From NCBI GenBank assembly GCA_030826915.1, contig JAUUDE010000065.1:1-63512 (forward strand): a stretch of 63,512 bases of DNA. The letters run 5' to 3'. Under the pieces are notes generated by a model. It saw nothing but the letters and a program-made list of their open reading frames with translations. It searched no databases and was not told the DNA's origin. Positions 1 through 63,512 of the stretch are shown piece after piece (position 1 is the stretch's first letter; each line of letters opens with the position of its first letter). This DNA comes from Thiomicrospira sp. (lineage in GTDB: Bacteria; Pseudomonadota; Gammaproteobacteria; Thiomicrospirales; Thiomicrospiraceae). The position numbers were made by a program, and so were the translations under genes.

Positions 1-30
1 CCCATGTGAGAGTAGGTCATTGCCAAGCTT
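1..30 (+). rRNA. rrf: 5S ribosomal RNA, 3' end only
   Basis: The first 30 bases match the 3' end of gammaproteobacterial 5S rRNA: CCCATGTGAGAGTAGG, then a TGCCAAGCTT tail (E. coli has CCCATGCGAGAGTAGG and TGCCAGGCAT). The gene is cut by the window start, so a ribosomal RNA operon probably ends here. A strong hairpin terminator follows directly. Confidence 0.9.
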
Positions 31-37
31 ATATTCT

Positions 38-78
38 AAAACCCGTTTTACTTCATTGTAAAACGGGTTTTTTTTTAT
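38..78 (+). terminator. Rho-independent terminator of the rRNA operon
   Basis: A perfect 13-bp stem (38-50 with 59-71) surrounds an 8-base loop and is followed by a run of T. It lies eight bases past the 5S rRNA end, as expected for an rRNA operon terminator. Confidence 0.9.
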
Positions 79-160
79 TACTTATTTATGTGTTTACATA
101 GTTATCATTTCGTTCTTAAATAATTATTGGGTACAATGGAAAAATTTAAAAGGAGTTTAT

Positions 161-559
161 ATGAGTCAAGTTAATATAAAATCTGGCGGAATAGTTTCTT
201 TCATTACCAAAGTACCATGGATGCTTTTTATTATTGGTTTTTTATTGGTATCTGAATATCTGCAGATTACCTTACAAGGAACTGTTGGCTATGCTTTTGT
301 TACCGTAGCGGTCGTTGTACTTTTTATAGAGATGTTCAAATCTGGAGATGTTAGCCCTATCATTTTTCTTCTAGATCAATTTTGGGCAATAGTTACTGTT
401 ATTTTAGCGACAGGCCTGATGACATACTTGTATTTTGTAACCGGTAAAGAACCCACATTTTTTCATTGGATTGGTTTCGCTATAATATTAGCAGATGCTT
501 TACTAAATCCATTTAATTCATTCCGTACGGCTTTACGCAATTTTGATGTACCAGGCTAG
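161..559 (+). CDS. Small integral membrane protein, function unknown
   Basis: A 132-residue protein with about four hydrophobic segments (roughly residues 18-34, 42-58, 70-92 and 100-115) and few charged residues. It is very probably an inner-membrane protein. A good ribosome binding site (AAAGGAG) lies seven bases before the ATG. It ends two bases before queF, so the two are probably cotranscribed, but nothing in it suggests a role in queuosine synthesis. I do not recognise the family. Precursor transport or simple cotranscription are both possible and neither is supported by a motif. Confidence 0.75.
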   Translation: MSQVNIKSGGIVSFITKVPWMLFIIGFLLVSEYLQITLQGTVGYAFVTVAVVVLFIEMFKSGDVSPIIFLLDQFWAIVTVILATGLMTYLYFVTGKEPTFFHWIGFAIILADALLNPFNSFRTALRNFDVPG

Positions 560-561
560 TT

Positions 562-1398
562 ATGACTACTAAAGTGAATTCAACGGCAAATAAGAGTTCT
601 TTAGGGCAAAGTACTGCATATTGCAGTCAATATGATGCTTCCTTGTTATTTCCTATTCCACGTCAAGAGAATCGTACAGAACTCAATATTGATTCTACTA
701 AGTTACCTTTTGAAGGCTTAGATATTTGGACGGCATATGAAGTATCTTGGTTAAATGAAAAAGGTAAGCCGATCGTTGCGATCGCTGACTTTGCTTTTCC
801 TGCTGATTCGTTGTGCTTGATTGAGTCTAAGTCATTTAAACTCTACCTCAACTCTTTCAATGGTACTAAGTTTTCCAGCGAAGAGGATGTTGTCGCAACC
901 TGGATAGCGGATCTATCCAAAGCTTGTGGTTCAGAAGTTTCTGTTGATTTACGTAGTCTAGAGTTCGAAGAAACGCTTATTGGTAAGCTGCCCGGTACAA
1001 ATCTAGATGATTTGGATATTGAAGTGAACCACTATCAAGTTAATTCAAACTTGCTCAGTGTTAGTGGAGACGAAGTTGTTTCTGAAACTTTGAACAGCCA
1101 TTTGCTCAAATCAAACTGTTTGGTAACGGGACAACCAGATTGGGGTTCGGTTGTTATTCGTTACGAAGGGGCTCAGATTGATCACAAGAAATTACTGCAG
1201 TATATTATCTCTTTTAGAGAGCATAATGAATTTCACGAGCAGTGTGTGGAGCGCATTTTTTGTGATATTCAAAAGGTATGTAAACCACAGAAACTGACAG
1301 TTTATGCCCGCTATGTTAGACGTGGTGGTTTAGATATCAACCCATACCGTTCAAATTTTGAAGAAGAGTTTGATATATCACGAACACTTCGTCAATAG
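562..1398 (+). CDS. queF: NADPH-dependent 7-cyano-7-deazaguanine reductase
   Basis: QueF reduces preQ0 to preQ1, the last free-base step before queuosine is inserted into tRNA. The 278-residue length fits the long, two-domain QueF form (E. coli 282). The NADPH-binding signature ESKSFKLY is at residues 88-95. The second half has the thioimide-forming Cys186 in SNCLVTGQPDWG and the general acid Asp193, matching E. coli Cys190 and Asp197. The ATG is two bases after the upstream membrane-protein gene, indicating translational coupling. No preQ1 riboswitch is visible upstream of the pair. Confidence 0.95.
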   Translation: MTTKVNSTANKSSLGQSTAYCSQYDASLLFPIPRQENRTELNIDSTKLPFEGLDIWTAYEVSWLNEKGKPIVAIADFAFPADSLCLIESKSFKLYLNSFNGTKFSSEEDVVATWIADLSKACGSEVSVDLRSLEFEETLIGKLPGTNLDDLDIEVNHYQVNSNLLSVSGDEVVSETLNSHLLKSNCLVTGQPDWGSVVIRYEGAQIDHKKLLQYIISFREHNEFHEQCVERIFCDIQKVCKPQKLTVYARYVRRGGLDINPYRSNFEEEFDISRTLRQ

Positions 1399-1407
1399 AG
1401 GTGTTTG

Positions 1408-1584
1408 ATGCTTCTAAAAATCATTAATATTTTTACTGCTCTATTTGGTTATAAATGGGTCAAAAATACCAGACCTGCTCACTTACCTGATGAAGATATT
1501 ATTGCAGATGAAGGTTGGGATGATTTAGATAAAGATGTGCCTAAGTATCGACTGGTTAAGCGTGACTTTGATAGTTACCACTAG
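1408..1584 (+). CDS. Small acidic protein of 58 residues, unknown
   Basis: An open frame of 58 codons starts ten bases after queF, preceded by AGAGGTG. It encodes a hydrophobic start (MLLKIINIFTALFG), then a hydrophilic stretch rich in Asp and Glu ending KRDFDSYH. The short N-terminal hydrophobic helix could anchor it to the membrane. It is too short for family recognition. Its position and reasonable codon use suggest a real gene that closes the queF operon. Confidence 0.55.
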   Translation: MLLKIINIFTALFGYKWVKNTRPAHLPDEDIIADEGWDDLDKDVPKYRLVKRDFDSYH

Positions 1585-1598
1585 AGGATAACCTTCTG

Positions 1599-2195
1599 TT
1601 AGTTTCTAGTTTGGATGTATCCAATATTGCCAAGTATTTTATTGATACTTTTCAAGTCAGGTCGATAGCTGCGCGGATCTTCGGCAATGTCACCATTACT
1701 TAAGGATCCAGCACAAGTCAAACGCATTACATTTGGTTGAATCTTGGATTTTAGGTTCAAGTGAATCAAATCCATCGTTTCTGGTCTTTCTTGTGAGTTC
1801 AAACCAAGATAATCTATAAAAGCTAAATAATCTGTTTTTACAGTATTAAACGCAAGATGAACGGTTGCTGATTTGGATTGCGCAATCATCTCTTCATCGA
1901 TTGAAACAGAATTTATTTTAAATTTTTCCGCAAGCACGGTCTGCTTGCTTTCACTTAAGTCTCTAACTTCTATTCTGCAATGTTGATCAGAGTGGTCAAA
2001 GCCATTGCGGCTTGTTAGATGTCCATTTTGTATAAAAACTCGAGTGCTATTTGCAGGGATTTCAATATCTTTAATCAAAATAAATGTATTTCCAGCCTGT
2101 ATGTCACCTATAGTACGATTCGATTGCAAGCTACAACCATAGAGCGTGATTGTTGCGCTTAAGCTTAATAATAGAAAAAAGTATCTAATTAACAT
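1599..2195 (-). CDS. Predicted lipoprotein, function unknown
   Basis: A 198-residue protein with a type II signal peptide: a hydrophobic core, then the lipobox LYGC with the acylated Cys at residue 21. The mature part has several Cys and predicted beta structure and no motif I recognise. Position +2 after the Cys is Ser, so outer-membrane sorting is likely. It converges with the small gene after queF, leaving only 14 bases between the stop codons. It is transcribed alone away from the long inverted repeat at 2206-2476. Confidence 0.75.
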   Translation of the reverse strand: MLIRYFFLLLSLSATITLYGCSLQSNRTIGDIQAGNTFILIKDIEIPANSTRVFIQNGHLTSRNGFDHSDQHCRIEVRDLSESKQTVLAEKFKINSVSIDEEMIAQSKSATVHLAFNTVKTDYLAFIDYLGLNSQERPETMDLIHLNLKSKIQPNVMRLTCAGSLSNGDIAEDPRSYRPDLKSINKILGNIGYIQTRN

Positions 2196-2205
2196 ATAAA
2201 CTCTC

Positions 2206-2476
2206 TTTAAGGAAGTGCTGGTTAAATAGCTTGAGATTCTGCGGGGGCTTTAAGGGTGCAGATTCTAGGCGGGCTTTGCAGGCAATGGTTGGCCCTTTTC
2301 AGGAAGTCCAACAACGAAGATGCCCCCTTAAAGACCCGCCCGAAGGGGGCTAAGCCAAATTTCCAGCCTCACCGTTGTTTTTTCTTGCCGTATTGACATA
2401 CGCTACGAAAAAACGCCTTGATGCTGAAAATTTGGCATGCCCAGAAACCAAGCTATCTAATCAGCGCTTCCTTAAA
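2206..2476. repeat. Long nested intergenic inverted repeat (hairpin element 1)
   Basis: Outer arms at 2206-2234 and 2448-2476 are near-perfect reverse complements over about 28 bases (three mismatches). Inside lies a second long hairpin, 2354-2436, whose roughly 35-base arms close on a small CGTAT-TGAC-ATACG stem-loop. The remaining inner part is unusually G+C-rich, with runs of G and C that can also pair. No open reading frame is convincing. A CAGGCCTG copy follows five bases after the outer right arm. It could be a non-autonomous mobile element, an RNA structure or a decayed insertion. Confidence 0.7.
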
Positions 2477-2847
2477 TTAGCAGGCCTGGTCAAGTTACAT
2501 AACTGAAATTTTAAGATTCCGTTAATTGTTGTGTAATAATCTTATCATTTAAATTAGGCTCAAGACTATTGCTTATTGATTCTTAAGTTTTGATATATCA
2601 ACAACTTTGTTACAAATAGGTTGTAGTTTTGCAGTAATGATTTCCGAATTAATCACCTATTTAAGGTTGTATGAACTGGTTAGCTAAGATACGCAAATTG
2701 CTGATTCTTATGGTAAAATGTTTGGCTATTTTATTAATTAAAAACGATAGGTTTAGTGGTCGGGCTAAAACAGCTAAGATTTTCTAGTCCAAGGTCTGTT
2801 GTTTGAATAAAGCGCTTGCTTTGAGAGGCTTTGTTTAAAGGTGAGTT
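2477..2847. other. Intergenic region upstream of mnmG
   Basis: This A+T-rich stretch carries one CAGGCCTG palindrome at 2481 and must contain the mnmG promoter. No clear -35/-10 pair stands out. Because oriC often lies next to mnmG, I looked for DnaA boxes (TTATNCACA) on both strands and found none, so there is no support for an origin here. Nothing else is recognisable. Confidence 0.5.
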
Positions 2848-4746
2848 ATGAGTTCTGAAGATTCAAAATATGATGTAATTGTTGTTGGTGGCGGTCATGC
2901 AGGGACTGAGGCGGCATTAGCTTCTGCACGAATGGGTCTACAGACTCTATTGCTTACTCATAATATTGATACGCTTGGGCAGATGTCTTGTAATCCAGCC
3001 ATTGGCGGTATTGGTAAAGGTCATTTGGTAAAAGAGATTGATGCCATGGGTGGTGCAATGGGGATTGCCATTGACGAAGCTGGAATTCAATTTCGTATTC
3101 TTAATGCCTCAAAAGGGCCTGCCGTTAGAGCAACCCGTGCTCAGGCTGACCGTGTGCTTTATCGTCAAGCCATTCGTACCCGTTTAGAAAACCAAGAAAA
3201 CCTCACAATATTTCAACAGCCAGTAGAAGACATTATCTTAGAAGGTGAAGCCGTTTGTGGTGTCGTTACCAAAATGGGGTTGAACTTTTACGCTAGTCAA
3301 GTTGTCTTAACGGTTGGTACGTTTTTAGCAGGTCGTATTCATATTGGATTACAAAACTACCAAGGTGGACGAGCTGGAGATGAGCCAGCAAACCGTTTAG
3401 CTGAACGTTTACGAGAAATGAACCTGCCGGTAGGCCGTTTAAAAACAGGTACGCCACCAAGAATTGATGCACGTACGGTGAACTTTGATGCGATGCAAAT
3501 TCAGCATGGCGATAACCCTGTTCCTGTCTTTTCCTATATGGGTAAGGCATCAATGCATCCACAGCAAGTGCCTTGTTACATCACCTACACAAATACAAAA
3601 ACTCATGATGCTATTATGGCCTCGCTGGATAAATCGCCGATGTATTCAGACCAAGGTGAAATAGACAGCGTTGGGCCACGTTACTGCCCATCTATTGAAG
3701 ACAAGGTCATGCGTTTTGCCGATAAAGATAAGCACCAAGTCTTTATTGAGCCTGAAGGTTTAACCACCAATGAACTTTATCCAAATGGGATTTCAACCAG
3801 TTTGCCATTTGAAACGCAGTTACAAATTGTGCACTCAATGGCTGGGCTAGAAAACGCAAAAATCATGCGCCCTGGTTATGCCATAGAATACGATTATTTT
3901 GATCCGCGTGGTTTAAAAGCCACTCTTGAAACACAAGCGATTTCGGGGCTTTATTTTGCAGGGCAAATCAACGGTACTACGGGGTATGAAGAGGCCGCTG
4001 CTCAAGGCTTGCTGGCGGGAATTAATGCCGCACGTCGAGCGCAATCAAAAGATCAATGGTATCCACGTCGTGACGAGGCCTATTTAGGTGTATTGGTTGA
4101 TGATTTAATCACAATGGGTACAACCGAGCCTTACCGCATGTTTACTTCTCGTGCTGAGTACCGTTTGATGTTGCGTGAAGATAATGCGGATCAACGTTTA
4201 ACGCCAGTAGCCAGAGAAATGGGCTTGGTGGATGATGTGCGTTGGGCTGCTTACCAAAACAAGCTAGAAAGTTTAGAGCAAGAAGTGGCTCGTTTAAAAG
4301 ACACGTGGATTTTTCCAGCACATGCCGAAGCCAAAAAAGCCGAAGAGTTGATGAACTTGCCTTTAAGTAAAGAGCAAACGCTATTTGATTTGCTTAAACG
4401 ACCAAACGTGGAATATAAGGCGTTAGCCACATTAGAGGCATTTGGTCATGGTGTTGACGATGCTGCGGTAGTGGATCAAATTGAAATCGAGGCGAAATAC
4501 TCGGGTTATATTGATCGTCAAATACAGCAGATTGATAAAATGAAGCGTTCGGAATCGGTAAAAATTCCTGCAGACTTGGATTTGGATAAAATATCAGGCT
4601 TGTCTAATGAAGTTAAGCAAAAATTACGTGACCATAGCCCAGAAAATCTAGGTATGGCAGGACGTATTCAAGGAATTACACCAGCGGCCATTTCAATTCT
4701 GCTTATTGAAATCAAAAAATTCCGTTCACAAAAGCACTCAGCTTGA
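2848..4746 (+). CDS. mnmG: tRNA uridine-34 carboxymethylaminomethyl synthesis enzyme
   Basis: MnmG (GidA) works with MnmE to place the cmnm5 group on wobble uridine of several tRNAs, using FAD and methylene-tetrahydrofolate. The 632-residue length is typical. The FAD-binding GGGHAGTE is at residues 14-21, followed by the conserved [12 protein letters not shown] and, later, [18 protein letters not shown], which closes the flavin site. The C-terminal helical MnmE- and tRNA-binding part is complete. AAAGGTGAG precedes the ATG. The stop overlaps the likely TTG start of rsmG, as in the classic gidA-gidB pair. Confidence 0.97.
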
Positions 4747-5399
4747 GCAAGCAGATGGAACAATTAAAAACACAATTAATTGCGGGTATAACCTCATTAC
4801 AGCTAGATTTATCTGCTGAACAAGTTGATAAATTAATGGCCTATTTGACCTTACTACAAAAGTGGAATAAGGTGTACAACTTAACGGCTATTCGTGATCC
4901 AGAAGAGATGCTGGTTAAGCACTTGTTAGACAGTCTTGCGGTTGTGCCTTATATTGATGTTAATCGTATCATTGATGTAGGTACTGGCGGTGGCATTCCA
5001 GGGATTCCCTTAGCGATTTGCTTTCCTGAAAAACAGATAGATTTACTCGACAGTAATAGCAAAAAAACCCGTTTTTTGATTCAAGCAAAAGCAGAGCTAG
5101 GTTTAGTGAATACCCAAGTTATTCATCATCGAGTTGAAGAATATAACCCAGAGCCGCTTTATGATGCCGTAATTTCAAGAGCCTTTGCATCCATGCAAGA
5201 TATGCTTGAATGGACACATCATTTGATTCCTGAAGGTAGGTTTTGGCTAGCAATGAAAGCTCAGAAAGAATTTGAAGATTTAACCAAGCTACCAGGCCTG
5301 GTTAAAATAGAAGAAGTGATTGAATTGAATGTTCCAATGCTAAATGCAGAGCGAATGTTAGTCAAAGGTTCTAAACAATCGGAAACAAACCAAAGTTAA
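4743..5399 (+). CDS. rsmG: 16S rRNA (guanine-527-N7) methyltransferase
   Basis: RsmG (GidB) methylates G527 of 16S rRNA with S-adenosylmethionine. The Rossmann SAM-binding motif [15 protein letters not shown] is present and the 218-residue length fits. The start is uncertain: TTG at 4743 overlaps the mnmG stop and gives MSKQMEQ; ATG at 4755 is the alternative and has no better ribosome binding site. A CAGGCCTG copy at 5293 is read as Pro-Gly-Leu. It lies between mnmG and parA in the usual order. Confidence 0.95.
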
Positions 5400-5429
5400 T
5401 CCACATATTAGATTAGAGGCAAAACCAGC

Positions 5430-6197
5430 GTGGGAAGAGTCATTGCAGTTGCAAATCAAAAAGGCGGCGTGGGTAAAACCACAACCAGTGTTAATTTAGC
5501 CGCAGCTTTAGGTCGTTTAGGCAAAAAAGTTCTGTTAATTGATTTAGATCCTCAGGGTAATGCAACGGTCGCCATTGGGGTTGATAAAGAGCAGTTAAAC
5601 GCCTCGATATTTGAAGTGTTAGTAGGTGAAATTAAGGCTAAAGCGGCCATTGTTCATGTTGAACAAGCTAATGTTGATTTAATCCCCGCTAATGGCGATT
5701 TAACCGCAGCGGAAGTCACGCTTTTAGAAGAAGATATGGGACCAAAACGCTTGCGTAAAGCCCTGAAAAAAGTTCGTGCTAATTACGATGTTATTATTAT
5801 CGACTGTCCGCCAACATTAAATATGCTCACGCTTAACTCATTAACCGCTGCAGATGGGATCTTAGTGCCAGTACAGTGTGAATTCTTTGCATTAGAAGGT
5901 TTGTCTGCCCTAATGGATACTATTGATACCATTCAAAGCCAACTTAATAGTGCTTTGCATATTGATGGTTTGTTAAGAACCATGCATGACCGCAGAAACA
6001 ATTTGGCTAATGACGTCTCTAATGAATTGGTGGCACACTTTGGAATGAAGGTGTTACAAACCATTATTCCGCGGAATGTACGTTTGGCTGAGGCACCAAG
6101 TTATGGTGAATCTATTTTAGATTATGACGCAGCATCAAATGGAGCCATTGCATACCTTGCTTTGGCAAATGAATTAATTCGTAAAACCCAAATATAA
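5430..6197 (+). CDS. parA: Chromosome partitioning ATPase ParA (Soj)
   Basis: ParA forms ATP-dependent DNA-bound gradients that move ParB-parS complexes apart. The 255-residue chromosomal form begins at GTG (MGRVIAVANQ). The deviant Walker A KGGVGKTT is at residues 11-18, with DLDPQGN (Walker A') and IIIDCPP (Walker B) following. There is no N-terminal DNA-binding extension, unlike plasmid ParA of class Ia. It is 27 bases upstream of parB, in one operon. Confidence 0.96.
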   Translation: MGRVIAVANQKGGVGKTTTSVNLAAALGRLGKKVLLIDLDPQGNATVAIGVDKEQLNASIFEVLVGEIKAKAAIVHVEQANVDLIPANGDLTAAEVTLLEEDMGPKRLRKALKKVRANYDVIIIDCPPTLNMLTLNSLTAADGILVPVQCEFFALEGLSALMDTIDTIQSQLNSALHIDGLLRTMHDRRNNLANDVSNELVAHFGMKVLQTIIPRNVRLAEAPSYGESILDYDAASNGAIAYLALANELIRKTQI

Positions 6198-6224
6198 ACT
6201 TGTTGGAATAAGGTAGGAATATTC

Positions 6225-7094
6225 GTGGCTAAAAAACGTTCAGGAATGGGAACCCGCGGCATACATGCAATGATTGGCGCAAAGCAAAAATCAGAAAACA
6301 GCAGTTCAGACTTACGTGTTGAAAAATTATTGGTTGATCAGCTACAACCTGGTCAATATCAGCCTCGACAGCAGTTTGAAGAAACAATGCTTCAAGAGCT
6401 TGCAGACTCTATTAAAGTGCAAGGTGTTGTCCAGCCCATTATTGTTCGTCCAGTGGGTACTGATAAATATGAAATTATTGCGGGTGAAAGACGTTGGCGC
6501 GCTTCAAAGTTAGCAGGCCTGGATAAAGTACCGGTTGTCATTCGTCAAGCAGATAGTCAGGCCACCTTAGCTATGGCGCTCATTGAGAACATTCAACGTG
6601 AAGACCTAAACCCAATTGAAACAGCAATTGGTTTAAAACGTCTATTAAAAGAATTCGATTTAACCCAGCAAGCTGTAGCGGACGCTGTAGGGCGTTCTCG
6701 TGCTTCAGTTTCTAACTTATTAAGACTGCTAAAGCTTCCAAAAGATATTCAGAATGCACTGCATGAAGGTCAGCTAAGTATGGGACATGCTAGAGCCATT
6801 ATTAGTCTACCTGAGAAGGTACAAAAAGAGCTAGCTGATAAAGCCATAAGTCGTGGCTGGTCAGTGCGTGATATTGAAGAGGCGGCACAACAGGTATTAG
6901 TTCCTAGCAAAGTGATTAAAGCGGCAAAGAAAAAAGCCATTCCTGGAATAGAGCAGGTTATGCAACATCAGCAAGAATTAGGTGATAAATTGTCCGCCAA
7001 AGTTAAAATCAATCATCTAGAGAGTGGTCGTGGAAAAATCGAAATCAGTTACAAAGATATGTCAGAACTTGAACGTTTATTATCCATGTTGTAG
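6225..7094 (+). CDS. parB: Chromosome partitioning protein ParB (Spo0J)
   Basis: ParB loads at parS, spreads as a CTP-dependent sliding clamp and stimulates ParA. The 289-residue protein starts at GTG (MAKKRSGMG). The CTP-binding boxes GERRWRA (87-93) and ENIQRE (121-126) are intact, followed by the helix-turn-helix and the C-terminal dimerisation domain ending ELERLLSML. CAGGCCTG at 6514 is read as Ala-Gly-Leu. I found no good parS site nearby. Confidence 0.96.
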   Translation: MAKKRSGMGTRGIHAMIGAKQKSENSSSDLRVEKLLVDQLQPGQYQPRQQFEETMLQELADSIKVQGVVQPIIVRPVGTDKYEIIAGERRWRASKLAGLDKVPVVIRQADSQATLAMALIENIQREDLNPIETAIGLKRLLKEFDLTQQAVADAVGRSRASVSNLLRLLKLPKDIQNALHEGQLSMGHARAIISLPEKVQKELADKAISRGWSVRDIEEAAQQVLVPSKVIKAAKKKAIPGIEQVMQHQQELGDKLSAKVKINHLESGRGKIEISYKDMSELERLLSML

Positions 7095-7254
7095 GTGGTA
7101 AAATTGTCTTATTACTTGTCATAAACATATTTAATACAGTGTTTTACGTTAAATAACGTAATAAAAAAAATAAGCATATAATGTGTTTTAAAGTGACTAA
7201 ATAACACTATGTGGTGAGTTGCTCTAATTAGTTGATAAAAAAGTAAAGAAAAAG

Positions 7255-7286
7255 GTTTTATAGTGTAGCTTTTAAGGCTATAAAAC
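7255..7286. promoter_or_regulatory. Inverted repeat upstream of the ATP synthase operon
   Basis: Nine-base arms (7255-7263 and 7278-7286) flank a 14-base spacer in the 265-base gap between parB and atpI. There is no T run on the right arm, so it is more likely an operator or mRNA leader hairpin than a terminator. The gap is very A+T-rich. It should hold the atp promoter, but I cannot name a confident -35/-10 pair. Confidence 0.4.
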
Positions 7287-7359
7287 ATTATCATGTGCGC
7301 CCGTTTAGCTTGAACTTAGTTCAGCTACAAAGTATCATTAACAGAGTTTGCCATAGAAT

Positions 7360-7654
7360 ATGAGCGATAATTTTGAACACAAAAAAGTAAAACAAGCACA
7401 CGCAGAGGCACCAGGCCCAGCAGCGAATTTTTTACTGATGAGTGCAGGCTCGATTTTTACGTCAATGTTAATAGCCGGTTTTATTGTTGGCTATATGTTG
7501 GACCAAATTTTTGATACAACGCCAATTTTCTTTTTAAGTTGTGCGGTTTTAGGGTTTATTGGCGGTATTCAGAAAGTCCATACCTTAAGCAAACGACTTA
7601 ATTATTTGCCTTCTGATGAAAAAAAAGAAAGCAAAGAAGGTAAAGAGACTCAAG

Positions 7655-7671
<17 letters not shown>
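7360..7671 (+). CDS. AtpI-like accessory membrane protein of ATP synthase
   Basis: A 103-residue protein with two hydrophobic helices (about residues 29-49 and 56-71) and a charged Lys/Glu/Asp tail, as in the small AtpI/AtpZ-type proteins that open F1Fo operons. Members are linked to c-ring assembly or Mg2+ supply. It is the first gene of the operon. Its last 17 bases overlap the chosen start of the next gene, so the two are probably translationally coupled. Confidence 0.75.
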
Positions 7672-8841
<1,170 letters not shown>

Positions 8842-8869
8842 GTCAAACCTGAATGCAATTAACAGAATA

Positions 8870-9291
<422 letters not shown>

Positions 9292-9345
9292 TCCCACCGG
9301 ACTGTATCTAGTATTTTATAAATAACGAATGGCGAGGTAACCACT

Positions 9346-9816
9346 GTGAGTATTAACGCAACGCTTCTCATCCAGATGATCGCATTTGTGCTATTAATCT
9401 GGTTTGTGAACAAAGTGCTGTGGGCACCACTGTCTAAGCTAATGGAAGATCGTCAGAAAAAAATTGCTGACGGACTTTCTGCTGCAGAGAAAGGTAAGCA
9501 TGAACTTGAATTAGCGGAACAAAAAGCAAAAGAAGTGCTTAAAGACGCTAAAACACAAGCTCAAAACGTACTAAGTCAAGCTGAAAAGCGTGGTTCTGAA
9601 ATCGTAGAAGATGCGAAAGTAAAAGCCGCGGAAGAAGCAGACCGTATTAAAGCTTCAGCCCAAGCAGAAATAGAGCAAGAAGTTAGTCGTGCGCGTGAAG
9701 GTCTTCGTAAAGAAGTGGCTTCAATCGCAATATCTGGTGCAGAGGAAATTCTTAAGAAAGAAGTTGACGCTGCAACACATAACGACATGCTTGAAACCTT
9801 GGTTAAATCAATCTAA
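9346..9816 (+). CDS. atpF: ATP synthase Fo subunit b
   Basis: Subunit b is the peripheral stalk. The 156-residue protein has one N-terminal membrane helix ([20 protein letters not shown]) followed by a long charged Ala/Glu/Lys coiled coil. It starts at GTG preceded by GAGGTAA. Length and order (after atpE, before atpH) are typical of E. coli-type operons, with a single b gene rather than a b/b' pair. Confidence 0.95.
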
Positions 9817-9825
9817 GGAAACTCT

Positions 9826-10362
9826 ATGGCACAATTAATGACAATTGCACGACCTTACGCAGAAGCGGTATTCGCACTTTCTCAAGAAGCGAATAACTTA
9901 GATGTATGGTCAGAAGAACTAGCGAACCTAGCAACCATCTCTCGAGATGAAGCAATGGCAGCTATGATAAAAAACCCAGCATACTCAGCCGATCAAATCG
10001 TCTCAGTATTCACAGATGTGATGGGTGACAATCTGACTACAGAAGGCAAAGGTCTTCTTACAGCTATGGCTGAAAATAAACGCCTTGGCGCACTGACAGA
10101 TGTTTCTGAAGTTTTTGAAACTTTAAAAGCAGAAGCAGAAAAACGCGTTAGAGCAACGGTTATTTCAGCACGCACAACTACGGTTGAGCAGAAGAAAAAA
10201 TTAAGTGCTGCATTAAATGCTAAGTTTGATGCCGATGTAGAAATTACATATGAAGAAGATGCTTCATTGATCGGCGGAATTAAGATTAAAGTAGGCGATT
10301 GGACTGTAGATGGTTCAGCGGTTACACAACTTAACAAACTTGGCGCAGCAATCGCCCAATAA
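9826..10362 (+). CDS. atpH: ATP synthase F1 subunit delta
   Basis: Delta links the b stalk to the top of the alpha/beta hexamer. The 178-residue protein has the helical N-terminal domain (TIARPYAEAVFALS) and the conserved C-terminal GGIKIKVGDWTVDGS segment. AAGGAA precedes the ATG, nine bases after atpF. Confidence 0.95.
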   Translation: MAQLMTIARPYAEAVFALSQEANNLDVWSEELANLATISRDEAMAAMIKNPAYSADQIVSVFTDVMGDNLTTEGKGLLTAMAENKRLGALTDVSEVFETLKAEAEKRVRATVISARTTTVEQKKKLSAALNAKFDADVEITYEEDASLIGGIKIKVGDWTVDGSAVTQLNKLGAAIAQ

Positions 10363-10377
10363 TGGAGAGGAACAAAC

Positions 10378-11919
10378 ATGCAATTGAATGCCTCTGAAAT
10401 CAGCAACCTAATCAAAGACCGTATTAAAGGTTTTGACGGTGCAGCTGAGTCTGGCAGCGAAGGAACAGTCGTTAGCATCGCTGATGGTATCGCACTTGTT
10501 CACGGTGTCTCAGACGTAATGTATGGTGAGATGGTTCAGTTCGACGAAAACACATTCGGTATGGCTCTAAACTTAGAGTCAGATTCTGTTGGTGTTGTTG
10601 TACTTGGTGAATATGAGCACATCTCAGAAGGTGCTAAAGTAACTTGTACTGGTCGCATCTTAGAAGTACCAGTAGGTCCAGAAATGAACGGTCGCGTAGT
10701 TGACGGTTTAGGTCGTCCAGTAGACGGTAAAGGTCCTATTGAAACTAAAGTAACATCACCTATCGAGCGTATCGCTCCAGGTGTAATCGATCGTCAATCT
10801 GTTGACGAGCCAATGATGACTGGTATTAAGTCTATCGATTCAATGATTCCTGTTGGCCGTGGTCAGCGTGAGTTAATCATCGGTGACCGTCAGACTGGTA
10901 AGACTGCAATCGCTATCGATGCAATCATCTCTCAGAAAGACACTGGTGTTAAATGTATTTACGTAGCAATGGGGCAAAAAGCTTCTACAGTTGCTAACGT
11001 AGCACGTAAATTAGAAGAATACGGCGCAATGGATAACACAGTTATCGTTTCTGCTAACGCTTCTGACCCTGCTGCTCTGCAGTACCTAGCTGCTTTTGCT
11101 GGTTGTGCTATGGGTGAATACTACCGTGACCGTGGTGAAGATGCGTTAATCATCTATGATGATTTAACTAAGCAAGCCCAGTCATACCGTCAGATTTCAT
11201 TACTACTTCGTCGTCCACCAGGTCGTGAAGCATTCCCTGGTGACATCTTCTATCTACATTCTCGTTTACTTGAGCGTGCTGCTCGTGTATCTGCTGACTA
11301 TGTTGAGAAGTTCACAAACGGTGAAGTAAAAGGTAAGACTGGTTCTTTAACTGCTCTACCAATTATTGAAACACAAGCTGGTGACGTATCTGCATTCGTA
11401 CCAACTAACGTAATCTCGATTACTGATGGTCAGATTTTCCTAGAGACAGGATTGTTCTCTCAGGGTATCCGTCCTGCGGTTAACGCTGGTTTATCTGTAT
11501 CACGTGTTGGTGGTGCTGCACAAACTAAAGCAATCAAGAAGTTAGGTGGTGGTATCCGTCTTGACTTAGCACAATACCGTGAATTAGCGGCGTTTGCTCA
11601 GTTTGCATCGGATCTTGATGCTGCAACTAAAGCACAGTTAGAGCGCGGTAAGCGTGTTACTGAGCTAATGAAGCAGAAGCAATACTCTCCATTAACTATC
11701 GCAGAAATGGCTATCTCTTTGTACGCTGCTAATGAAGGCTACTTAGATGATGTAGAAGTAGATAAAGTATTAGACTTTGAAGCTGCTCTACATGCTCACT
11801 TGAACTCTGCAAATGCTGAATTAGCTGCCCAAATCAATGAGAAGGGTGACTGGAATGGTGACATCGTTGATGCTGTTAAAGCATGCGTAGAATCATTCAA
11901 GGCTAACGGCGTTTACTAA
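10378..11919 (+). CDS. atpA: ATP synthase F1 subunit alpha
   Basis: Non-catalytic nucleotide-binding subunit of the F1 head. The 513 residues match E. coli AtpA in length. Walker A is GDRQTGKT, and the arginine-finger region [15 protein letters not shown] is present. Codon use is strongly biased, as expected of a highly expressed gene, and no CAGGCCTG copies occur in it. Confidence 0.98.
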
Positions 11920-11933
11920 TTAAGGAGTAGGCC

Positions 11934-14208
<2,275 letters not shown>

Positions 14209-14214
14209 TTTGTT

Positions 14215-14649
14215 ATGGCAGTCTCAATGCAAGTAGATATTGTAAGTGCAGAAGGTGAACTATTTTCTGGTAAAGCAGAGATGCTTTTTGCACAGGCTGC
14301 CGACGGTGAGGTTGGTATTATGCCTCACCACACCCAGTTTCTAAGCTCTTTGAAGCCTGGAACAGTACGTGTTGTAAGCGGCGATGAAGAAGATCACTTC
14401 TACATCAGCGGTGGTATCATTGAAATCCAGCCAAGTGTTGTAACTGTTCTTGCAGATACAGCAATTCGTGCTGCTGATATTGATGAAGCTGAAGCTAATG
14501 CTGCTAAACAGCGTGCTGAAGAAGCAATGGACTCAGCTAAAACTGAAACTGATATCGCAAGAGCTCAGGTTGAGTTGGCTGAAGCCGTAGCTCAAATTCA
14601 AGCGGTTACCAAACTTCGTGATCGTTTGCATAAAACTGGGTTGGCTTAA
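14215..14649 (+). CDS. atpC: ATP synthase F1 subunit epsilon
   Basis: Epsilon couples the gamma shaft to the c ring and can inhibit ATP hydrolysis. The 144-residue protein has the N-terminal beta-sandwich (MQVDIVSAEGELFSG, GEVGIMPHHTQFLS) and a complete C-terminal helical pair. It is six bases after atpD and ends the operon. Confidence 0.95.
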   Translation: MAVSMQVDIVSAEGELFSGKAEMLFAQAADGEVGIMPHHTQFLSSLKPGTVRVVSGDEEDHFYISGGIIEIQPSVVTVLADTAIRAADIDEAEANAAKQRAEEAMDSAKTETDIARAQVELAEAVAQIQAVTKLRDRLHKTGLA

Positions 14650-14665
14650 CTGTTACCCTAAAGAG

Positions 14666-14693
14666 AAAAGCGGCTATAGCCGCTTTTTTTTCG
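14666..14693 (+). terminator. Rho-independent terminator of the atp operon
   Basis: A perfect 22-base palindrome (AAAAGCGGCTA and its complement) is followed by a run of T, 17 bases after the atpC stop. Confidence 0.92.
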
Positions 14694-14817
14694 CCTATCG
14701 TTTTGTTTAGTTGCTTACTATCAATCTCTTCGTTGGAAACGAGTCGTGTAGTAAACTACACTCACTTATTCCGCCTCGACCTTGATTGGTAATCAATCTA
14801 AACAAACTCGATAGGCG
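14692..14817. repeat. Long intergenic inverted repeat (hairpin element 2)
   Basis: Arms at 14692-14726 and 14784-14817 are reverse complements with few mismatches and would form a hairpin of about 35 pairs. Its tip is a smaller perfect stem at 14746-14761 (GTGTAGT-AA-ACTACAC). It starts in the T run of the atp terminator and ends 80 bases before glmU. There is no reading frame inside. It has the architecture, not the sequence, of the elements at 2206 and 28365. Confidence 0.7.
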
Positions 14818-14897
14818 TATTTCATTTATGTATAGTTTCTATATTAATAGATACATTATGTTTCTATTTGTATATGAATTGTTAACTAGGAATTTAT

Positions 14898-16262
14898 ATG
14901 GCTCTTAAAGTTGTAATTCTTGCTGCGGGTAAAGGCACTCGTATGCGTTCTAAGTTACCTAAGGTTTTGCAGCCTTTGGCTGATAAAGCATTATTACAGC
15001 ATGTTATTGATACCGCACAACAGCTCCATTGTGATGAGATAATTACAGTTATTGGCCATGGTGCAGAATCGGTTCAATCTTCGGTATCGGGCAATAACCT
15101 TGTTTTTGCAATGCAAGAACAGCAATTAGGCACAGGCCACGCAGTCGTAATGGCAGATGAATTTTATAATGCGGATGATACCGTATTAATTCTTTACGGT
15201 GATGTTCCGCTAACAACTGAGAGTACCTTAACAGACTTACTTTCTCTGGTAGATGATACCAACCCTTTAGCACTGCTTACCATTACGCTTGAAGAGTCCA
15301 CAGGCTATGGTCGTATTGTTCGTGATCAACACAGTTCCGTGCAAGCAATTGTAGAACAAAAAGATGCCAACCCAGAACAACTGGCTATTAAAGAAGTCAA
15401 CACAGGTATCATGGCAGTTAAGGGCGCTCAGCTTAAAAAATGGTTGTCTTCCTTAGACAACAGTAATGCACAGGGCGAATACTACCTAACCGATATTATC
15501 GCTATGGCAGTCAACGATGGTTTCAAAGTACAAACCACCCAACCCGCCAATGAACTAGAAGTATTAGGCGTAAACGATAAACGCCAACTTCAAGGTCTAG
15601 AACGTGCCTATCAAAGATTACTCGCCGATGAATTGATGGTAAAAGGGGTAACCTTAATTGATGCCAATCGAATCGATATACGTGGAACAGTTGAAACAGC
15701 CAAAGATGTACAGATTGATGCCAATGTCATCCTAGCAGGCCTGGTACGTTTAGGCGAAAACGTCGAGATTGGCGCAAACTGTATTCTTAAAAATGTCACT
15801 ATTGCTGACAATACGGTTATTCACCCTTTTAGTCATTTAGAAGACTGCATTGTTGGTGAAGATTGTATTATTGGCCCTTATGCTCGTTTGCGTCCAGGCA
15901 CAGAATTAGCCAATAATGCCAAAATTGGTAACTTTGTTGAAACCAAAAAAGCCAAGATTGGCGAAGGTTCAAAAATTAACCACCTAAGCTATGTGGGCGA
16001 TACCGATATGGGGCAAGAGGTTAATATTGGCGCTGGTACCATCACCTGTAATTACGATGGTGTAAACAAGCACAAAACCATTATTGGAGACCGTGTGTTT
16101 GTAGGCTCAGACACTCAATTGGTTGCACCAGTACAAATTGGTGATGATGCCACCATAGGCGCAGGTTCAACCATCACCAAAGATGCACCACAAGCTCAAT
16201 TAACCTTGTCTCGTTCTAAACAGCTAACCATTGTAAGTTGGCAAAAACCCACCAAAAAATAG
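14898..16262 (+). CDS. glmU: Bifunctional GlcNAc-1-P uridylyltransferase / GlcN-1-P acetyltransferase
   Basis: GlmU makes UDP-GlcNAc for peptidoglycan and lipid A. The N-terminal pyrophosphorylase half has LAAGKGTRM (residues 8-16). The C-terminal half is a left-handed beta helix of hexapeptide repeats with the acetyl-CoA-binding GNFVETKKAKIG and the catalytic INHLSYVGD segment. The 454 residues fit the family. CAGGCCTG at 15736 is read as Ala-Gly-Leu. It follows the atp operon, as in many gammaproteobacteria. Confidence 0.97.
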   Translation: MALKVVILAAGKGTRMRSKLPKVLQPLADKALLQHVIDTAQQLHCDEIITVIGHGAESVQSSVSGNNLVFAMQEQQLGTGHAVVMADEFYNADDTVLILYGDVPLTTESTLTDLLSLVDDTNPLALLTITLEESTGYGRIVRDQHSSVQAIVEQKDANPEQLAIKEVNTGIMAVKGAQLKKWLSSLDNSNAQGEYYLTDIIAMAVNDGFKVQTTQPANELEVLGVNDKRQLQGLERAYQRLLADELMVKGVTLIDANRIDIRGTVETAKDVQIDANVILAGLVRLGENVEIGANCILKNVTIADNTVIHPFSHLEDCIVGEDCIIGPYARLRPGTELANNAKIGNFVETKKAKIGEGSKINHLSYVGDTDMGQEVNIGAGTITCNYDGVNKHKTIIGDRVFVGSDTQLVAPVQIGDDATIGAGSTITKDAPQAQLTLSRSKQLTIVSWQKPTKK

Positions 16263-16275
16263 AGTCAAATACACG

Positions 16276-16530
16276 ATGAAATATTGCGATATAGCAGGCA
16301 ACCTTTGCGAACCCTTTAAAAAAGCCATGAACGACCAGGCCTGGCAGATTACACATCAAGATGTTGGGCAAACCGAACTATTGGCCTATGGTTATGTCAT
16401 TGCATGGGAAAAAGACGGCAATAAAGTACTTTTGCAATACTCTGATCGCCAAGGCCAAGTACAAGCGAATTTAGAAATCTCGCCTGCGGTGTATGATGAG
16501 ATTATGACAACCATCGCTGAGCTCACTTAG
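16276..16530 (+). CDS. Small hypothetical protein
   Basis: An 84-residue soluble protein, 13 bases after glmU and 57 bases before ubiA, in the same direction. It has no signal peptide, membrane segment or motif I recognise. A CAGGCCTG copy at 16336 is read as Gln-Ala-Trp. Its codon use resembles its neighbours, so I think it is real. Confidence 0.6.
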   Translation: MKYCDIAGNLCEPFKKAMNDQAWQITHQDVGQTELLAYGYVIAWEKDGNKVLLQYSDRQGQVQANLEISPAVYDEIMTTIAELT

Positions 16531-16587
16531 TAGCGTTATTTAAGCGATGTAAACTCTTTTAACTCACTAAGCCATCCATACAGATTT

Positions 16588-17439
16588 ATGCATAAATTAC
16601 GTTCTTACATCTCCTTAACACGGTTAGACAGGCCTGTGGGTATCTACCTTGTGCTTTGGCCTGCATTGTGGGCATTATGGTTGGCTTCAGACGGCATGCC
16701 TTCAGCGTATTTACTGTTTGTCTTTATCTTTGGTGCCATACTCATGCGCTCGGCAGGTTGTGTCATTAATGATTATGCCGACAGAAACTTCGATGGCCAC
16801 GTGGAACGTACCTGTAATCGCCCATTAGCCACGGGCGAAATCTCCGCCAAAGCCGCACTGCTCTTTTTTGCCGTGTTGTGCCTAATTGCTTTTGCATTCG
16901 TTCTAACCCTAAACAGTCTTACCGTCTATCTCTCTTTTATTGCGGTTTTTCTGGCGGCTTTATACCCTTTTATGAAACGCCATACCTACTGGCCGCAAGC
17001 CTTTTTAGGTGCGGCGTTTGCCTGGGCAATACCCATGGCCTTTGCCGCCGTACAAAATGACGTGCCGTGGCAGGTATGGCCTATCTTTGCCGCCACTATG
17101 ATCTGGTCTCTTATATACGACACCGCCTACGCCGTGGGCGATATGAAAGACGACTTAAAAATCGGCGTAAAATCCACCGCCATTCTATTTGCTGACAAAC
17201 TGGTACCCATTATTGGCCTATTTCAACTTATCATGCTTACGCTGCTAATCTGGATAGGTAATCTGTTTACCATGGGTTCTGTGTATTACACAGGCCTGGT
17301 CATAGTGGCAATCTGGTTTGTCTATGATTTAATGCGATTAAATGAAAAAGACGATGCCTTAGCCTTTAAAGTCTTTATTCAAAATCACTGGATTGGGCTG
17401 ATTATTTTAATCAGTATCGCATTAGATAAAGCAATCTAG
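16588..17439 (+). CDS. ubiA: 4-hydroxybenzoate octaprenyltransferase
   Basis: UbiA joins the polyprenyl tail to 4-hydroxybenzoate in ubiquinone synthesis. The 283-residue membrane protein has both aspartate-rich motifs: NDYADRNFDGHVERT and YDTAYAVGDMKDD. Eight or nine helices are evident. UbiC, which makes its substrate, is encoded 2.8 kb away on the other strand. CAGGCCTG copies lie at 16629 (read as Arg-Pro-Val) and 17291 (Thr-Gly-Leu). Confidence 0.96.
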   Translation: MHKLRSYISLTRLDRPVGIYLVLWPALWALWLASDGMPSAYLLFVFIFGAILMRSAGCVINDYADRNFDGHVERTCNRPLATGEISAKAALLFFAVLCLIAFAFVLTLNSLTVYLSFIAVFLAALYPFMKRHTYWPQAFLGAAFAWAIPMAFAAVQNDVPWQVWPIFAATMIWSLIYDTAYAVGDMKDDLKIGVKSTAILFADKLVPIIGLFQLIMLTLLIWIGNLFTMGSVYYTGLVIVAIWFVYDLMRLNEKDDALAFKVFIQNHWIGLIILISIALDKAI

Positions 17440-17673
17440 ACCTATCTTACAAGCCAGTTAAAAGCTACCAGGCCTGCTAACTTCATAGCGAGTTTGGTCA
17501 TCCCCTGTTAAAGGATTTAATTCAATAACACGCTTCTATCTAATAAGAGTATTTACTTATTATTGTGTTTTGCACTATGATGGGTGCATGTTATTTATTT
17601 CGCTACTTCACTCGTCTTTACATTCGTTAACGCAAATGTACATTGCGGCCACCGCACACGTTAAATTGTGCCT

Positions 17674-17699
17674 AAAAAGGGTAGCGTCCCCTTTTTTTT
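17674..17699 (+). terminator. Probable Rho-independent terminator
   Basis: Stem AAAAAGGG / CCCTTTTT with a seven-base loop and a T run. It lies 235 bases after ubiA and before the transposase unit. The 412-base gap also holds one CAGGCCTG at 17469 and the left transposase-associated inverted repeat. I see no convincing gene in it. Confidence 0.6.
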
Positions 17700-17746
17700 C
17701 TTTTTTTGGTTTTATTCACTTAAGCTCTAGCAACACCTCCCCGAAT

Positions 17747-17828
17747 AATTGGGGTCAGAGTAAAATTAAATTCATAAGATATTGATTTTTATGGTTAAAT
17801 TAAAAATAACTTTACTCTGACCCCAATT
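17747..17828. repeat. Inverted repeat upstream of the RAYT transposase
   Basis: Eighteen-base perfect arms (17747-17764 and 17811-17828; AATTGGGGTCAGAGTAAA and its complement) are separated by a 46-base A+T-rich loop. I know this GGGGTCAGAGTAAA sequence as a common companion of REP-associated tyrosine transposase genes in gammaproteobacteria. It ends 23 bases before the transposase start and could be its recognition hairpin or a control structure. Confidence 0.75.
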
Positions 17829-17851
17829 AAAGTGGGTTTTTAGGAGGTTTT

Positions 17852-18555
17852 ATGGCTCGTTTGGCTCGTGTTGCTCCCATTGGAGTGCCTGTACATGTTT
17901 ATCAGCGTGGTAATAACCATATCAGGTGGTGTTTGGAGAAGAGGCGGATTTTGTTGCGTATTTGGGTTGGTTAATTGAGTATTCTCAAAAGTATGCTGTT
18001 GAAATCCATGCTTGGTGTTTGATGACCAATCACATCCATTTATTGTGTACTCCAAGACAGCAGGGGGCAATCAGTAAAATGATGCAGGCGGTTGGCAGGC
18101 ATTATGTTCGTTATTTTAATTATCAGTATCAAAGAAGCGGTACTTTGTGGGAGGGGCGTTATAAGTCTTGTTTGGTGCAGGAGGATAGTTATTTATTGGA
18201 TTTGTATTTTTATATCGAAATGAATCCTGTAACAGCAGATATGGTTAAAGAGCCATCTGAGTATGCTTGGTCGAGTTATCAAATGAACGCATTGGGTAAG
18301 TCGTCTAAATTAGGTACACCTCATCCTTTATATTTGGCATTGGGTGAGGATGAGAAACGTCGTCAAAGCGCTTATAGAGATTTATTTACAGGCCATGTTT
18401 TGGATGTAAAGTTAATTGAGGATATTGAGCAAGCGACTTTGAAGGGTATGGCTTTAGGTAATGATCAGTTTAAAGCTCAGATTGAGTTGCTTACAGGCAG
18501 GCGTGTGACATCGATAAAGCCTGGAAGACCAACGGGTTGGCGCAAGAAAAAATAG
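17852..18555 (+). pseudogene. REP-associated tyrosine (Y1, IS200-like) transposase, frameshifted
   Basis: RAYT proteins are single-copy HUH transposases thought to spread REP hairpins. The expected start is the ATG at 17852 after TAGGAGG, giving MARLARVAPIGVPVHVYQRGNNH. That frame then runs into a stop. The rest (from GEEADFVAYLGWL) is in another frame, open from 17926. The break is near 17918-17923, two bases too many or one too few. Downstream the HUH pair (NHIHLL), the candidate catalytic Tyr in GRHYVRYFN and the typical EMNPVTADMV are intact. It is a pseudogene unless this is a sequencing error or frameshifting occurs. Confidence 0.8.
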
Positions 18556-18604
18556 TCTTTTGAACCAACCAGGCCTGGTTAGTTTGGTTTTTGGCAGTAA
18601 TAAA

Positions 18605-19111
18605 TTATTGCAGTCGAGTTTCTTGTGGTACTTCCAGGATTGGATCTAGGTCTAAAGCCCAGTCTGATGAGTGCAGTGCTTGTGAAAAAATTTTAATTAA
18701 AGGGCCTAATAAATCGGCATGATAAGGTAGTACGACGCCTTGCCCTTGTTCTGGTTCAAACACCAGTTGTGGATTGTCACCATAAATGTCTTTAAAGGTG
18801 ATTTTGGCGATTAATATAGGTGTTTCACCTAATGGATATTGTGGGTTTTCAGGTACTTGATAGGCACTATCGTAGTCACCTTGTAGCTGCGTTTTTTCTT
18901 TTTCTAGTTGCTGTTCTTGTGATTTCTTTAAATCAAAAAGCGATTTTCCACTGGTAGGGTGTTGGCCGTGTAATACCGGGATTAATAATTTCATAAATCT
19001 TCGGGTAATCCAGGCTAGATACACCTGTTCATTGATGGTTTTGATTTTTAGGAGTATTCTGTCTTCAGAGGGGGTATAAGAAGCTTGAATTTGGTTAATT
19101 TTATCGCTCAT
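18605..19111 (-). CDS. Conserved hypothetical protein
   Basis: A 168-residue soluble protein with the pattern SEDRILLKIKT near the start and LAWITRRFMKLLIPVL after it, then a Gln/Lys/Glu-rich segment. I recall proteobacterial proteins of unknown function with a similar EDRILL...LTRR core but know no role. It is divergent from the gene at 19141 with only 29 bases between the two starts, so the promoters must overlap the opposing genes or the shared spacer. Confidence 0.65.
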   Translation of the reverse strand: MSDKINQIQASYTPSEDRILLKIKTINEQVYLAWITRRFMKLLIPVLHGQHPTSGKSLFDLKKSQEQQLEKEKTQLQGDYDSAYQVPENPQYPLGETPILIAKITFKDIYGDNPQLVFEPEQGQGVVLPYHADLLGPLIKIFSQALHSSDWALDLDPILEVPQETRLQ

Positions 19112-19140
19112 AGTTCGGGTTCAGACAGTAGGTTGTTTAA

Positions 19141-20175
19141 GTGAAAAAAACTATTATAAAAGCTTTACTGGTTACAAGTACATTATTCTCAAGTTACAGC
19201 TGGGCTGAAGATAAATCTGAGATGCTGTCTAAAAAAGATAAGCCTTTGTTAGAAAAATTAGAAAACAGTTCTATTCAGAGTTATCTATCTGAATTATCCA
19301 ATGCACAGGCCTATATTGGTGGTTATGTGCAAGGTTTTGGCGAGGGCTTAGATCGGTTTTTTGGCAGCGAAGAATTAAACGCTGTTCAAAAGGGCAGTCG
19401 ATTGATCGTCTATACTCCGTTTACTTTATATGATGATGGGCATACTACCAGTAGTATGAACTTTCGTGCTCAAATTGATTTGCCTAGAACGAATCATCGT
19501 TGGAAAGTCTTAGTATCCTCTTTTGAAGGGGATGAAGAACAGAATACCAATAGTATCAGCAATTCGGAACTAAACAGTAGTACAACCCAACAAGCGGTTG
19601 ATGATAGTAGCCAAAATACTATAGCGGGACGTTACTTATTTAACTTGTCAGAAAACACTTTTAGTCACATAGATATGGGTCTAAAGTTTATTAACTATAT
19701 TGAGCACAATCCTTACATCAAGTATAAAGTTCGCTATAAAAAAGCACTGTCTGAATCGTTAAATAGCCGTACCACACAAAATGTGTATTTAGAACGAGCC
19801 AGAGGGTTTGCATTGGAATCTCAGCAAGTTTTTGATAAAAAACTTAACCCTGATTGGCTGGCAAGAAGTCAAACGTCTGCGACCTGGTGGCGTGATGATA
19901 AGGAGGTTTTAGTTAACCAAAAAGGAATCCTATTTGAAAGCGTTTCCCCTTATCGAGCCAGAGCGTATTTTATAGATGGTAATTGGAATATTGATAATCA
20001 GGTATCGACGTTTGAATCGGTATCTTTAGGAATGAATTGGCGAGAACAGTTGTACAAAGATTGGTTATTTGCCGAGGTAGAGCCTAGAGTTGCATGGTAT
20101 GAAGCGACCAATTTTGAGGAGCCTGTATACAGCCTTAGATTCATGCTTGAAATGCATTTCTATGCGTTAAAGTAA
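19141..20175 (+). CDS. Exported protein, possibly outer-membrane, unknown
   Basis: A 344-residue protein starting at GTG with a clear signal peptide (MKKTIIKALLVTSTLFSSYSWA, cleavage near residue 22). The mature part is rich in alternating polar/aromatic stretches and ends in ...SLRFMLEMHFYALK. This suggests beta structure and possibly an outer-membrane barrel, though the last residue is Lys rather than Phe. I do not recognise the family. It lies between two minus-strand genes and is transcribed alone. Confidence 0.65.
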   Translation: MKKTIIKALLVTSTLFSSYSWAEDKSEMLSKKDKPLLEKLENSSIQSYLSELSNAQAYIGGYVQGFGEGLDRFFGSEELNAVQKGSRLIVYTPFTLYDDGHTTSSMNFRAQIDLPRTNHRWKVLVSSFEGDEEQNTNSISNSELNSSTTQQAVDDSSQNTIAGRYLFNLSENTFSHIDMGLKFINYIEHNPYIKYKVRYKKALSESLNSRTTQNVYLERARGFALESQQVFDKKLNPDWLARSQTSATWWRDDKEVLVNQKGILFESVSPYRARAYFIDGNWNIDNQVSTFESVSLGMNWREQLYKDWLFAEVEPRVAWYEATNFEEPVYSLRFMLEMHFYALK

Positions 20176-20207
20176 GCTCAGGTTTACCTATTTCTAATGA
20201 TTGAACT

Positions 20208-20813
20208 TTAGTTGACCAGGCCTGGTAAAAAGACTTCTGTGAGTAATAGAGGTACGTGATGTTGTTTAAAGATAGAACGTCTTGCAAAACCTGGTTGGTT
20301 GGCGGCATTGTTATCGCTTAAGTTCTCTACTAGGTGCGGCCAGTAATTGAGTTTGTCTTTTGAAAACTCAAAGGCAGAGCGTTGAATGCTTGGCATTTCA
20401 AACAAAACTTCACCTAAGGGTTTTGTACCCAAATTTTGTAGTTCGTACCAAGGGTTGTTAGGCTGAAAATTTGGAATAACTGTTCGTGCATAAACCCAAT
20501 TTTTATCATGACATTGAAGTAATACACAGCGTACCCAGGCCTGCTCATCTCTATGAAGTCCAAGTTTTTGAGATTCATTTAATAATGGTATTTCAAGTTT
20601 TTCGGATAACACCACCACTTGTAGATTTGGGCAAAGCCCTTTTAATTTTGCCGTTAAAGATTGAGGGGTGTTGAGCCAGGATTGGATTTTACGAGAAGGG
20701 GTGATGCGACGTAACAAGCCGGAAGGTTTCCAAAATTGTGTGTGTATGCTACTGGAAACCTTTTGTTTCTCTTGCATTAACCGTTTAATTTTAGAAATAA
20801 TCTCTTGAGACAT
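20208..20813 (-). CDS. ubiC: Chorismate pyruvate-lyase
   Basis: UbiC converts chorismate to 4-hydroxybenzoate, the ring precursor of ubiquinone. The 201-residue protein shows the family pattern: QAWVRCVLLQC, WVYARTVIP and the C-terminal FARRSIFKQHHVPLLLTEVF. The gene carries two CAGGCCTG copies, at 20536 (Gln-Ala-Trp) and 20217. The latter is in its last codons, so the protein ends LPGLVN. Confidence 0.9.
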   Translation of the reverse strand: MSQEIISKIKRLMQEKQKVSSSIHTQFWKPSGLLRRITPSRKIQSWLNTPQSLTAKLKGLCPNLQVVVLSEKLEIPLLNESQKLGLHRDEQAWVRCVLLQCHDKNWVYARTVIPNFQPNNPWYELQNLGTKPLGEVLFEMPSIQRSAFEFSKDKLNYWPHLVENLSDNNAANQPGFARRSIFKQHHVPLLLTEVFLPGLVN

Positions 20814-20850
20814 GCTCTACCTTTTTAAAAAACTCATCAACTTAGCTGGC

Positions 20851-22923
20851 TTAAGCGTGTTGATAATCAACTTTATTGCCGACCCAACGGGCTTGTAAAG
20901 CGGTGACTAATTGTGGGTTTTCAGCAACCAGCTGTTGCGCCCACTCTTGTGCGGTTGGAATCCATTGACTATCCCGTTTTAAGTCCGCAATTCTAAATTG
21001 TAAACCACCGGTCTGTTTGGTACCAAGAATTTCACCAGGCCCGCGTATTTTTAAGTCTTCTTCGGCAATTCTAAAACCATCGGTGGTATCGCGCATGATA
21101 TTTAGGCGAGCTTTACCGGTTTCTGACAAGGGTGGTTGATAGAGCAGAACACAATGGCTTTGTAAGTCTCCACGGCCAACACGACCACGTAATTGGTGCA
21201 ATTGAGCCAGCCCTAATCGTTCGGCATTTTCTATAATCATTAGACTCGAATTAGGCACGTTTACCCCAACTTCAATCACGGTGGTGGCCACGAGTAAATC
21301 GATTTCATGATTTTTAAACGCTTCCATCACTAAGGCTTTTTGTTCGCCTTTTAAGCGACCGTGCACCAAGCCTACTCTTAAATCAGGCCAGTTATCGGTA
21401 AACTGTGTTGCGGTGACTTCTGCAGCTTGTGCATGCAGTAGTTCGGATTCTTCTATTAATGGACAGACCCAATAGGCTTGAATACCTTGTTTACACTTCA
21501 CATAAAGGTGTTCCATGACTTCTGAGCGTTTTTCATTACTTAACACGGCGGTTTCAATGGGTTTACGCCCTGGAGGCAGTTCATCAATAATGGAAATATC
21601 CAAATCACCATAAGCGGTCATGGCTAAGGTTCTGGGAATTGGTGTAGCAGTCATAACCAGTTGATGGGGGTGATGATCTTGGTTTTGGCCTTTTTCATGC
21701 AGAGCCAAACGTTGGTGAACACCAAAACGGTGTTGCTCATCAATCACAACCAAGCCTAGTTGATGAAAGGTAACCGCATCTTGAAATAGGGCGTGAGTGC
21801 CAATCACCACTTTGGCTTCGCCAGACTCTATTTGCGCTAATTGGTAGCGTTTTTCTGCGGCTTTCATTCGGCCATTTAACCAGGCAACAGGAATGTCGAG
21901 TGGTTCTAACCACTCTAAAAAAGCATTAAGGTGCTGTTCGGCCAGAATTTCAGTGGGCGCCATAACCGCAACTTGATAACCTGCCTCTGCAGATTGAATA
22001 GCGGCTAAGGCGGCAATAACGGTTTTACCTGAACCAACATCACCTTGCACTAAACGCTGCATTGGATGCGGTAAAGCCAAGTCCTGTTGAATTTCTTGCA
22101 AAACGCTTTGTTGCGCATGAGTAAGCGCAAACGGCAGGCTGGCTAACAAGGCATTGGCCGCTTGGCTCGGTGGCAAAGCAGGAGCATAACGTTTTTGTTC
22201 GGTTTGACGTAACAGCTGTAAACCTGCTTGCTGGCAAATCAACTCTTCCACAATTAAACGCTGTTGCGCAGGGTGGTTAAACTGTTTGATTTTGATTAAA
22301 TCATCATCTGGCTGCGGCTCATGCAAGGTCAGTAGTGCCGAATTTAAATCGGGCAATTGTAATTGTTGCAGTAGTTTTTGTGGAAGTAGCTCTTCAAGCG
22401 GATTCTGTTTAAGTAAGACTATGGCTTGCTGGATTAGCTTTAGCAAGGATAGCTGGCCTAAACCCTCGGTGGTTGGATAGGTGGGCGTTAAGGTTGTTTC
22501 AAGTTCAGGTGCTTCTTCAGGGTTAATAAACTGATAAGTTGGATGCACCATCTCTAAACCGTTGGGCCCAGAACGAACTTCACCAAATACTCGTAGGGAT
22601 TTGCCACGGGTAAATTGCTGTGCCTGACGATAATGGAAATGAAAAAAACGTAATGTTAAAAAAGCACCTTGGGGAGATTGAATTTTAACCAAAAGGCTAT
22701 TACGTCTGCCGCGTGTTAAGGCTTGAGTAAAGATTTCGCCCTCTAATAGCACTTCACTGCCAATTAAGGCATTTTCTATGGCGGTAATCTTGGTTTTGTC
22801 TTGATAACGTAAAGGCAGATGAAACAGCAAATCTTGCACAACAAAAAGCCCCAGTTTATGGAGCTTTTCTAGTTGTTTTGGGCCAACCCCTTTTAGGTTG
22901 GATAACGAGTGTTCTGCAAGCAT
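20851..22923 (-). CDS. recG: ATP-dependent DNA helicase RecG
   Basis: RecG remodels stalled forks and Holliday junctions. The 690 residues have the N-terminal wedge/OB domain, then the helicase motifs: GDVGSGKT (Walker A), the DEQHRFG box, TATPIPRTLA, and the C-terminal QLRGRVGRG. It is the last gene of the minus-strand block that begins with gmk. Confidence 0.97.
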   Translation of the reverse strand: MLAEHSLSNLKGVGPKQLEKLHKLGLFVVQDLLFHLPLRYQDKTKITAIENALIGSEVLLEGEIFTQALTRGRRNSLLVKIQSPQGAFLTLRFFHFHYRQAQQFTRGKSLRVFGEVRSGPNGLEMVHPTYQFINPEEAPELETTLTPTYPTTEGLGQLSLLKLIQQAIVLLKQNPLEELLPQKLLQQLQLPDLNSALLTLHEPQPDDDLIKIKQFNHPAQQRLIVEELICQQAGLQLLRQTEQKRYAPALPPSQAANALLASLPFALTHAQQSVLQEIQQDLALPHPMQRLVQGDVGSGKTVIAALAAIQSAEAGYQVAVMAPTEILAEQHLNAFLEWLEPLDIPVAWLNGRMKAAEKRYQLAQIESGEAKVVIGTHALFQDAVTFHQLGLVVIDEQHRFGVHQRLALHEKGQNQDHHPHQLVMTATPIPRTLAMTAYGDLDISIIDELPPGRKPIETAVLSNEKRSEVMEHLYVKCKQGIQAYWVCPLIEESELLHAQAAEVTATQFTDNWPDLRVGLVHGRLKGEQKALVMEAFKNHEIDLLVATTVIEVGVNVPNSSLMIIENAERLGLAQLHQLRGRVGRGDLQSHCVLLYQPPLSETGKARLNIMRDTTDGFRIAEEDLKIRGPGEILGTKQTGGLQFRIADLKRDSQWIPTAQEWAQQLVAENPQLVTALQARWVGNKVDYQHA

Positions 22924-23005
22924 ACTGGCTATACGACTAGGTGATAAGGTTTATTGATATTAAGACAATATGGATTTTTGGTATCAGCAACTAAAATAAA
23001 GAAAT

Positions 23006-23392
23006 TTAGTATGACGATAATTCCATCACACCGTCCATCTCTACATCGGTATCTTTAGGCAGTTGTTTCACGGCCACTGCAGCACGTGCGGGGTAAGGTT
23101 GTTGAAAATATTGTGCCATAATTTCATTCACGGTTGCGAAATGACTCATATCGGTTAAGAAAATATTAAGTTTAACTATATCTTGCAAAGTGCCACCAGC
23201 CGCTTCACAGACAGCAGTTAAGTTTTTAAAAACCTGGTGAATACGTTCTGCAATATCACCCTCTCTGAGTTCCATGGTTTCTGGAATTAAGGCAATTTGC
23301 CCAGAAAGATAAACGGTGTTACCAATACGAACGGCTTGAGAGTACGTTCCGATTGCTTTAGGGGCATTTTCTGTTGCAATGATTTCACGCAT
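23006..23392 (-). CDS. ridA: Enamine/imine deaminase RidA
   Basis: RidA hydrolyses reactive 2-aminoacrylate and related enamines made by PLP enzymes. The 128-residue YjgF/RidA-family protein contains the signature region [14 protein letters not shown], with the active-site Arg, and GTYSQAV at the start. It lies between spoT and recG, as in several gammaproteobacteria, but is separated from spoT by 393 bases. Confidence 0.93.
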
Positions 23393-23601
23393 TTGGAATC
23401 CTTATTCATTTTTTTATATTAGAGTGATTTTAAACATAATCAGATATTTAAAATATTTTAGCAAATGGCTTACAAGCTAGGTTGATTTAATTTTAGAGAC
23501 GTTTGTGCAAATGGGGCGCAAAAGTAAAATATGGAAAAATTTTCTGATTGAGGCGAAAAATGTAGCTAATTGGTAAGGCCTTTAGCCATGAACATAAATA
23601 A

Positions 23602-23694
23602 CCTTTAGAAACAACAAAGGCTGCAGATGCAGAAATGTATTATGAAAAGAGTAAAAAGCAAAAAATGTTAGATGGGATTGAGCTTATTCAGTAA
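23602..23694 (+). pseudogene. Possible decayed gene fragment
   Basis: Within the 393-base gap between spoT and ridA, one plus-strand frame reads for 30 codons (ending EKSKKQKMLDGIELIQ before a stop) with protein-like composition but no start codon; a stop precedes it. It may be the tail of a lost gene. The rest of the gap shows nothing else apart from the ridA promoter region. Confidence 0.25.
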
Positions 23695-23785
23695 AGCTTA
23701 ATAAAATGGTTTAACTGACATGGTTATATTTTTGATAAAAAAGTAGGTTAACTTAATTCAGACCAATCGTGCAAAGGTCTCTTGA

Positions 23786-25927
23786 TTATAAACGTTGAAT
23801 TTTTTCTACAATAGAGAGGCGTTTTAAACGTTTAAGCAACATGGCTACGTGATTTCGGTTCTCTACATTTATAACAAAGTGCATCAAACTATAGCTTTCA
23901 TCTTTATCTTCAGAACGCACTCTTTCGATATCGGTATTAGTTTTGGCAATTTCGTTGGCGATGGTGGCTAAGGTTCCACGTTGATTTTTTGCTTCTATTT
24001 GTAGTTCAGCTAGGAAGGTTCCCGATGCGTCCTTGTCCCACTGAACTTCTAAACACTTCTCAGGTTGGTTCTTAATATTTTTGATGTTATGGCAGCAGTC
24101 ACGGTGAATGACTAGCCCTTTCTCAGTACTGATAAAACCAATAATTTCATCACCAGGAACAGGGTGGCAGCAGTTAGCAAAATGAATTACCATACCTTCA
24201 GTACCAGAGATAGGCAGAGCGGCTTTGGTGTCGAGGTTTTTAGGCCTAATATCATCTTCGGTACCTAATACAATATCGTGTATCTGTTTAGCAACTAAAG
24301 GCGCAATTCGGTTTCCAGTGCCAAGCTCTTCTAACAGCTCTTCCCAGTCTTTGATATTTAATGCTTCTATTAGCTGACTGTGTATTTCATCTGTTAGGCC
24401 ATCATAGGCCATGTTAAAGTTACGCAAAGACTTAGTTAGCATGCGTTGACCAAGCGCAATGGCTTCACCTGTTTGCTGATGTTTCATGTAATGACGGATT
24501 TGTGAACGAGCCTTGGCTGTTTTAACAAAGTTTAGCCATGCAGGATTGGGCTCAGGGTCGCTACCTTTTATGATATTAATGGTTTTACCACTTTCTAAAG
24601 GGGTTCTTAGAGGCACTAATTTTTTATCAATACGACAAGCCACAGTACTATGACCGATATTGGTATGAACCGCATAGGCAAAATCAACCGGTGTGGAGCC
24701 TCTAGGCAGAGTAATAATGTCCCCCTTAGGTGTGAATACGTAAATTACATCGGGGAACAGATCAATTTTCACATTTTCTAAAAAGTCTAATGAGTTACCG
24801 GCGCTTTGCTGAATCTCTAATAGGTTTTTAACCCACTCTTGAGCACGTAAATCGACATGAGAAGTTGAGTTTTCATTTTTACTGTTATCTTGCTTATATT
24901 GCCAGTGAGCAGCAATACCATGTTCAGAGACTTCATGCATGGTTTCAGAACGGATTTGAACTTCCAAATGTACGCCATAAGGACCAAATAAAGCCGTATG
25001 CAGAGATTGATAACCATTGGGCTTTGGAATGGCAATATAGTCTTTGAAACGACCCGGTAACGGCTTGTAAATTGAATGTACTGTACCTAATGTGCGGTAA
25101 CAATCATCAGCTGAATTAACAATAATACGGAATGCAAAAATATCTAAAATGTCAGTAAAGCTTTGGTGCTTATTCTTCATTTTTTTATATAAGCTATACA
25201 GATGTTTTTCACGCCCAATCACTTGGCAAGGAATGTTTTCTTGAGTGAGTCGATTATGAAATGTTTCACTAATCTGTTCAATGACTTCTTTACGATTGCC
25301 TCTAGCCTTTTTTACCGCATTTTCTAAAACAGCAAAACGCGTTGGGTGCATTGCCTTAAACCCAAGATCTTCAAGCTCTATTCGCACGGCATTAATACCT
25401 AAACGCCCAGCTATTGGTGCATAAATATCGAGAGTTTCACGGGCAATTCTGCGTTGTTTATCAGGGCGCATAACGCCCAATGTACGCATATTGTGAAGTC
25501 TATCGGCAAGCTTTATTAAAATAACTCTTATGTCACGAGCCATAGCCAAAATCATTTTGCGGAAGTTTTCAGCTTGAGCTTCTTGTGGGTTATCAAATTC
25601 CAATTTTCCGAGCTTGGTAACTCCGTCTACAATTTCGGCTACGTTTTCACCAAAACGATCAGCAATATCATTTTTAGTATAAGGTGTGTCTTCAATAACA
25701 TCATGCAGAATAGCTGCAATGAGACTCTCTTTATCGAGTTGAATTTCCGCTAGGATTTCTGCCACGGCAACAGGGTGCCAGATATAGTCTTCACCCGATT
25801 TACGAGTTTGACCTTGATGGGCAAGAGCGCCAAATTCATAGGCAGAATAAATAAGCTCAACTTGCTCTGGAGTGAGATAAGCAGAGGCCTTTTTTATTAA
25901 TCCATCTAATGAATTTGGTGTCGACAT
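23786..25927 (-). CDS. spoT: Bifunctional (p)ppGpp synthetase/hydrolase
   Basis: Controls the stringent-response alarmone. Of the 713 residues, the N-terminal HD domain is intact (HDVIEDT, so hydrolase-competent). The synthetase loop reads GRFKDYIA, the RxKD form of bifunctional enzymes rather than the ExDD form of RelA. TGS (DLFPDVIYVFTPKGD) and a C-terminal ACT domain follow. It is 47 bases downstream of rpoZ in the usual order. Confidence 0.97.
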   Translation of the reverse strand: MSTPNSLDGLIKKASAYLTPEQVELIYSAYEFGALAHQGQTRKSGEDYIWHPVAVAEILAEIQLDKESLIAAILHDVIEDTPYTKNDIADRFGENVAEIVDGVTKLGKLEFDNPQEAQAENFRKMILAMARDIRVILIKLADRLHNMRTLGVMRPDKQRRIARETLDIYAPIAGRLGINAVRIELEDLGFKAMHPTRFAVLENAVKKARGNRKEVIEQISETFHNRLTQENIPCQVIGREKHLYSLYKKMKNKHQSFTDILDIFAFRIIVNSADDCYRTLGTVHSIYKPLPGRFKDYIAIPKPNGYQSLHTALFGPYGVHLEVQIRSETMHEVSEHGIAAHWQYKQDNSKNENSTSHVDLRAQEWVKNLLEIQQSAGNSLDFLENVKIDLFPDVIYVFTPKGDIITLPRGSTPVDFAYAVHTNIGHSTVACRIDKKLVPLRTPLESGKTINIIKGSDPEPNPAWLNFVKTAKARSQIRHYMKHQQTGEAIALGQRMLTKSLRNFNMAYDGLTDEIHSQLIEALNIKDWEELLEELGTGNRIAPLVAKQIHDIVLGTEDDIRPKNLDTKAALPISGTEGMVIHFANCCHPVPGDEIIGFISTEKGLVIHRDCCHNIKNIKNQPEKCLEVQWDKDASGTFLAELQIEAKNQRGTLATIANEIAKTNTDIERVRSEDKDESYSLMHFVINVENRNHVAMLLKRLKRLSIVEKIQRL

Positions 25928-25974
25928 AGGGGGGGAACCTTTTAGTTAAAATAGACTCTAAACAAAAAGATTTT

Positions 25975-26199
25975 TTAGCTAAAATAAGGTGGTGTATCAG
26001 GGTCAGCCATAACCACTTCACCATCAATGGTGTTTTCTGCTAATTCACGTAAAGCCATAACCGTTGGCTTATCTTTGTCCCAATCTAAAGTTGGTTCTGC
26101 TCCGTTCGCTAATTGACGGGCACGTTTTGCACTTAAAATTACAAGTTCAAAGCGGTTTTCTACTTGAGTTAAACAATCTTCTACTGTGACGCGAGCCAT
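25975..26199 (-). CDS. rpoZ: RNA polymerase omega subunit
   Basis: Omega helps beta' fold and carries a ppGpp contact. The 74-residue protein begins [20 protein letters not shown] and contains [10 protein letters not shown], both diagnostic. It directly precedes spoT. Normally gmk precedes it; here four lipopolysaccharide genes lie between. Confidence 0.96.
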
Positions 26200-26304
26200 A
26201 ATCTTTTTCTATCCCATAAATTTCAAAGGTAAGGGGTTATTTTACCTTAAATCTCATAAACATGAATACGAATATTCAAGTTGTTAACGATGTTTCAGTA
26301 AATT

Positions 26305-27522
26305 TTATTGAATTTTAAGTGCTTTTAGATAGTTTTTTAATGTATTGCGTTGTTTTTGAATGGCTGTAAAGGCATTTTCGCCAAATGTTTCTGCTTTGTC
26401 AGGATGTTCTAGTAGCTCTTTAATTTTGGCTTTAAGCTGTTTATAGTCTTCAACTTGAAGTATGCCTTGATTGCCCTTTAATATTTGCATCTCATCTTCA
26501 AAATCTCGACTATCCAGGCCTGTTAATATGGCCTTTTTAAAGGCGGCTGGTTCAAGAATATTATGCCCACCTTTTGGTACAAAACTGCCACCCATAATGA
26601 CAAGCTTAGCATAGGCATAAAGTGGAAGAAGTTTACCGATGCGGTCGTCTAAAAATACTTTTGTTGTTTCATTAGGCTGTTGACCTTTTGAGGCAATAAG
26701 CAATGATGTGCCTAAAAATTTAAGTTGTTTTTGAATGCTTGTACTGCGTTTAGGATGTCTGGGTACGATAACCAGAAGTTCTGGCCTTTTTAGCTCTAGC
26801 CAGACCTGGGTAATGTGTAATTCTTCATCGGCATGAGTGGAAGCAGCAAGCAAAAAATCCCTTTGAATGGGTCGTATTTGTTGCTGAGCTTCGGGCTGAG
26901 CAGAATATTTAAGATTGCCTAAAACAATCACCTTGTCTGGGTTGGCACCTAGTTTTATAAATAATTCAGCATCTTGATTGGTGCGTGTAATCACTTTATC
27001 AACTTGTTGTAAGCTGCTTTTGTAAGCCGCTTGTAACCATTTAGGGCTGCTAAATGTTTTTTGCGTTAAACGACCATTTAAGATACATAGTTCAATACGG
27101 TTTTTGCTCGCTACACGAAATAAATTAGGCCAGATTTCCGTTTCCATGACCCATAGCCGAGTAGGCTGATATTTTTTGATAAAACGGTTTAAAGCAAATG
27201 GCCAGTCAAAGGGTAAGTAACAGTGCGTAACATTTTGACCAAACAGCTCGGTGACCAATGGCTTGCTGGTTGCGGTGTTGGTTGTAATAAGAAGAGTGTG
27301 ATTGGCTTTTAATGCTTTAATTAAAGGTTCTGCGGCTTTTACCTCACCAATAGAGGCGCAATGAATCCAAATAGGCTTGGTAGAGTGGTTTAAGTTAGGG
27401 AAGTGTAACCCCACCTTCTGAAAAAAAAAGGGCAAATTACCTTTGCTTTTTATGGCTTCACGCGCAATGACAAGCCATAAAATAGGGCTTAAAAGACGAA
27501 TGAGAATTTGGTAAATTTGCAT
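26305..27522 (-). CDS. waaA: Kdo (or Kdo8N) transferase
   Basis: WaaA (KdtA) transfers octulosonate sugars from CMP donors to lipid IVA at the inner membrane. The 405-residue GT30 protein has an N-terminal membrane anchor, WIHCASIGEVKAAEPLI, the ETEIWPNLF segment, and the C-terminal GGSFVPKGGHNILEPAAF donor site. It sits downstream of kdsB, kdnB and kdnA, so its donor is probably CMP-Kdo8N. CAGGCCTG at 26515 is read as Thr-Gly-Leu. Confidence 0.95.
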   Translation of the reverse strand: MQIYQILIRLLSPILWLVIAREAIKSKGNLPFFFQKVGLHFPNLNHSTKPIWIHCASIGEVKAAEPLIKALKANHTLLITTNTATSKPLVTELFGQNVTHCYLPFDWPFALNRFIKKYQPTRLWVMETEIWPNLFRVASKNRIELCILNGRLTQKTFSSPKWLQAAYKSSLQQVDKVITRTNQDAELFIKLGANPDKVIVLGNLKYSAQPEAQQQIRPIQRDFLLAASTHADEELHITQVWLELKRPELLVIVPRHPKRSTSIQKQLKFLGTSLLIASKGQQPNETTKVFLDDRIGKLLPLYAYAKLVIMGGSFVPKGGHNILEPAAFKKAILTGLDSRDFEDEMQILKGNQGILQVEDYKQLKAKIKELLEHPDKAETFGENAFTAIQKQRNTLKNYLKALKIQ

Positions 27523-27544
27523 TCAAAAATCCAAGTATGCGTTT

Positions 27545-27568
27545 TAAGCTACCAGGCCTGGTAGCTTA
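27545..27568. repeat. 24-bp perfect palindrome built on CAGGCCTG
   Basis: The extended motif ACCAGGCCTGGT (27551-27562) is flanked by TAAGCT and its complement, making a perfect 24-base palindrome. It includes the kdsB stop codon and lies 23 bases before the waaA start. It is the longest perfect version of the repeated palindrome in this window. As RNA it would form a hairpin without a T run. Confidence 0.85.
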
Positions 27569-28312
27569 ATGTCCCGCCTGTAATAACGCTTCCATAATGG
27601 CAATATCGCCAGGTAAGTCTACTTCTGGTGAGTCGTATTTGCTTTGCACAACTTTGATTTTGTGACCATACTCCAATGCTCTAAGTTGTTCTAGTTTTTC
27701 AATGTCTTCGAGGGTGCCCATTGGTAACGCATTGAACGTATCAACAAAACGTTTGGTATAAGCGTAAACGCCTAAATGCTTAAAGCTGTCATGGTCCCAA
27801 TAATCACGGCCATGCGGAATGGTGGCGCGAGAAAAATACAAAGCAAAGCCATTAATATCTGTCACCAGCTTGACATCTTTTGGATTGGTGATTTCAGCTT
27901 CATTAATGATTTTGAATGACAATGTGCTCATTTCAAAGCTTTTATCGTAGTCTTCAGCTAAGAACGGTGCAATAACATCTTCAATGGATTGTGGGTGAAC
28001 CAGAGGTTGATCACCTTGTACATTAACAATTAAATCGTCATCCACCAAACCAATCGCTTTGGCGGCAGCGGCAATACGGTCAGTACCCGAAGCGGCTTCT
28101 ACAGGTGTCATAACCACCTTACCACCAAAAGCTTCCACCACTTCTTTAATACGTTCGTCATCTGTTGCAATATAAACCCCAGCCAACCCCTGCGCTTTAG
28201 AAATGCGTTCATAGACATGCTGAATCATAGGTTTGCCATCAATTAACTTTAAAGGCTTACCTGGTAAACGAGAAGAACCATAACGAGCAGGGATAAAAAC
28301 ATAAGTATTCAT
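27566..28312 (-). CDS. kdsB: CMP-Kdo/CMP-Kdo8N cytidylyltransferase
   Basis: KdsB activates the octulosonate with CTP. The 248 residues include [12 protein letters not shown] at the CTP site and VQGDQPLV around the Mg2+ ligand. In Shewanella the partner enzyme of KdnA/KdnB prefers the 8-amino sugar. Given kdnA and kdnB immediately upstream, the same preference is likely here but is inferred. Confidence 0.94.
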
Positions 28313-28364
28313 AGTGAAAGGCTTTTTGTTAGATGAGTGAATTGTAAATTGAACTAGATATAAC

Positions 28365-28471
28365 TTTTGGTTGCCAATTTTTGAGGTTTGGCTAGGCGTT
28401 GATGAGGGAGTTGAGTTTACTCAATGACCGATTCAACAACAACGCCAAAACCAAAAAGTGGCAAACCAAAA
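28365..28471. repeat. Long intergenic inverted repeat (hairpin element 3)
   Basis: Arms at 28365-28401 and about 28437-28471 are reverse complements with a few mismatches and indels. The tip is TTGAGT-TT-ACTCAA (28411-28424). It fills the kdnB-kdsB spacer and ends at the base before the kdnB stop codon. Transcribed on the minus strand, it would be a large hairpin between the two genes, possibly stabilising or separating their messages. Confidence 0.7.
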
Positions 28472-30784
<2,313 letters not shown>

Positions 30785-30827
30785 CTAAATAGGTGAAACA
30801 ATTTATTGTTTAGTTAATATCTGTGGT

Positions 30828-31463
<636 letters not shown>

Positions 31464-31709
31464 TTACAAATAATTCGTTATTTTAACAGAGAATGATTGA
31501 AATTGGATTGCGGTTATTGCTTATTCAAAAGAAAGCAGAAAGCACTTTCCTTGGTATTGAGAAGGTGAAGACTTCATTGAACAAAGAAATAGGCTGTTTC
31601 TTAAATAGAAAAGAACTCTCAAAGAGTCTAACGGTTTGTGTTTAAGTAATGATTTAATTATTTATTCATTTAAAAGACCATATCTTAAGGCAAATTAGAA
31701 AAATGTATT

Positions 31710-31722
31710 TATAATGAACAAA
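31710..31722 (+). promoter_or_regulatory. TATAAT box placing transcription start at the aroK ATG
   Basis: A perfect TATAAT (31710-31715) ends six bases before the aroK ATG (31722). There is no ribosome binding site before the ATG. If this -10 box is used, transcription would start at or next to the ATG and give a leaderless mRNA. The -35 region is weak. Confidence 0.35.
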
Positions 31723-32246
31723 TGCATAAAGAAAGTATATTTTTAGTAGGCCCCATGGGGGCGGGTAAGTCGACCGTAGGTAAATTATTAGCAGAAAAGT
31801 TGCACTATCAATTTGTTGATAGTGATCACGAAATTGAAGCCAAGACAGGGGCGACAATTCCGATGATTTTTGACATTGAAGGTGAACAAGGTTTTCGTCA
31901 TCGAGAAGCTTTGATGATTGATGAACTTTCTCAACGTTCCGAAGTTGTCTTGGCAACAGGGGGTGGCGTTGTAGAAACTGAAAGCAATCGTCAACATCTG
32001 CGTACACGTGGTTTTGTGGTGTATTTAAAGTCACCTGTTGAATCGTTAATACAGCGAACAAAACATGACCGTAATCGCCCATTATTACAAACAGAAAACC
32101 CTGCTCAGGTTTTAAGAGATTTAATGGAAAAGCGTGAGCCGTGGTATTTAGAAATGGCCGATTTAGTCATTGAAACCCAACAGGTGCCAGTGCATCGTGT
32201 GGTTAAACAAATTGTAGAACGTTTAGAGTCTGAGCAGATTGTTTAA
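31722..32246 (+). CDS. aroK: Shikimate kinase
   Basis: Phosphorylates shikimate in the aromatic amino acid pathway. The 174-residue protein starts [20 protein letters not shown], with the P-loop at residues 11-18. It also has DSDHEIE (Mg2+/shikimate) and GGGVVET. The ATG is fixed by alignment with AroK starts although no ribosome binding site precedes it. aroB follows, as usual. Confidence 0.96.
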
Positions 32247-32319
32247 AGAAAATAAACTAAGTAAATGATAAAAACCTTTGCGCAAAAAGAGTAAAGGTCT
32301 TCAGTTAAGAGACAAAGCA

Positions 32320-33402
32320 GTGAAAACATTACAGGTTGAATTAGGGGATAGAGGCTATCCGATTTTTATTGGTCAAGGGTTATTAGGTAACGCCGAGCTT
32401 GTAAAACCTTATGTGAAAGGTAAGCAGGTATTAATTGTAACCAATACAACAGTCGCACCGCTTTATTTAGAAAAGTGTAAACAAACGTTTGCCGACTTTG
32501 ATGTTAAATCAGTGGTATTACCTGACGGTGAAAAGTACAAAACACTAGATACTCTAAATTTAGTGTTTGATGAACTGATTGGACAGCGTTTTGATCGCAG
32601 CTGTACTTTAGTGGCACTTGGCGGTGGCGTGATTGGCGATATGACGGGTTTTGCCGCTGCTGCTTTTCAACGTGGCGTGAATTTTATTCAAATGCCGACT
32701 ACTTTGCTTTCACAAGTTGATTCATCCGTAGGTGGAAAAACAGGCGTTAACCATCCTCTAGGTAAAAACATGATTGGCGCTTTTCATCAGCCGCGGTGTG
32801 TTGTGATTGATACCGAGACTCTTAATACCCTAGAAGACCGTCAATTGTCAGCAGGCCTGGCAGAAGTGATTAAATACGGTCTTATTCAAGATCCAGAGTT
32901 CTTTGAGTGGCTTGAAGCCAATATCGAAAAACTGTTGAATCGTGAGCCAGAAGTACTTTCTTATGCGATTGAACGCTCATGCCAAGATAAGGCGGACATT
33001 GTTGCTAAAGACGAAAAAGAAGCCGGCATGCGTGCTTTGTTTAATTTAGGACATACATTTGGTCATGCGATTGAAGCGGGTATGGGGTATGGCAATTGGT
33101 TGCATGGCGAAGGTGTGAGCGCTGGTTCTATGCAAGCAGTATATATGTCAAAACTGCTGGGCAATTTAACGCAACAAGATGAAGCTCGTATTCAAAAACT
33201 GTTTGAACGTGCTAATTTACCAGTACTACCACCGTCTGTAATGGAAATGAGTAATGAACGATTTTTAGGTTTAATGGCGGGTGATAAAAAAGTACAAGCA
33301 GGAACGGTGCGTTTAGTTCTACTAAAATCCATTGGACAGGCTTACGTTACCGGTGATTATCCACAAGAGTTATTAGAAAAAACCTTAACTGACTGGCGTT
33401 AA
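32320..33402 (+). CDS. aroB: 3-dehydroquinate synthase
   Basis: Cyclises DAHP to 3-dehydroquinate with NAD+ and a divalent metal. [19 protein letters not shown] and the metal-site histidines in [10 protein letters not shown] are present. The frame is open from a TTG at 32278, but I choose GTG at 32320. It gives [15 protein letters not shown], matching known N-termini, a length of 360, and AAGAGAC just upstream. CAGGCCTG at 32852 is read as Ala-Gly-Leu. Confidence 0.95.
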
Positions 33403-33439
33403 CTTCTTTCATCTTATCAGCTTTCACGAGGCGTAAATT

Positions 33440-34333
33440 ATGGCATCTTCTTATCAAGAACAATTTTCTGTTGAAGGTATTCAGTTCAAAACTCAAGAAG
33501 GTTTTGAGTTAATCGAGATAAATAATAAGTTTGCCAAGGCAACCATTGCCACCTTGGGTGGTTCGGTATTAAGCTTTATTGCTAAAGGCCAAAAAGATTT
33601 ATTGTGGGTGAGCGACACGGCTGTTTATGATGGTTCAAAACCTATTCGTGGCGGAGTTCCTATTTGCTGGCCATGGTTTGGTGCGGCAAAGCAACCAGGC
33701 CTGCCAGCTCACGGTTTTGTTCGTAATATGGTTTGGAAAGTTGAAAAAGCCGCACATTTAGATACGGGTGAAACCCGCATTTTATTGGTTTGTGAATCGA
33801 ATGAAGCAACACTGGCACAATGGCCGTATGAATTTAACCTAAAGCTCTGTGTGGAAGTTGGTAAGAGTCTAACCTTAACTTTATTTACCGCAAATCTAAC
33901 AGATGAAGCAATTGATATTACTGAAGCTTTTCATACCTATTTTGCCGTGGCTAACCCTGTGGGTATGCAAATTAAAGGTTTGGAAGGAAGTACCCATCTC
34001 GATAAATTAGTAGAGGATGCGCCAGCCGAAACTCAAGCGGATATGGTGGTGTTAAACCCAGCTAAAGATTCGGTCTACCTTAATCAAACGGGTACTGTTT
34101 CCCTCGTTGATGCAGATAATAACCGAGAAATTATTATTCAAAAACGTAATTCACACTCTAGTGTGGTTTGGAACCCTGGGCCAGAAATTGTTAAAGGATT
34201 TGCCGATATAGATGACCAGGCCTGGTTAGAGTTTGCTTGTGTTGAAAGTGGTAATGTTTTAGACGATTTTGTCACCCTTCCAGCTAAAGCTGAACATATG
34301 TTAAGTGTGCAGTATTCCGTTAAACCTTTGTAA
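33440..34333 (+). CDS. yeaD: D-hexose-6-phosphate mutarotase (YeaD type)
   Basis: Aldose-1-epimerase-fold enzyme that interconverts glucose-6-phosphate anomers. The 297-residue protein has GSKPIRGGVPICWPWFG and GLPAHGFVRNMVW, with the catalytic His, and ends with the usual beta-sandwich. It is 37 bases after aroB. Two CAGGCCTG copies lie in it (33696 as Pro-Gly-Leu, 34217 as Gln-Ala-Trp). Confidence 0.9.
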   Translation: MASSYQEQFSVEGIQFKTQEGFELIEINNKFAKATIATLGGSVLSFIAKGQKDLLWVSDTAVYDGSKPIRGGVPICWPWFGAAKQPGLPAHGFVRNMVWKVEKAAHLDTGETRILLVCESNEATLAQWPYEFNLKLCVEVGKSLTLTLFTANLTDEAIDITEAFHTYFAVANPVGMQIKGLEGSTHLDKLVEDAPAETQADMVVLNPAKDSVYLNQTGTVSLVDADNNREIIIQKRNSHSSVVWNPGPEIVKGFADIDDQAWLEFACVESGNVLDDFVTLPAKAEHMLSVQYSVKPL

Positions 34334-34474
34334 CTATTTTTATTTATAGAGACCTTTGCCGTTCGCTTCTGCAAAAGTCACTTATTTTACGTCAACGGTG
34401 ACGTTTCAATTATAAAAACTTATATTTAAAAAGTTTTTTAGCTTCAAATTATCTTCAAATTTGTGAGGTAGCCA

Positions 34475-35014
34475 ATGCTCTCGGTAGAAGTAGGCCGTAA
34501 AAGTATTTATATTGAAAATCTGTGTTTTATTCTTCCTTTGAAAACATTAAGAACTACGCCAAATGTCAATTTTTACGCTGTCGAAGGTGTCGTAAAAGAT
34601 TTGTCTGGTATCGATTTAGTTATGCATGAACCAGGTGGGAAAAGTCCACTGATTGAAGGTGATGACACTTGGTATTGGTATATGCATACAAATCAAGAAG
34701 ATAAATTGGTCGTGCACCAAGGTAGACGTCTAGTGCAGCTGTATTCAGTTAAGCATGGTCAAGTCGAAAACTTCGAAGTTACGGCAGACGCCATTTATCA
34801 CAACAGTAAAAAAATCTTTGATGGTGCAGCTATTTTAGGCTGGCAGCCACATGTATTTCACAGAGTGCATTCCCCAGAGGGAAGTTTATCCACCAATTAT
34901 GCATCAAGATTGGAGGGATTTGATATTGACACGAATTTTAATATTTATAAACTAGACACCCAGACAGGCGAGTACAATATAGCACGTCTAGGTGCCTTAG
35001 ACCAACCAGACTAA
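34475..35014 (+). CDS. Hypothetical protein next to tRNA-Arg
   Basis: A 179-residue soluble protein with no signal peptide or membrane helix and no motif I recognise. It contains repeated aromatic/histidine segments (DDTWYWYMHTNQEDKLVVHQG, WQPHVFHRVHSPEG) that recall a cupin-like beta-barrel, but this is only an impression. GTGAGG precedes the ATG. It is followed 33 bases later by tRNA-Arg. Confidence 0.6.
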   Translation: MLSVEVGRKSIYIENLCFILPLKTLRTTPNVNFYAVEGVVKDLSGIDLVMHEPGGKSPLIEGDDTWYWYMHTNQEDKLVVHQGRRLVQLYSVKHGQVENFEVTADAIYHNSKKIFDGAAILGWQPHVFHRVHSPEGSLSTNYASRLEGFDIDTNFNIYKLDTQTGEYNIARLGALDQPD

Positions 35015-35047
35015 AGCAGTCTGGTTTGGCATTCTATTTGCAACAAT

Positions 35048-35123
35048 GCGGCCATAGTTAAACTGGATATAACTGCCCCCTCCTAAGGGGCTGTTCGGGG
35101 TTCGAGTCCTCGTGGCTGTACCA
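35048..35123 (+). tRNA. tRNA-Arg (anticodon CCT)
   Basis: A complete 76-base cloverleaf including an encoded CCA. The acceptor stem GCGGCCA pairs with TGGCTGT (two G-T pairs). The anticodon stem GCCCC/GGGGC encloses CTCCTAA, so the anticodon is CCT. The T arm has TTCGAGT. It decodes AGG. The minus-strand ovothiol cluster begins four bases past its 3' end, the usual side for integration events. Confidence 0.92.
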
Positions 35124-35127
35124 AATT

Positions 35128-36330
35128 CTATTCAACAGGCAGACTGTGTTTTGCCTGTTTTAGTTGCTGTAAAGCCTGGTTCAAAACAGGTTGAGCAACG
35201 GCTAGATTAATTCTCATAAAGTTGGCTCCAGCTTGACTCTCCCCGCCAAAACTTTCACCATCATTTAAACCGAGTTTTGCCTTATGAATCAACCAGTCTT
35301 TAAGCTCTGCTTGTGAAGCAAACATTTCTTTAAAATCTAGCCATACTAAATAAGAGGCTTGTGGGCGCATAACTCTCACTTTGGGAAATTCTTTGGCAAA
35401 AAATGTTTCCAAAATATCAATATTTTCGCTGAAATGGCTCAGTAACTCATTACGCCACTGTTTGCCTTGTTCTGTATAGGCCGCTGTTAAGGCTATTTGA
35501 GCAAATAGATTCAAACTATCAATTGAATTTTGTTTACAGATTTTGAGATAATCTGCTTTAAGCTTAGGGTTAGAAATAATGGCATAACCAATCTGTAAAC
35601 CACCTAAATTAAAGGTCTTTCCAGGGGAGCTTAACGTCACAACGTTATTGGCAATCTCTTCTGAAAGAGAGGCGATTGGTATATGTTTGTTAGGTGCATA
35701 AACCATGTCGGAATGAATCTCGTCCGAGACGATAATCACATTATGTTTTTGGCAAATATCCGCTAACTGTCTAAGCTCCGTTTCAAGCCAAACGCGGCCA
35801 GATGGATTTTGCGGACTACAAAACAGAAAGAGTTTGACAGAGTTATCCACAATGGCTTTTTCAAAGGCATCAAAATCGATTTCATAATGATTTTCTGACA
35901 ATATTAATGGTGATTCGATAACAACACGATTATTTTGTTGCGGCGCGGACAAAAACGGTGGGTAAATAGGTGGTTGTACGAGTACGGCATCGCCTGGTTG
36001 GGTAAATGCCGAAACCGCCATAAAAAAACCATTGGCAACATTATGAGTAAACACAATGTGTGATTGTTGAACCTGATAGTTGTGTTGTGCTTGCCAGTCT
36101 ATAATCGCTTGATAAACCGAATCAGGCGTGTGGGTATAACCTAAAATGGGGTGGTTTAAGCGAGAATGAATAGCATTAAGTACAAATGGCGGCGTGGGTA
36201 AATCCATATCGGCCACCCACATTGGTAAAACATCATCAGTACCAAATACCGTTTTACGTAAATCATACTTTTCAGCATGAGTGCCAGCTCTGGAAATAGA
36301 CTGATTAAGATTATTGTCTTTACTACTCAT
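35128..36330 (-). CDS. PLP-dependent beta-lyase (MalY/PatB type), candidate OvoB
   Basis: A 400-residue fold-type I PLP enzyme of the cystathionine beta-lyase/MalY group. SPQNPSGRVW binds the substrate carboxylate, SDEIHSDMVY holds the pyridine nitrogen Asp, and Lys238 in SSPGKTFNLGG is the Schiff base. In ovothiol synthesis a PLP lyase (OvoB) cleaves the C-S bond of histidyl-cysteine sulfoxide to release thiohistidine. As it is encoded with ovoA, that role is more likely than general cystathionine cleavage, but sequence alone cannot separate them. Confidence 0.8.
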   Translation of the reverse strand: MSSKDNNLNQSISRAGTHAEKYDLRKTVFGTDDVLPMWVADMDLPTPPFVLNAIHSRLNHPILGYTHTPDSVYQAIIDWQAQHNYQVQQSHIVFTHNVANGFFMAVSAFTQPGDAVLVQPPIYPPFLSAPQQNNRVVIESPLILSENHYEIDFDAFEKAIVDNSVKLFLFCSPQNPSGRVWLETELRQLADICQKHNVIIVSDEIHSDMVYAPNKHIPIASLSEEIANNVVTLSSPGKTFNLGGLQIGYAIISNPKLKADYLKICKQNSIDSLNLFAQIALTAAYTEQGKQWRNELLSHFSENIDILETFFAKEFPKVRVMRPQASYLVWLDFKEMFASQAELKDWLIHKAKLGLNDGESFGGESQAGANFMRINLAVAQPVLNQALQQLKQAKHSLPVE

Positions 36331-36351
36331 TTAGCCCTCCTGCATAATTTT

Positions 36352-37293
36352 CTATACAAACCAAATATGATTTTGATCTGACTCTTTTAAGGTTTGATAA
36401 CTTACTCTTTTGGTTTGAAGCACGTGTTGCTTTAAAGAGTAGTTTTCTAAAATGCCTTGAGAGATAGATTTAACAGGTGTATTTAATGCTTTTTCATATG
36501 CCAATAAACATTTAAAACAATTAGTGAGAATGTCATTTTGTTTATTAAGATAGCCTAGTCCACCCATTGAACGCAGCTCAATGTGGTTGTCTTGATCGTA
36601 ATGAAGAAAATTGACGTTGTAGCATTTACGAGTGACTTCTTCAAAAATCCATTGCCAATCAAGTGCTGAGTAGTCAAAAAACTGTTTGATGATGTCTCGC
36701 GTATATTGGCGTTCTTTGGAATTCAAAACACCTTCTTGATCCAAGAAAAACAGTAGTGAAATTGGTGACAGTTTTGGCGAGGCCTGAGTGGAAACGTGCA
36801 GATGAAAGCCAATGCTGTCATTGTCTTTTGCTCCATACTCATTTAATAAGATAAAAATGGCATTAATGAAGTAAGGAAGACTTTTGTAATCAAGAATTGG
36901 GCTGACGATTTCATAGCTTTGCATACCTTCAGGCGGAAGCCCTGTCATTTCTTTAATTAAATAAAAATGACGATGGTTAGTTTTAGGAACTTCATTAAGA
37001 TAAATCAAGAGCATTTGATAGTCAGGTAATATCTCAGCCATGTCTTTTTGAAAGTCTTGTAGCTTATTTGGATTAAGAAAAAATTCAATTTCAAAGCCAC
37101 ATAAAAAACCGATTGAGAGATCTTCAATGCTTTTTTTAAAGGGTTGAGTTTGAGTCAATAGCTCTGTCTTAAACTGGTTTGGAAGCTTTGTTCCTTCCAC
37201 TCTTTGAACATTCATACTCGCGCTGTTTTTACTATGCCAGTTGACGCTGTCTTTCAAAATATTCTCTATTTCTTTTTGCCTAGATTGACCCAT
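36352..37293 (-). CDS. Amidoligase-like protein in the ovothiol cluster
   Basis: A 313-residue protein resembling the carboxylate-amine ligases of the glutamine-synthetase / glutamate-cysteine-ligase fold. It has GFEIEFF (Glu68, Glu70; metal/ATP), SYEIVSPIL (Glu128), GFHLHVS (His164, His166) and HIELRSMGG (Glu239, Arg241). These match the order of active-site elements in that superfamily, so it is probably an active ATP-dependent amide-bond former. Its substrate is unknown. Between ovoA and the lyase (21 bases to the latter) it may act on ovothiol, thiohistidine or the cysteine supply. Confidence 0.7.
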   Translation of the reverse strand: MGQSRQKEIENILKDSVNWHSKNSASMNVQRVEGTKLPNQFKTELLTQTQPFKKSIEDLSIGFLCGFEIEFFLNPNKLQDFQKDMAEILPDYQMLLIYLNEVPKTNHRHFYLIKEMTGLPPEGMQSYEIVSPILDYKSLPYFINAIFILLNEYGAKDNDSIGFHLHVSTQASPKLSPISLLFFLDQEGVLNSKERQYTRDIIKQFFDYSALDWQWIFEEVTRKCYNVNFLHYDQDNHIELRSMGGLGYLNKQNDILTNCFKCLLAYEKALNTPVKSISQGILENYSLKQHVLQTKRVSYQTLKESDQNHIWFV

Positions 37294-37392
37294 GACTTTC
37301 TCATCACCAATGATTTTATGTAAGCTACATCATAAACAGAAAATACGTCTTAGTTAAACCTACTTACCAAAATTAAAAAGTTAAAGCATAGT

Positions 37393-39528
37393 TTAAGTTC
37401 TTTTTTTCCAAATAGTGACTTCAGAATCATTAAGTGTAAAGTTGCGACTAGTAACTCTAAAAACAGAAGGTATTCTAGGTAGAGAAGAGATGCATTCAAA
37501 ATTCTCATCCAAAATGTCATGTAGTCCTTGAATAGAGGTCACATTCTCACCAGATTGGCTGTCTTTATAGCCGCCAATCCATTTGTCTTTTTTTGTGTAT
37601 TTTTCTTCCCACGAATAGTCAGAAACAACCATTAATAAGCCTTTAGAATTCAAACGTTCCTGAATGCTATTTAAAAACTTTTCAGGGTCATAAAGTCGTT
37701 CAATTAAATTGGATGCCACAACCATGTCATAGCCTGTAATATGCGGTTTAAGGTTAGATGCATCTTGCTGAATAAATTCGCAACGAGAGGCGTATTTATC
37801 TAAGCCTAACTCGGTAAGAGACTTTGATTTAAAGTCCATTATTTCGCCTTCAATAGGAATACTGTAGCGAATAGAATCGTTTTGTTGTAACTGGTTTGCA
37901 ATTTGAATAAAACGAGCAGAAAAATCTAGCCCCGTCACCTTATTAAAGCATTTCGCTAGTTCAAAACTTGCTCTTCCAACTGAGCAACCTGCTTCTAAGA
38001 CAGATAGATGTTCAGCATTTTTATAATCTGGATCCTCTTGAATTGCAGTTATTGCTATGTTGGCGTAATTCTTTGCAAAGTTCTGCATTCCAAAATATTC
38101 ATCGCCGTAATGAAACTCGCAATACTGGGAAACGGATTTATCAGTTTCATAACCTAAATACTCGGTCTGAACTTTATTTTCAGATTCAATATATCTAAAA
38201 CCGGCATGCTGAAAAAAGTGACGACGAAATGCATAACGTGAGTGGCCGTTAATTTCGTTACCCGTGGAAATCCAACTACCACCATTGAAAATATTGTGTT
38301 TATTATCAAAAGTTGGCATGGTGAAGTCGTCATAGAGCGGGTGTACCTTAAAGCCTTCAAATGGGTAAATAGGGGTTTCGCTCCATTGCCAAACGTTCCC
38401 TAATACATCATAGAAATCACCCGTTTTATTTTCATCTATTGGTGTGGAAGAGGCATATTTTTGCAAGTTCCAATTCGCTTGATGCGTAAAGTTTAATGCT
38501 TGTGAGTGATCACGTAAACGTAAGTACTCATCTTCACTAGGTAGTCGAATCGGTTTGCCTGTTTTTTGTGCTTTCCATTTACAGAAAGCATGTGCCTCAA
38601 GCTGATTGACTTCAACCGGCCAGTTCCAAGGCATTGGTATTTCCTCGGTCATACAGCGAAGATACCAGGCATTATCTCTTTTAACCCAAAAGGTTGGGTG
38701 TTTAACGGGTGAAAACTTACGCCAGTTATCACCTTCGCTGTTCCAATATTCTGGTTTGTTATAACCTTCATCTTCTACAAAAGCTAAATACTCTTGGTTA
38801 GACACTAAAAACGCGGCAGATTTAAACTCTTTAACCGTTGCGTTATGTTGACCATATTCATTATCCCAGCCATAAAAGGGTGCTGGATCTGTATGGTTTA
38901 TTTGGATTTCCCCTGCAGGAACTGTGGCTAGATAATTTTCTGGTGCTTGACCTTGATTAGGGCAGGTTGGGAATAAAGGGTGTGTCTGTACTGAAGTAAT
39001 AGGTAACTGACGAATTAATACTGATGACGTTTCTAAGTGAATTCGCTCATGTTCAATGCCCATTAAAATTGGCCACATTGGACTTTGCCAGTTAATAGGT
39101 AAGCTAAATTCAACTTCATCAATTAACTGATTAACGGCTTGTCTAACTTCATCACGATAGGCTCTAACCGCATCTGCGCTTGGCCAGTTATAGTGTGCTT
39201 CATTTAAATCATCCCAAGACATCTCATCCACACCTATGGCACACATAGATTCAATTTCGGGGTTGATGCGTCCAGGTAATAATTTGGCTAACACGAGTTT
39301 ATTGGTAAAAAAAGTGGCGGTGTGACCAAAATAAAAAATAAGGGGATGCCTTAGAGAGCAAGGACGCTCATAAAACGCATCGTCAGATTTTAATGTTTCA
39401 AAGAGGGCTTCATAACTATCGCAAGTTTGATTAAAGTAAGCTTTAATTTCTTGTCGTTTGTTTTCAACATTGCCTTGATTAATGATTAACGGCTCTGCAA
39501 TAAGGTGCGCTTTTTGTAACATGTTCAC
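37393..39528 (-). CDS. ovoA: 5-histidylcysteine sulfoxide synthase / methyltransferase OvoA
   Basis: OvoA uses non-haem iron and O2 to join cysteine to the histidine ring as a sulfoxide; its C-terminal domain then N-methylates the thiohistidine to ovothiol A. The 711 residues show the three parts. A DinB-like domain has His69 and HERIHLE (His160, His164), the HX3HXE iron site. An FGE/sulfatase-modifying-like domain has NVWQWSETP, FNGGSW and RHFFQHAGFRY. A SAM methyltransferase domain has VLEAGCSVGRASFELA, about 510-525. Ovothiol is an antioxidant thiol. The gene starts the cluster. Confidence 0.92.
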   Translation of the reverse strand: MNMLQKAHLIAEPLIINQGNVENKRQEIKAYFNQTCDSYEALFETLKSDDAFYERPCSLRHPLIFYFGHTATFFTNKLVLAKLLPGRINPEIESMCAIGVDEMSWDDLNEAHYNWPSADAVRAYRDEVRQAVNQLIDEVEFSLPINWQSPMWPILMGIEHERIHLETSSVLIRQLPITSVQTHPLFPTCPNQGQAPENYLATVPAGEIQINHTDPAPFYGWDNEYGQHNATVKEFKSAAFLVSNQEYLAFVEDEGYNKPEYWNSEGDNWRKFSPVKHPTFWVKRDNAWYLRCMTEEIPMPWNWPVEVNQLEAHAFCKWKAQKTGKPIRLPSEDEYLRLRDHSQALNFTHQANWNLQKYASSTPIDENKTGDFYDVLGNVWQWSETPIYPFEGFKVHPLYDDFTMPTFDNKHNIFNGGSWISTGNEINGHSRYAFRRHFFQHAGFRYIESENKVQTEYLGYETDKSVSQYCEFHYGDEYFGMQNFAKNYANIAITAIQEDPDYKNAEHLSVLEAGCSVGRASFELAKCFNKVTGLDFSARFIQIANQLQQNDSIRYSIPIEGEIMDFKSKSLTELGLDKYASRCEFIQQDASNLKPHITGYDMVVASNLIERLYDPEKFLNSIQERLNSKGLLMVVSDYSWEEKYTKKDKWIGGYKDSQSGENVTSIQGLHDILDENFECISSLPRIPSVFRVTSRNFTLNDSEVTIWKKRT

Positions 39529-39791
39529 TCCAAAGAGATGTTTTAAAAGTTCTTGTATATTTAACGTATAATAATTGTATAGTATTTTGTTCTTGTTTAC
39601 AGAATAATATGATATGAGATTAGGGTTTATAGCAAGATAAGAGGTTGCAATTTATCTAGCGCTTTTCATGAGTTAAGGAATGATTGTTTAACGATAACAT
39701 GAGAGCAATAAAGTCTTTAATTGTGTGATGAATATAGGGAGTAAAACTTTATATTTCTCTGGTTTACAACAGTATGAATGTATTAAAAAGC

Positions 39792-39824
39792 AAAAAGGCC
39801 TGTGAGTAAACAGGCCTTTTTCAT
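39792..39824 (-). terminator. Terminator downstream of rpoH (bidirectional)
   Basis: An 11-base-pair perfect stem (39792-39802 with 39811-39821) with an eight-base loop and A/T runs on both sides, 35 bases past the rpoH stop. The stem includes the sequence AGGCCTG but not the full CAGGCCTG palindrome. The rest of the 327-base gap to ovoA is very A+T-rich and should hold the ovoA promoter. It has two copies of GTTCTTGT exactly 40 bases apart (39549 and 39589). Confidence 0.85.
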
Positions 39825-39855
39825 TTTTAATATACTTGTAAAACTATGAGAATAA

Positions 39856-40746
39856 TTAAGCGATTAATTGATTTTTTAATTTATTTAATGCTTGTGCTTC
39901 AATCTGGCGAATACGCTCCATGGATACTCCGTATTGTTCAGATAACGCTTTTAAACCTGCTTTTTCATCAGATAGCCAGCGTTGCTGTAAAATGTCTCGA
40001 CTTCGTTCGTCTAATGTTGCCAAAGCTTCTTGCATACGAGCCATTTCATACTCGGCATGATTTTGCTGAACTAAAGCCGTTTCAGGGTCAGCCTCTTGAC
40101 TAATCAATACAGGGAAAGTGACATTTTCATCATCATCTGCATTCATGTCTACTGGCAAGTCTTTACCGTAAAGACGTGTTTCCATTTCTAGAACGTCTTT
40201 ACGAGTTACGCCTAATTCTTCTGCAACGGTGTCGGCATCTTTATCGTTAAACCACTCTAAAGACTTTTTTGTACTACGTAATTTAAAAAATAATTTACGT
40301 TGCGCTTTGGTTGTTGCTGTTTTAACGATGCGCCAGTTTTTAATCACGTACTCATTGATTTCAGCACGAATCCAATGCACAGCAAATGTCATTAAACGCA
40401 CATTTTCTTCAGGGTTAAAACGTCTTACCGCTTTCATTAAGCCGATATTACCTTCTTGGATAATATCTCCCAATGGTAAACCATAACCACTGTATGAACG
40501 AGCAACAGGTACGACAAAACGCAGTGAAGATAAAATCAACTGGCGAGCCGCTTGCACGTCTTTTTGGTAGTAGAGTTTTTCAGCTAAAGTATGTTCCTCT
40601 TCAGCCGTCAGTTTTTGAACACTTTGAATTGTGTGCAAGTAGGTCTCCAAGTTTTGACCTGGTGCTAATTGATGCGCTAAAGTTTGAACAGAAGGTAAGC
40701 TCTGTTCTGTTTTAATTTGTGGAAAAGCCGAAATTGTCTTTGACAT
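39856..40746 (-). CDS. rpoH: RNA polymerase sigma-32 (heat shock) factor
   Basis: RpoH directs transcription of chaperone and protease genes. The 296-residue protein has region 2 (GDIIQEGNIGLMKAVRRF, VHWIRAEINEYV), the RpoH-specific box QRKLFFKLR and region 4 with YGVSMERIRQIEAQAL. AAGGAG lies before the ATG. A perfect CIRCE operator upstream indicates repression by HrcA, in addition to any post-transcriptional control. Confidence 0.96.
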   Translation of the reverse strand: MSKTISAFPQIKTEQSLPSVQTLAHQLAPGQNLETYLHTIQSVQKLTAEEEHTLAEKLYYQKDVQAARQLILSSLRFVVPVARSYSGYGLPLGDIIQEGNIGLMKAVRRFNPEENVRLMTFAVHWIRAEINEYVIKNWRIVKTATTKAQRKLFFKLRSTKKSLEWFNDKDADTVAEELGVTRKDVLEMETRLYGKDLPVDMNADDDENVTFPVLISQEADPETALVQQNHAEYEMARMQEALATLDERSRDILQQRWLSDEKAGLKALSEQYGVSMERIRQIEAQALNKLKNQLIA

Positions 40747-40778
40747 AACAAACTCCTTAAATACTTTTATATATAGTT

Positions 40779-40808
40779 AATATAACTTACTTTTAGCACT
40801 CTTTGCAA
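40779..40808 (-). promoter_or_regulatory. Predicted rpoH promoter overlapping CIRCE
   Basis: On the minus strand, TTGCAA (40808-40803) and TATATT (40784-40779) are 18 bases apart and would start transcription about 25 bases before the rpoH ATG. The -35 box lies in the CIRCE spacer, so HrcA binding would block RNA polymerase. The assignment rests on consensus matching only. Confidence 0.5.
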
Positions 40809-40819
40809 GAGAGTGCTAA
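40793..40819. promoter_or_regulatory. CIRCE operator (HrcA binding site)
   Basis: A perfect match to the consensus TTAGCACTC-N9-GAGTGCTAA: arms 40793-40801 and 40811-40819, spacer of exactly nine bases. It is 47 bases upstream of the rpoH start codon and covers the predicted -35 box. CIRCE is normally found before groESL and hrcA-dnaK. Confidence 0.93.
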
Positions 40820-41146
40820 AAGCGTCAATGGTGTTTCAAGGATTGAAGTTAATTTGGACTTTTTAATACATAAAAATGTTTTAAAACAGTATGTTAGTGG
40901 TGGTGATTGGAGGAAAAAACCTGGTAATAGATGTATATAAGGGCTTAACCTTTGCAAATAAAGAGTGTCATTAAATCAGTTTACGAATATTTTCAGGCAA
41001 GAGGTCTTAAAGTAAAAGAGTGAAAATAGGTTGATATGTGGTTTTGAAAAAATCTCAATGTTACTTTAGTATGTATGTTTTTGAGGTTTGGATTTGCACA
41101 TTTGCAATTAGCGTGCCTTTGTTTAGTAAAGTCAACAAGGTGAAAA

Positions 41147-41178
41147 AAACCAACTTTTCATTAATGAAAAGTTGGTTT
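41147..41178 (-). terminator. Terminator downstream of fliS
   Basis: A 32-base perfect palindrome whose minus-strand product ends in a T run, 25 bases after the fliS stop. The 327 bases between it and CIRCE hold no gene or structure I can identify. Confidence 0.88.
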
Positions 41179-41202
41179 ATGAACAGGAGAAAACGTTCTG
41201 GC

Positions 41203-41637
41203 TTATGCGTCTGCCGGCAGTTGTCCTGTTTGCTGCATCATCTCCATCCATGCATCACGAAGCTCTGTAAGAATTTCAATTGCACTGTCTAAATAGAATG
41301 TATCTTTTTCAAAAACTGCTTCTTGGATGCTCTGATCCGCATAACGGTATAGTTCTTCTAAATCAAATGCTAAAGGTGTGTCTTTAGTTAAGCTTAAACG
41401 ATCACGTAGCGCATCTAAAATCGTTGTCATACGACCAAGATGAAAACCTTTTTCTACTAATGCATGGCTTTGATGACAAACTTTTGCAAGGTTGCCTTTA
41501 TCCACGGCGCCTTGCAATAACAGTAAAACAGTTTTACGTGGATTTTCTGAAAGGTGCTTTTCTGCTTCCTGACTACGACGGTATTCTTCTAGAATTGGCG
41601 CTTTAATGTCGTTAGCAGTATTATTATTTAATGTCAT
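41203..41637 (-). CDS. fliS: Flagellar export chaperone FliS
   Basis: FliS binds newly made flagellin and keeps it unpolymerised until export. The helical protein has the family pattern (EEYRRSQEAEKHLSENPRKTVLLLLQGAVD, ending near ELRDAWMEMM). The frame is open from 41718, but I choose the ATG at 41637 (MTLNNNTAND), which has AAGGGGAA just upstream; this gives 144 residues. It stands alone here, with no other flagellar gene in the window. Confidence 0.8.
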   Translation of the reverse strand: MTLNNNTANDIKAPILEEYRRSQEAEKHLSENPRKTVLLLLQGAVDKGNLAKVCHQSHALVEKGFHLGRMTTILDALRDRLSLTKDTPLAFDLEELYRYADQSIQEAVFEKDTFYLDSAIEILTELRDAWMEMMQQTGQLPADA

Positions 41638-41945
41638 TTTGTTTTCCCCTTGCGTATTTAGCAACAATGGCTTGTGTATGGCAAATCTCAAGTTTTTGCT
41701 ATGTCTGTCGTTCAGCATAAGCTATGCCATTTTTTTAAAAGTTCATGTTTACTGGATGGGAAAAATAATGATGAAATAGCCTTTTATATCTTAACCTGTT
41801 GAATTTAGTAGATAATTATTTTTTAGGTTTGTTTAGAATTATATAAGGTTTTGAGGTTTTTTTTATAACAAATATAGGGCGGCAAAAAGGGGCGGTGTCA
41901 AAAAGCGGGCTGTGAATTTTGGTTTTTTTCAGGTATTTTTTTGAA

Positions 41946-41990
41946 AAACACATATAAAAACTCGTGCTATTAGAGTCTTTATATGTGTTT
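41946..41990 (-). terminator. Hairpin terminator downstream of purT
   Basis: Arms of 18 bases (41946-41963 and 41973-41990) pair with one mismatch around a nine-base loop, 14 bases beyond the purT stop. A T-rich tract follows on the minus strand. Confidence 0.75.
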
Positions 41991-42004
41991 GGACTTCTTA
42001 CGTA

Positions 42005-43195
42005 CTAGAAAGTCACTTTTACTGCCGCAGCTGCTTTATTCGCTTTTTTAATTGCGGCTTCAATGCTGTCTGCTCTGGCAATGGTTACTCCCATGCGACG
42101 GCGCCCATCTATATCGGGTTTACCAAATAGACGAATTTGAGTATCAACATCCGCTAAGGCTTCTTTTAAATTTGAGAAGTTGGTTTTTGTTGAGGTTCCT
42201 GTTGGCAAAATGACGCTGGATGCACAATTGCCGTGTTGTGTGATGTTAGGAATTGGCAAGCCAAGTATAGCTCTAGCGTGTAAGGCAAACTCGGATAAGT
42301 CTTGTGACATCAATGTTACCAGGCCTGTATCATGCGGGCGAGGCGAGACCTCGCTGAAATAAACCGTATCACCTTTAATAAAAAGTTCGACTCCAAACAG
42401 ACCGCGGCCAGTATTGCCGCATAAGTTATTGGCTACTTTTTCAGCAATCGCTTTAGAAGCAGAAATAGCCTTTTCACTCATGGCTGCAGGTTGCCAAGAC
42501 TGGCGGTAATCGCCATCTTCTTGATGATGGCCAATTGGTTCACAAAAACTTATGCCATCAGCATGGCGAACCGTTAATAAGGTGATTTCATAGTCAAAAT
42601 CAACAAACCCTTCAACAATTACACGGCCTTTACCAGCGCGACCACCTTCTTGAGCGTAATCCCAAGCGTGTTGAATGTCGTCTGCTGTTTTTATAACGCT
42701 TTGCCCTTTACCAGACGAACTCATTATTGGCTTAACCACACAAGGCATGCCAATGCGCTCAACGGCAGCGGTAAAGTCTTCTAACGTATCGGCAAACTCA
42801 TAAGGAGAAGTAGGAATTCCTAAGTCTTCTGCCGCTAAACGTCTAATACCTTCACGATTCATTGTCAGTTGAGTGGCACGTGCAGTGGGTATTATTTTGA
42901 CACCTTCTTGTTCCATTGCCGCTAAGGTATCGGTTGCAATTGCTTCTATTTCTGGCACAACCATGTGTGGTTTTTCTAGTTCAATAACTTTTCTTAAAGC
43001 ATCGCCGTCTAGCATATCAATCACGTGAGAACGGTCTGCAACCTGCATGGCTGGGGCGTTTGGGTAGCGATCTGCGGCAATGACTTCTACACCAAAACGT
43101 TGTAGTTCAATGGCAACTTCTTTGCCTAATTCACCTGCTCCGCACAATAAAACGCGAACGGCTGTAGAAGAAAACGGTGTACCAATGCTAGACAT
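42005..43195 (-). CDS. purT: Formate-dependent phosphoribosylglycinamide formyltransferase
   Basis: PurT uses formate and ATP, instead of formyl-tetrahydrofolate, for the third step of purine synthesis. The 396-residue ATP-grasp protein has [49 protein letters not shown] and the metal site [33 protein letters not shown] at 42320 is read as Thr-Gly-Leu. Confidence 0.96.
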
Positions 43196-43371
43196 GGCAT
43201 CTCCTTTGCTATGAGAAAGATAAGAAAATAAAAAGTTAATATAACGGCAACTCTCATTAAAACTTTAGAAAAAAGTTAATAATAACCGAGCAACGGTTAG
43301 CAGTTAAAACAGCCAATATTATACGGTATTTTTTAAGCTTACACCGTTAAACGGAACACGAGGTTAACAGC

Positions 43372-44898
43372 ATGTTAGAGTTAAGCAGTCCAGCAAAAAC
43401 AGAAACAATTCCTTCTCCAGAGGTGACACGTTTTTTACAGTCTGAACGTAACCGTCCACATTTTATTAAGCGCGAATCTGTTGAAGAGAGCAGTTTTAGT
43501 GTAAAAAGAATGATGCGAGCGTTACAGACTCGTTTTTCTCATACAGGTGATATCTCTAGCGAAATTGAAGACAGGGTAGAAGCGCGCACCCGTGAATTAT
43601 TTCGCCAAGCCAATTATGATACATTAACCCATTTGCCAAATCGTGCTTATTTTAATAGCACCTTAGAGCAGCTTGTAATCAAGGCAAAAGATACTCAAAA
43701 AGAGTTCGCTTTACTGTTCTTGGATTTAGATGGCTTTAAAGGTGTTAATGATAGTTTAGGTCATCAAGCGGGTGATGAGTTATTAAGAAATGTGAGTGCA
43801 AGACTGATTTCAGCCGTGCGTGAAGGCGATATTGTCAGTCGTCTAGGTGGTGATGAATTTGTTGTTTTGTTGGCCGATGTATCAGAAAAAGAGTTAATTG
43901 AGGCAGTCAGCCAGAGAATTATTCAAGAAGTGAGTCGTCCATATTGGGTTAATAGTAATGACGTTGAGATTTCAACCAGTATTGGTATTTCTCGTTACCC
44001 ATTAGATGGTAAAACATCTGCTGAATTGGTTGAATACGCCGACCAAGCATTGTATGTGTCAAAAGACAGTGGACGTCATACTTATCGTTTTTACCATGAA
44101 ATCAATCTTCAAGCGACATCAGAAAAACATGTCTTAGTGAATCGTTTATATAGTGCAGTTGAAAATGGAACCATTGAAACGGTATTTGAGCCACAAATTG
44201 ATTTAAATTCTGGTGTGATTGTGGGTGCAAGCATTACCGCTAAATGGAATGAACCAGAAATTGACAGCCCGTATCTAGCAAGTTGGATTGATATGTTAAA
44301 TGGTAGTCAAGCTGGTTATACCGTTGGTGCTTGGTTATTGGACTCTGGATTATATTATTTGCAACAATGGCAAAAATATAACGATGCAATGATTGTTTCT
44401 ATTCCAGTGGTTGATGCGCTTTGGCAGCAAAAAGATTTAGTCACTTTTTTTAATGAACGTTTTGCAGCTTATGAAGTAACAGCTTCTCAAGTGCAGTTAG
44501 AGTTTTCTATGCAGGCCTTGAATAATAATGAAGAATTGCTGGAAGTACTAAACTCTTTAACTGCATCTGGTTACCAAATAACACTAAGCGAAGTGGGCAA
44601 ATCTCCACTTGATTTAGCTTTATTAGCTCAGTTAAATCTTCAAGAATTAAAATTAAATCGTGACTGGCTGCAAAGCACAATGGTCAATAAAAAAGGTCAA
44701 AAATGGGTTCAAGCCTTGATTCAAATGGCAAAAAGCTTAGATCTTTGTGTGATTGCAACTGGAGTGGAAACGGTTGAGCAGGCCAAACTATACCAAAAAA
44801 TGGGTTGCTCAATGGCGCAAGGTGAAAATTGGTCTAAACCAATGAATCCTCAAGAAATTCAACAAGCCATACAGCAGCAATTGATTGTTATTGGATAG
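43372..44898 (+). CDS. GGDEF protein with degenerate EAL domain
   Basis: A 508-residue soluble protein. A short N-terminal region with a coiled-coil-like segment leads into a diguanylate cyclase domain with intact GGDEF (159-163) and the inhibitory RxxD site (Arg150-Asp153) five residues before it. The following EAL-type domain has lost its signature: where EAL is expected it has ASI (about 286-288). Other metal residues are eroded, although ATGVETVEQ survives. It probably makes c-di-GMP and cannot degrade it. There is no membrane segment, and the input signal is unknown. Confidence 0.85.
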   Translation: MLELSSPAKTETIPSPEVTRFLQSERNRPHFIKRESVEESSFSVKRMMRALQTRFSHTGDISSEIEDRVEARTRELFRQANYDTLTHLPNRAYFNSTLEQLVIKAKDTQKEFALLFLDLDGFKGVNDSLGHQAGDELLRNVSARLISAVREGDIVSRLGGDEFVVLLADVSEKELIEAVSQRIIQEVSRPYWVNSNDVEISTSIGISRYPLDGKTSAELVEYADQALYVSKDSGRHTYRFYHEINLQATSEKHVLVNRLYSAVENGTIETVFEPQIDLNSGVIVGASITAKWNEPEIDSPYLASWIDMLNGSQAGYTVGAWLLDSGLYYLQQWQKYNDAMIVSIPVVDALWQQKDLVTFFNERFAAYEVTASQVQLEFSMQALNNNEELLEVLNSLTASGYQITLSEVGKSPLDLALLAQLNLQELKLNRDWLQSTMVNKKGQKWVQALIQMAKSLDLCVIATGVETVEQAKLYQKMGCSMAQGENWSKPMNPQEIQQAIQQQLIVIG

Positions 44899-44917
44899 AT
44901 TATCCTGAATGAAATTA

Positions 44918-44942
44918 AACCTCGTTTTTACGGGGTTTTTTT
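44918..44942 (+). terminator. Rho-independent terminator of the GGDEF gene
   Basis: Eight-base-pair stem (44918-44925 with 44930-44937, one G-T pair), four-base loop and a T run, 20 bases after the stop codon. Confidence 0.85.
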
Positions 44943-45062
44943 ATGATTTTAATAACGAATTTTTTATATGAAATTAAAGTGGTTCGGTTTTCATCATTAA
45001 GTTGACCAGGCCTGGTTCAATGGGTAGGATTGGCTTAAACAAATAAGCAAAAGATACCTCTC

Positions 45063-45695
45063 ATGCTAAAAGAGTTAAAAGTGAATCCTTTATTGTGGAT
45101 TAGCACCTTTTTATTAGTGTTAGTTTGGTCAGCCATTCACCCTAAAGATACCTTTACTTGGTTTTTAGAGGTAGCACCGGCTTTAATCGGTTTTACTTTG
45201 TTAGCCTATACCTATAAAAGCTTTCCTCTTACCCGTTTACTTTATATTTTGATATTGATTCACTGCATTATTCTTATGGTTGGTGGCCACTACACCTATG
45301 CGGAAGTTCCCTTTTTTGATTGGCTTAAATTGGAGTTTGACTGGTCAAGAAACAATTACGATAAAGTTGGGCATTTTGCTCAAGGGTTTGTTCCTGTGCT
45401 CATTGCTAGAGAGATTTTAATTCGTAAACAAGTGGTGAATGGGCTTGGCTGGACAAACTTTTTTAGTGTTTCTATTGCGTTGGCATTTAGTGCATTCTAC
45501 GAATTGATTGAGTGGTGGGTAGCGCTGATGTCTGAAGAAGCTGCCGAATCTTTCTTAGGCACACAAGGTTATGTTTGGGATACACAATCGGATATGGGCT
45601 GGGCTTTACTGGGTGGTATTGTTGTAATTGTGTTCTTATCTAAAATACATAATAGGCAAATAGCGCAGTTAGAAAACAACCGAAAACCAATATGA
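45063..45695 (+). CDS. yjdF: YjdF/DUF2238-like inner-membrane protein
   Basis: A 210-residue protein with five or six hydrophobic helices. The conserved core DWSRNNYDKVGHFAQGF, SAFYELIEWW and GYVWDTQSDMGWALLG matches the DUF2238 family as I remember it. The conserved His, Asp and Glu facing the membrane suggest an enzyme or ion site, but the function is unknown. A CAGGCCTG copy (45007) lies 56 bases upstream. Confidence 0.8.
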   Translation: MLKELKVNPLLWISTFLLVLVWSAIHPKDTFTWFLEVAPALIGFTLLAYTYKSFPLTRLLYILILIHCIILMVGGHYTYAEVPFFDWLKLEFDWSRNNYDKVGHFAQGFVPVLIAREILIRKQVVNGLGWTNFFSVSIALAFSAFYELIEWWVALMSEEAAESFLGTQGYVWDTQSDMGWALLGGIVVIVFLSKIHNRQIAQLENNRKPI

Positions 45696-45733
45696 TCTTG
45701 AAAACATTTGCGTCAAGATTTTTCATTAAATAA

Positions 45734-45757
45734 AAACGCCCTCAAATGAGGGCATTT
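45734..45757. terminator. Bidirectional terminator between yjdF and mtnN
   Basis: An 11-base stem with one mismatch (GCCCTCA core), A-rich on the left and T-rich on the right, lies between two convergent genes. Confidence 0.75.
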
Positions 45758-45780
45758 AAGTTTGTTGGAGCTTGTTTGGA

Positions 45781-46473
45781 TTAAATACGATCTAACATAC
45801 CTAAAATCACTTTCGCCGAGTGAGTGGCGGCTTGTTCTAGGTATTGTTCGAAAGTTTTGGCATTCTCTTTACCAGCAATATCCGATAATGAGCGGATAAT
45901 TACAAACGGTTTTTCAAAAGTATGGCACGCTTGGGCAACCGCCGCCGCTTCCATTTCACAGGCAATCATTTCTGGGAAATTGTTGCGGGTATTGGTAACG
46001 TCTTCTGGTTGATGCATAAAACGGTCACCAGTGGCGATTAAGCCGTGCATATGAACCACTTCTTGTAACGCTTCAATACTCTGCTGTGCCGCTTTTACTA
46101 GATTGTCATCAGGTAAAAAACAAGCTGGCAGGCCTGGTACTTGACCTAAATCGTAACCAAATGGTGTGACATCCACATCATGATGGCAAACCGAACTGCT
46201 GATAACAATATCGCCCACATTTAAATCGGTGTGAAAACCACCTGCAGAACCCGTATTAATAACATAATCAGGGTTATAAAGATTAAGCAGAATTGTGGTG
46301 CTAATCGCTGCATTTACTTTACCAATTCCTGAACGTAATAAAACAATGTCCGTTCCGTTAATTTGACCTAGATAATATTCAAAGCCAGCGTGAACCTCTG
46401 TGCTTTGATTTTCTAATTTGCTTCGCAGAAGAGAGACTTCTTCTTCCATTGCTCCAATAATGGCAATTTTCAT
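45781..46473 (-). CDS. mtnN: Methylthioadenosine/S-adenosylhomocysteine nucleosidase
   Basis: MtnN (Pfs) cleaves methylthioadenosine and S-adenosylhomocysteine, giving S-ribosylhomocysteine for LuxS. The 230 residues show IGAMEEEVSLL, NTGSAGG, CEMEAAAVAQ and the catalytic Asp in RSLSDIAG. It is 15 bases after luxS, so the two consecutive steps share an operon. CAGGCCTG at 46129 is read as Pro-Gly-Leu. Confidence 0.96.
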   Translation of the reverse strand: MKIAIIGAMEEEVSLLRSKLENQSTEVHAGFEYYLGQINGTDIVLLRSGIGKVNAAISTTILLNLYNPDYVINTGSAGGFHTDLNVGDIVISSSVCHHDVDVTPFGYDLGQVPGLPACFLPDDNLVKAAQQSIEALQEVVHMHGLIATGDRFMHQPEDVTNTRNNFPEMIACEMEAAAVAQACHTFEKPFVIIRSLSDIAGKENAKTFEQYLEQAATHSAKVILGMLDRI

Positions 46474-46488
46474 GCAATTTATCCTTTT

Positions 46489-47010
46489 TTACACTTCATT
46501 ACCAAGTGACTTTAATGTGTCTTCACTTAATGCAATATCGGTATTTTTGTTTACGCCAATACCGAGGTCAATGATCTCTTGGGCAATCTCTTTGGCTTCT
46601 TCTAAAGAATGCATAATAAACGTTCCGCACTGGTATTCGTTTAACTCTGGAATATCTTCCATACGTTCAACGGTTAAAACGTCTTTCATTGCGGCTAACC
46701 AAGCTTTGGCTACTCTGTCTTCAGATGGTGTGCCTAACAAACTCATATAAAAACCAGTACGGCAACCCATTGGTGAGATGTCAATAATCTCAACACCATC
46801 ACCATTTAAGTGATTACGCATAAATCCGGCAAATAGGTGTTCTAGGGTGTGAATGCCTTTTTCGCCCATCATTGACTCATTTGGTTTGTTAAAACGTAGG
46901 TCAAAAACGGTAATGGTATCGCCAGAAGGTGATTGCATCGTTTTAGCAACACGCACCGCAGGCGCATTCATAATAGTGTGATCAACGGTAAAGCTATCGA
47001 GTAATGGCAT
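46489..47010 (-). CDS. luxS: S-ribosylhomocysteine lyase (autoinducer-2 synthesis)
   Basis: LuxS releases homocysteine and the AI-2 precursor DPD. The 173-residue protein has the metal ligands His54 and His58 in HTLEH and Cys128 in QCGTF, with catalytic Glu57 and Cys83 (MGCRTGFY). It completes the activated methyl cycle with mtnN downstream. Whether AI-2 is a signal here cannot be judged; no receptor gene is in the window. Confidence 0.97.
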
Positions 47011-47021
47011 GGTTTTGTCCT

Positions 47022-47486
47022 TTATAATTCATCTTCTGGCTTCAGCTCTTTTTTAAGCTGCCAGCCATTGTCGGTTTTAATAAATAGGTAATTCTTGTTG
47101 AATTCGATTTGGTCTCCAGCCTTAAATTCAGGCATGGTGATTTTTAGCAAACCAATGGTCATGCTATTGGTGATTTTCTCAATGCTCGAAAGCGACTTAT
47201 CATTCAAGATGTTTTGAGCGTATTCATCAATAGAAGCTTGTGCGGTGCCTGTAATAGTCAGTTCGGCTACATAATTGGTATCGTTTTGTTTATAGCCATT
47301 GTTTTTAACCACATTACTGGCAATAAATAGGCCTGCATACTCTTGATCAAAACGCTCTGCGGCCATTGATTTAATATCGTCGTCGCTTGGTTGTGTTATA
47401 CCCAAGCACCCGCTTAACGTTAAAATAGCTGAAAATAATAGGGTGATAATGCTCGTCTGGAATGCAATTTTAGAAGGGTTATACAT
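47022..47486 (-). CDS. Predicted lipoprotein upstream of luxS
   Basis: A 154-residue lipoprotein: hydrophobic segment, then the lipobox LSGC. The frame extends to a TTG at 47501, but I choose the ATG at 47486 because AAAGGA sits seven bases before it. The mature domain ([22 protein letters not shown]) resembles small NTF2-like or DUF4878-like exported domains, but I cannot assign it. It is 11 bases upstream of luxS and probably cotranscribed. A CAGGCCTG copy (47569) lies in its upstream region. Confidence 0.7.
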
Positions 47487-47632
47487 GTGTTTTCCTTTCA
47501 ATAAAACGTTTACGCAATCAGGAAACCGATAAGGAAGCGTTAAAAATGAAAGGATACCATATTCTTAGCAGGCCTGATATGTTTGAAGATGTGCACTTGA
47601 TAGAATGAAGCTTACGTTACCAGCAAATGAAT

Positions 47633-48676
47633 TTAATTGAGCTTATTGGCAAAATTGTCTATGAGAGAGTCAATAAACTGCAGCTTGTTGCGAACAATTT
47701 CTGTCAATATAAATGGGTAAGCATCCGATAACCCCATGCTACGGTTTAGCGCATTCATAACTTGTGCAACACGAGCCCATTCTGAATACCAATCATCAAA
47801 ATCATTAATTTTAGGTTCGTAGGTACTCAGTCCATAGCTTACGGCGGTTTCTAATGTGTCTACTATATGTAGATAATGTGCCCAAGTTTCTGCCCAGTCT
47901 TCATGCGGGTGGCTACTGGCGTAGGGCGTAATATATTGGCTACTTTTAAACTTAGGCTTATCTTGTTGGTAGTAACGCTCAAGGGCTTCTTTGTAGTCAA
48001 TGCGTTCGTCACCAAAAAGTTCTCTAAACTGGTTAAGCTGAGCGTCGTTCTGAATGACGATATCCCAGTAATAGTGGCCAATTTCATGTCTAAAGTGACC
48101 AAGAATCGTTCGGTAAGGCTCTCCCATTTCCTCTTTCATGGTGTGTAAAAAGCCTTCATCCGCTTCGGCCGCATTGATAGTAATGACACCATTATTATGA
48201 CCTGTTAAAACATGCTCAATAGCTACATTAGGATTGCTACGTTTGTCTTCTAAAAAATCAAACGCTAAGCCATTTTCTTTGGTGTGAAAATCTTCAATGG
48301 GAAGATTGAGGTTTAAAAGAGTTACAAACAGCTGGCGTTTGGCACGTTCTAGAATAAGCCAGCGTTGTGGGTTTCTAGGCATGGATTGGTCAGGTATGGT
48401 TCGTGTGCTTTTACAAGACAGACATTGACAACCATCAGTACAAGAAACCGACCAGTTACACCTTGCCGCCGTATTGCGGTTTGAGCAAGGGTGCAGAATC
48501 ATTTGAATTTGTTGATCCTTGTGGCCAGAACAGTCAGCAACAAAGGCTTTATCAGTTAATACACCGCTCCACATAGTCTGAGCTTGAGAGTCGTAAATTA
48601 AATCGCGTCCACACTTCTCACAAAAAGCATTATTGATAAAAATTTCTTGTTCACATTGACAATAAAAACGTTTCAA
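47633..48676 (-). CDS. Zinc-ribbon protein with predicted metallopeptidase domain
   Basis: A 347-residue soluble protein. The N-terminus has Cys pairs typical of zinc ribbons (CQCEQ..., CEKCG at 19-23, and a second Cys-rich cluster at about 73-88). The C-terminal half has HEIGH (197-201) and a downstream HPHEDWAETWAHYLH (from 256), a gluzincin-like set. It fits a family of putative zinc-binding peptidases encoded with circularly permuted ATP-grasp and alpha-E genes, exactly its position here. The substrate is unknown. Confidence 0.75.
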   Translation of the reverse strand: MKRFYCQCEQEIFINNAFCEKCGRDLIYDSQAQTMWSGVLTDKAFVADCSGHKDQQIQMILHPCSNRNTAARCNWSVSCTDGCQCLSCKSTRTIPDQSMPRNPQRWLILERAKRQLFVTLLNLNLPIEDFHTKENGLAFDFLEDKRSNPNVAIEHVLTGHNNGVITINAAEADEGFLHTMKEEMGEPYRTILGHFRHEIGHYYWDIVIQNDAQLNQFRELFGDERIDYKEALERYYQQDKPKFKSSQYITPYASSHPHEDWAETWAHYLHIVDTLETAVSYGLSTYEPKINDFDDWYSEWARVAQVMNALNRSMGLSDAYPFILTEIVRNKLQFIDSLIDNFANKLN

Positions 48677-48688
48677 AATTTTTAACCT

Positions 48689-49654
48689 TTATTGACTTTG
48701 TTGTTGCATGGTTTCTTGGCTAATACTTGGATGAAACCATGTGCTATAAAATTGATTGTGTACCTTGGACAGTTGCATCTGAACATCATCTAAGTAGTTG
48801 TGCAAAACAGGCGAGCCCAATTCAAATGGAATTTTTTTCTCTATTAAAGCCTGTAACTCTGAAATAGATTCATTGATTTCCAGGGTGTTGGGTAGAGTAT
48901 TTACTTGAGTTTGCATCATAGTAGCGCAATGCTTAATGGATCGAAACAGGGCTGGATCGTTGACTAAATAACGAATCACCGACTTGCCGTTAATATCCAT
49001 ATGTACGGCTTGACGATACATAAAATAAGCGCTAACGGATTTTAATATATTTGCCCAAAGAATGCTTTCAAATTGTTTGATTTCTTGAGCCTCGGTCTCT
49101 TGTGCAACAAAGAAAGCACCAACATCTAATAGGCGAGAGGTCATGTCGGCACGCTCAATGGCTGTGCCTAGTTGTAAAAATTGAAAAGTGGTGTTTAGGC
49201 TCATAGTACCATCCAGCATGCCGGCAATAGCTTGGCAAGAGCGGATAATTTGTTCTAATAAAGTGTTACGCTTACTTCTGACGTAGAAATCTTCTTGCTT
49301 CTCATTGACGAGTAAATAAAGTTCATTAATGTAAATCCAAGTTTCTCTTGGTAATGTATCTCGGGTTGTCCTGACATTTTCGCGAGCCCACCATAAGGAG
49401 GACATGAGAGAAGCTGAATTATCACGGTCACCTAGCAGGGCCCAGCAGCAGTTCTTTTCTGTTTTGGCATCGTAATGCTCGTCAAAAAAATCTTCATTAT
49501 TGGTGATTTCTATTAAAGTATGCCAAGATAATTTTACCGATTTAGGCATGTCTAGCATTAATTGAGAGTGAACTTGTGCTAAACGTGCGGTATTTTCGAT
49601 TCGTTCAATATAACGTGCAAGCCAATATAATCTTTCTGCAACTCGAGATAACAT
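48689..49654 (-). CDS. Alpha-E domain protein (DUF403)
   Basis: A 321-residue, all-helical protein starting MLSRVAERLYWLARYIERIENTARL, the diagnostic opening of the alpha-E family. Its start codon overlaps the stop of the ATP-grasp gene (TAATG), so the two are translationally coupled, and the peptidase follows after 12 bases. The family always accompanies circularly permuted ATP-grasp ligases and is thought to help peptide synthesis. Its biochemical role is not established. Confidence 0.88.
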   Translation of the reverse strand: MLSRVAERLYWLARYIERIENTARLAQVHSQLMLDMPKSVKLSWHTLIEITNNEDFFDEHYDAKTEKNCCWALLGDRDNSASLMSSLWWARENVRTTRDTLPRETWIYINELYLLVNEKQEDFYVRSKRNTLLEQIIRSCQAIAGMLDGTMSLNTTFQFLQLGTAIERADMTSRLLDVGAFFVAQETEAQEIKQFESILWANILKSVSAYFMYRQAVHMDINGKSVIRYLVNDPALFRSIKHCATMMQTQVNTLPNTLEINESISELQALIEKKIPFELGSPVLHNYLDDVQMQLSKVHNQFYSTWFHPSISQETMQQQSQ

Positions 49655-51099
49655 TATTTATCCTCCAATTCAATAATCCAAGTGTCCTTACTACCACCAC
49701 CTTGTGATGAATTTACCACCAACGAACCTTTAACTAGGGCAACGCGAGTTAATCCGCCAGCTGTCACATAGCTTTTTTCTCCATGCAGGATAAAAGGGCG
49801 TAAATCCACATGGCGCGGCTCTAGTGATTCGCAAAGAGTAGGTACTGTTGAAATGTTAAGAGTAGGTTGAGCTACATAATTTCTTGGATTTTCTTGAATG
49901 AGTTTTGAGAATGTATCCAACTCTTCCTGTGAAGCTTTGGGGCCGATAAGTAGTCCATAACCACCGGATTCATTAGCAGGTTTGATTACTAATTTACTCA
50001 AATTTTGCAAAACATATTGGTAGTCTTCTTCTTTGCTGCACTCATAAGTAGGTACGTTTGATATTAGCGGCTCTTCATTAAGGTAATAGCGAATAATATC
50101 TGGAACATATGCGTAGAGAACTTTGTCATCAGCCACTCCACAACCAGGTGCGTTAGCGATGCCAACATTTCCCGCTCGCCAAGCACGCATTAACCCTGGT
50201 ACGCCTAAGGTAGAATCTTCTCTAAATACTTCAGGGTCTAAAAAAGCGTCATCTATCCGACGGTAAATGACGTCTACTTTTTGAAGGCCGTCAATGTTAC
50301 GCATGTAGACACAATCATTGTCATCTACAATCAAGTCGCTACCTTCAACAAGTTCAACACCCATTTCGTGAGCTAAGTAAGCATGTTCATAATAAGCGGA
50401 ATTAAAAATGCCTGGCGTTAATACAACTACTTCTGGGTTTTCAGTATCGTTGGGTGATATGGAACCTAACATCTTTAGTAATTCATAGGTGTACTGGTGC
50501 ATGGGTTGAATATTGATGTCTTGAAATGCTTCGGGCATAACTTGTTTAGAAACCGAGCGATTTTCAAGCATATAAGAAACACCGGATGGGACACGTAAGT
50601 TATCTTCTAAAACATAGAATTTCCCATCATCATTTCTTACTAAATCGGAGCCACAAATGCACGCCCAAGACTGGTGTTTTAACTTCATGCCACGGCTTTC
50701 TGGGCGATAGTCCTTTGAAGTTAAAACAACCTCTTCTGGAATAATCTTATCTTTTAAAATTTTTTGCTCGTTATAGATGTCTTCAATAAAAAGGTTTAGT
50801 GCTTTTAAGCGCTGTTTTAAACCCAAAGTAACTTGTTTCCATTCAGATGCTTCAATAGTACGAGGAATCAAATCAAATGGCCAAAGTCGATCGATATTGC
50901 CTTTGTCACTATATACTGTGAATGAAATCCCCATTTGAGCAATGGTTTTTTCAGCTGTTTTTTGGCGTTCTTTAAGCTCATCTAACCCCATGTTGTTAAG
51001 GTGTTTAAATAAATCTTTTGATGCTTTTCTTGGGGTTTCTTCAGCAGAAATAGCTTCGTCATAGAACGTATGATGAGGATAGTTGTTTTCAATGTGCAT
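49654..51099 (-). CDS. Circularly permuted ATP-grasp protein (DUF404/DUF407)
   Basis: A 481-residue putative peptide ligase. Features include DNLRVPSGVSYMLENR, GCGVADDKVLYAYVP, KLVIKPANESGGYGLLIG and the ATP/Mg2+ part RHVDLRPFILHG. AGGAGG precedes the ATG. In other bacteria these genes occur with alpha-E, transglutaminase-like and peptidase genes. The transglutaminase partner is missing here. The likely product is a small amide-linked peptide or peptide tag, none of which has been seen directly. Confidence 0.88.
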   Translation of the reverse strand: MHIENNYPHHTFYDEAISAEETPRKASKDLFKHLNNMGLDELKERQKTAEKTIAQMGISFTVYSDKGNIDRLWPFDLIPRTIEASEWKQVTLGLKQRLKALNLFIEDIYNEQKILKDKIIPEEVVLTSKDYRPESRGMKLKHQSWACICGSDLVRNDDGKFYVLEDNLRVPSGVSYMLENRSVSKQVMPEAFQDINIQPMHQYTYELLKMLGSISPNDTENPEVVVLTPGIFNSAYYEHAYLAHEMGVELVEGSDLIVDDNDCVYMRNIDGLQKVDVIYRRIDDAFLDPEVFREDSTLGVPGLMRAWRAGNVGIANAPGCGVADDKVLYAYVPDIIRYYLNEEPLISNVPTYECSKEEDYQYVLQNLSKLVIKPANESGGYGLLIGPKASQEELDTFSKLIQENPRNYVAQPTLNISTVPTLCESLEPRHVDLRPFILHGEKSYVTAGGLTRVALVKGSLVVNSSQGGGSKDTWIIELEDK

Positions 51100-51615
51100 A
51101 ATCGCCTCCTTTTGGGCATAAAAAGCAAAACTGAAACTAAAAGTAATAAATTTATATTTATCAATTTGTTAACTGTTTTTTTTTGTTGTTTTACAGTTGT
51201 GAAAGAAATATTTTTGCACTACTATAGGGCGTATTTTGTTGTTTTTTTAATGTACTGATTGTTATTGTTTTTTATAATAAGTACTTGGAAAATAAACGGT
51301 CTTTTTATGATATGAAGTAGTGGTTAAAGAGTTGTTTGTTATATTTTGGAGCAATCCTGTCCATTATGGTGTTTTAAATTGATTTTCGGTCTATAGATAG
51401 CATGATAATAATTAGTTTAATTTAATTCTTGTTTTATTGATTTATGTAATAAATATTTGATATATATGCGATTTATGTGGATTTTTGGTGGTATTTAACC
51501 TGTGTTATTAGACATTAATTATATTGTGGCATAATCATTGCATTCAATGGTTTATTAAGAAGGAATTGAAGTTTGGGTAATTTAAAAATATGGAAAATCA
51601 ATAGGGCGGTTTAGA
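51100..51615. other. Divergent A+T-rich control region with possible sigma-54 site
   Basis: This 516-base gap separates the minus-strand ATP-grasp operon from the plus-strand glucosylglycerate operon and should hold promoters for both. At 51527-51542 the sequence TGGCATAATCATTGCA matches the sigma-54 pattern (GG and GC ten bases apart, TTGCA at -12), 74 bases before the first gene. It is the only clear signal; one consensus base (C at TGGCAC) is missing. No reading frame is convincing. Confidence 0.35.
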
Positions 51616-52443
51616 GTGAAAAAACTTTTGTTTACAGACTTGGACGGCTCCTTATTGGATCACCATGATTATGATTATTCCGCTGCGTTGCCAGCAATCG
51701 AGCTGTTAAACAATAAACAGGTTCCATGGATATTAACAACCAGTAAAACCGCAGCTGAAGTTATTGAATTAAAGGCTGAACTGCAAAATACACACCCCTT
51801 TATTGTTGAAAATGGAGCGGGTATCTTTTGGCCATCGGGTTCGATGGATACACAATTTTTGCCAAGCAACGTTGCTGTGCAAACGTGGGGAGAAGACTTT
51901 GAATTTATGAGTCTGAACGCCGTTTTGCTACCAGAAATGCTGCAACTGGCCCAGTCCTATAAAAAACAACTTAACCTCTCTTTTATCGGTTTTTCAGAAA
52001 TGAGTAACCAACAAGTAGCAGACTGTACTGGTCTGACATTAGAGAAGGCGGCTAAAGCCAAGCAGCGTGCTTTTTCTGAACCATTGCTTTGGCAAGATTC
52101 GGAAGACAAATTAATGCAGTTTAGCAATGCCATGGCTCAACATGGATTGCAACTCATTAAAGGGGGGCGTTTTGTGCATTTAATGGGCATGAGTAATAAA
52201 GGACAAGCATTAAAAGTCTTGTCTCATTATTACCAGCAGGCCTGGCAAGAAACGGTTGAAACCATGGCGTTAGGGGATGGTAATAACGATATTCCATTAT
52301 TAGAAGCCAGCGATTATCCGGTAATTATTCGTTCACCAGTTAATCCTGCACCAGTTGTGAAACATAGCAAAGTATTTATTACTAAAGAGAATGGCCCAAA
52401 AGGGTGGAATCAAGCCGTATTAGATTGGCTTGCAGTAGATTAG
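51616..52443 (+). CDS. Glucosyl-3-phosphoglycerate phosphatase (MpgP-like HAD)
   Basis: A 275-residue HAD-family phosphatase of the mannosyl/glucosyl-3-phosphoglycerate phosphatase group. FTDLDGSLLD carries the catalytic Asp pair, LTTSKT is motif II, and ALGDGNNDIPLLE binds Mg2+. It starts at GTG. Next to a GpgS-type synthase it should remove the phosphate to give glucosylglycerate. Mannosyl specificity is less likely given the synthase and phosphorylase. CAGGCCTG at 52237 is read as Gln-Ala-Trp. Confidence 0.82.
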   Translation: MKKLLFTDLDGSLLDHHDYDYSAALPAIELLNNKQVPWILTTSKTAAEVIELKAELQNTHPFIVENGAGIFWPSGSMDTQFLPSNVAVQTWGEDFEFMSLNAVLLPEMLQLAQSYKKQLNLSFIGFSEMSNQQVADCTGLTLEKAAKAKQRAFSEPLLWQDSEDKLMQFSNAMAQHGLQLIKGGRFVHLMGMSNKGQALKVLSHYYQQAWQETVETMALGDGNNDIPLLEASDYPVIIRSPVNPAPVVKHSKVFITKENGPKGWNQAVLDWLAVD

Positions 52444-52480
52444 AGATTTTCCAAACTCCCAAAGGTGGGAAGGAGCGTAT

Positions 52481-53719
52481 ATGGATTTTTATCAGAACGG
52501 CATTATTACAACCTTACACAATCTTGTAGACAGACCTATTGAGGATATGGAAGCGGACTTACTGAAATACAGTAAAACACGACCTTTAGGTTTGATTTTG
52601 CCAAGTCTGTATTCCGAACTGCAGACTCCAGCTTTGAGCAAAATTGTTGAAGAGCTCAAATCAGTACCTTATTTAGAAGAGATTGTTGTTGGTTTAGATA
52701 GAGCGAATGAAGAGGAATATCGCCATGCTTTAGAGTTTTTTTCGGTGCTGCCACAAAATGTCAAAGTAATTTGGAATGATGGCCCAAGAATGAAGGCGAT
52801 TCATAAGAAGCTAGTAGAAGAGGGTATTGCACCAGAGGCACCAGGTAAAGGACGCAATGTTTGGTATATGATTGGTTATGTATTGGGTTCAGATAAAGTC
52901 GAGTCGGTAGCCTTGCATGATTGCGATATTGTCACTTATGACCGTTCATTATTAGCCCGTCTGATTTACCCTGTTGCTAATCCACAATTTAACTACGCTT
53001 TTGCTAAAGGGTTTTATACACGTATTGCCAATCAAACAATGAATGGTCGTGTTACCCGATTATTAGTTACGCCTTTGATTAGAGCGTTACAGAAAACGGC
53101 GGGTGAGCATAGTGAACGAGCCAGTGAATATTTAACCCATATGGACTCCTATCGCTATCCGCTGGCAGGCGAGTTTGCGTTTAGGACAGGCGTGATTTCC
53201 GATTTAAGAATCCCATCCGATTGGGGTTTGGAAATTGGTGTGCTTTCAGAGATGAAACGAAATATCAGCTCTAACCGTGTATGTCAGGTGGATATTGCGG
53301 ATATTTATGATCACAAGCATCAAGACCTTTCTGCTGATGATGCACATAAAGGTCTATCGAAAATGTCGATTGATATTAGCAAAGCGTTTTTCCGTAAGTT
53401 AGCTGCAGAGGGTGTGACATTTAGCCAGGAGAGTTTCAGAACTCTTAAAGCAACCTACTACCGTATCGCTTTAGACTTGATTGAATCTTATCGTAATGAC
53501 GCAATTATAAACGGCTTAAAGCTTGATGTTCACCAAGAAGAGACGGCGGTAGAGATGTTTGCCGAAAATATTATTAAAGCAGGAAACCATTTTTTAGATG
53601 CACCAATGGAAACCCCATTTATTCCTTCTTGGAACCGAGTAGCGGCGGCTTTTCCAGAAATTATGCAAGAAATTACCGTCGCAGTAGAAGAAGATATGAA
53701 AGAGTATCAATCAAAATAA
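52481..53719 (+). CDS. gpgS: Glucosyl-3-phosphoglycerate synthase
   Basis: GpgS (GT81) transfers glucose from an NDP-glucose to 3-phosphoglycerate. The 412-residue cytosolic protein has the nucleotide-sugar metal motif DCD (Asp147, Asp149) in ALHDCDIVTYD, GKGRNVWYMIGYVLG before it, and AGEFAFRTGVI and SDWGLEIGVL in the acceptor half. It is 37 bases after the phosphatase and 12 before the phosphorylase. Glucosylglycerate is a compatible solute made under salt or nitrogen stress. Confidence 0.85.
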   Translation: MDFYQNGIITTLHNLVDRPIEDMEADLLKYSKTRPLGLILPSLYSELQTPALSKIVEELKSVPYLEEIVVGLDRANEEEYRHALEFFSVLPQNVKVIWNDGPRMKAIHKKLVEEGIAPEAPGKGRNVWYMIGYVLGSDKVESVALHDCDIVTYDRSLLARLIYPVANPQFNYAFAKGFYTRIANQTMNGRVTRLLVTPLIRALQKTAGEHSERASEYLTHMDSYRYPLAGEFAFRTGVISDLRIPSDWGLEIGVLSEMKRNISSNRVCQVDIADIYDHKHQDLSADDAHKGLSKMSIDISKAFFRKLAAEGVTFSQESFRTLKATYYRIALDLIESYRNDAIINGLKLDVHQEETAVEMFAENIIKAGNHFLDAPMETPFIPSWNRVAAAFPEIMQEITVAVEEDMKEYQSK

Positions 53720-53731
53720 AAGAGGCGAATT

Positions 53732-55492
53732 ATGCAAACCAGTCCAAATACAAACAATCAAGCTTATTCAGCGCTTATTGAGCGTATCACACCTTTGGTG
53801 CAAGCGTTGTATCCGGATGAAAATGCAATAGAATTAGCACACAAGTTTGTAGAAAAAACTGGGATAAAAAAAGATGACTGTGATGGCTTTACAGCGTATC
53901 AATCGCATTGGGATGAGCAAGATATTATGCTTATTACCTATGGCGATTCAATTAAAAATAGTCGTGAAAAACCCCTTAAAACCTTAAAAAACACCTTAGA
54001 CACCTATCTAAAAGAGAGTGTTTCCATGGTGCATATTTTACCTTACTATCCCTATACCTCCGACGGTGGTTTTGCTGTATCTGATTATGAAAATATCAAC
54101 CCTGATTTAGGTAGTTGGGATGATGTGACTGATATTAGCCAAAGCTATAAAATCATGGCAGACTTGGTGATTAATCATTGCTCAAGTGAACATCCCTGGT
54201 TTAAAGCCTTTGAAGCTGGAGATGAGACTTATGAAAACTATTTCATTCAAGCAAGTCCAGAGACCGATTTATCTGAAGTTGTGCGGCCAAGAACGACACC
54301 TTTATTGCGTTTAACTCGCACTCCCAAAGGGGATAAATACGTTTGGTGTACATTCAGTCATGATCAAATAGATTTGAATTTCTCTAATCCTGACGTTTTT
54401 TTGGAAGTCATGCGCTTAATTTCACTTTATATCGATAAAGGAGCGAGTATCTTCCGCTTAGATGCCATTGGTTTTTTATGGAAAATTATTGGTACCAGTT
54501 GCATTCATTTGCCTGAAACACATCAGGCAATTCAGCTGATGCGTGCCTTAATTGAGTGTCGTTTGCCAAGTGCTATTATTATCACTGAAACCAATGTGCC
54601 AAAAAAGGAAAACTTGACCTACTTTGGTAATGGTAATGAAGCGCACATGGTGTATAACTTTTCACTGCCTCCTTTGTTGATTAATGCGCTATTAACGGGT
54701 TCCGCTAAACACCTTAAAACGTGGTTAATGTCTATGCCGCCGGCGCAGATGGGCACGACCTTTTTAAACTTTATTGCAAGCCATGACGGTATTGGTGTTC
54801 GTCCTGCCGAAGGAATTCTTGATCCAGAAGAACTACAAAATATGATTCATGCATTACAGTCATTTGGAGCGAGGGTTTCATGGCGAACAGGCCTGAATGG
54901 TGAAAAGAATCCATACGAAATAAATATCGCTTTGATTGATGCCTTTAAAGGCACCTGCGAAGGAGAGGATGAGTATCAAGTAGCTAGAATGTTGTGTGCG
55001 CATGCAATCGCGATTGCATTAGAAGGCGTGCCAGCTATCTATGTGCACTCGTTCTTCGCCACTGAAAATGATTGTGAAAAGTTACAACAAACTGACCACA
55101 ATCGAGATATCAATAGACATCAATGGCAAGAACAAGAGCTTAAACCGCTACTGGAAGATTCTTCAACCATGAATAATCAAGTATTAACTGGCCTTAATCG
55201 GTTAATAGGTTTGCGTAAAAAACACGCCGCCTTTCATCCAAATGCCACCCAGTTTACATTGCATTTAGATGATGCTTTATTTGGATTTTGGCGTCAAAGT
55301 TTAATGCGTGATCAAAGTATCTTTGTGGTGAATAATGTCACAAATACGCCACAAACTTTGAGTTTGGCACAGCTAAACTTAATTGATATGGATCAGTGGA
55401 AAGAGATTATTTCTGACGAAGTGATTGGGGACTTACTAGGTGAAATGACTCTAGCACCATACCAAACTGTTTGGATTACCAATCGTTGGTAA
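53732..55492 (+). CDS. Glucosylglycerate phosphorylase-like GH13_18 enzyme
   Basis: A 586-residue sucrose-phosphorylase-family protein. The catalytic nucleophile is Asp244 (FRLDAIGFLWK), the acid/base Glu286 (ITETNVP) and the transition-state stabiliser Asp352 (ASHDGIG). Sucrose phosphorylases are about 490-500 residues, and this longer form matches the glucosylglycerate phosphorylase subgroup. It would split glucosylglycerate with phosphate into glucose-1-phosphate and glycerate, closing a cycle with the two upstream genes. CAGGCCTG at 54888 is read as Thr-Gly-Leu. Confidence 0.82.
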   Translation: MQTSPNTNNQAYSALIERITPLVQALYPDENAIELAHKFVEKTGIKKDDCDGFTAYQSHWDEQDIMLITYGDSIKNSREKPLKTLKNTLDTYLKESVSMVHILPYYPYTSDGGFAVSDYENINPDLGSWDDVTDISQSYKIMADLVINHCSSEHPWFKAFEAGDETYENYFIQASPETDLSEVVRPRTTPLLRLTRTPKGDKYVWCTFSHDQIDLNFSNPDVFLEVMRLISLYIDKGASIFRLDAIGFLWKIIGTSCIHLPETHQAIQLMRALIECRLPSAIIITETNVPKKENLTYFGNGNEAHMVYNFSLPPLLINALLTGSAKHLKTWLMSMPPAQMGTTFLNFIASHDGIGVRPAEGILDPEELQNMIHALQSFGARVSWRTGLNGEKNPYEINIALIDAFKGTCEGEDEYQVARMLCAHAIAIALEGVPAIYVHSFFATENDCEKLQQTDHNRDINRHQWQEQELKPLLEDSSTMNNQVLTGLNRLIGLRKKHAAFHPNATQFTLHLDDALFGFWRQSLMRDQSIFVVNNVTNTPQTLSLAQLNLIDMDQWKEIISDEVIGDLLGEMTLAPYQTVWITNRW

Positions 55493-55541
55493 AGTGATAT
55501 TGATTGCACATCGAATTTAAAAATTGGAAAAGGAATAAGAT

Positions 55542-56999
55542 ATGTCAGCTGCAGATATTGGTTTGATTGGGCTTGCTGTAATGGGGCAAAACTTGGTTTT
55601 GAATATGGCCGAACACGGTTTTCATGTGTGTGTCTATAACCGTTCAGAGCAAAAAACGCATGAGTTTATCAAAAACCGAACTCAAGGCTTTCCAATTAGT
55701 GCGGCTTATTCACTGCAAGAGTTGGTCGATTCCTTAGCCGCTCCACGTAAGATTATGTTAATGGTCAAAGCCGGTGAAGTGGTTGATTCATTTATAGAAC
55801 AACTTGTACCGCTTTTGGATGAAGGCGATATCATTATTGATGGGGGTAACTCCCTCTTTATTGACTCTAATCGTAGAACCAAAGAACTCGCTGAAAAAGG
55901 CATTCTCTTTATTGGTACGGGTGTTTCAGGTGGTGAAGAGGGGGCGCGTTTTGGACCTTCAATTATGCCAGGTGGTAATCACCAGGCCTGGTCAAGTGTT
56001 AAGCCTATTTTTCAAGCGATTGCCGCTAAATCAGACGGTGAAGCCTGTTGTGATTGGGTGGGTGATGATGGTGCTGGTCATTACGTGAAGATGGTTCACA
56101 ACGGTATTGAATACGGCGATATGCAGTTGATTAGCGAGGCTTATCAGCTATTGCGAGAAGGCTTAGGAATGAGTGCAGATGAATGCCAAAAAGTATTTGC
56201 CGCATGGAATGAGGGCGTTTTAGACTCCTATTTAATTGAAATTACCGCAGAGATTCTGACCTTTAAAGACAGCGATGGAGAACCGTTAGTTGACAAAATA
56301 TTGGATGCCGCCGGCCAAAAAGGGACAGGTAAATGGACTGGGATTAGCTCACTAGAGTTAGGTATTCCAGTGACATTGATTACCGAATCGGTTTATGCAC
56401 GTTGCTTGTCAGCTCTAAAATCAGAACGCCAGAAAGCCGCCAAAATTTATCCACGTACCGTTGCCGCTAAAACGTATAGTGAAGAGGAAAAAGAAGGCAT
56501 TATTTCATCTCTTCATGATGCTTTATACGCTTCAAAAATCGTCTCTTATGCACAAGGTTATATGCTTATGGCTGAGGCTGCAAAATCGTATGGTTGGGAC
56601 TTAAACTATGGCGGCATCGCTTTAATGTGGCGTGGTGGTTGTATTATTCGCAGTCGTTTCTTGGGAGAAATTAAGAAGGCCTATGACCAGCAACCTGATC
56701 TGAATAATTTACTGCAAGCAAGCTTCTTTGAAAACGCCATTAAAAATGCAGAGCAACAATGGCGAAAGGCTGTTGTGTTTGGTATTGAACAGCAAATTCC
56801 AACACCTACCTTAAGCTCGGCTTTGGCGTTTTTTGATGGTTATCGTAGTGCAGTTGTCCCAGCTAATTTACTACAAGCTCAGCGAGATTACTTTGGGGCC
56901 CATACCTACGAGCGAGTCGATGCTCCACGTGGAGAGTTTTTCCATACCGACTGGATTTCATCAGGTGGAAACGTCAGTTCCACTACCTATGAGGTTTAA
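55542..56999 (+). CDS. gnd: 6-phosphogluconate dehydrogenase, decarboxylating
   Basis: Oxidises 6-phosphogluconate to ribulose-5-phosphate with NADP+. The 485 residues contain GLAVMGQNLVLNMA (coenzyme), GVSGGEEGARFGPSIMPGG and HNGIEYGDMQLI (catalytic Lys and substrate site), and GTGKWTGISSLELG. It begins the oxidative pentose phosphate part of the operon, 49 bases after the phosphorylase and two before zwf. CAGGCCTG at 55983 is read as Gln-Ala-Trp. Confidence 0.97.
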   Translation: MSAADIGLIGLAVMGQNLVLNMAEHGFHVCVYNRSEQKTHEFIKNRTQGFPISAAYSLQELVDSLAAPRKIMLMVKAGEVVDSFIEQLVPLLDEGDIIIDGGNSLFIDSNRRTKELAEKGILFIGTGVSGGEEGARFGPSIMPGGNHQAWSSVKPIFQAIAAKSDGEACCDWVGDDGAGHYVKMVHNGIEYGDMQLISEAYQLLREGLGMSADECQKVFAAWNEGVLDSYLIEITAEILTFKDSDGEPLVDKILDAAGQKGTGKWTGISSLELGIPVTLITESVYARCLSALKSERQKAAKIYPRTVAAKTYSEEEKEGIISSLHDALYASKIVSYAQGYMLMAEAAKSYGWDLNYGGIALMWRGGCIIRSRFLGEIKKAYDQQPDLNNLLQASFFENAIKNAEQQWRKAVVFGIEQQIPTPTLSSALAFFDGYRSAVVPANLLQAQRDYFGAHTYERVDAPRGEFFHTDWISSGGNVSSTTYEV

Positions 57000-57001
57000 T
57001 C

Positions 57002-58486
57002 ATGGTTGAAGCCAATACATATGTTGTCTTTGGTGCAACGGGAAATCTATCTTTAACTAAACTGATGCCGGCGTTTTACCACCTTGAAGCTGTTGGACGT
57101 TTGCCTGAAGGCATGCGAATTGTCGCTATTGGACGTCGCGAATGGCAACAAGAAGATTGGTTGGCAGAAGTAAAAAAATACATAGAACCGATTGCTCGAG
57201 GGGGCATTAATCACTCAACTTTTGATGCTTTTGCAGAGCGTATGGACTATGTGCAAATGGATATTTTACAACCAGAGGCTTATTCCAAACTCGCAGAAAC
57301 GCTAGCTTTGCCTAAGTTTTCTGCAAATATCGCCTTCTATCTCTCGCTAGGGCCTGATATGTTTGGCAAGGTGACGCATGAGCTTAAAGCACATGGTCTA
57401 CTGGAAGAGTATGCAGGCTGGAGACGTGTTGTTTTAGAAAAACCGTTCGGTTATGACGCAGAAAGTGCCAAAGCATTACAAAATAAAATCAGTAAAGCTT
57501 TGTCTGAAGAACAGACCTATCGTATTGACCACTATCTTGGTAAAGGAATGGTGCAAAACGTTATGGTTTTCCGTTTTGCGAATGCACTTATGGAACCCTT
57601 ATGGAGTCGTAATACGATTGATCATATTCAAATTACCCACGCAGAAGATAAAAGTGTCGGCACGCGAGCAGGCTACTACGATCAAAGTGGTGCTTTACGC
57701 GATATGATTCAGAGCCACTTACTGCAATTGTTAGCCTTGGTTGCGATGGAGCCGCCAGCCTCTATGGAAGCGGAGTCGTTGCGAGATGAAAAAGTAAAAT
57801 TACTCAAATCGATTCGTCCAATCAAAAAGAATCAGGTTTCCAGCAGTGCCTATCGAGCACAATACAGAGAAGGTATTATTCATGATAATCAAGTTCCCAG
57901 TTATTTGAATGAACCGGGCGTGGCGGAAGACTCGGTCACCGAAACCTATGCCGCGCTTAAGTTGTATATTGATAACTGGCGGTGGGAAGGCGTGCCATTT
58001 TATATTCAGACAGGTAAAAACATGAAGCAGTCAAAAACGTTGGTTTCTATCTGCTTTAAACATCCGCCAAAACAGTTCTTTAGAGATTCTCAAGTCAAAA
58101 AGATGGAGCCAAATTGGATTGTTTTTGGCATCCAGCCAAATGAATCCATTAAAGTGGAGATGATTGCAAAACAACCAGGCCTGGAGATTAAGACTGAACA
58201 AATTAGCCTTGATGCGGCGATGAAATACGATGAAAACACTAAAATTGATGCCTATGAAGAGCTATTGCTTGATGTTATTAAAGGTGATCGTTCCTTGTTT
58301 TTGCGTTTTGATGAAGTCAAAGCCGCTTGGGATGTGGTTGATCCTGTACTTAACGCATGGGCGAGTCAAACAGACTATATTGATACCTATTGTTCAGGAA
58401 GTTGGGGTCCAGAAGGGTCGCAAAAGCTGTTTGAACGCAGTGATCAAAAATGGCGAACTTACATAAACCCGCATTGTGCTGAATAA
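57002..58486 (+). CDS. zwf: Glucose-6-phosphate 1-dehydrogenase
   Basis: First enzyme of the oxidative pentose phosphate pathway. The 494-residue protein has FGATGNLSLTKLMPA (GxxGxLxxxK coenzyme site; the second residue differs from the usual GASGDLA), EKPFGYD and the active-site RIDHYLGK. It starts two bases after gnd. CAGGCCTG at 58176 is read as Pro-Gly-Leu. Confidence 0.97.
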   Translation: MVEANTYVVFGATGNLSLTKLMPAFYHLEAVGRLPEGMRIVAIGRREWQQEDWLAEVKKYIEPIARGGINHSTFDAFAERMDYVQMDILQPEAYSKLAETLALPKFSANIAFYLSLGPDMFGKVTHELKAHGLLEEYAGWRRVVLEKPFGYDAESAKALQNKISKALSEEQTYRIDHYLGKGMVQNVMVFRFANALMEPLWSRNTIDHIQITHAEDKSVGTRAGYYDQSGALRDMIQSHLLQLLALVAMEPPASMEAESLRDEKVKLLKSIRPIKKNQVSSSAYRAQYREGIIHDNQVPSYLNEPGVAEDSVTETYAALKLYIDNWRWEGVPFYIQTGKNMKQSKTLVSICFKHPPKQFFRDSQVKKMEPNWIVFGIQPNESIKVEMIAKQPGLEIKTEQISLDAAMKYDENTKIDAYEELLLDVIKGDRSLFLRFDEVKAAWDVVDPVLNAWASQTDYIDTYCSGSWGPEGSQKLFERSDQKWRTYINPHCAE

Positions 58487-58506
58487 TAAGTGGTGAGAGG
58501 TGAAAT

Positions 58507-59238
58507 ATGGCGCGAGATAACTTACCCATCAATTGGCATGTTTTTAGTGATGCTGAACAACTCGCACAAAGTTTGGTGGCAGAGATTCTACAACTTGCCC
58601 AACAAGCCATAAATGAACGTGGAGCCTTTCATTTTATTACCGCAGGCGGCAGCACCCCAAATCGTTGCTATCAATTATTAGCCAATTGCCAAGCGGATTG
58701 GAAAAACTGGCATATCTATATGGGAGATGAGCGGGTTCTGCCATTTAACAACCCAGAACGCAATTCACAAGCGTTACTTTCTCACTGGCTAAATCATAAC
58801 GATATTCCTGCTAGCAATGTACACTTTATAAATACCGAAGCAGGGGCAGAAAAGTCAGCACAAAGTTATGCCGATTTAATTCAAGCATTTCCTGCTTTTG
58901 ATTTATGCCTACTGGGAATGGGTGAAGACGGCCACACGGCTAGTTTGTTTCCAGGGCATGATAAAGGAGAGACTGTTCAACAAGTGTTTGCTGAAAATAG
59001 CAAAAATGAACCAGCACCTATTATTATCGAAAACAAATCCCCTAAACCCCCTGAGCAGAGAGTGAGTTTAAGCTATGCTGCTTTTAATAAGTGCCAATTA
59101 GTCATTAAGTTAATCACTGGAGCAAGCAAGCAAGAAGCAGTCAGACAGTGGTTAACAAATGAATCTGAACTTCCAATTCAAAAAGTTCAAGCTAAAGAGA
59201 CCAAGGTATATCTTAGTCAAGATGCTTTACCAATCTAA
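58507..59238 (+). CDS. pgl: 6-phosphogluconolactonase
   Basis: Hydrolyses the lactone made by Zwf. The 243-residue DevB/SOL-type protein has TAGGSTPNRCYQLL, YMGDERVLPF and LLGMGEDGHTASLFPG. It is the last gene of the operon, 20 bases after zwf, and is followed by a CAGGCCTG copy and a terminator. Confidence 0.95.
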   Translation: MARDNLPINWHVFSDAEQLAQSLVAEILQLAQQAINERGAFHFITAGGSTPNRCYQLLANCQADWKNWHIYMGDERVLPFNNPERNSQALLSHWLNHNDIPASNVHFINTEAGAEKSAQSYADLIQAFPAFDLCLLGMGEDGHTASLFPGHDKGETVQQVFAENSKNEPAPIIIENKSPKPPEQRVSLSYAAFNKCQLVIKLITGASKQEAVRQWLTNESELPIQKVQAKETKVYLSQDALPI

Positions 59239-59309
59239 ACTTTGTAAAGGTCGCTAGAAAGAGTTAGCAGGCCTGGTCACAAATGTAACTTCTTAAATTT
59301 TAGACATAA

Positions 59310-59343
59310 AAAAACCCCGATTGACGAATCAATCGAGGTTTTT
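59310..59343. terminator. Bidirectional terminator between pgl and tRNA-Leu
   Basis: A 15-base-pair stem with one non-canonical pair (59310-59324 with 59329-59343) closes on a CGAA tetraloop, with A runs before and T runs after. It lies between the convergent sugar operon and tRNA transcript. Confidence 0.9.
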
Positions 59344-59347
59344 GAAT

Positions 59348-59431
<84 letters not shown>

Positions 59432-59471
59432 GAATAAGATATCTAAACTAAGTTAAACACCCTATAAAATA

Positions 59472-59547
59472 TGGTGGCCACACCTGGAATCGAACCAGGG
59501 ACACAGGGATTTTCAATCCCTTGCTCTACCGACTGAGCTATGTGGCC
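59472..59547 (-). tRNA. tRNA-Phe (anticodon GAA)
   Basis: A 76-base cloverleaf with encoded CCA. The anticodon stem GGGAT/ATCCC encloses TGAAAAT... reading GAA; acceptor GGCCACA pairs with TGTGGCC. It is the first gene of a two-tRNA transcript with tRNA-Leu 40 bases downstream. Confidence 0.93.
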
Positions 59548-59563
59548 AAAATAGAATGGGCGT

Positions 59564-59592
59564 ATTATAGGGACGGGCTTTGCGAGTGTCAA
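59564..59592 (-). promoter_or_regulatory. Consensus sigma-70 promoter of the tRNA-Phe/Leu operon
   Basis: Minus strand: perfect TTGACA (59592-59587), a 17-base spacer and perfect TATAAT (59569-59564). The -10 is followed by a G+C-rich ACGCCC discriminator, typical of stable-RNA promoters repressed by ppGpp. The tRNA begins 17 bases after the -10 box. Confidence 0.9.
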
Positions 59593-59973
59593 ATTTTATT
59601 TTGAAATTATATGATTTTATTTGCTGTGATAAATCTGTGACAGCCCTTTGTTACTTTAGAGTTATTTTTACTATATGACTCTATTGTTCTCTTCTGTATA
59701 GATAAGTTTTTATAAGTATTGAAACCAAAAGGTTAGAAGGCATTTGTTTACTATTGTTTGCGTTCAATAAAAATGAACATCTTATTTTTTGAACAAAGTT
59801 TTTTTTGTAAATAGGTTATGGCTGATAATGAATTTATAAAAGAGCATTGCCATTTAATAATTTGGCAATGCCGGTTTATGAAAAGTACTGTATGAAATAC
59901 TAAAACAACGTATGGAATTGAAGATTAGCTTTGTCTAGCAATAGGGTACTATTTTACAAAGTCCTTTCATTTA
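59593..59973. other. A+T-rich gap with one hairpin
   Basis: Between the tRNA promoter and the metallo-hydrolase gene. It contains a nine-base-pair hairpin (59844-59852 with 59863-59871, ten-base loop) that could end the minus-strand permease/hydrolase transcript. I see no gene or other repeat in the remainder. Confidence 0.45.
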
Positions 59974-60909
59974 CTACATTGAAGCTTCTAGTTTTAAGTA
60001 AGTGCGGTTTACGTTTTGTTTATGCCATGAATCGTAGTGTTTTAAGTGTTTGAATTCAGGCCAGTCTCTGTTTTCTTCAACAGCAGTATCAACGCCTGCA
60101 AAATCTTCTGCTAATTGAGTCATGGTTGAAACCAACTTTTTCAAATAATTGCCGGTTTCAGCGTCGGCTTTTTTCCAGTCTGACACTTGACCATGACCTG
60201 GTACGATAAAATTAGCAGGAAGTTTACGCATTTCTTGGTAGGCTTCATTCCATGTAATAGGGTTTGACCAAGGGTGCACACCTAGCATACGATCTAAATA
60301 CACCATATCGCCTGTGAATAGTACTTTTTGTTTTGGTAACCATAATGCACTGTCTCCAGGGAAGTGCGCATCGCCGTAGAAATTAAGCTGCATTTCAACG
60401 CCGCCAATATTCAGAGTGTTTGATGCTTTTTCTAGTACCACATCAGCCGTTTTCATTTTGACACCTTTAAGAGCAGGCACTTTTCTGACCAAGCTTTCTA
60501 CTTCTTGATTAAACATGGCTGTTTGTGTTTTTACACTGCCTGCGTAGGCATAGATTTTGGCACCTTGTTTAGAGAAATAGTCATTTCCTAACCAACGGTG
60601 ATCTTGGCTACCAATATTGATAACCGCCACAATCGGTTGGTCTTTAATGCCCTTAGCAATCGCTTCCAGCTTTTTAGCCGCAGCATCACCCGCACCAGAG
60701 TCAACCAGCACCCAACCCTTAGCGGTGTCTATAAAACCGATATTGTTGTTCAAGCCAAGGTTTTCAGGTGTACGGTCAGTAATAGGACCAATGTAGGCAT
60801 AAACGCCATCCGTTACTTTTTGAGCCTTAAATTCCATGGCTTGAGCTGAAAAAGAGGATACGGCCCAAGCAGTAGTTGTTATCCATCCTAAGAAAGTTCG
60901 TCTGTTCAT
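59974..60909 (-). CDS. Exported metallo-beta-lactamase-fold protein with altered metal site
   Basis: A 311-residue MBL-fold protein. I choose the ATG at 60909, not 60942. It has AAAGGAT upstream and starts MNRRTFLGWITTTAW, a twin-arginine-like signal peptide cleaved near residue 24. Of the usual zinc motif HxHxDH only the last two remain (IGSQDH, 99-104). His182, Asp201 (FTGDMV) and His239 (VPGHG) are present. Thus one metal site is probably lost or rebuilt. It follows the permease gene, suggesting a shared role, perhaps in sulfur or metal handling. Confidence 0.75.
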   Translation of the reverse strand: MNRRTFLGWITTTAWAVSSFSAQAMEFKAQKVTDGVYAYIGPITDRTPENLGLNNNIGFIDTAKGWVLVDSGAGDAAAKKLEAIAKGIKDQPIVAVINIGSQDHRWLGNDYFSKQGAKIYAYAGSVKTQTAMFNQEVESLVRKVPALKGVKMKTADVVLEKASNTLNIGGVEMQLNFYGDAHFPGDSALWLPKQKVLFTGDMVYLDRMLGVHPWSNPITWNEAYQEMRKLPANFIVPGHGQVSDWKKADAETGNYLKKLVSTMTQLAEDFAGVDTAVEENRDWPEFKHLKHYDSWHKQNVNRTYLKLEASM

Positions 60910-60938
60910 TGAATTATCCTTTAGTGTAAAGGTCTCTA

Positions 60939-61898
60939 TCAATGTAAAAAGTTAAATAAATAACCGACTAAAACAAAGGCAATGGCTAATACTGCTGCAA
61001 ATATGGCAAGAGCAGGCCAGCGAATGACTTTACGAAGAATGAGAAGTTCGGGCAGTGATAAAGCTGCAATACTCATCATAAATGCTAGACTTGTTCCTAG
61101 TGGTACGCCTTTTGAAAGCATAGCCTCAATAAAAGGAATAATACCTGTGGCATTGGAATAGAGTGGCACACCAACTAACACTGCGGCAGGTACACTCCAC
61201 CAACTAGAAGCATCACCAAGGTAGGTAGAAACCCAAGCCTCTGGAACAAAGCCATGAAAGGCGGCACCTAATGCTACACCTATTAAAATCCAGTGCCAAA
61301 TACGTTTAACAATGACTTTTACTTCATTCCACGCAAATTCATGACGCATTGAAAAACCACTTTCACAAGCTTCTTCTTCCTGCTGTTGGCGCATTTTAAT
61401 ATCCCAAACATAAGACTCTACCCAACGTTCGGGTTTAAAACATTCAATAACAATTGAGCCGATATAGGCAACCGTAATTCCGGCTGCCACATAAAGGAGG
61501 GCAACTTCCCAGCCTAATAACGTTGCCAGAAGAATCACGGCAACTTCATTAATCATTGGGCTGGCGATCAGGAAGGCAAAGGTAACACCCAGAGGAATAC
61601 GAGCTTCAACAAAACCTATAAATAACGGAACGGAGGAGCAAGAGCAAAAAGGGGTGACGCTGCCTAATGTAATGGCTAAAGAGCGAGCCTGCCATTTAGG
61701 GCGGCCTGCAACAATTTCTCTTACTTTTTCAGTAGAAACAATGGCTCGTAACAGACCCATTGCATAAATAATAACGACAAGTAAGAAGAATATTTTCAGT
61801 GTGTCCATAACAAAGAATTGAACGGCCGCACCAAGGTGGCTTTGTAAACTTAAGCCAAGAAGGTCAAAGGAAGCCCAATTACCAATTTGTTCGAACAT
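60939..61898 (-). CDS. Permease of the DUF318/ArsP-like family
   Basis: A 319-residue membrane protein with about eight helices. The family signature is TPFCSCSSVPLFIGF, with Cys85 and Cys87, followed by ASPMINEVAV. A second conserved part, GVPLYSNATGIIPFIEAML, lies near the C-terminus. Relatives export organoarsenicals or are linked to metal or thiol transport. The cysteine pair suggests a soft-metal or thiol cargo, but the substrate is unknown. It starts a two-gene operon with the exported MBL protein. Confidence 0.8.
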   Translation of the reverse strand: MFEQIGNWASFDLLGLSLQSHLGAAVQFFVMDTLKIFFLLVVIIYAMGLLRAIVSTEKVREIVAGRPKWQARSLAITLGSVTPFCSCSSVPLFIGFVEARIPLGVTFAFLIASPMINEVAVILLATLLGWEVALLYVAAGITVAYIGSIVIECFKPERWVESYVWDIKMRQQQEEEACESGFSMRHEFAWNEVKVIVKRIWHWILIGVALGAAFHGFVPEAWVSTYLGDASSWWSVPAAVLVGVPLYSNATGIIPFIEAMLSKGVPLGTSLAFMMSIAALSLPELLILRKVIRWPALAIFAAVLAIAFVLVGYLFNFLH

Positions 61899-62130
61899 AG
61901 TTTTTCCTGTACTTTATATTATAAATTCATTATATCCGTATAAACAAATACAGTCTAGATTTTTAATCTATGTCCGTTTTTAAAGTTATGTTTTTTTGAG
62001 CCACTCTAACTCTTAGGGTTTGTCTTATTCATATACTGAAAATAACTTATCGTTTACAATGTTTAGCAGAGTATTCTTCCCAATTCAGAGTCAACTATTT
62101 ATCTAAATTCAACCTTATGGAATCATCTTG

Positions 62131-63477
62131 ATGGAATATCACAAATCTCGTTTAGAACGAATGATTGTAGCAGGCCTGCTAGCTTTAATGATTTGGGCGC
62201 CTTTGCCTTTGGGCAGTAATCGAGATTGGTCTGAAGCGGTTTTGATTTTATTTGTGAGTATTTTGGCGTTTTTATGGGGTATTCACTTATTTAGAAGCTC
62301 GGAAACAAATCAGAAATTAAACCGAGCAGGCCTGGTTATGCTTTGTTTGCTTGTATTTACATAGGCCTGGGTGGCAATTCAATGGTTATTTGGTTTCAGT
62401 GCAAATCCGGCCGCCACTTTTAAATATCTTATTTTGGGTGTCAGTTATACCTTAATCTTCCTTATGTTTTTAAGTTTGTTTAATACTCGTAAACGCTTAA
62501 CGTTGCTGTTAAGTGTGTTTCTGGTCAGTGGCGCATTTCAAGCATTTTGGGGGGCGTCTATGGTTTTGTCTGGGGTGGAATGGTTATTTGGCGTACCTAA
62601 AGAACATTATCTTGGTAAGGCAACGGGCACATTTGTAAACCGTAACCATCTAGCAGGTTATTTAGAAATGACGATTGGTTTGGGGATAGGCTTGATGCTA
62701 GCCTTAAGAGATGGCCAAGCATTTCGTTGGCGCAATATCATTGAATTGTTGTTAGGACCAAAAACAAAAATTCGTCTAGCCATTGTCATTATGGTGATTG
62801 GCTTGGTTATGACGCAATCTAGAATGGGTAATGCCGGTTTCTTTAGTAGTTTACTGATTGTAGGTAGTATTTTTGTACTCATCACAAAAGAGCATCGCCT
62901 TAGAAACAGTTTGCTTCTTGTGAGTTTTATTATTATTGATATGATTGTAATCAGCCAGTATTTTGGTTTAGAACGCTTAAAAGATTGTTTAGTGAGTACT
63001 GAGGTAAGCGTCTCTCAAGAAGGCGGTAAATTGGTTTTTGATATTAACGATTTACGAGGTTTAGCGTTTACCAATTCCATTCCACTTGCGCAAGAAAAAG
63101 CACTAATAGGGCATGGCGCTGGTAGTTACGAAGTGGTATTTATGGGGCATGCAGGTCCTAACTTTGGTGGTCATTTTGACCATGCACATAATGACTACAT
63201 TCAGTTTTGGGTAGAGTTTGGCTTGATTGGTGCCTTACCACTGCTTATCTTTGCCGTTATTGCTTTATATCAAGCCTTTAGAGCTTTAAAGCATAAGCAA
63301 TCGGTTTATCGCACAGGCATTGGTTTTGGTGCAGCTATGGCCATAATAGCCATTATGATTCACTCTTCATCCGACTTTAACCTACAAATACCTGCCAATG
63401 CCATGACATTTGTGGTGGTTTGTGCCATTGCGGTATTGGCAAATACGCATAGTCATCACAGAAGAATAAATCGTTAA
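62131..63477 (+). pseudogene. O-antigen ligase-like (Wzy_C) membrane protein, interrupted by an amber codon
   Basis: Two adjacent frames (78 codons, then 368) are in the same phase, separated only by TAG at 62362. Together they give a protein of about 448 residues with ten or more hydrophobic helices. It has FVNRNHLAGYLEM, HGAGSYEVVF and DHAHNDYIQFWVEFG, the periplasmic motif of O-antigen ligases and polymerases. The TAG lies in TAGGCCTGG, one base from CAGGCCTGG, which would read Gln-Ala-Trp. It is either a recent null mutation, a suppressed amber codon or a sequence error. No clear ribosome binding site precedes the ATG. Confidence 0.8.
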
Positions 63478-63512
63478 GGGCTTTTATTAGTCGCCTCTGA
63501 ATAACTAGTTTA

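Follow-up and report, generated by a model that had tools for sequence, protein, structure and literature searches.

A highly iterated palindrome in Thiomicrospira and its relatives, probably a dialect of a DNA uptake sequence

In a group of bacteria that are probably sulfur oxidisers, the octamer CAGGCCTG and its flanking context most likely form a DNA uptake sequence, in its most common dialect. A DNA-uptake-sequence system with dialects, the common form of which is, unusually, a palindrome, is the best explanation of our observations; an uptake signal was among the possible roles listed by an earlier sequence-only reading. This explanation is based on 655 copies in one genome, its presence at more than 200 copies in 32 of the order's 62 genomes, the existence of dialects, A-rich flanks, enrichment in non-coding DNA, positions conserved between species, terminator-shaped pairs and the presence of the ComEC channel gene in 56 of the 62 genomes. 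From these we infer natural competence, motif-dependent uptake, a receptor and a symmetric reading of the palindrome.

Over-representation of the palindrome

The window, i.e. the whole 63,512-nt stretch of DNA analysed, contains 28 exact copies of CAGGCCTG; 100 dinucleotide-preserving shuffles contained 0.49 on average and never more than 5. Counted on both strands, CAGGCCTG is the top 8-mer of the window (56), followed by AGGCCTGG (33), which overlaps it. The runner-up palindromic 8-mer has 8 copies, and 28 of the 40 AGGCCT sites are cores of CAGGCCTG. The spacing shows no evenness (CV 1.04). The enrichment reported by the sequence-only reading was thus confirmed, while its count of 27 was one short, the copy at 411..418 having been overlooked outside the range that it covered. 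That reading had also named an ordinary frequency beyond the window as the result that would speak against it; in the 1.79 Mb assembly of the window's own genome (G000), CAGGCCTG occurs 655 times and its reversed control word once. Its description of a genome-wide, highly iterated palindrome that is neither a protein motif nor an insertion element stands.

Copies are found both in genes and in non-coding DNA, as reported earlier, at numbers of 19 and 9 rather than 20 and 7 (a split taken from ORF lists, with ORFs below 150 aa looked for around some of the sites). Coding copies with NCBIfam assignments are those in rsmG (5293..5300; ORF 4743-5399), glmU (15736..15743; ORF 14898-16262), ubiA (16629..16636 and 17291..17298; ORF 16588-17439), purT (42320..42327; ORF 42005-43195, minus strand), an MTA/SAH nucleosidase gene (46129..46136; ORF 45781-46473, minus strand) and a gene of the mannosyl-3-phosphoglycerate-phosphatase family (52237..52244; ORF 51616-52443). 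NCBIfam matches below the family cut-off mark a chorismate-lyase-like ORF (20208-20813, minus strand; copies at 20217..20224 and 20536..20543), a Kdo-transferase-like ORF (26305-27522, minus strand; 26515..26522) and a sucrose-phosphorylase-like ORF (53732-55492; 54888..54895). Two copies, at 33696..33703 and 34217..34224, share ORF 33440-34333, which has no NCBIfam match; the copy at 411..418 lies in ORF 161-559 and that at 16336..16343 in a small ORF (16276-16530). The remaining four are in ORFs that we take to be parB-like (6514..6521; 6225-7094), aroB-like (32852..32859; 32278-33402), gnd-like (55983..55990; 55542-56999) and zwf-like (58176..58183; 57002-58486). According to the ORF list, the non-coding copies are located at 2481..2488, 17469..17476 (30 bp past ubiA), 18570..18577 (flanked by convergent ORFs), 27553..27560, 45007..45014, 47569..47576, 59268..59275 (close to a tRNA-Leu gene), 62171..62178 and 62327..62334.

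Distribution across the order and replacement words

Each of the 32 bearers has more than 200 copies, with 236 to 1,173 in the 31 genomes other than G000; such copy numbers, in the hundreds to thousands, are those of the USS and DUS uptake sequences. In a tree of 40 genomes (G004 left out) the bearers group in clades and several clades lack the palindrome, suggesting that CAGGCCTG is probably old and was several times lost or replaced. The loci examined in the five nearest named relatives (65 kb around parB) contain zero copies, which we counted against the uptake reading.

Two kinds of replacement were identified. G023 carries CCGGCCGGT at more than 1,100 places and CAGGCCTG at only 12. G020 and G004 carry a directional 13-mer, CAACAGGCCGGGT, in 335 and 181 copies, respectively, divided 167/168 and 90/91 between the strands; in G020 it is preceded by an A-tract. 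This 13-mer has 0 copies in 56 of the 62 genomes and 7, 2, 1 and 1 copies in the remaining four. In one lineage a non-palindromic, uptake-signal-like word has taken the place of the palindrome. The central GGCC is common to all three words; CAGGCCTG and CCGGCCGG are palindromes and the G020/G004 word is the sole non-palindrome. Dialects with a shared core that follow the host phylogeny, as known from USS and DUS, are therefore present, with replacement words from one and two genomes only, while the non-palindromic form of the described USS and DUS is shared by neither CAGGCCTG nor CCGGCCGG. Such word swaps between related species suggest a password that marks a species' own DNA for uptake.

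G020 is nested among CAGGCCTG species. Among eight aligned CAGGCCTG rows, only 2 (one position, two species) are one base away in G020, so that most new words seem to arise at new places. No comparable word was found in samples of G003, G010, G012, G013, G019, G026, G028 and G031, or in small samples of G001, G011, G022, G032 and G034; the lack of one in most sampled motif-less relatives was counted against the uptake reading. In G024, CATTAATG (9 vs. 1.4 expected) and CACTGGCA (33 vs. 6.2) are raised, and GTTGCAAC is mildly raised in G016 (8 vs. 1.3) and G029 (8 vs. 1.6).

Context, reading phase and placement

In 358 half-sites from six genomes, the base adjoining the CAGGCCTG core is C in 69% and G in 22%, and the next is A (81%); the extension ASCAGGCCTGST proposed by the earlier reading is thus correct as a tendency. 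Farther out, the same half-sites favour T at position -4 (54%) and A at positions -6 to -8 (42-46%), giving the full context (A-rich)..T..A(C/G)CAGGCCTG(C/G)T..A..(T-rich), the conservation of which stops about 8 bases beyond the core. The A-rich flanks occur in all three dialects and in most genomes, G035 being without them. A symmetric site with A-rich arms would also fit a dimeric DNA-binding protein, and the copies are distributed along the window; the word could accordingly be bound by an abundant protein that organises, repairs or replicates the chromosome and has drifted in specificity between species. We consider this unlikely: the asymmetric replacement word would require a changed binding mode, absence from several clades fits a dispensable function, and we know of no such protein.

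The two main reading phases noted earlier also hold in the samples of six genomes, where 79 of 133 coding copies are read as (Pro/Ala/Thr)-Gly-Leu and 47 as Gln-Ala-(Trp/Cys). Genes contain 133 of 182 copies in one sample and 284 of 360 in an overlapping larger set, and the density in non-coding DNA is 4.1x (182 sites) and 3.1x (360 sites) higher, with genes called by a simple ORF rule. Copies at the same position in different species number 37, compared to 7.2 expected from background 8-mer identity (comEC region, summed over 14 overlapping species pairs). The patchy presence of the word would agree with a selfish or mutational process (a transposed short element or biased gene conversion) spreading it without a receptor. 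That process is highly improbable here, since most copies are in genes and in two main phases, the conserved context reaches only about 8 bases beyond the core, and positions are kept between species.

Words with one mismatch number 131 vs. 103 expected, beside 182 perfect copies of CAGGCCTG, and nearly none of the mismatches fall in GGCC; this thin mutational halo was counted against the uptake reading. An extragenic repeat of the REP/MITE type was rejected because 133 of 182 copies are in genes and conservation around them does not reach past about 8 bases from the core. A polar signal of the Chi/KOPS type was rejected as well: the palindrome has no orientation, and the directional G020 word is balanced at 167/168 between the two strands as sequenced.

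Inverted pairs and possible terminators

Palindrome arms are extended by at least 5 bases in 15 of 76 non-coding copies vs. 6 of 284 coding copies. In the window, a 26-base perfect palindrome is centred on the copy at 27553..27560 and folds into a hairpin with a GGCC loop (z -3.4 on the plus and -4.5 on the minus strand, relative to shuffles). Among the 64 CAACAGGCCGGGT sites listed for contig C1 of G020 there are four close inverted pairs; sites placed at random formed 0.37 such pairs on average and never more than 4 in 5,000 draws. These four pairs, two in G004 and one in G058 fold with energies between -31.8 and -46.7 kcal/mol and are followed by a T-run, and by their fold such pairs look like intrinsic terminators. 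Two of the four close pairs listed for G004 are outside the terminator arrangement, an observation counted against the uptake reading.

Uptake signals serve as inverted-pair terminators in Haemophilus and Neisseria (PMC1852404 and PMC13020248, available parts). A non-coding excess and a presence in terminators, both typical of USS and DUS, were found here with genes called by ORF rule and terminators judged by fold only. It is scarcely credible that the primary role of the words is that of transcription terminators or another RNA-level signal. The extended arms of 15 of 76 non-coding copies, the fold at 27553 and the inverted pairs of G020 and G004 would fit such a role; against it, 133 of 182 and 284 of 360 copies are within genes, and of the five window sites subjected to the fold test, 18570 and 59268 fold no better than shuffles (z -0.1 and 0.5) and 17469 and 62171 fold weakly (z -2.2 and -1.7).

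Methyltransferases and the parallel with HIP1

CAGGCCTG is an over-represented, GC-rich palindromic octamer, as are HIP1 and the alternate HIPs, in which the word is likewise swapped for another palindrome in some genomes (PMC4390886, in part). By analogy, a solitary methyltransferase acting on GGCC or AGGCCT, through methyl-directed repair or a related process, could make and keep the palindrome. The form of the octamer, the palindromic nature of one alternate word and the C5 methyltransferases of 7 of the 18 motif-bearing genomes searched are in line with this. In cyanobacteria, a methyltransferase for part of HIP is predicted in every HIP-bearing genome studied, according to the part of PMC4390886 available. 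Unlike HIP1, the present word has no match (E 0.001) to PF00145, PF01555 or PF02086 in G000, G014, G017, G021, G025, G027 and G033, which contain 409 to 904 copies and are 99-100% complete (G000, 86%); the CCGGCCGGT bearer G023 has no match to the three families either. The HIP pattern, in which every bearer has a methyltransferase matching part of its word, was thus not found with the three families searched, and C5, N4/N6 beta-class and D12 methyltransferases were rejected as the cause. One replacement is, moreover, asymmetric, the G020 word being directional, with an A-tract and in inverted pairs. We therefore regard the methylation-based explanation as very unlikely. The likeness to HIP1 suggested by the sequence-only reading holds as regards high iteration; as the closest parallel HIP1 is now less well supported, and the orphan AGGCCT methyltransferase that it suggested looking for has no counterpart among the three families in the seven motif-rich genomes. 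A restriction-modification system for AGGCCT is described in a different host, Alcanivorax (PMC12128166, in part).

Comparison with known uptake sequences

In an uptake system, the competence machinery (type IV pilus) would recognise the motif on free DNA through a surface receptor, such that DNA of relatives would be taken up preferentially. Motif-bearing fragments would then enter the genome by recombination more frequently. Copies of CAGGCCTG would build up where coding constraint permits and remain at the same places; upon a shift in receptor specificity, the old word would decay and a new one would spread.

The system resembles the Pasteurellaceae USS (Hin and Apl types) in its many copies, AT-rich flanks, subclade dialects and inverted-pair terminators (PMC1626085 and PMC1852404, in part). 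It differs in that the USS core, AAGTGCGGT or ACAAGCGGT, is non-palindromic and that USS uptake has been measured, while uptake in the present case is predicted from sequence. The USS receptor candidate is ComN/PpdA (PMC12616744, in the part available). As in the Neisseriaceae DUS, a short core occurs in every dialect (CTG in DUS, GGCC here), dialects track the tree and some family members have none (PMC3630211, accessible part); the DUS is non-palindromic and has a known receptor, ComP. The sequence-only reading had remarked that uptake sequences are usually non-palindromic, which is true of the known ones (PMC1939737, as far as available) and was counted against the uptake reading.

Self-recognising uptake by such words has so far been described mainly for Pasteurellaceae and Neisseriaceae, the families for which uptake words are named in the available part of a 2026 terminator scan of thousands of genomes (PMC13020248). 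We lean towards a third group with its own uptake language, in which the palindrome is readable from either strand and the G020 lineage exchanged a symmetric word for an asymmetric one; if true, a receptor would be able to shift between the two modes of reading within one genus. With its several dialects and the repeated lack of a word within one genus, a further group of this kind would make the origin, change and death of uptake words approachable, and the palindrome puts to the test models of a receptor that reads its word in one direction. Comparing close relatives could reveal the receptor, and the probable genera of the group include cultured species. Publications containing the string CAGGCCTG concern unrelated subjects among the matches listed. 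In a search with subscription journals and preprints outside its coverage, no publication on Thiomicrospira with 'uptake sequence' was found and none dealing with a motif of this kind in these bacteria was among the matches listed; the available parts of PMC5217627 and PMC2346458 hold nothing further on this group.

Competence genes and candidate pilins

ComEC, which is present in G000, is found in 33 of 35 genomes with a word (dialect genomes counted as bearers) and in 23 of 27 without. Since it is about equally common in both, its presence is not linked to that of the motif. ComP_DUS (PF16732) had no match above cut-off in the 62 genomes, and FimT/GspH (PF12019) matched in 3 genomes, all motif-less, yielding no receptor. 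The behaviour of ComEC and the failure of PF16732 and PF12019 to reveal a receptor were both counted against the uptake reading. Among N_methyl pilins and pilin clusters of 13 genomes no receptor candidate stood out. The type IV cluster beside a gene that we take to be miaB was rejected as a receptor source, as it is present with and without the motif and its pilins are mostly acidic. Across the 13 genomes, most pilins of the type IV clusters are strongly acidic, which likewise counted against the uptake reading. Judged by pilin matches, all 8 motif-bearing genomes and 2 of the 5 motif-less ones have a GspF-G-H-I-J-like set, presumably of the type II secretion kind; these genomes are few and not independent. 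In the ten genomes where the set was read, a few of its pilins are basic, with pI values of 8.1-8.6 in G021, G023 and G061.

Abundance of CAGGCCTG in the window and its genome

The window (63,512 bases) carries 28 copies of the 8-base palindrome CAGGCCTG, against an average of 0.49 in 100 dinucleotide-preserving shuffles. The word heads the window's both-strand 8-mer count, where the next palindrome has 8 copies, and it occurs 655 times in the window's own assembly (1,786,265 bases, 99 contigs, 86.4% complete), against once for the reversed word. The over-representation described in the sequence-only reading thus holds, also beyond the window, but its count of 27 overlooked the copy at 411; copies do lie in both coding and non-coding DNA, as it stated, although ORF lists give 19 and 9 rather than 20 and 7. 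The interval 6,522-15,735, which presumably includes the ATP-synthase genes, is free of CAGGCCTG.

The window's density is 4.4 copies per 10 kb; the level outside it, from 59 copies counted over 1.28 Mb at 75 other loci of ParB relatives, is 0.46 per 10 kb. The closest named relatives of the window's ParB belong to Thiomicrorhabdus (70-75% identity) and Hydrogenovibrio (65%), and its top match is a gammaproteobacterial MAG (79%). From this, the window's genus is probably Thiomicrorhabdus. The parB-surrounding loci (65 kb) of the five closest named relatives contain no CAGGCCTG.

Distribution of CAGGCCTG across the order

More than 200 copies are present in 32 of the 62 genomes of the order Thiomicrospirales (236 to 1,173, at least 24-fold over the reversed control), and the remaining 30 have 0 to 74. 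By genus, such genomes make up 15 of the 32 belonging to the window's genus, all 9 of g5, 7 of 11 in g6 and the single one in g3, with none among the four of g2, the one of g4 and the four of g28. Outside the order (21 genomes sampled), the top ratio to the reversed control, counted only among genomes with more than 100 copies, is 108 to 15 (G049).

A midpoint-rooted tree of 40 genomes (seven comEC-region proteins, 3,113 columns) places the CAGGCCTG genomes in g1, g3, g5 and g6. The motif was likely ancestral to these four genera; this is unproven because of the midpoint root and the weak deepest nodes (0.06-0.10). An ancestral motif would entail at least five losses or changes, namely: in the clade G063/G064/G068; in the clade of G013, G023, G024, G012, G010, G026 and G019; in G016 and G028; in G003; and in G020.

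Replacement words

Samples of motif-less genomes were screened for other abundant words. In 80 kb of G023, whose genome has only 12 CAGGCCTG, CCGGCCGG occurs 36 times (1.0 expected), 27 of which read ACCGGCCGGT. Genome-wide, CCGGCCGGT occurs there 1,117 and 1,107 times on the two strands, mostly at the same sites, against 5 and 8 for the controls. Elsewhere among the 62 genomes its per-strand maximum is 42 (G073, control 50), and some genomes exceed their control a few-fold, e.g. G012 (23 and 36 vs. 5 and 6).

Sixty kb of G020 hold 33 AGGCCGG, 13 of them CTCAACAGGCCGG, mostly with an A-run in front. The directional 13-mer CAACAGGCCGGGT is found 335 times in G020, 181 in G004, 7 in G058, 2 in G005 and once each in G017 and G065; it is missing from 56 of the 62 genomes, which together have one copy of the reversed control. 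G020 adjoins G005, a genome with 859 CAGGCCTG, in the tree (support 0.94), and GGCC is common to all three words. The seven copies in G058 (of another genus, g2; L292, L293), one terminator-like pair among them, may reflect DNA transfer or misplaced contigs.

Flanks, placement and hairpins

Across 358 half-sites from six genomes, the core of CAGGCCTG is adjoined by C or G, then A; further out, T is found at -4 and A at -6 to -8, with no clear signal beyond. The A-rich arms are strongest in G033 and G023 and nearly missing in G035. Beside 182 perfect copies (3.8 expected), one-mismatch words number 131 vs. 103 expected (1.3x), an excess that lies at the two outer positions and is nearly absent from GGCC. 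In six genomes lacking the motif, perfect copies show no excess (4 vs. 4.3 expected).

By a simple longest-ORF rule, non-coding density is 4.1 times coding density (3.1 times in a larger, overlapping set). Orthologues of the comEC region share 37 CAGGCCTG places, where general 8-mer identity would predict 7.2; both figures are totals for 14 motif-bearing species pairs in which some genomes recur. The pair G000-G009 (G000 being the window's genome) shares none, and in three pairs whose partner has no CAGGCCTG, 0 of 9 places are shared. Among the 64 sites listed for G061 C1:3877-362519, the smallest spacing is 1,129 bases, a spread never equalled in 5,000 random draws; elsewhere (L219) there is one gap of 960.

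The 64 listed sites of the 13-mer on G020 contig C1 include four inverted pairs spaced by fewer than 60 bases, which share one arrangement; 5,000 draws of randomly placed sites averaged 0.37 such pairs and never exceeded 4. G004 has four equally close pairs among its sites listed, two in the G020 arrangement and two otherwise (C83, C123). Seven pairs were folded (four from G020, the two similarly arranged from G004 and one from G058), and every one forms a hairpin (-31.8 to -46.7 kcal/mol) with a T-run after it; an eighth stretch (G058) holds a single copy. A lone copy of the palindrome can likewise form such a structure. Leaving aside copies close to stretch ends, at least 5 extra complementary arm bases flank 15 of 76 non-coding but 6 of 284 coding CAGGCCTG in stretches of 24 genomes. 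In the window, the copy at 27553 is the sole such non-coding case, and it is the only one of five folded sites whose z falls below -3.

Uptake or methylation

We consider CAGGCCTG and its replacement words to be, quite probably, DNA uptake sequences. They match published accounts of uptake sequences (PMC1626085, PMC3630211, PMC1852404, PMC1939737, PMC13020248) in copy number, flanks, dialects that keep a common core, losses scattered over the tree, use as terminators and enrichment in non-coding DNA. The clear mismatch is the palindromy of CAGGCCTG, which the G020/G004 word lacks. Uptake-like working is better supported than membership among uptake sequences.

One rival is a methylation-linked cause, as for HIP1 of cyanobacteria, and the sequence-only reading had proposed looking for a methyltransferase. 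C5-methyltransferase matches over cut-off occur in 7 of 18 motif-bearing genomes searched. Seven CAGGCCTG genomes (G000, G014, G017, G021, G025, G027, G033) and G023 have no match to any of the three families PF00145, PF01555 and PF02086 (E 0.001), which strongly, though not absolutely, disfavours a HIP-like cause. G036 has a single PF01555 match, below cut-off, and G020 a D12 match next to phage-like genes.

With regard to competence, 56 of the 62 genomes gave a ComEC match. These are 33 of the 35 that carry one of the three words, and 23 of the remaining 27. The two bearers with no match, G004 (92% complete) and G006 (82%), are fragmented assemblies; G031 and G073, two of the four non-bearers with none, are 99% complete. 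The comEC frame has 592 residues in G020 vs. 865 in G005, and at L209 4789-11126 (G020 C1) it lies together with phage tail-like genes and the D12 methyltransferase. A prophage seems to have split comEC, in which case the G020 words would be a relic of past competence. No G020 word is among the sites listed for C1:46,444-89,403, which includes the phage side; two other gaps on C1 are equally long among these sites.

No receptor candidate emerged from ComP_DUS, GspH/FimT or type IV cluster pilins: ComP_DUS gave nothing over cut-off in the 62 genomes, GspH/FimT (E 0.001) matched only G010, G019 and G026, all without the motif, and the cluster pilins are mostly acidic (pI about 4-5) in bearers and others alike, reaching 7.0 in G035.

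Other repeats and genes

C/G runs, perhaps phase-variable tracts, are frequent in G016 (L177-L179) and G029 (L183-L185), with CCCCCCCC counted 50 times over 44 kb of the former and 42 times over 60 kb of the latter. A repeat containing CAGCTAAGAAA and CCGCCAAGGCAGC recurs about 98 times within an 80 kb sample of G019 (L115-L118), and further dispersed repeats occur in G009 (AACCTAAGTCTGAACC-like words, L131-L134) and G014 (GTCATTGCGA, L135-L138).

At 26305-30775, the window has in a row what we take to be WaaA-like, KdsB-like, iron-alcohol-dehydrogenase-like and DegT aminotransferase-like genes, presumably resembling the Kdo8N (kdnA/kdnB) set; the WaaA-like gene, the one scanned, has family matches. 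A second gene that we assume to be KdsB-like adjoins comEC in relatives. The ORF at 37393-39528 presumably resembles OvoA (ovothiol synthesis) and has a presumed methyltransferase part at its C-terminus.
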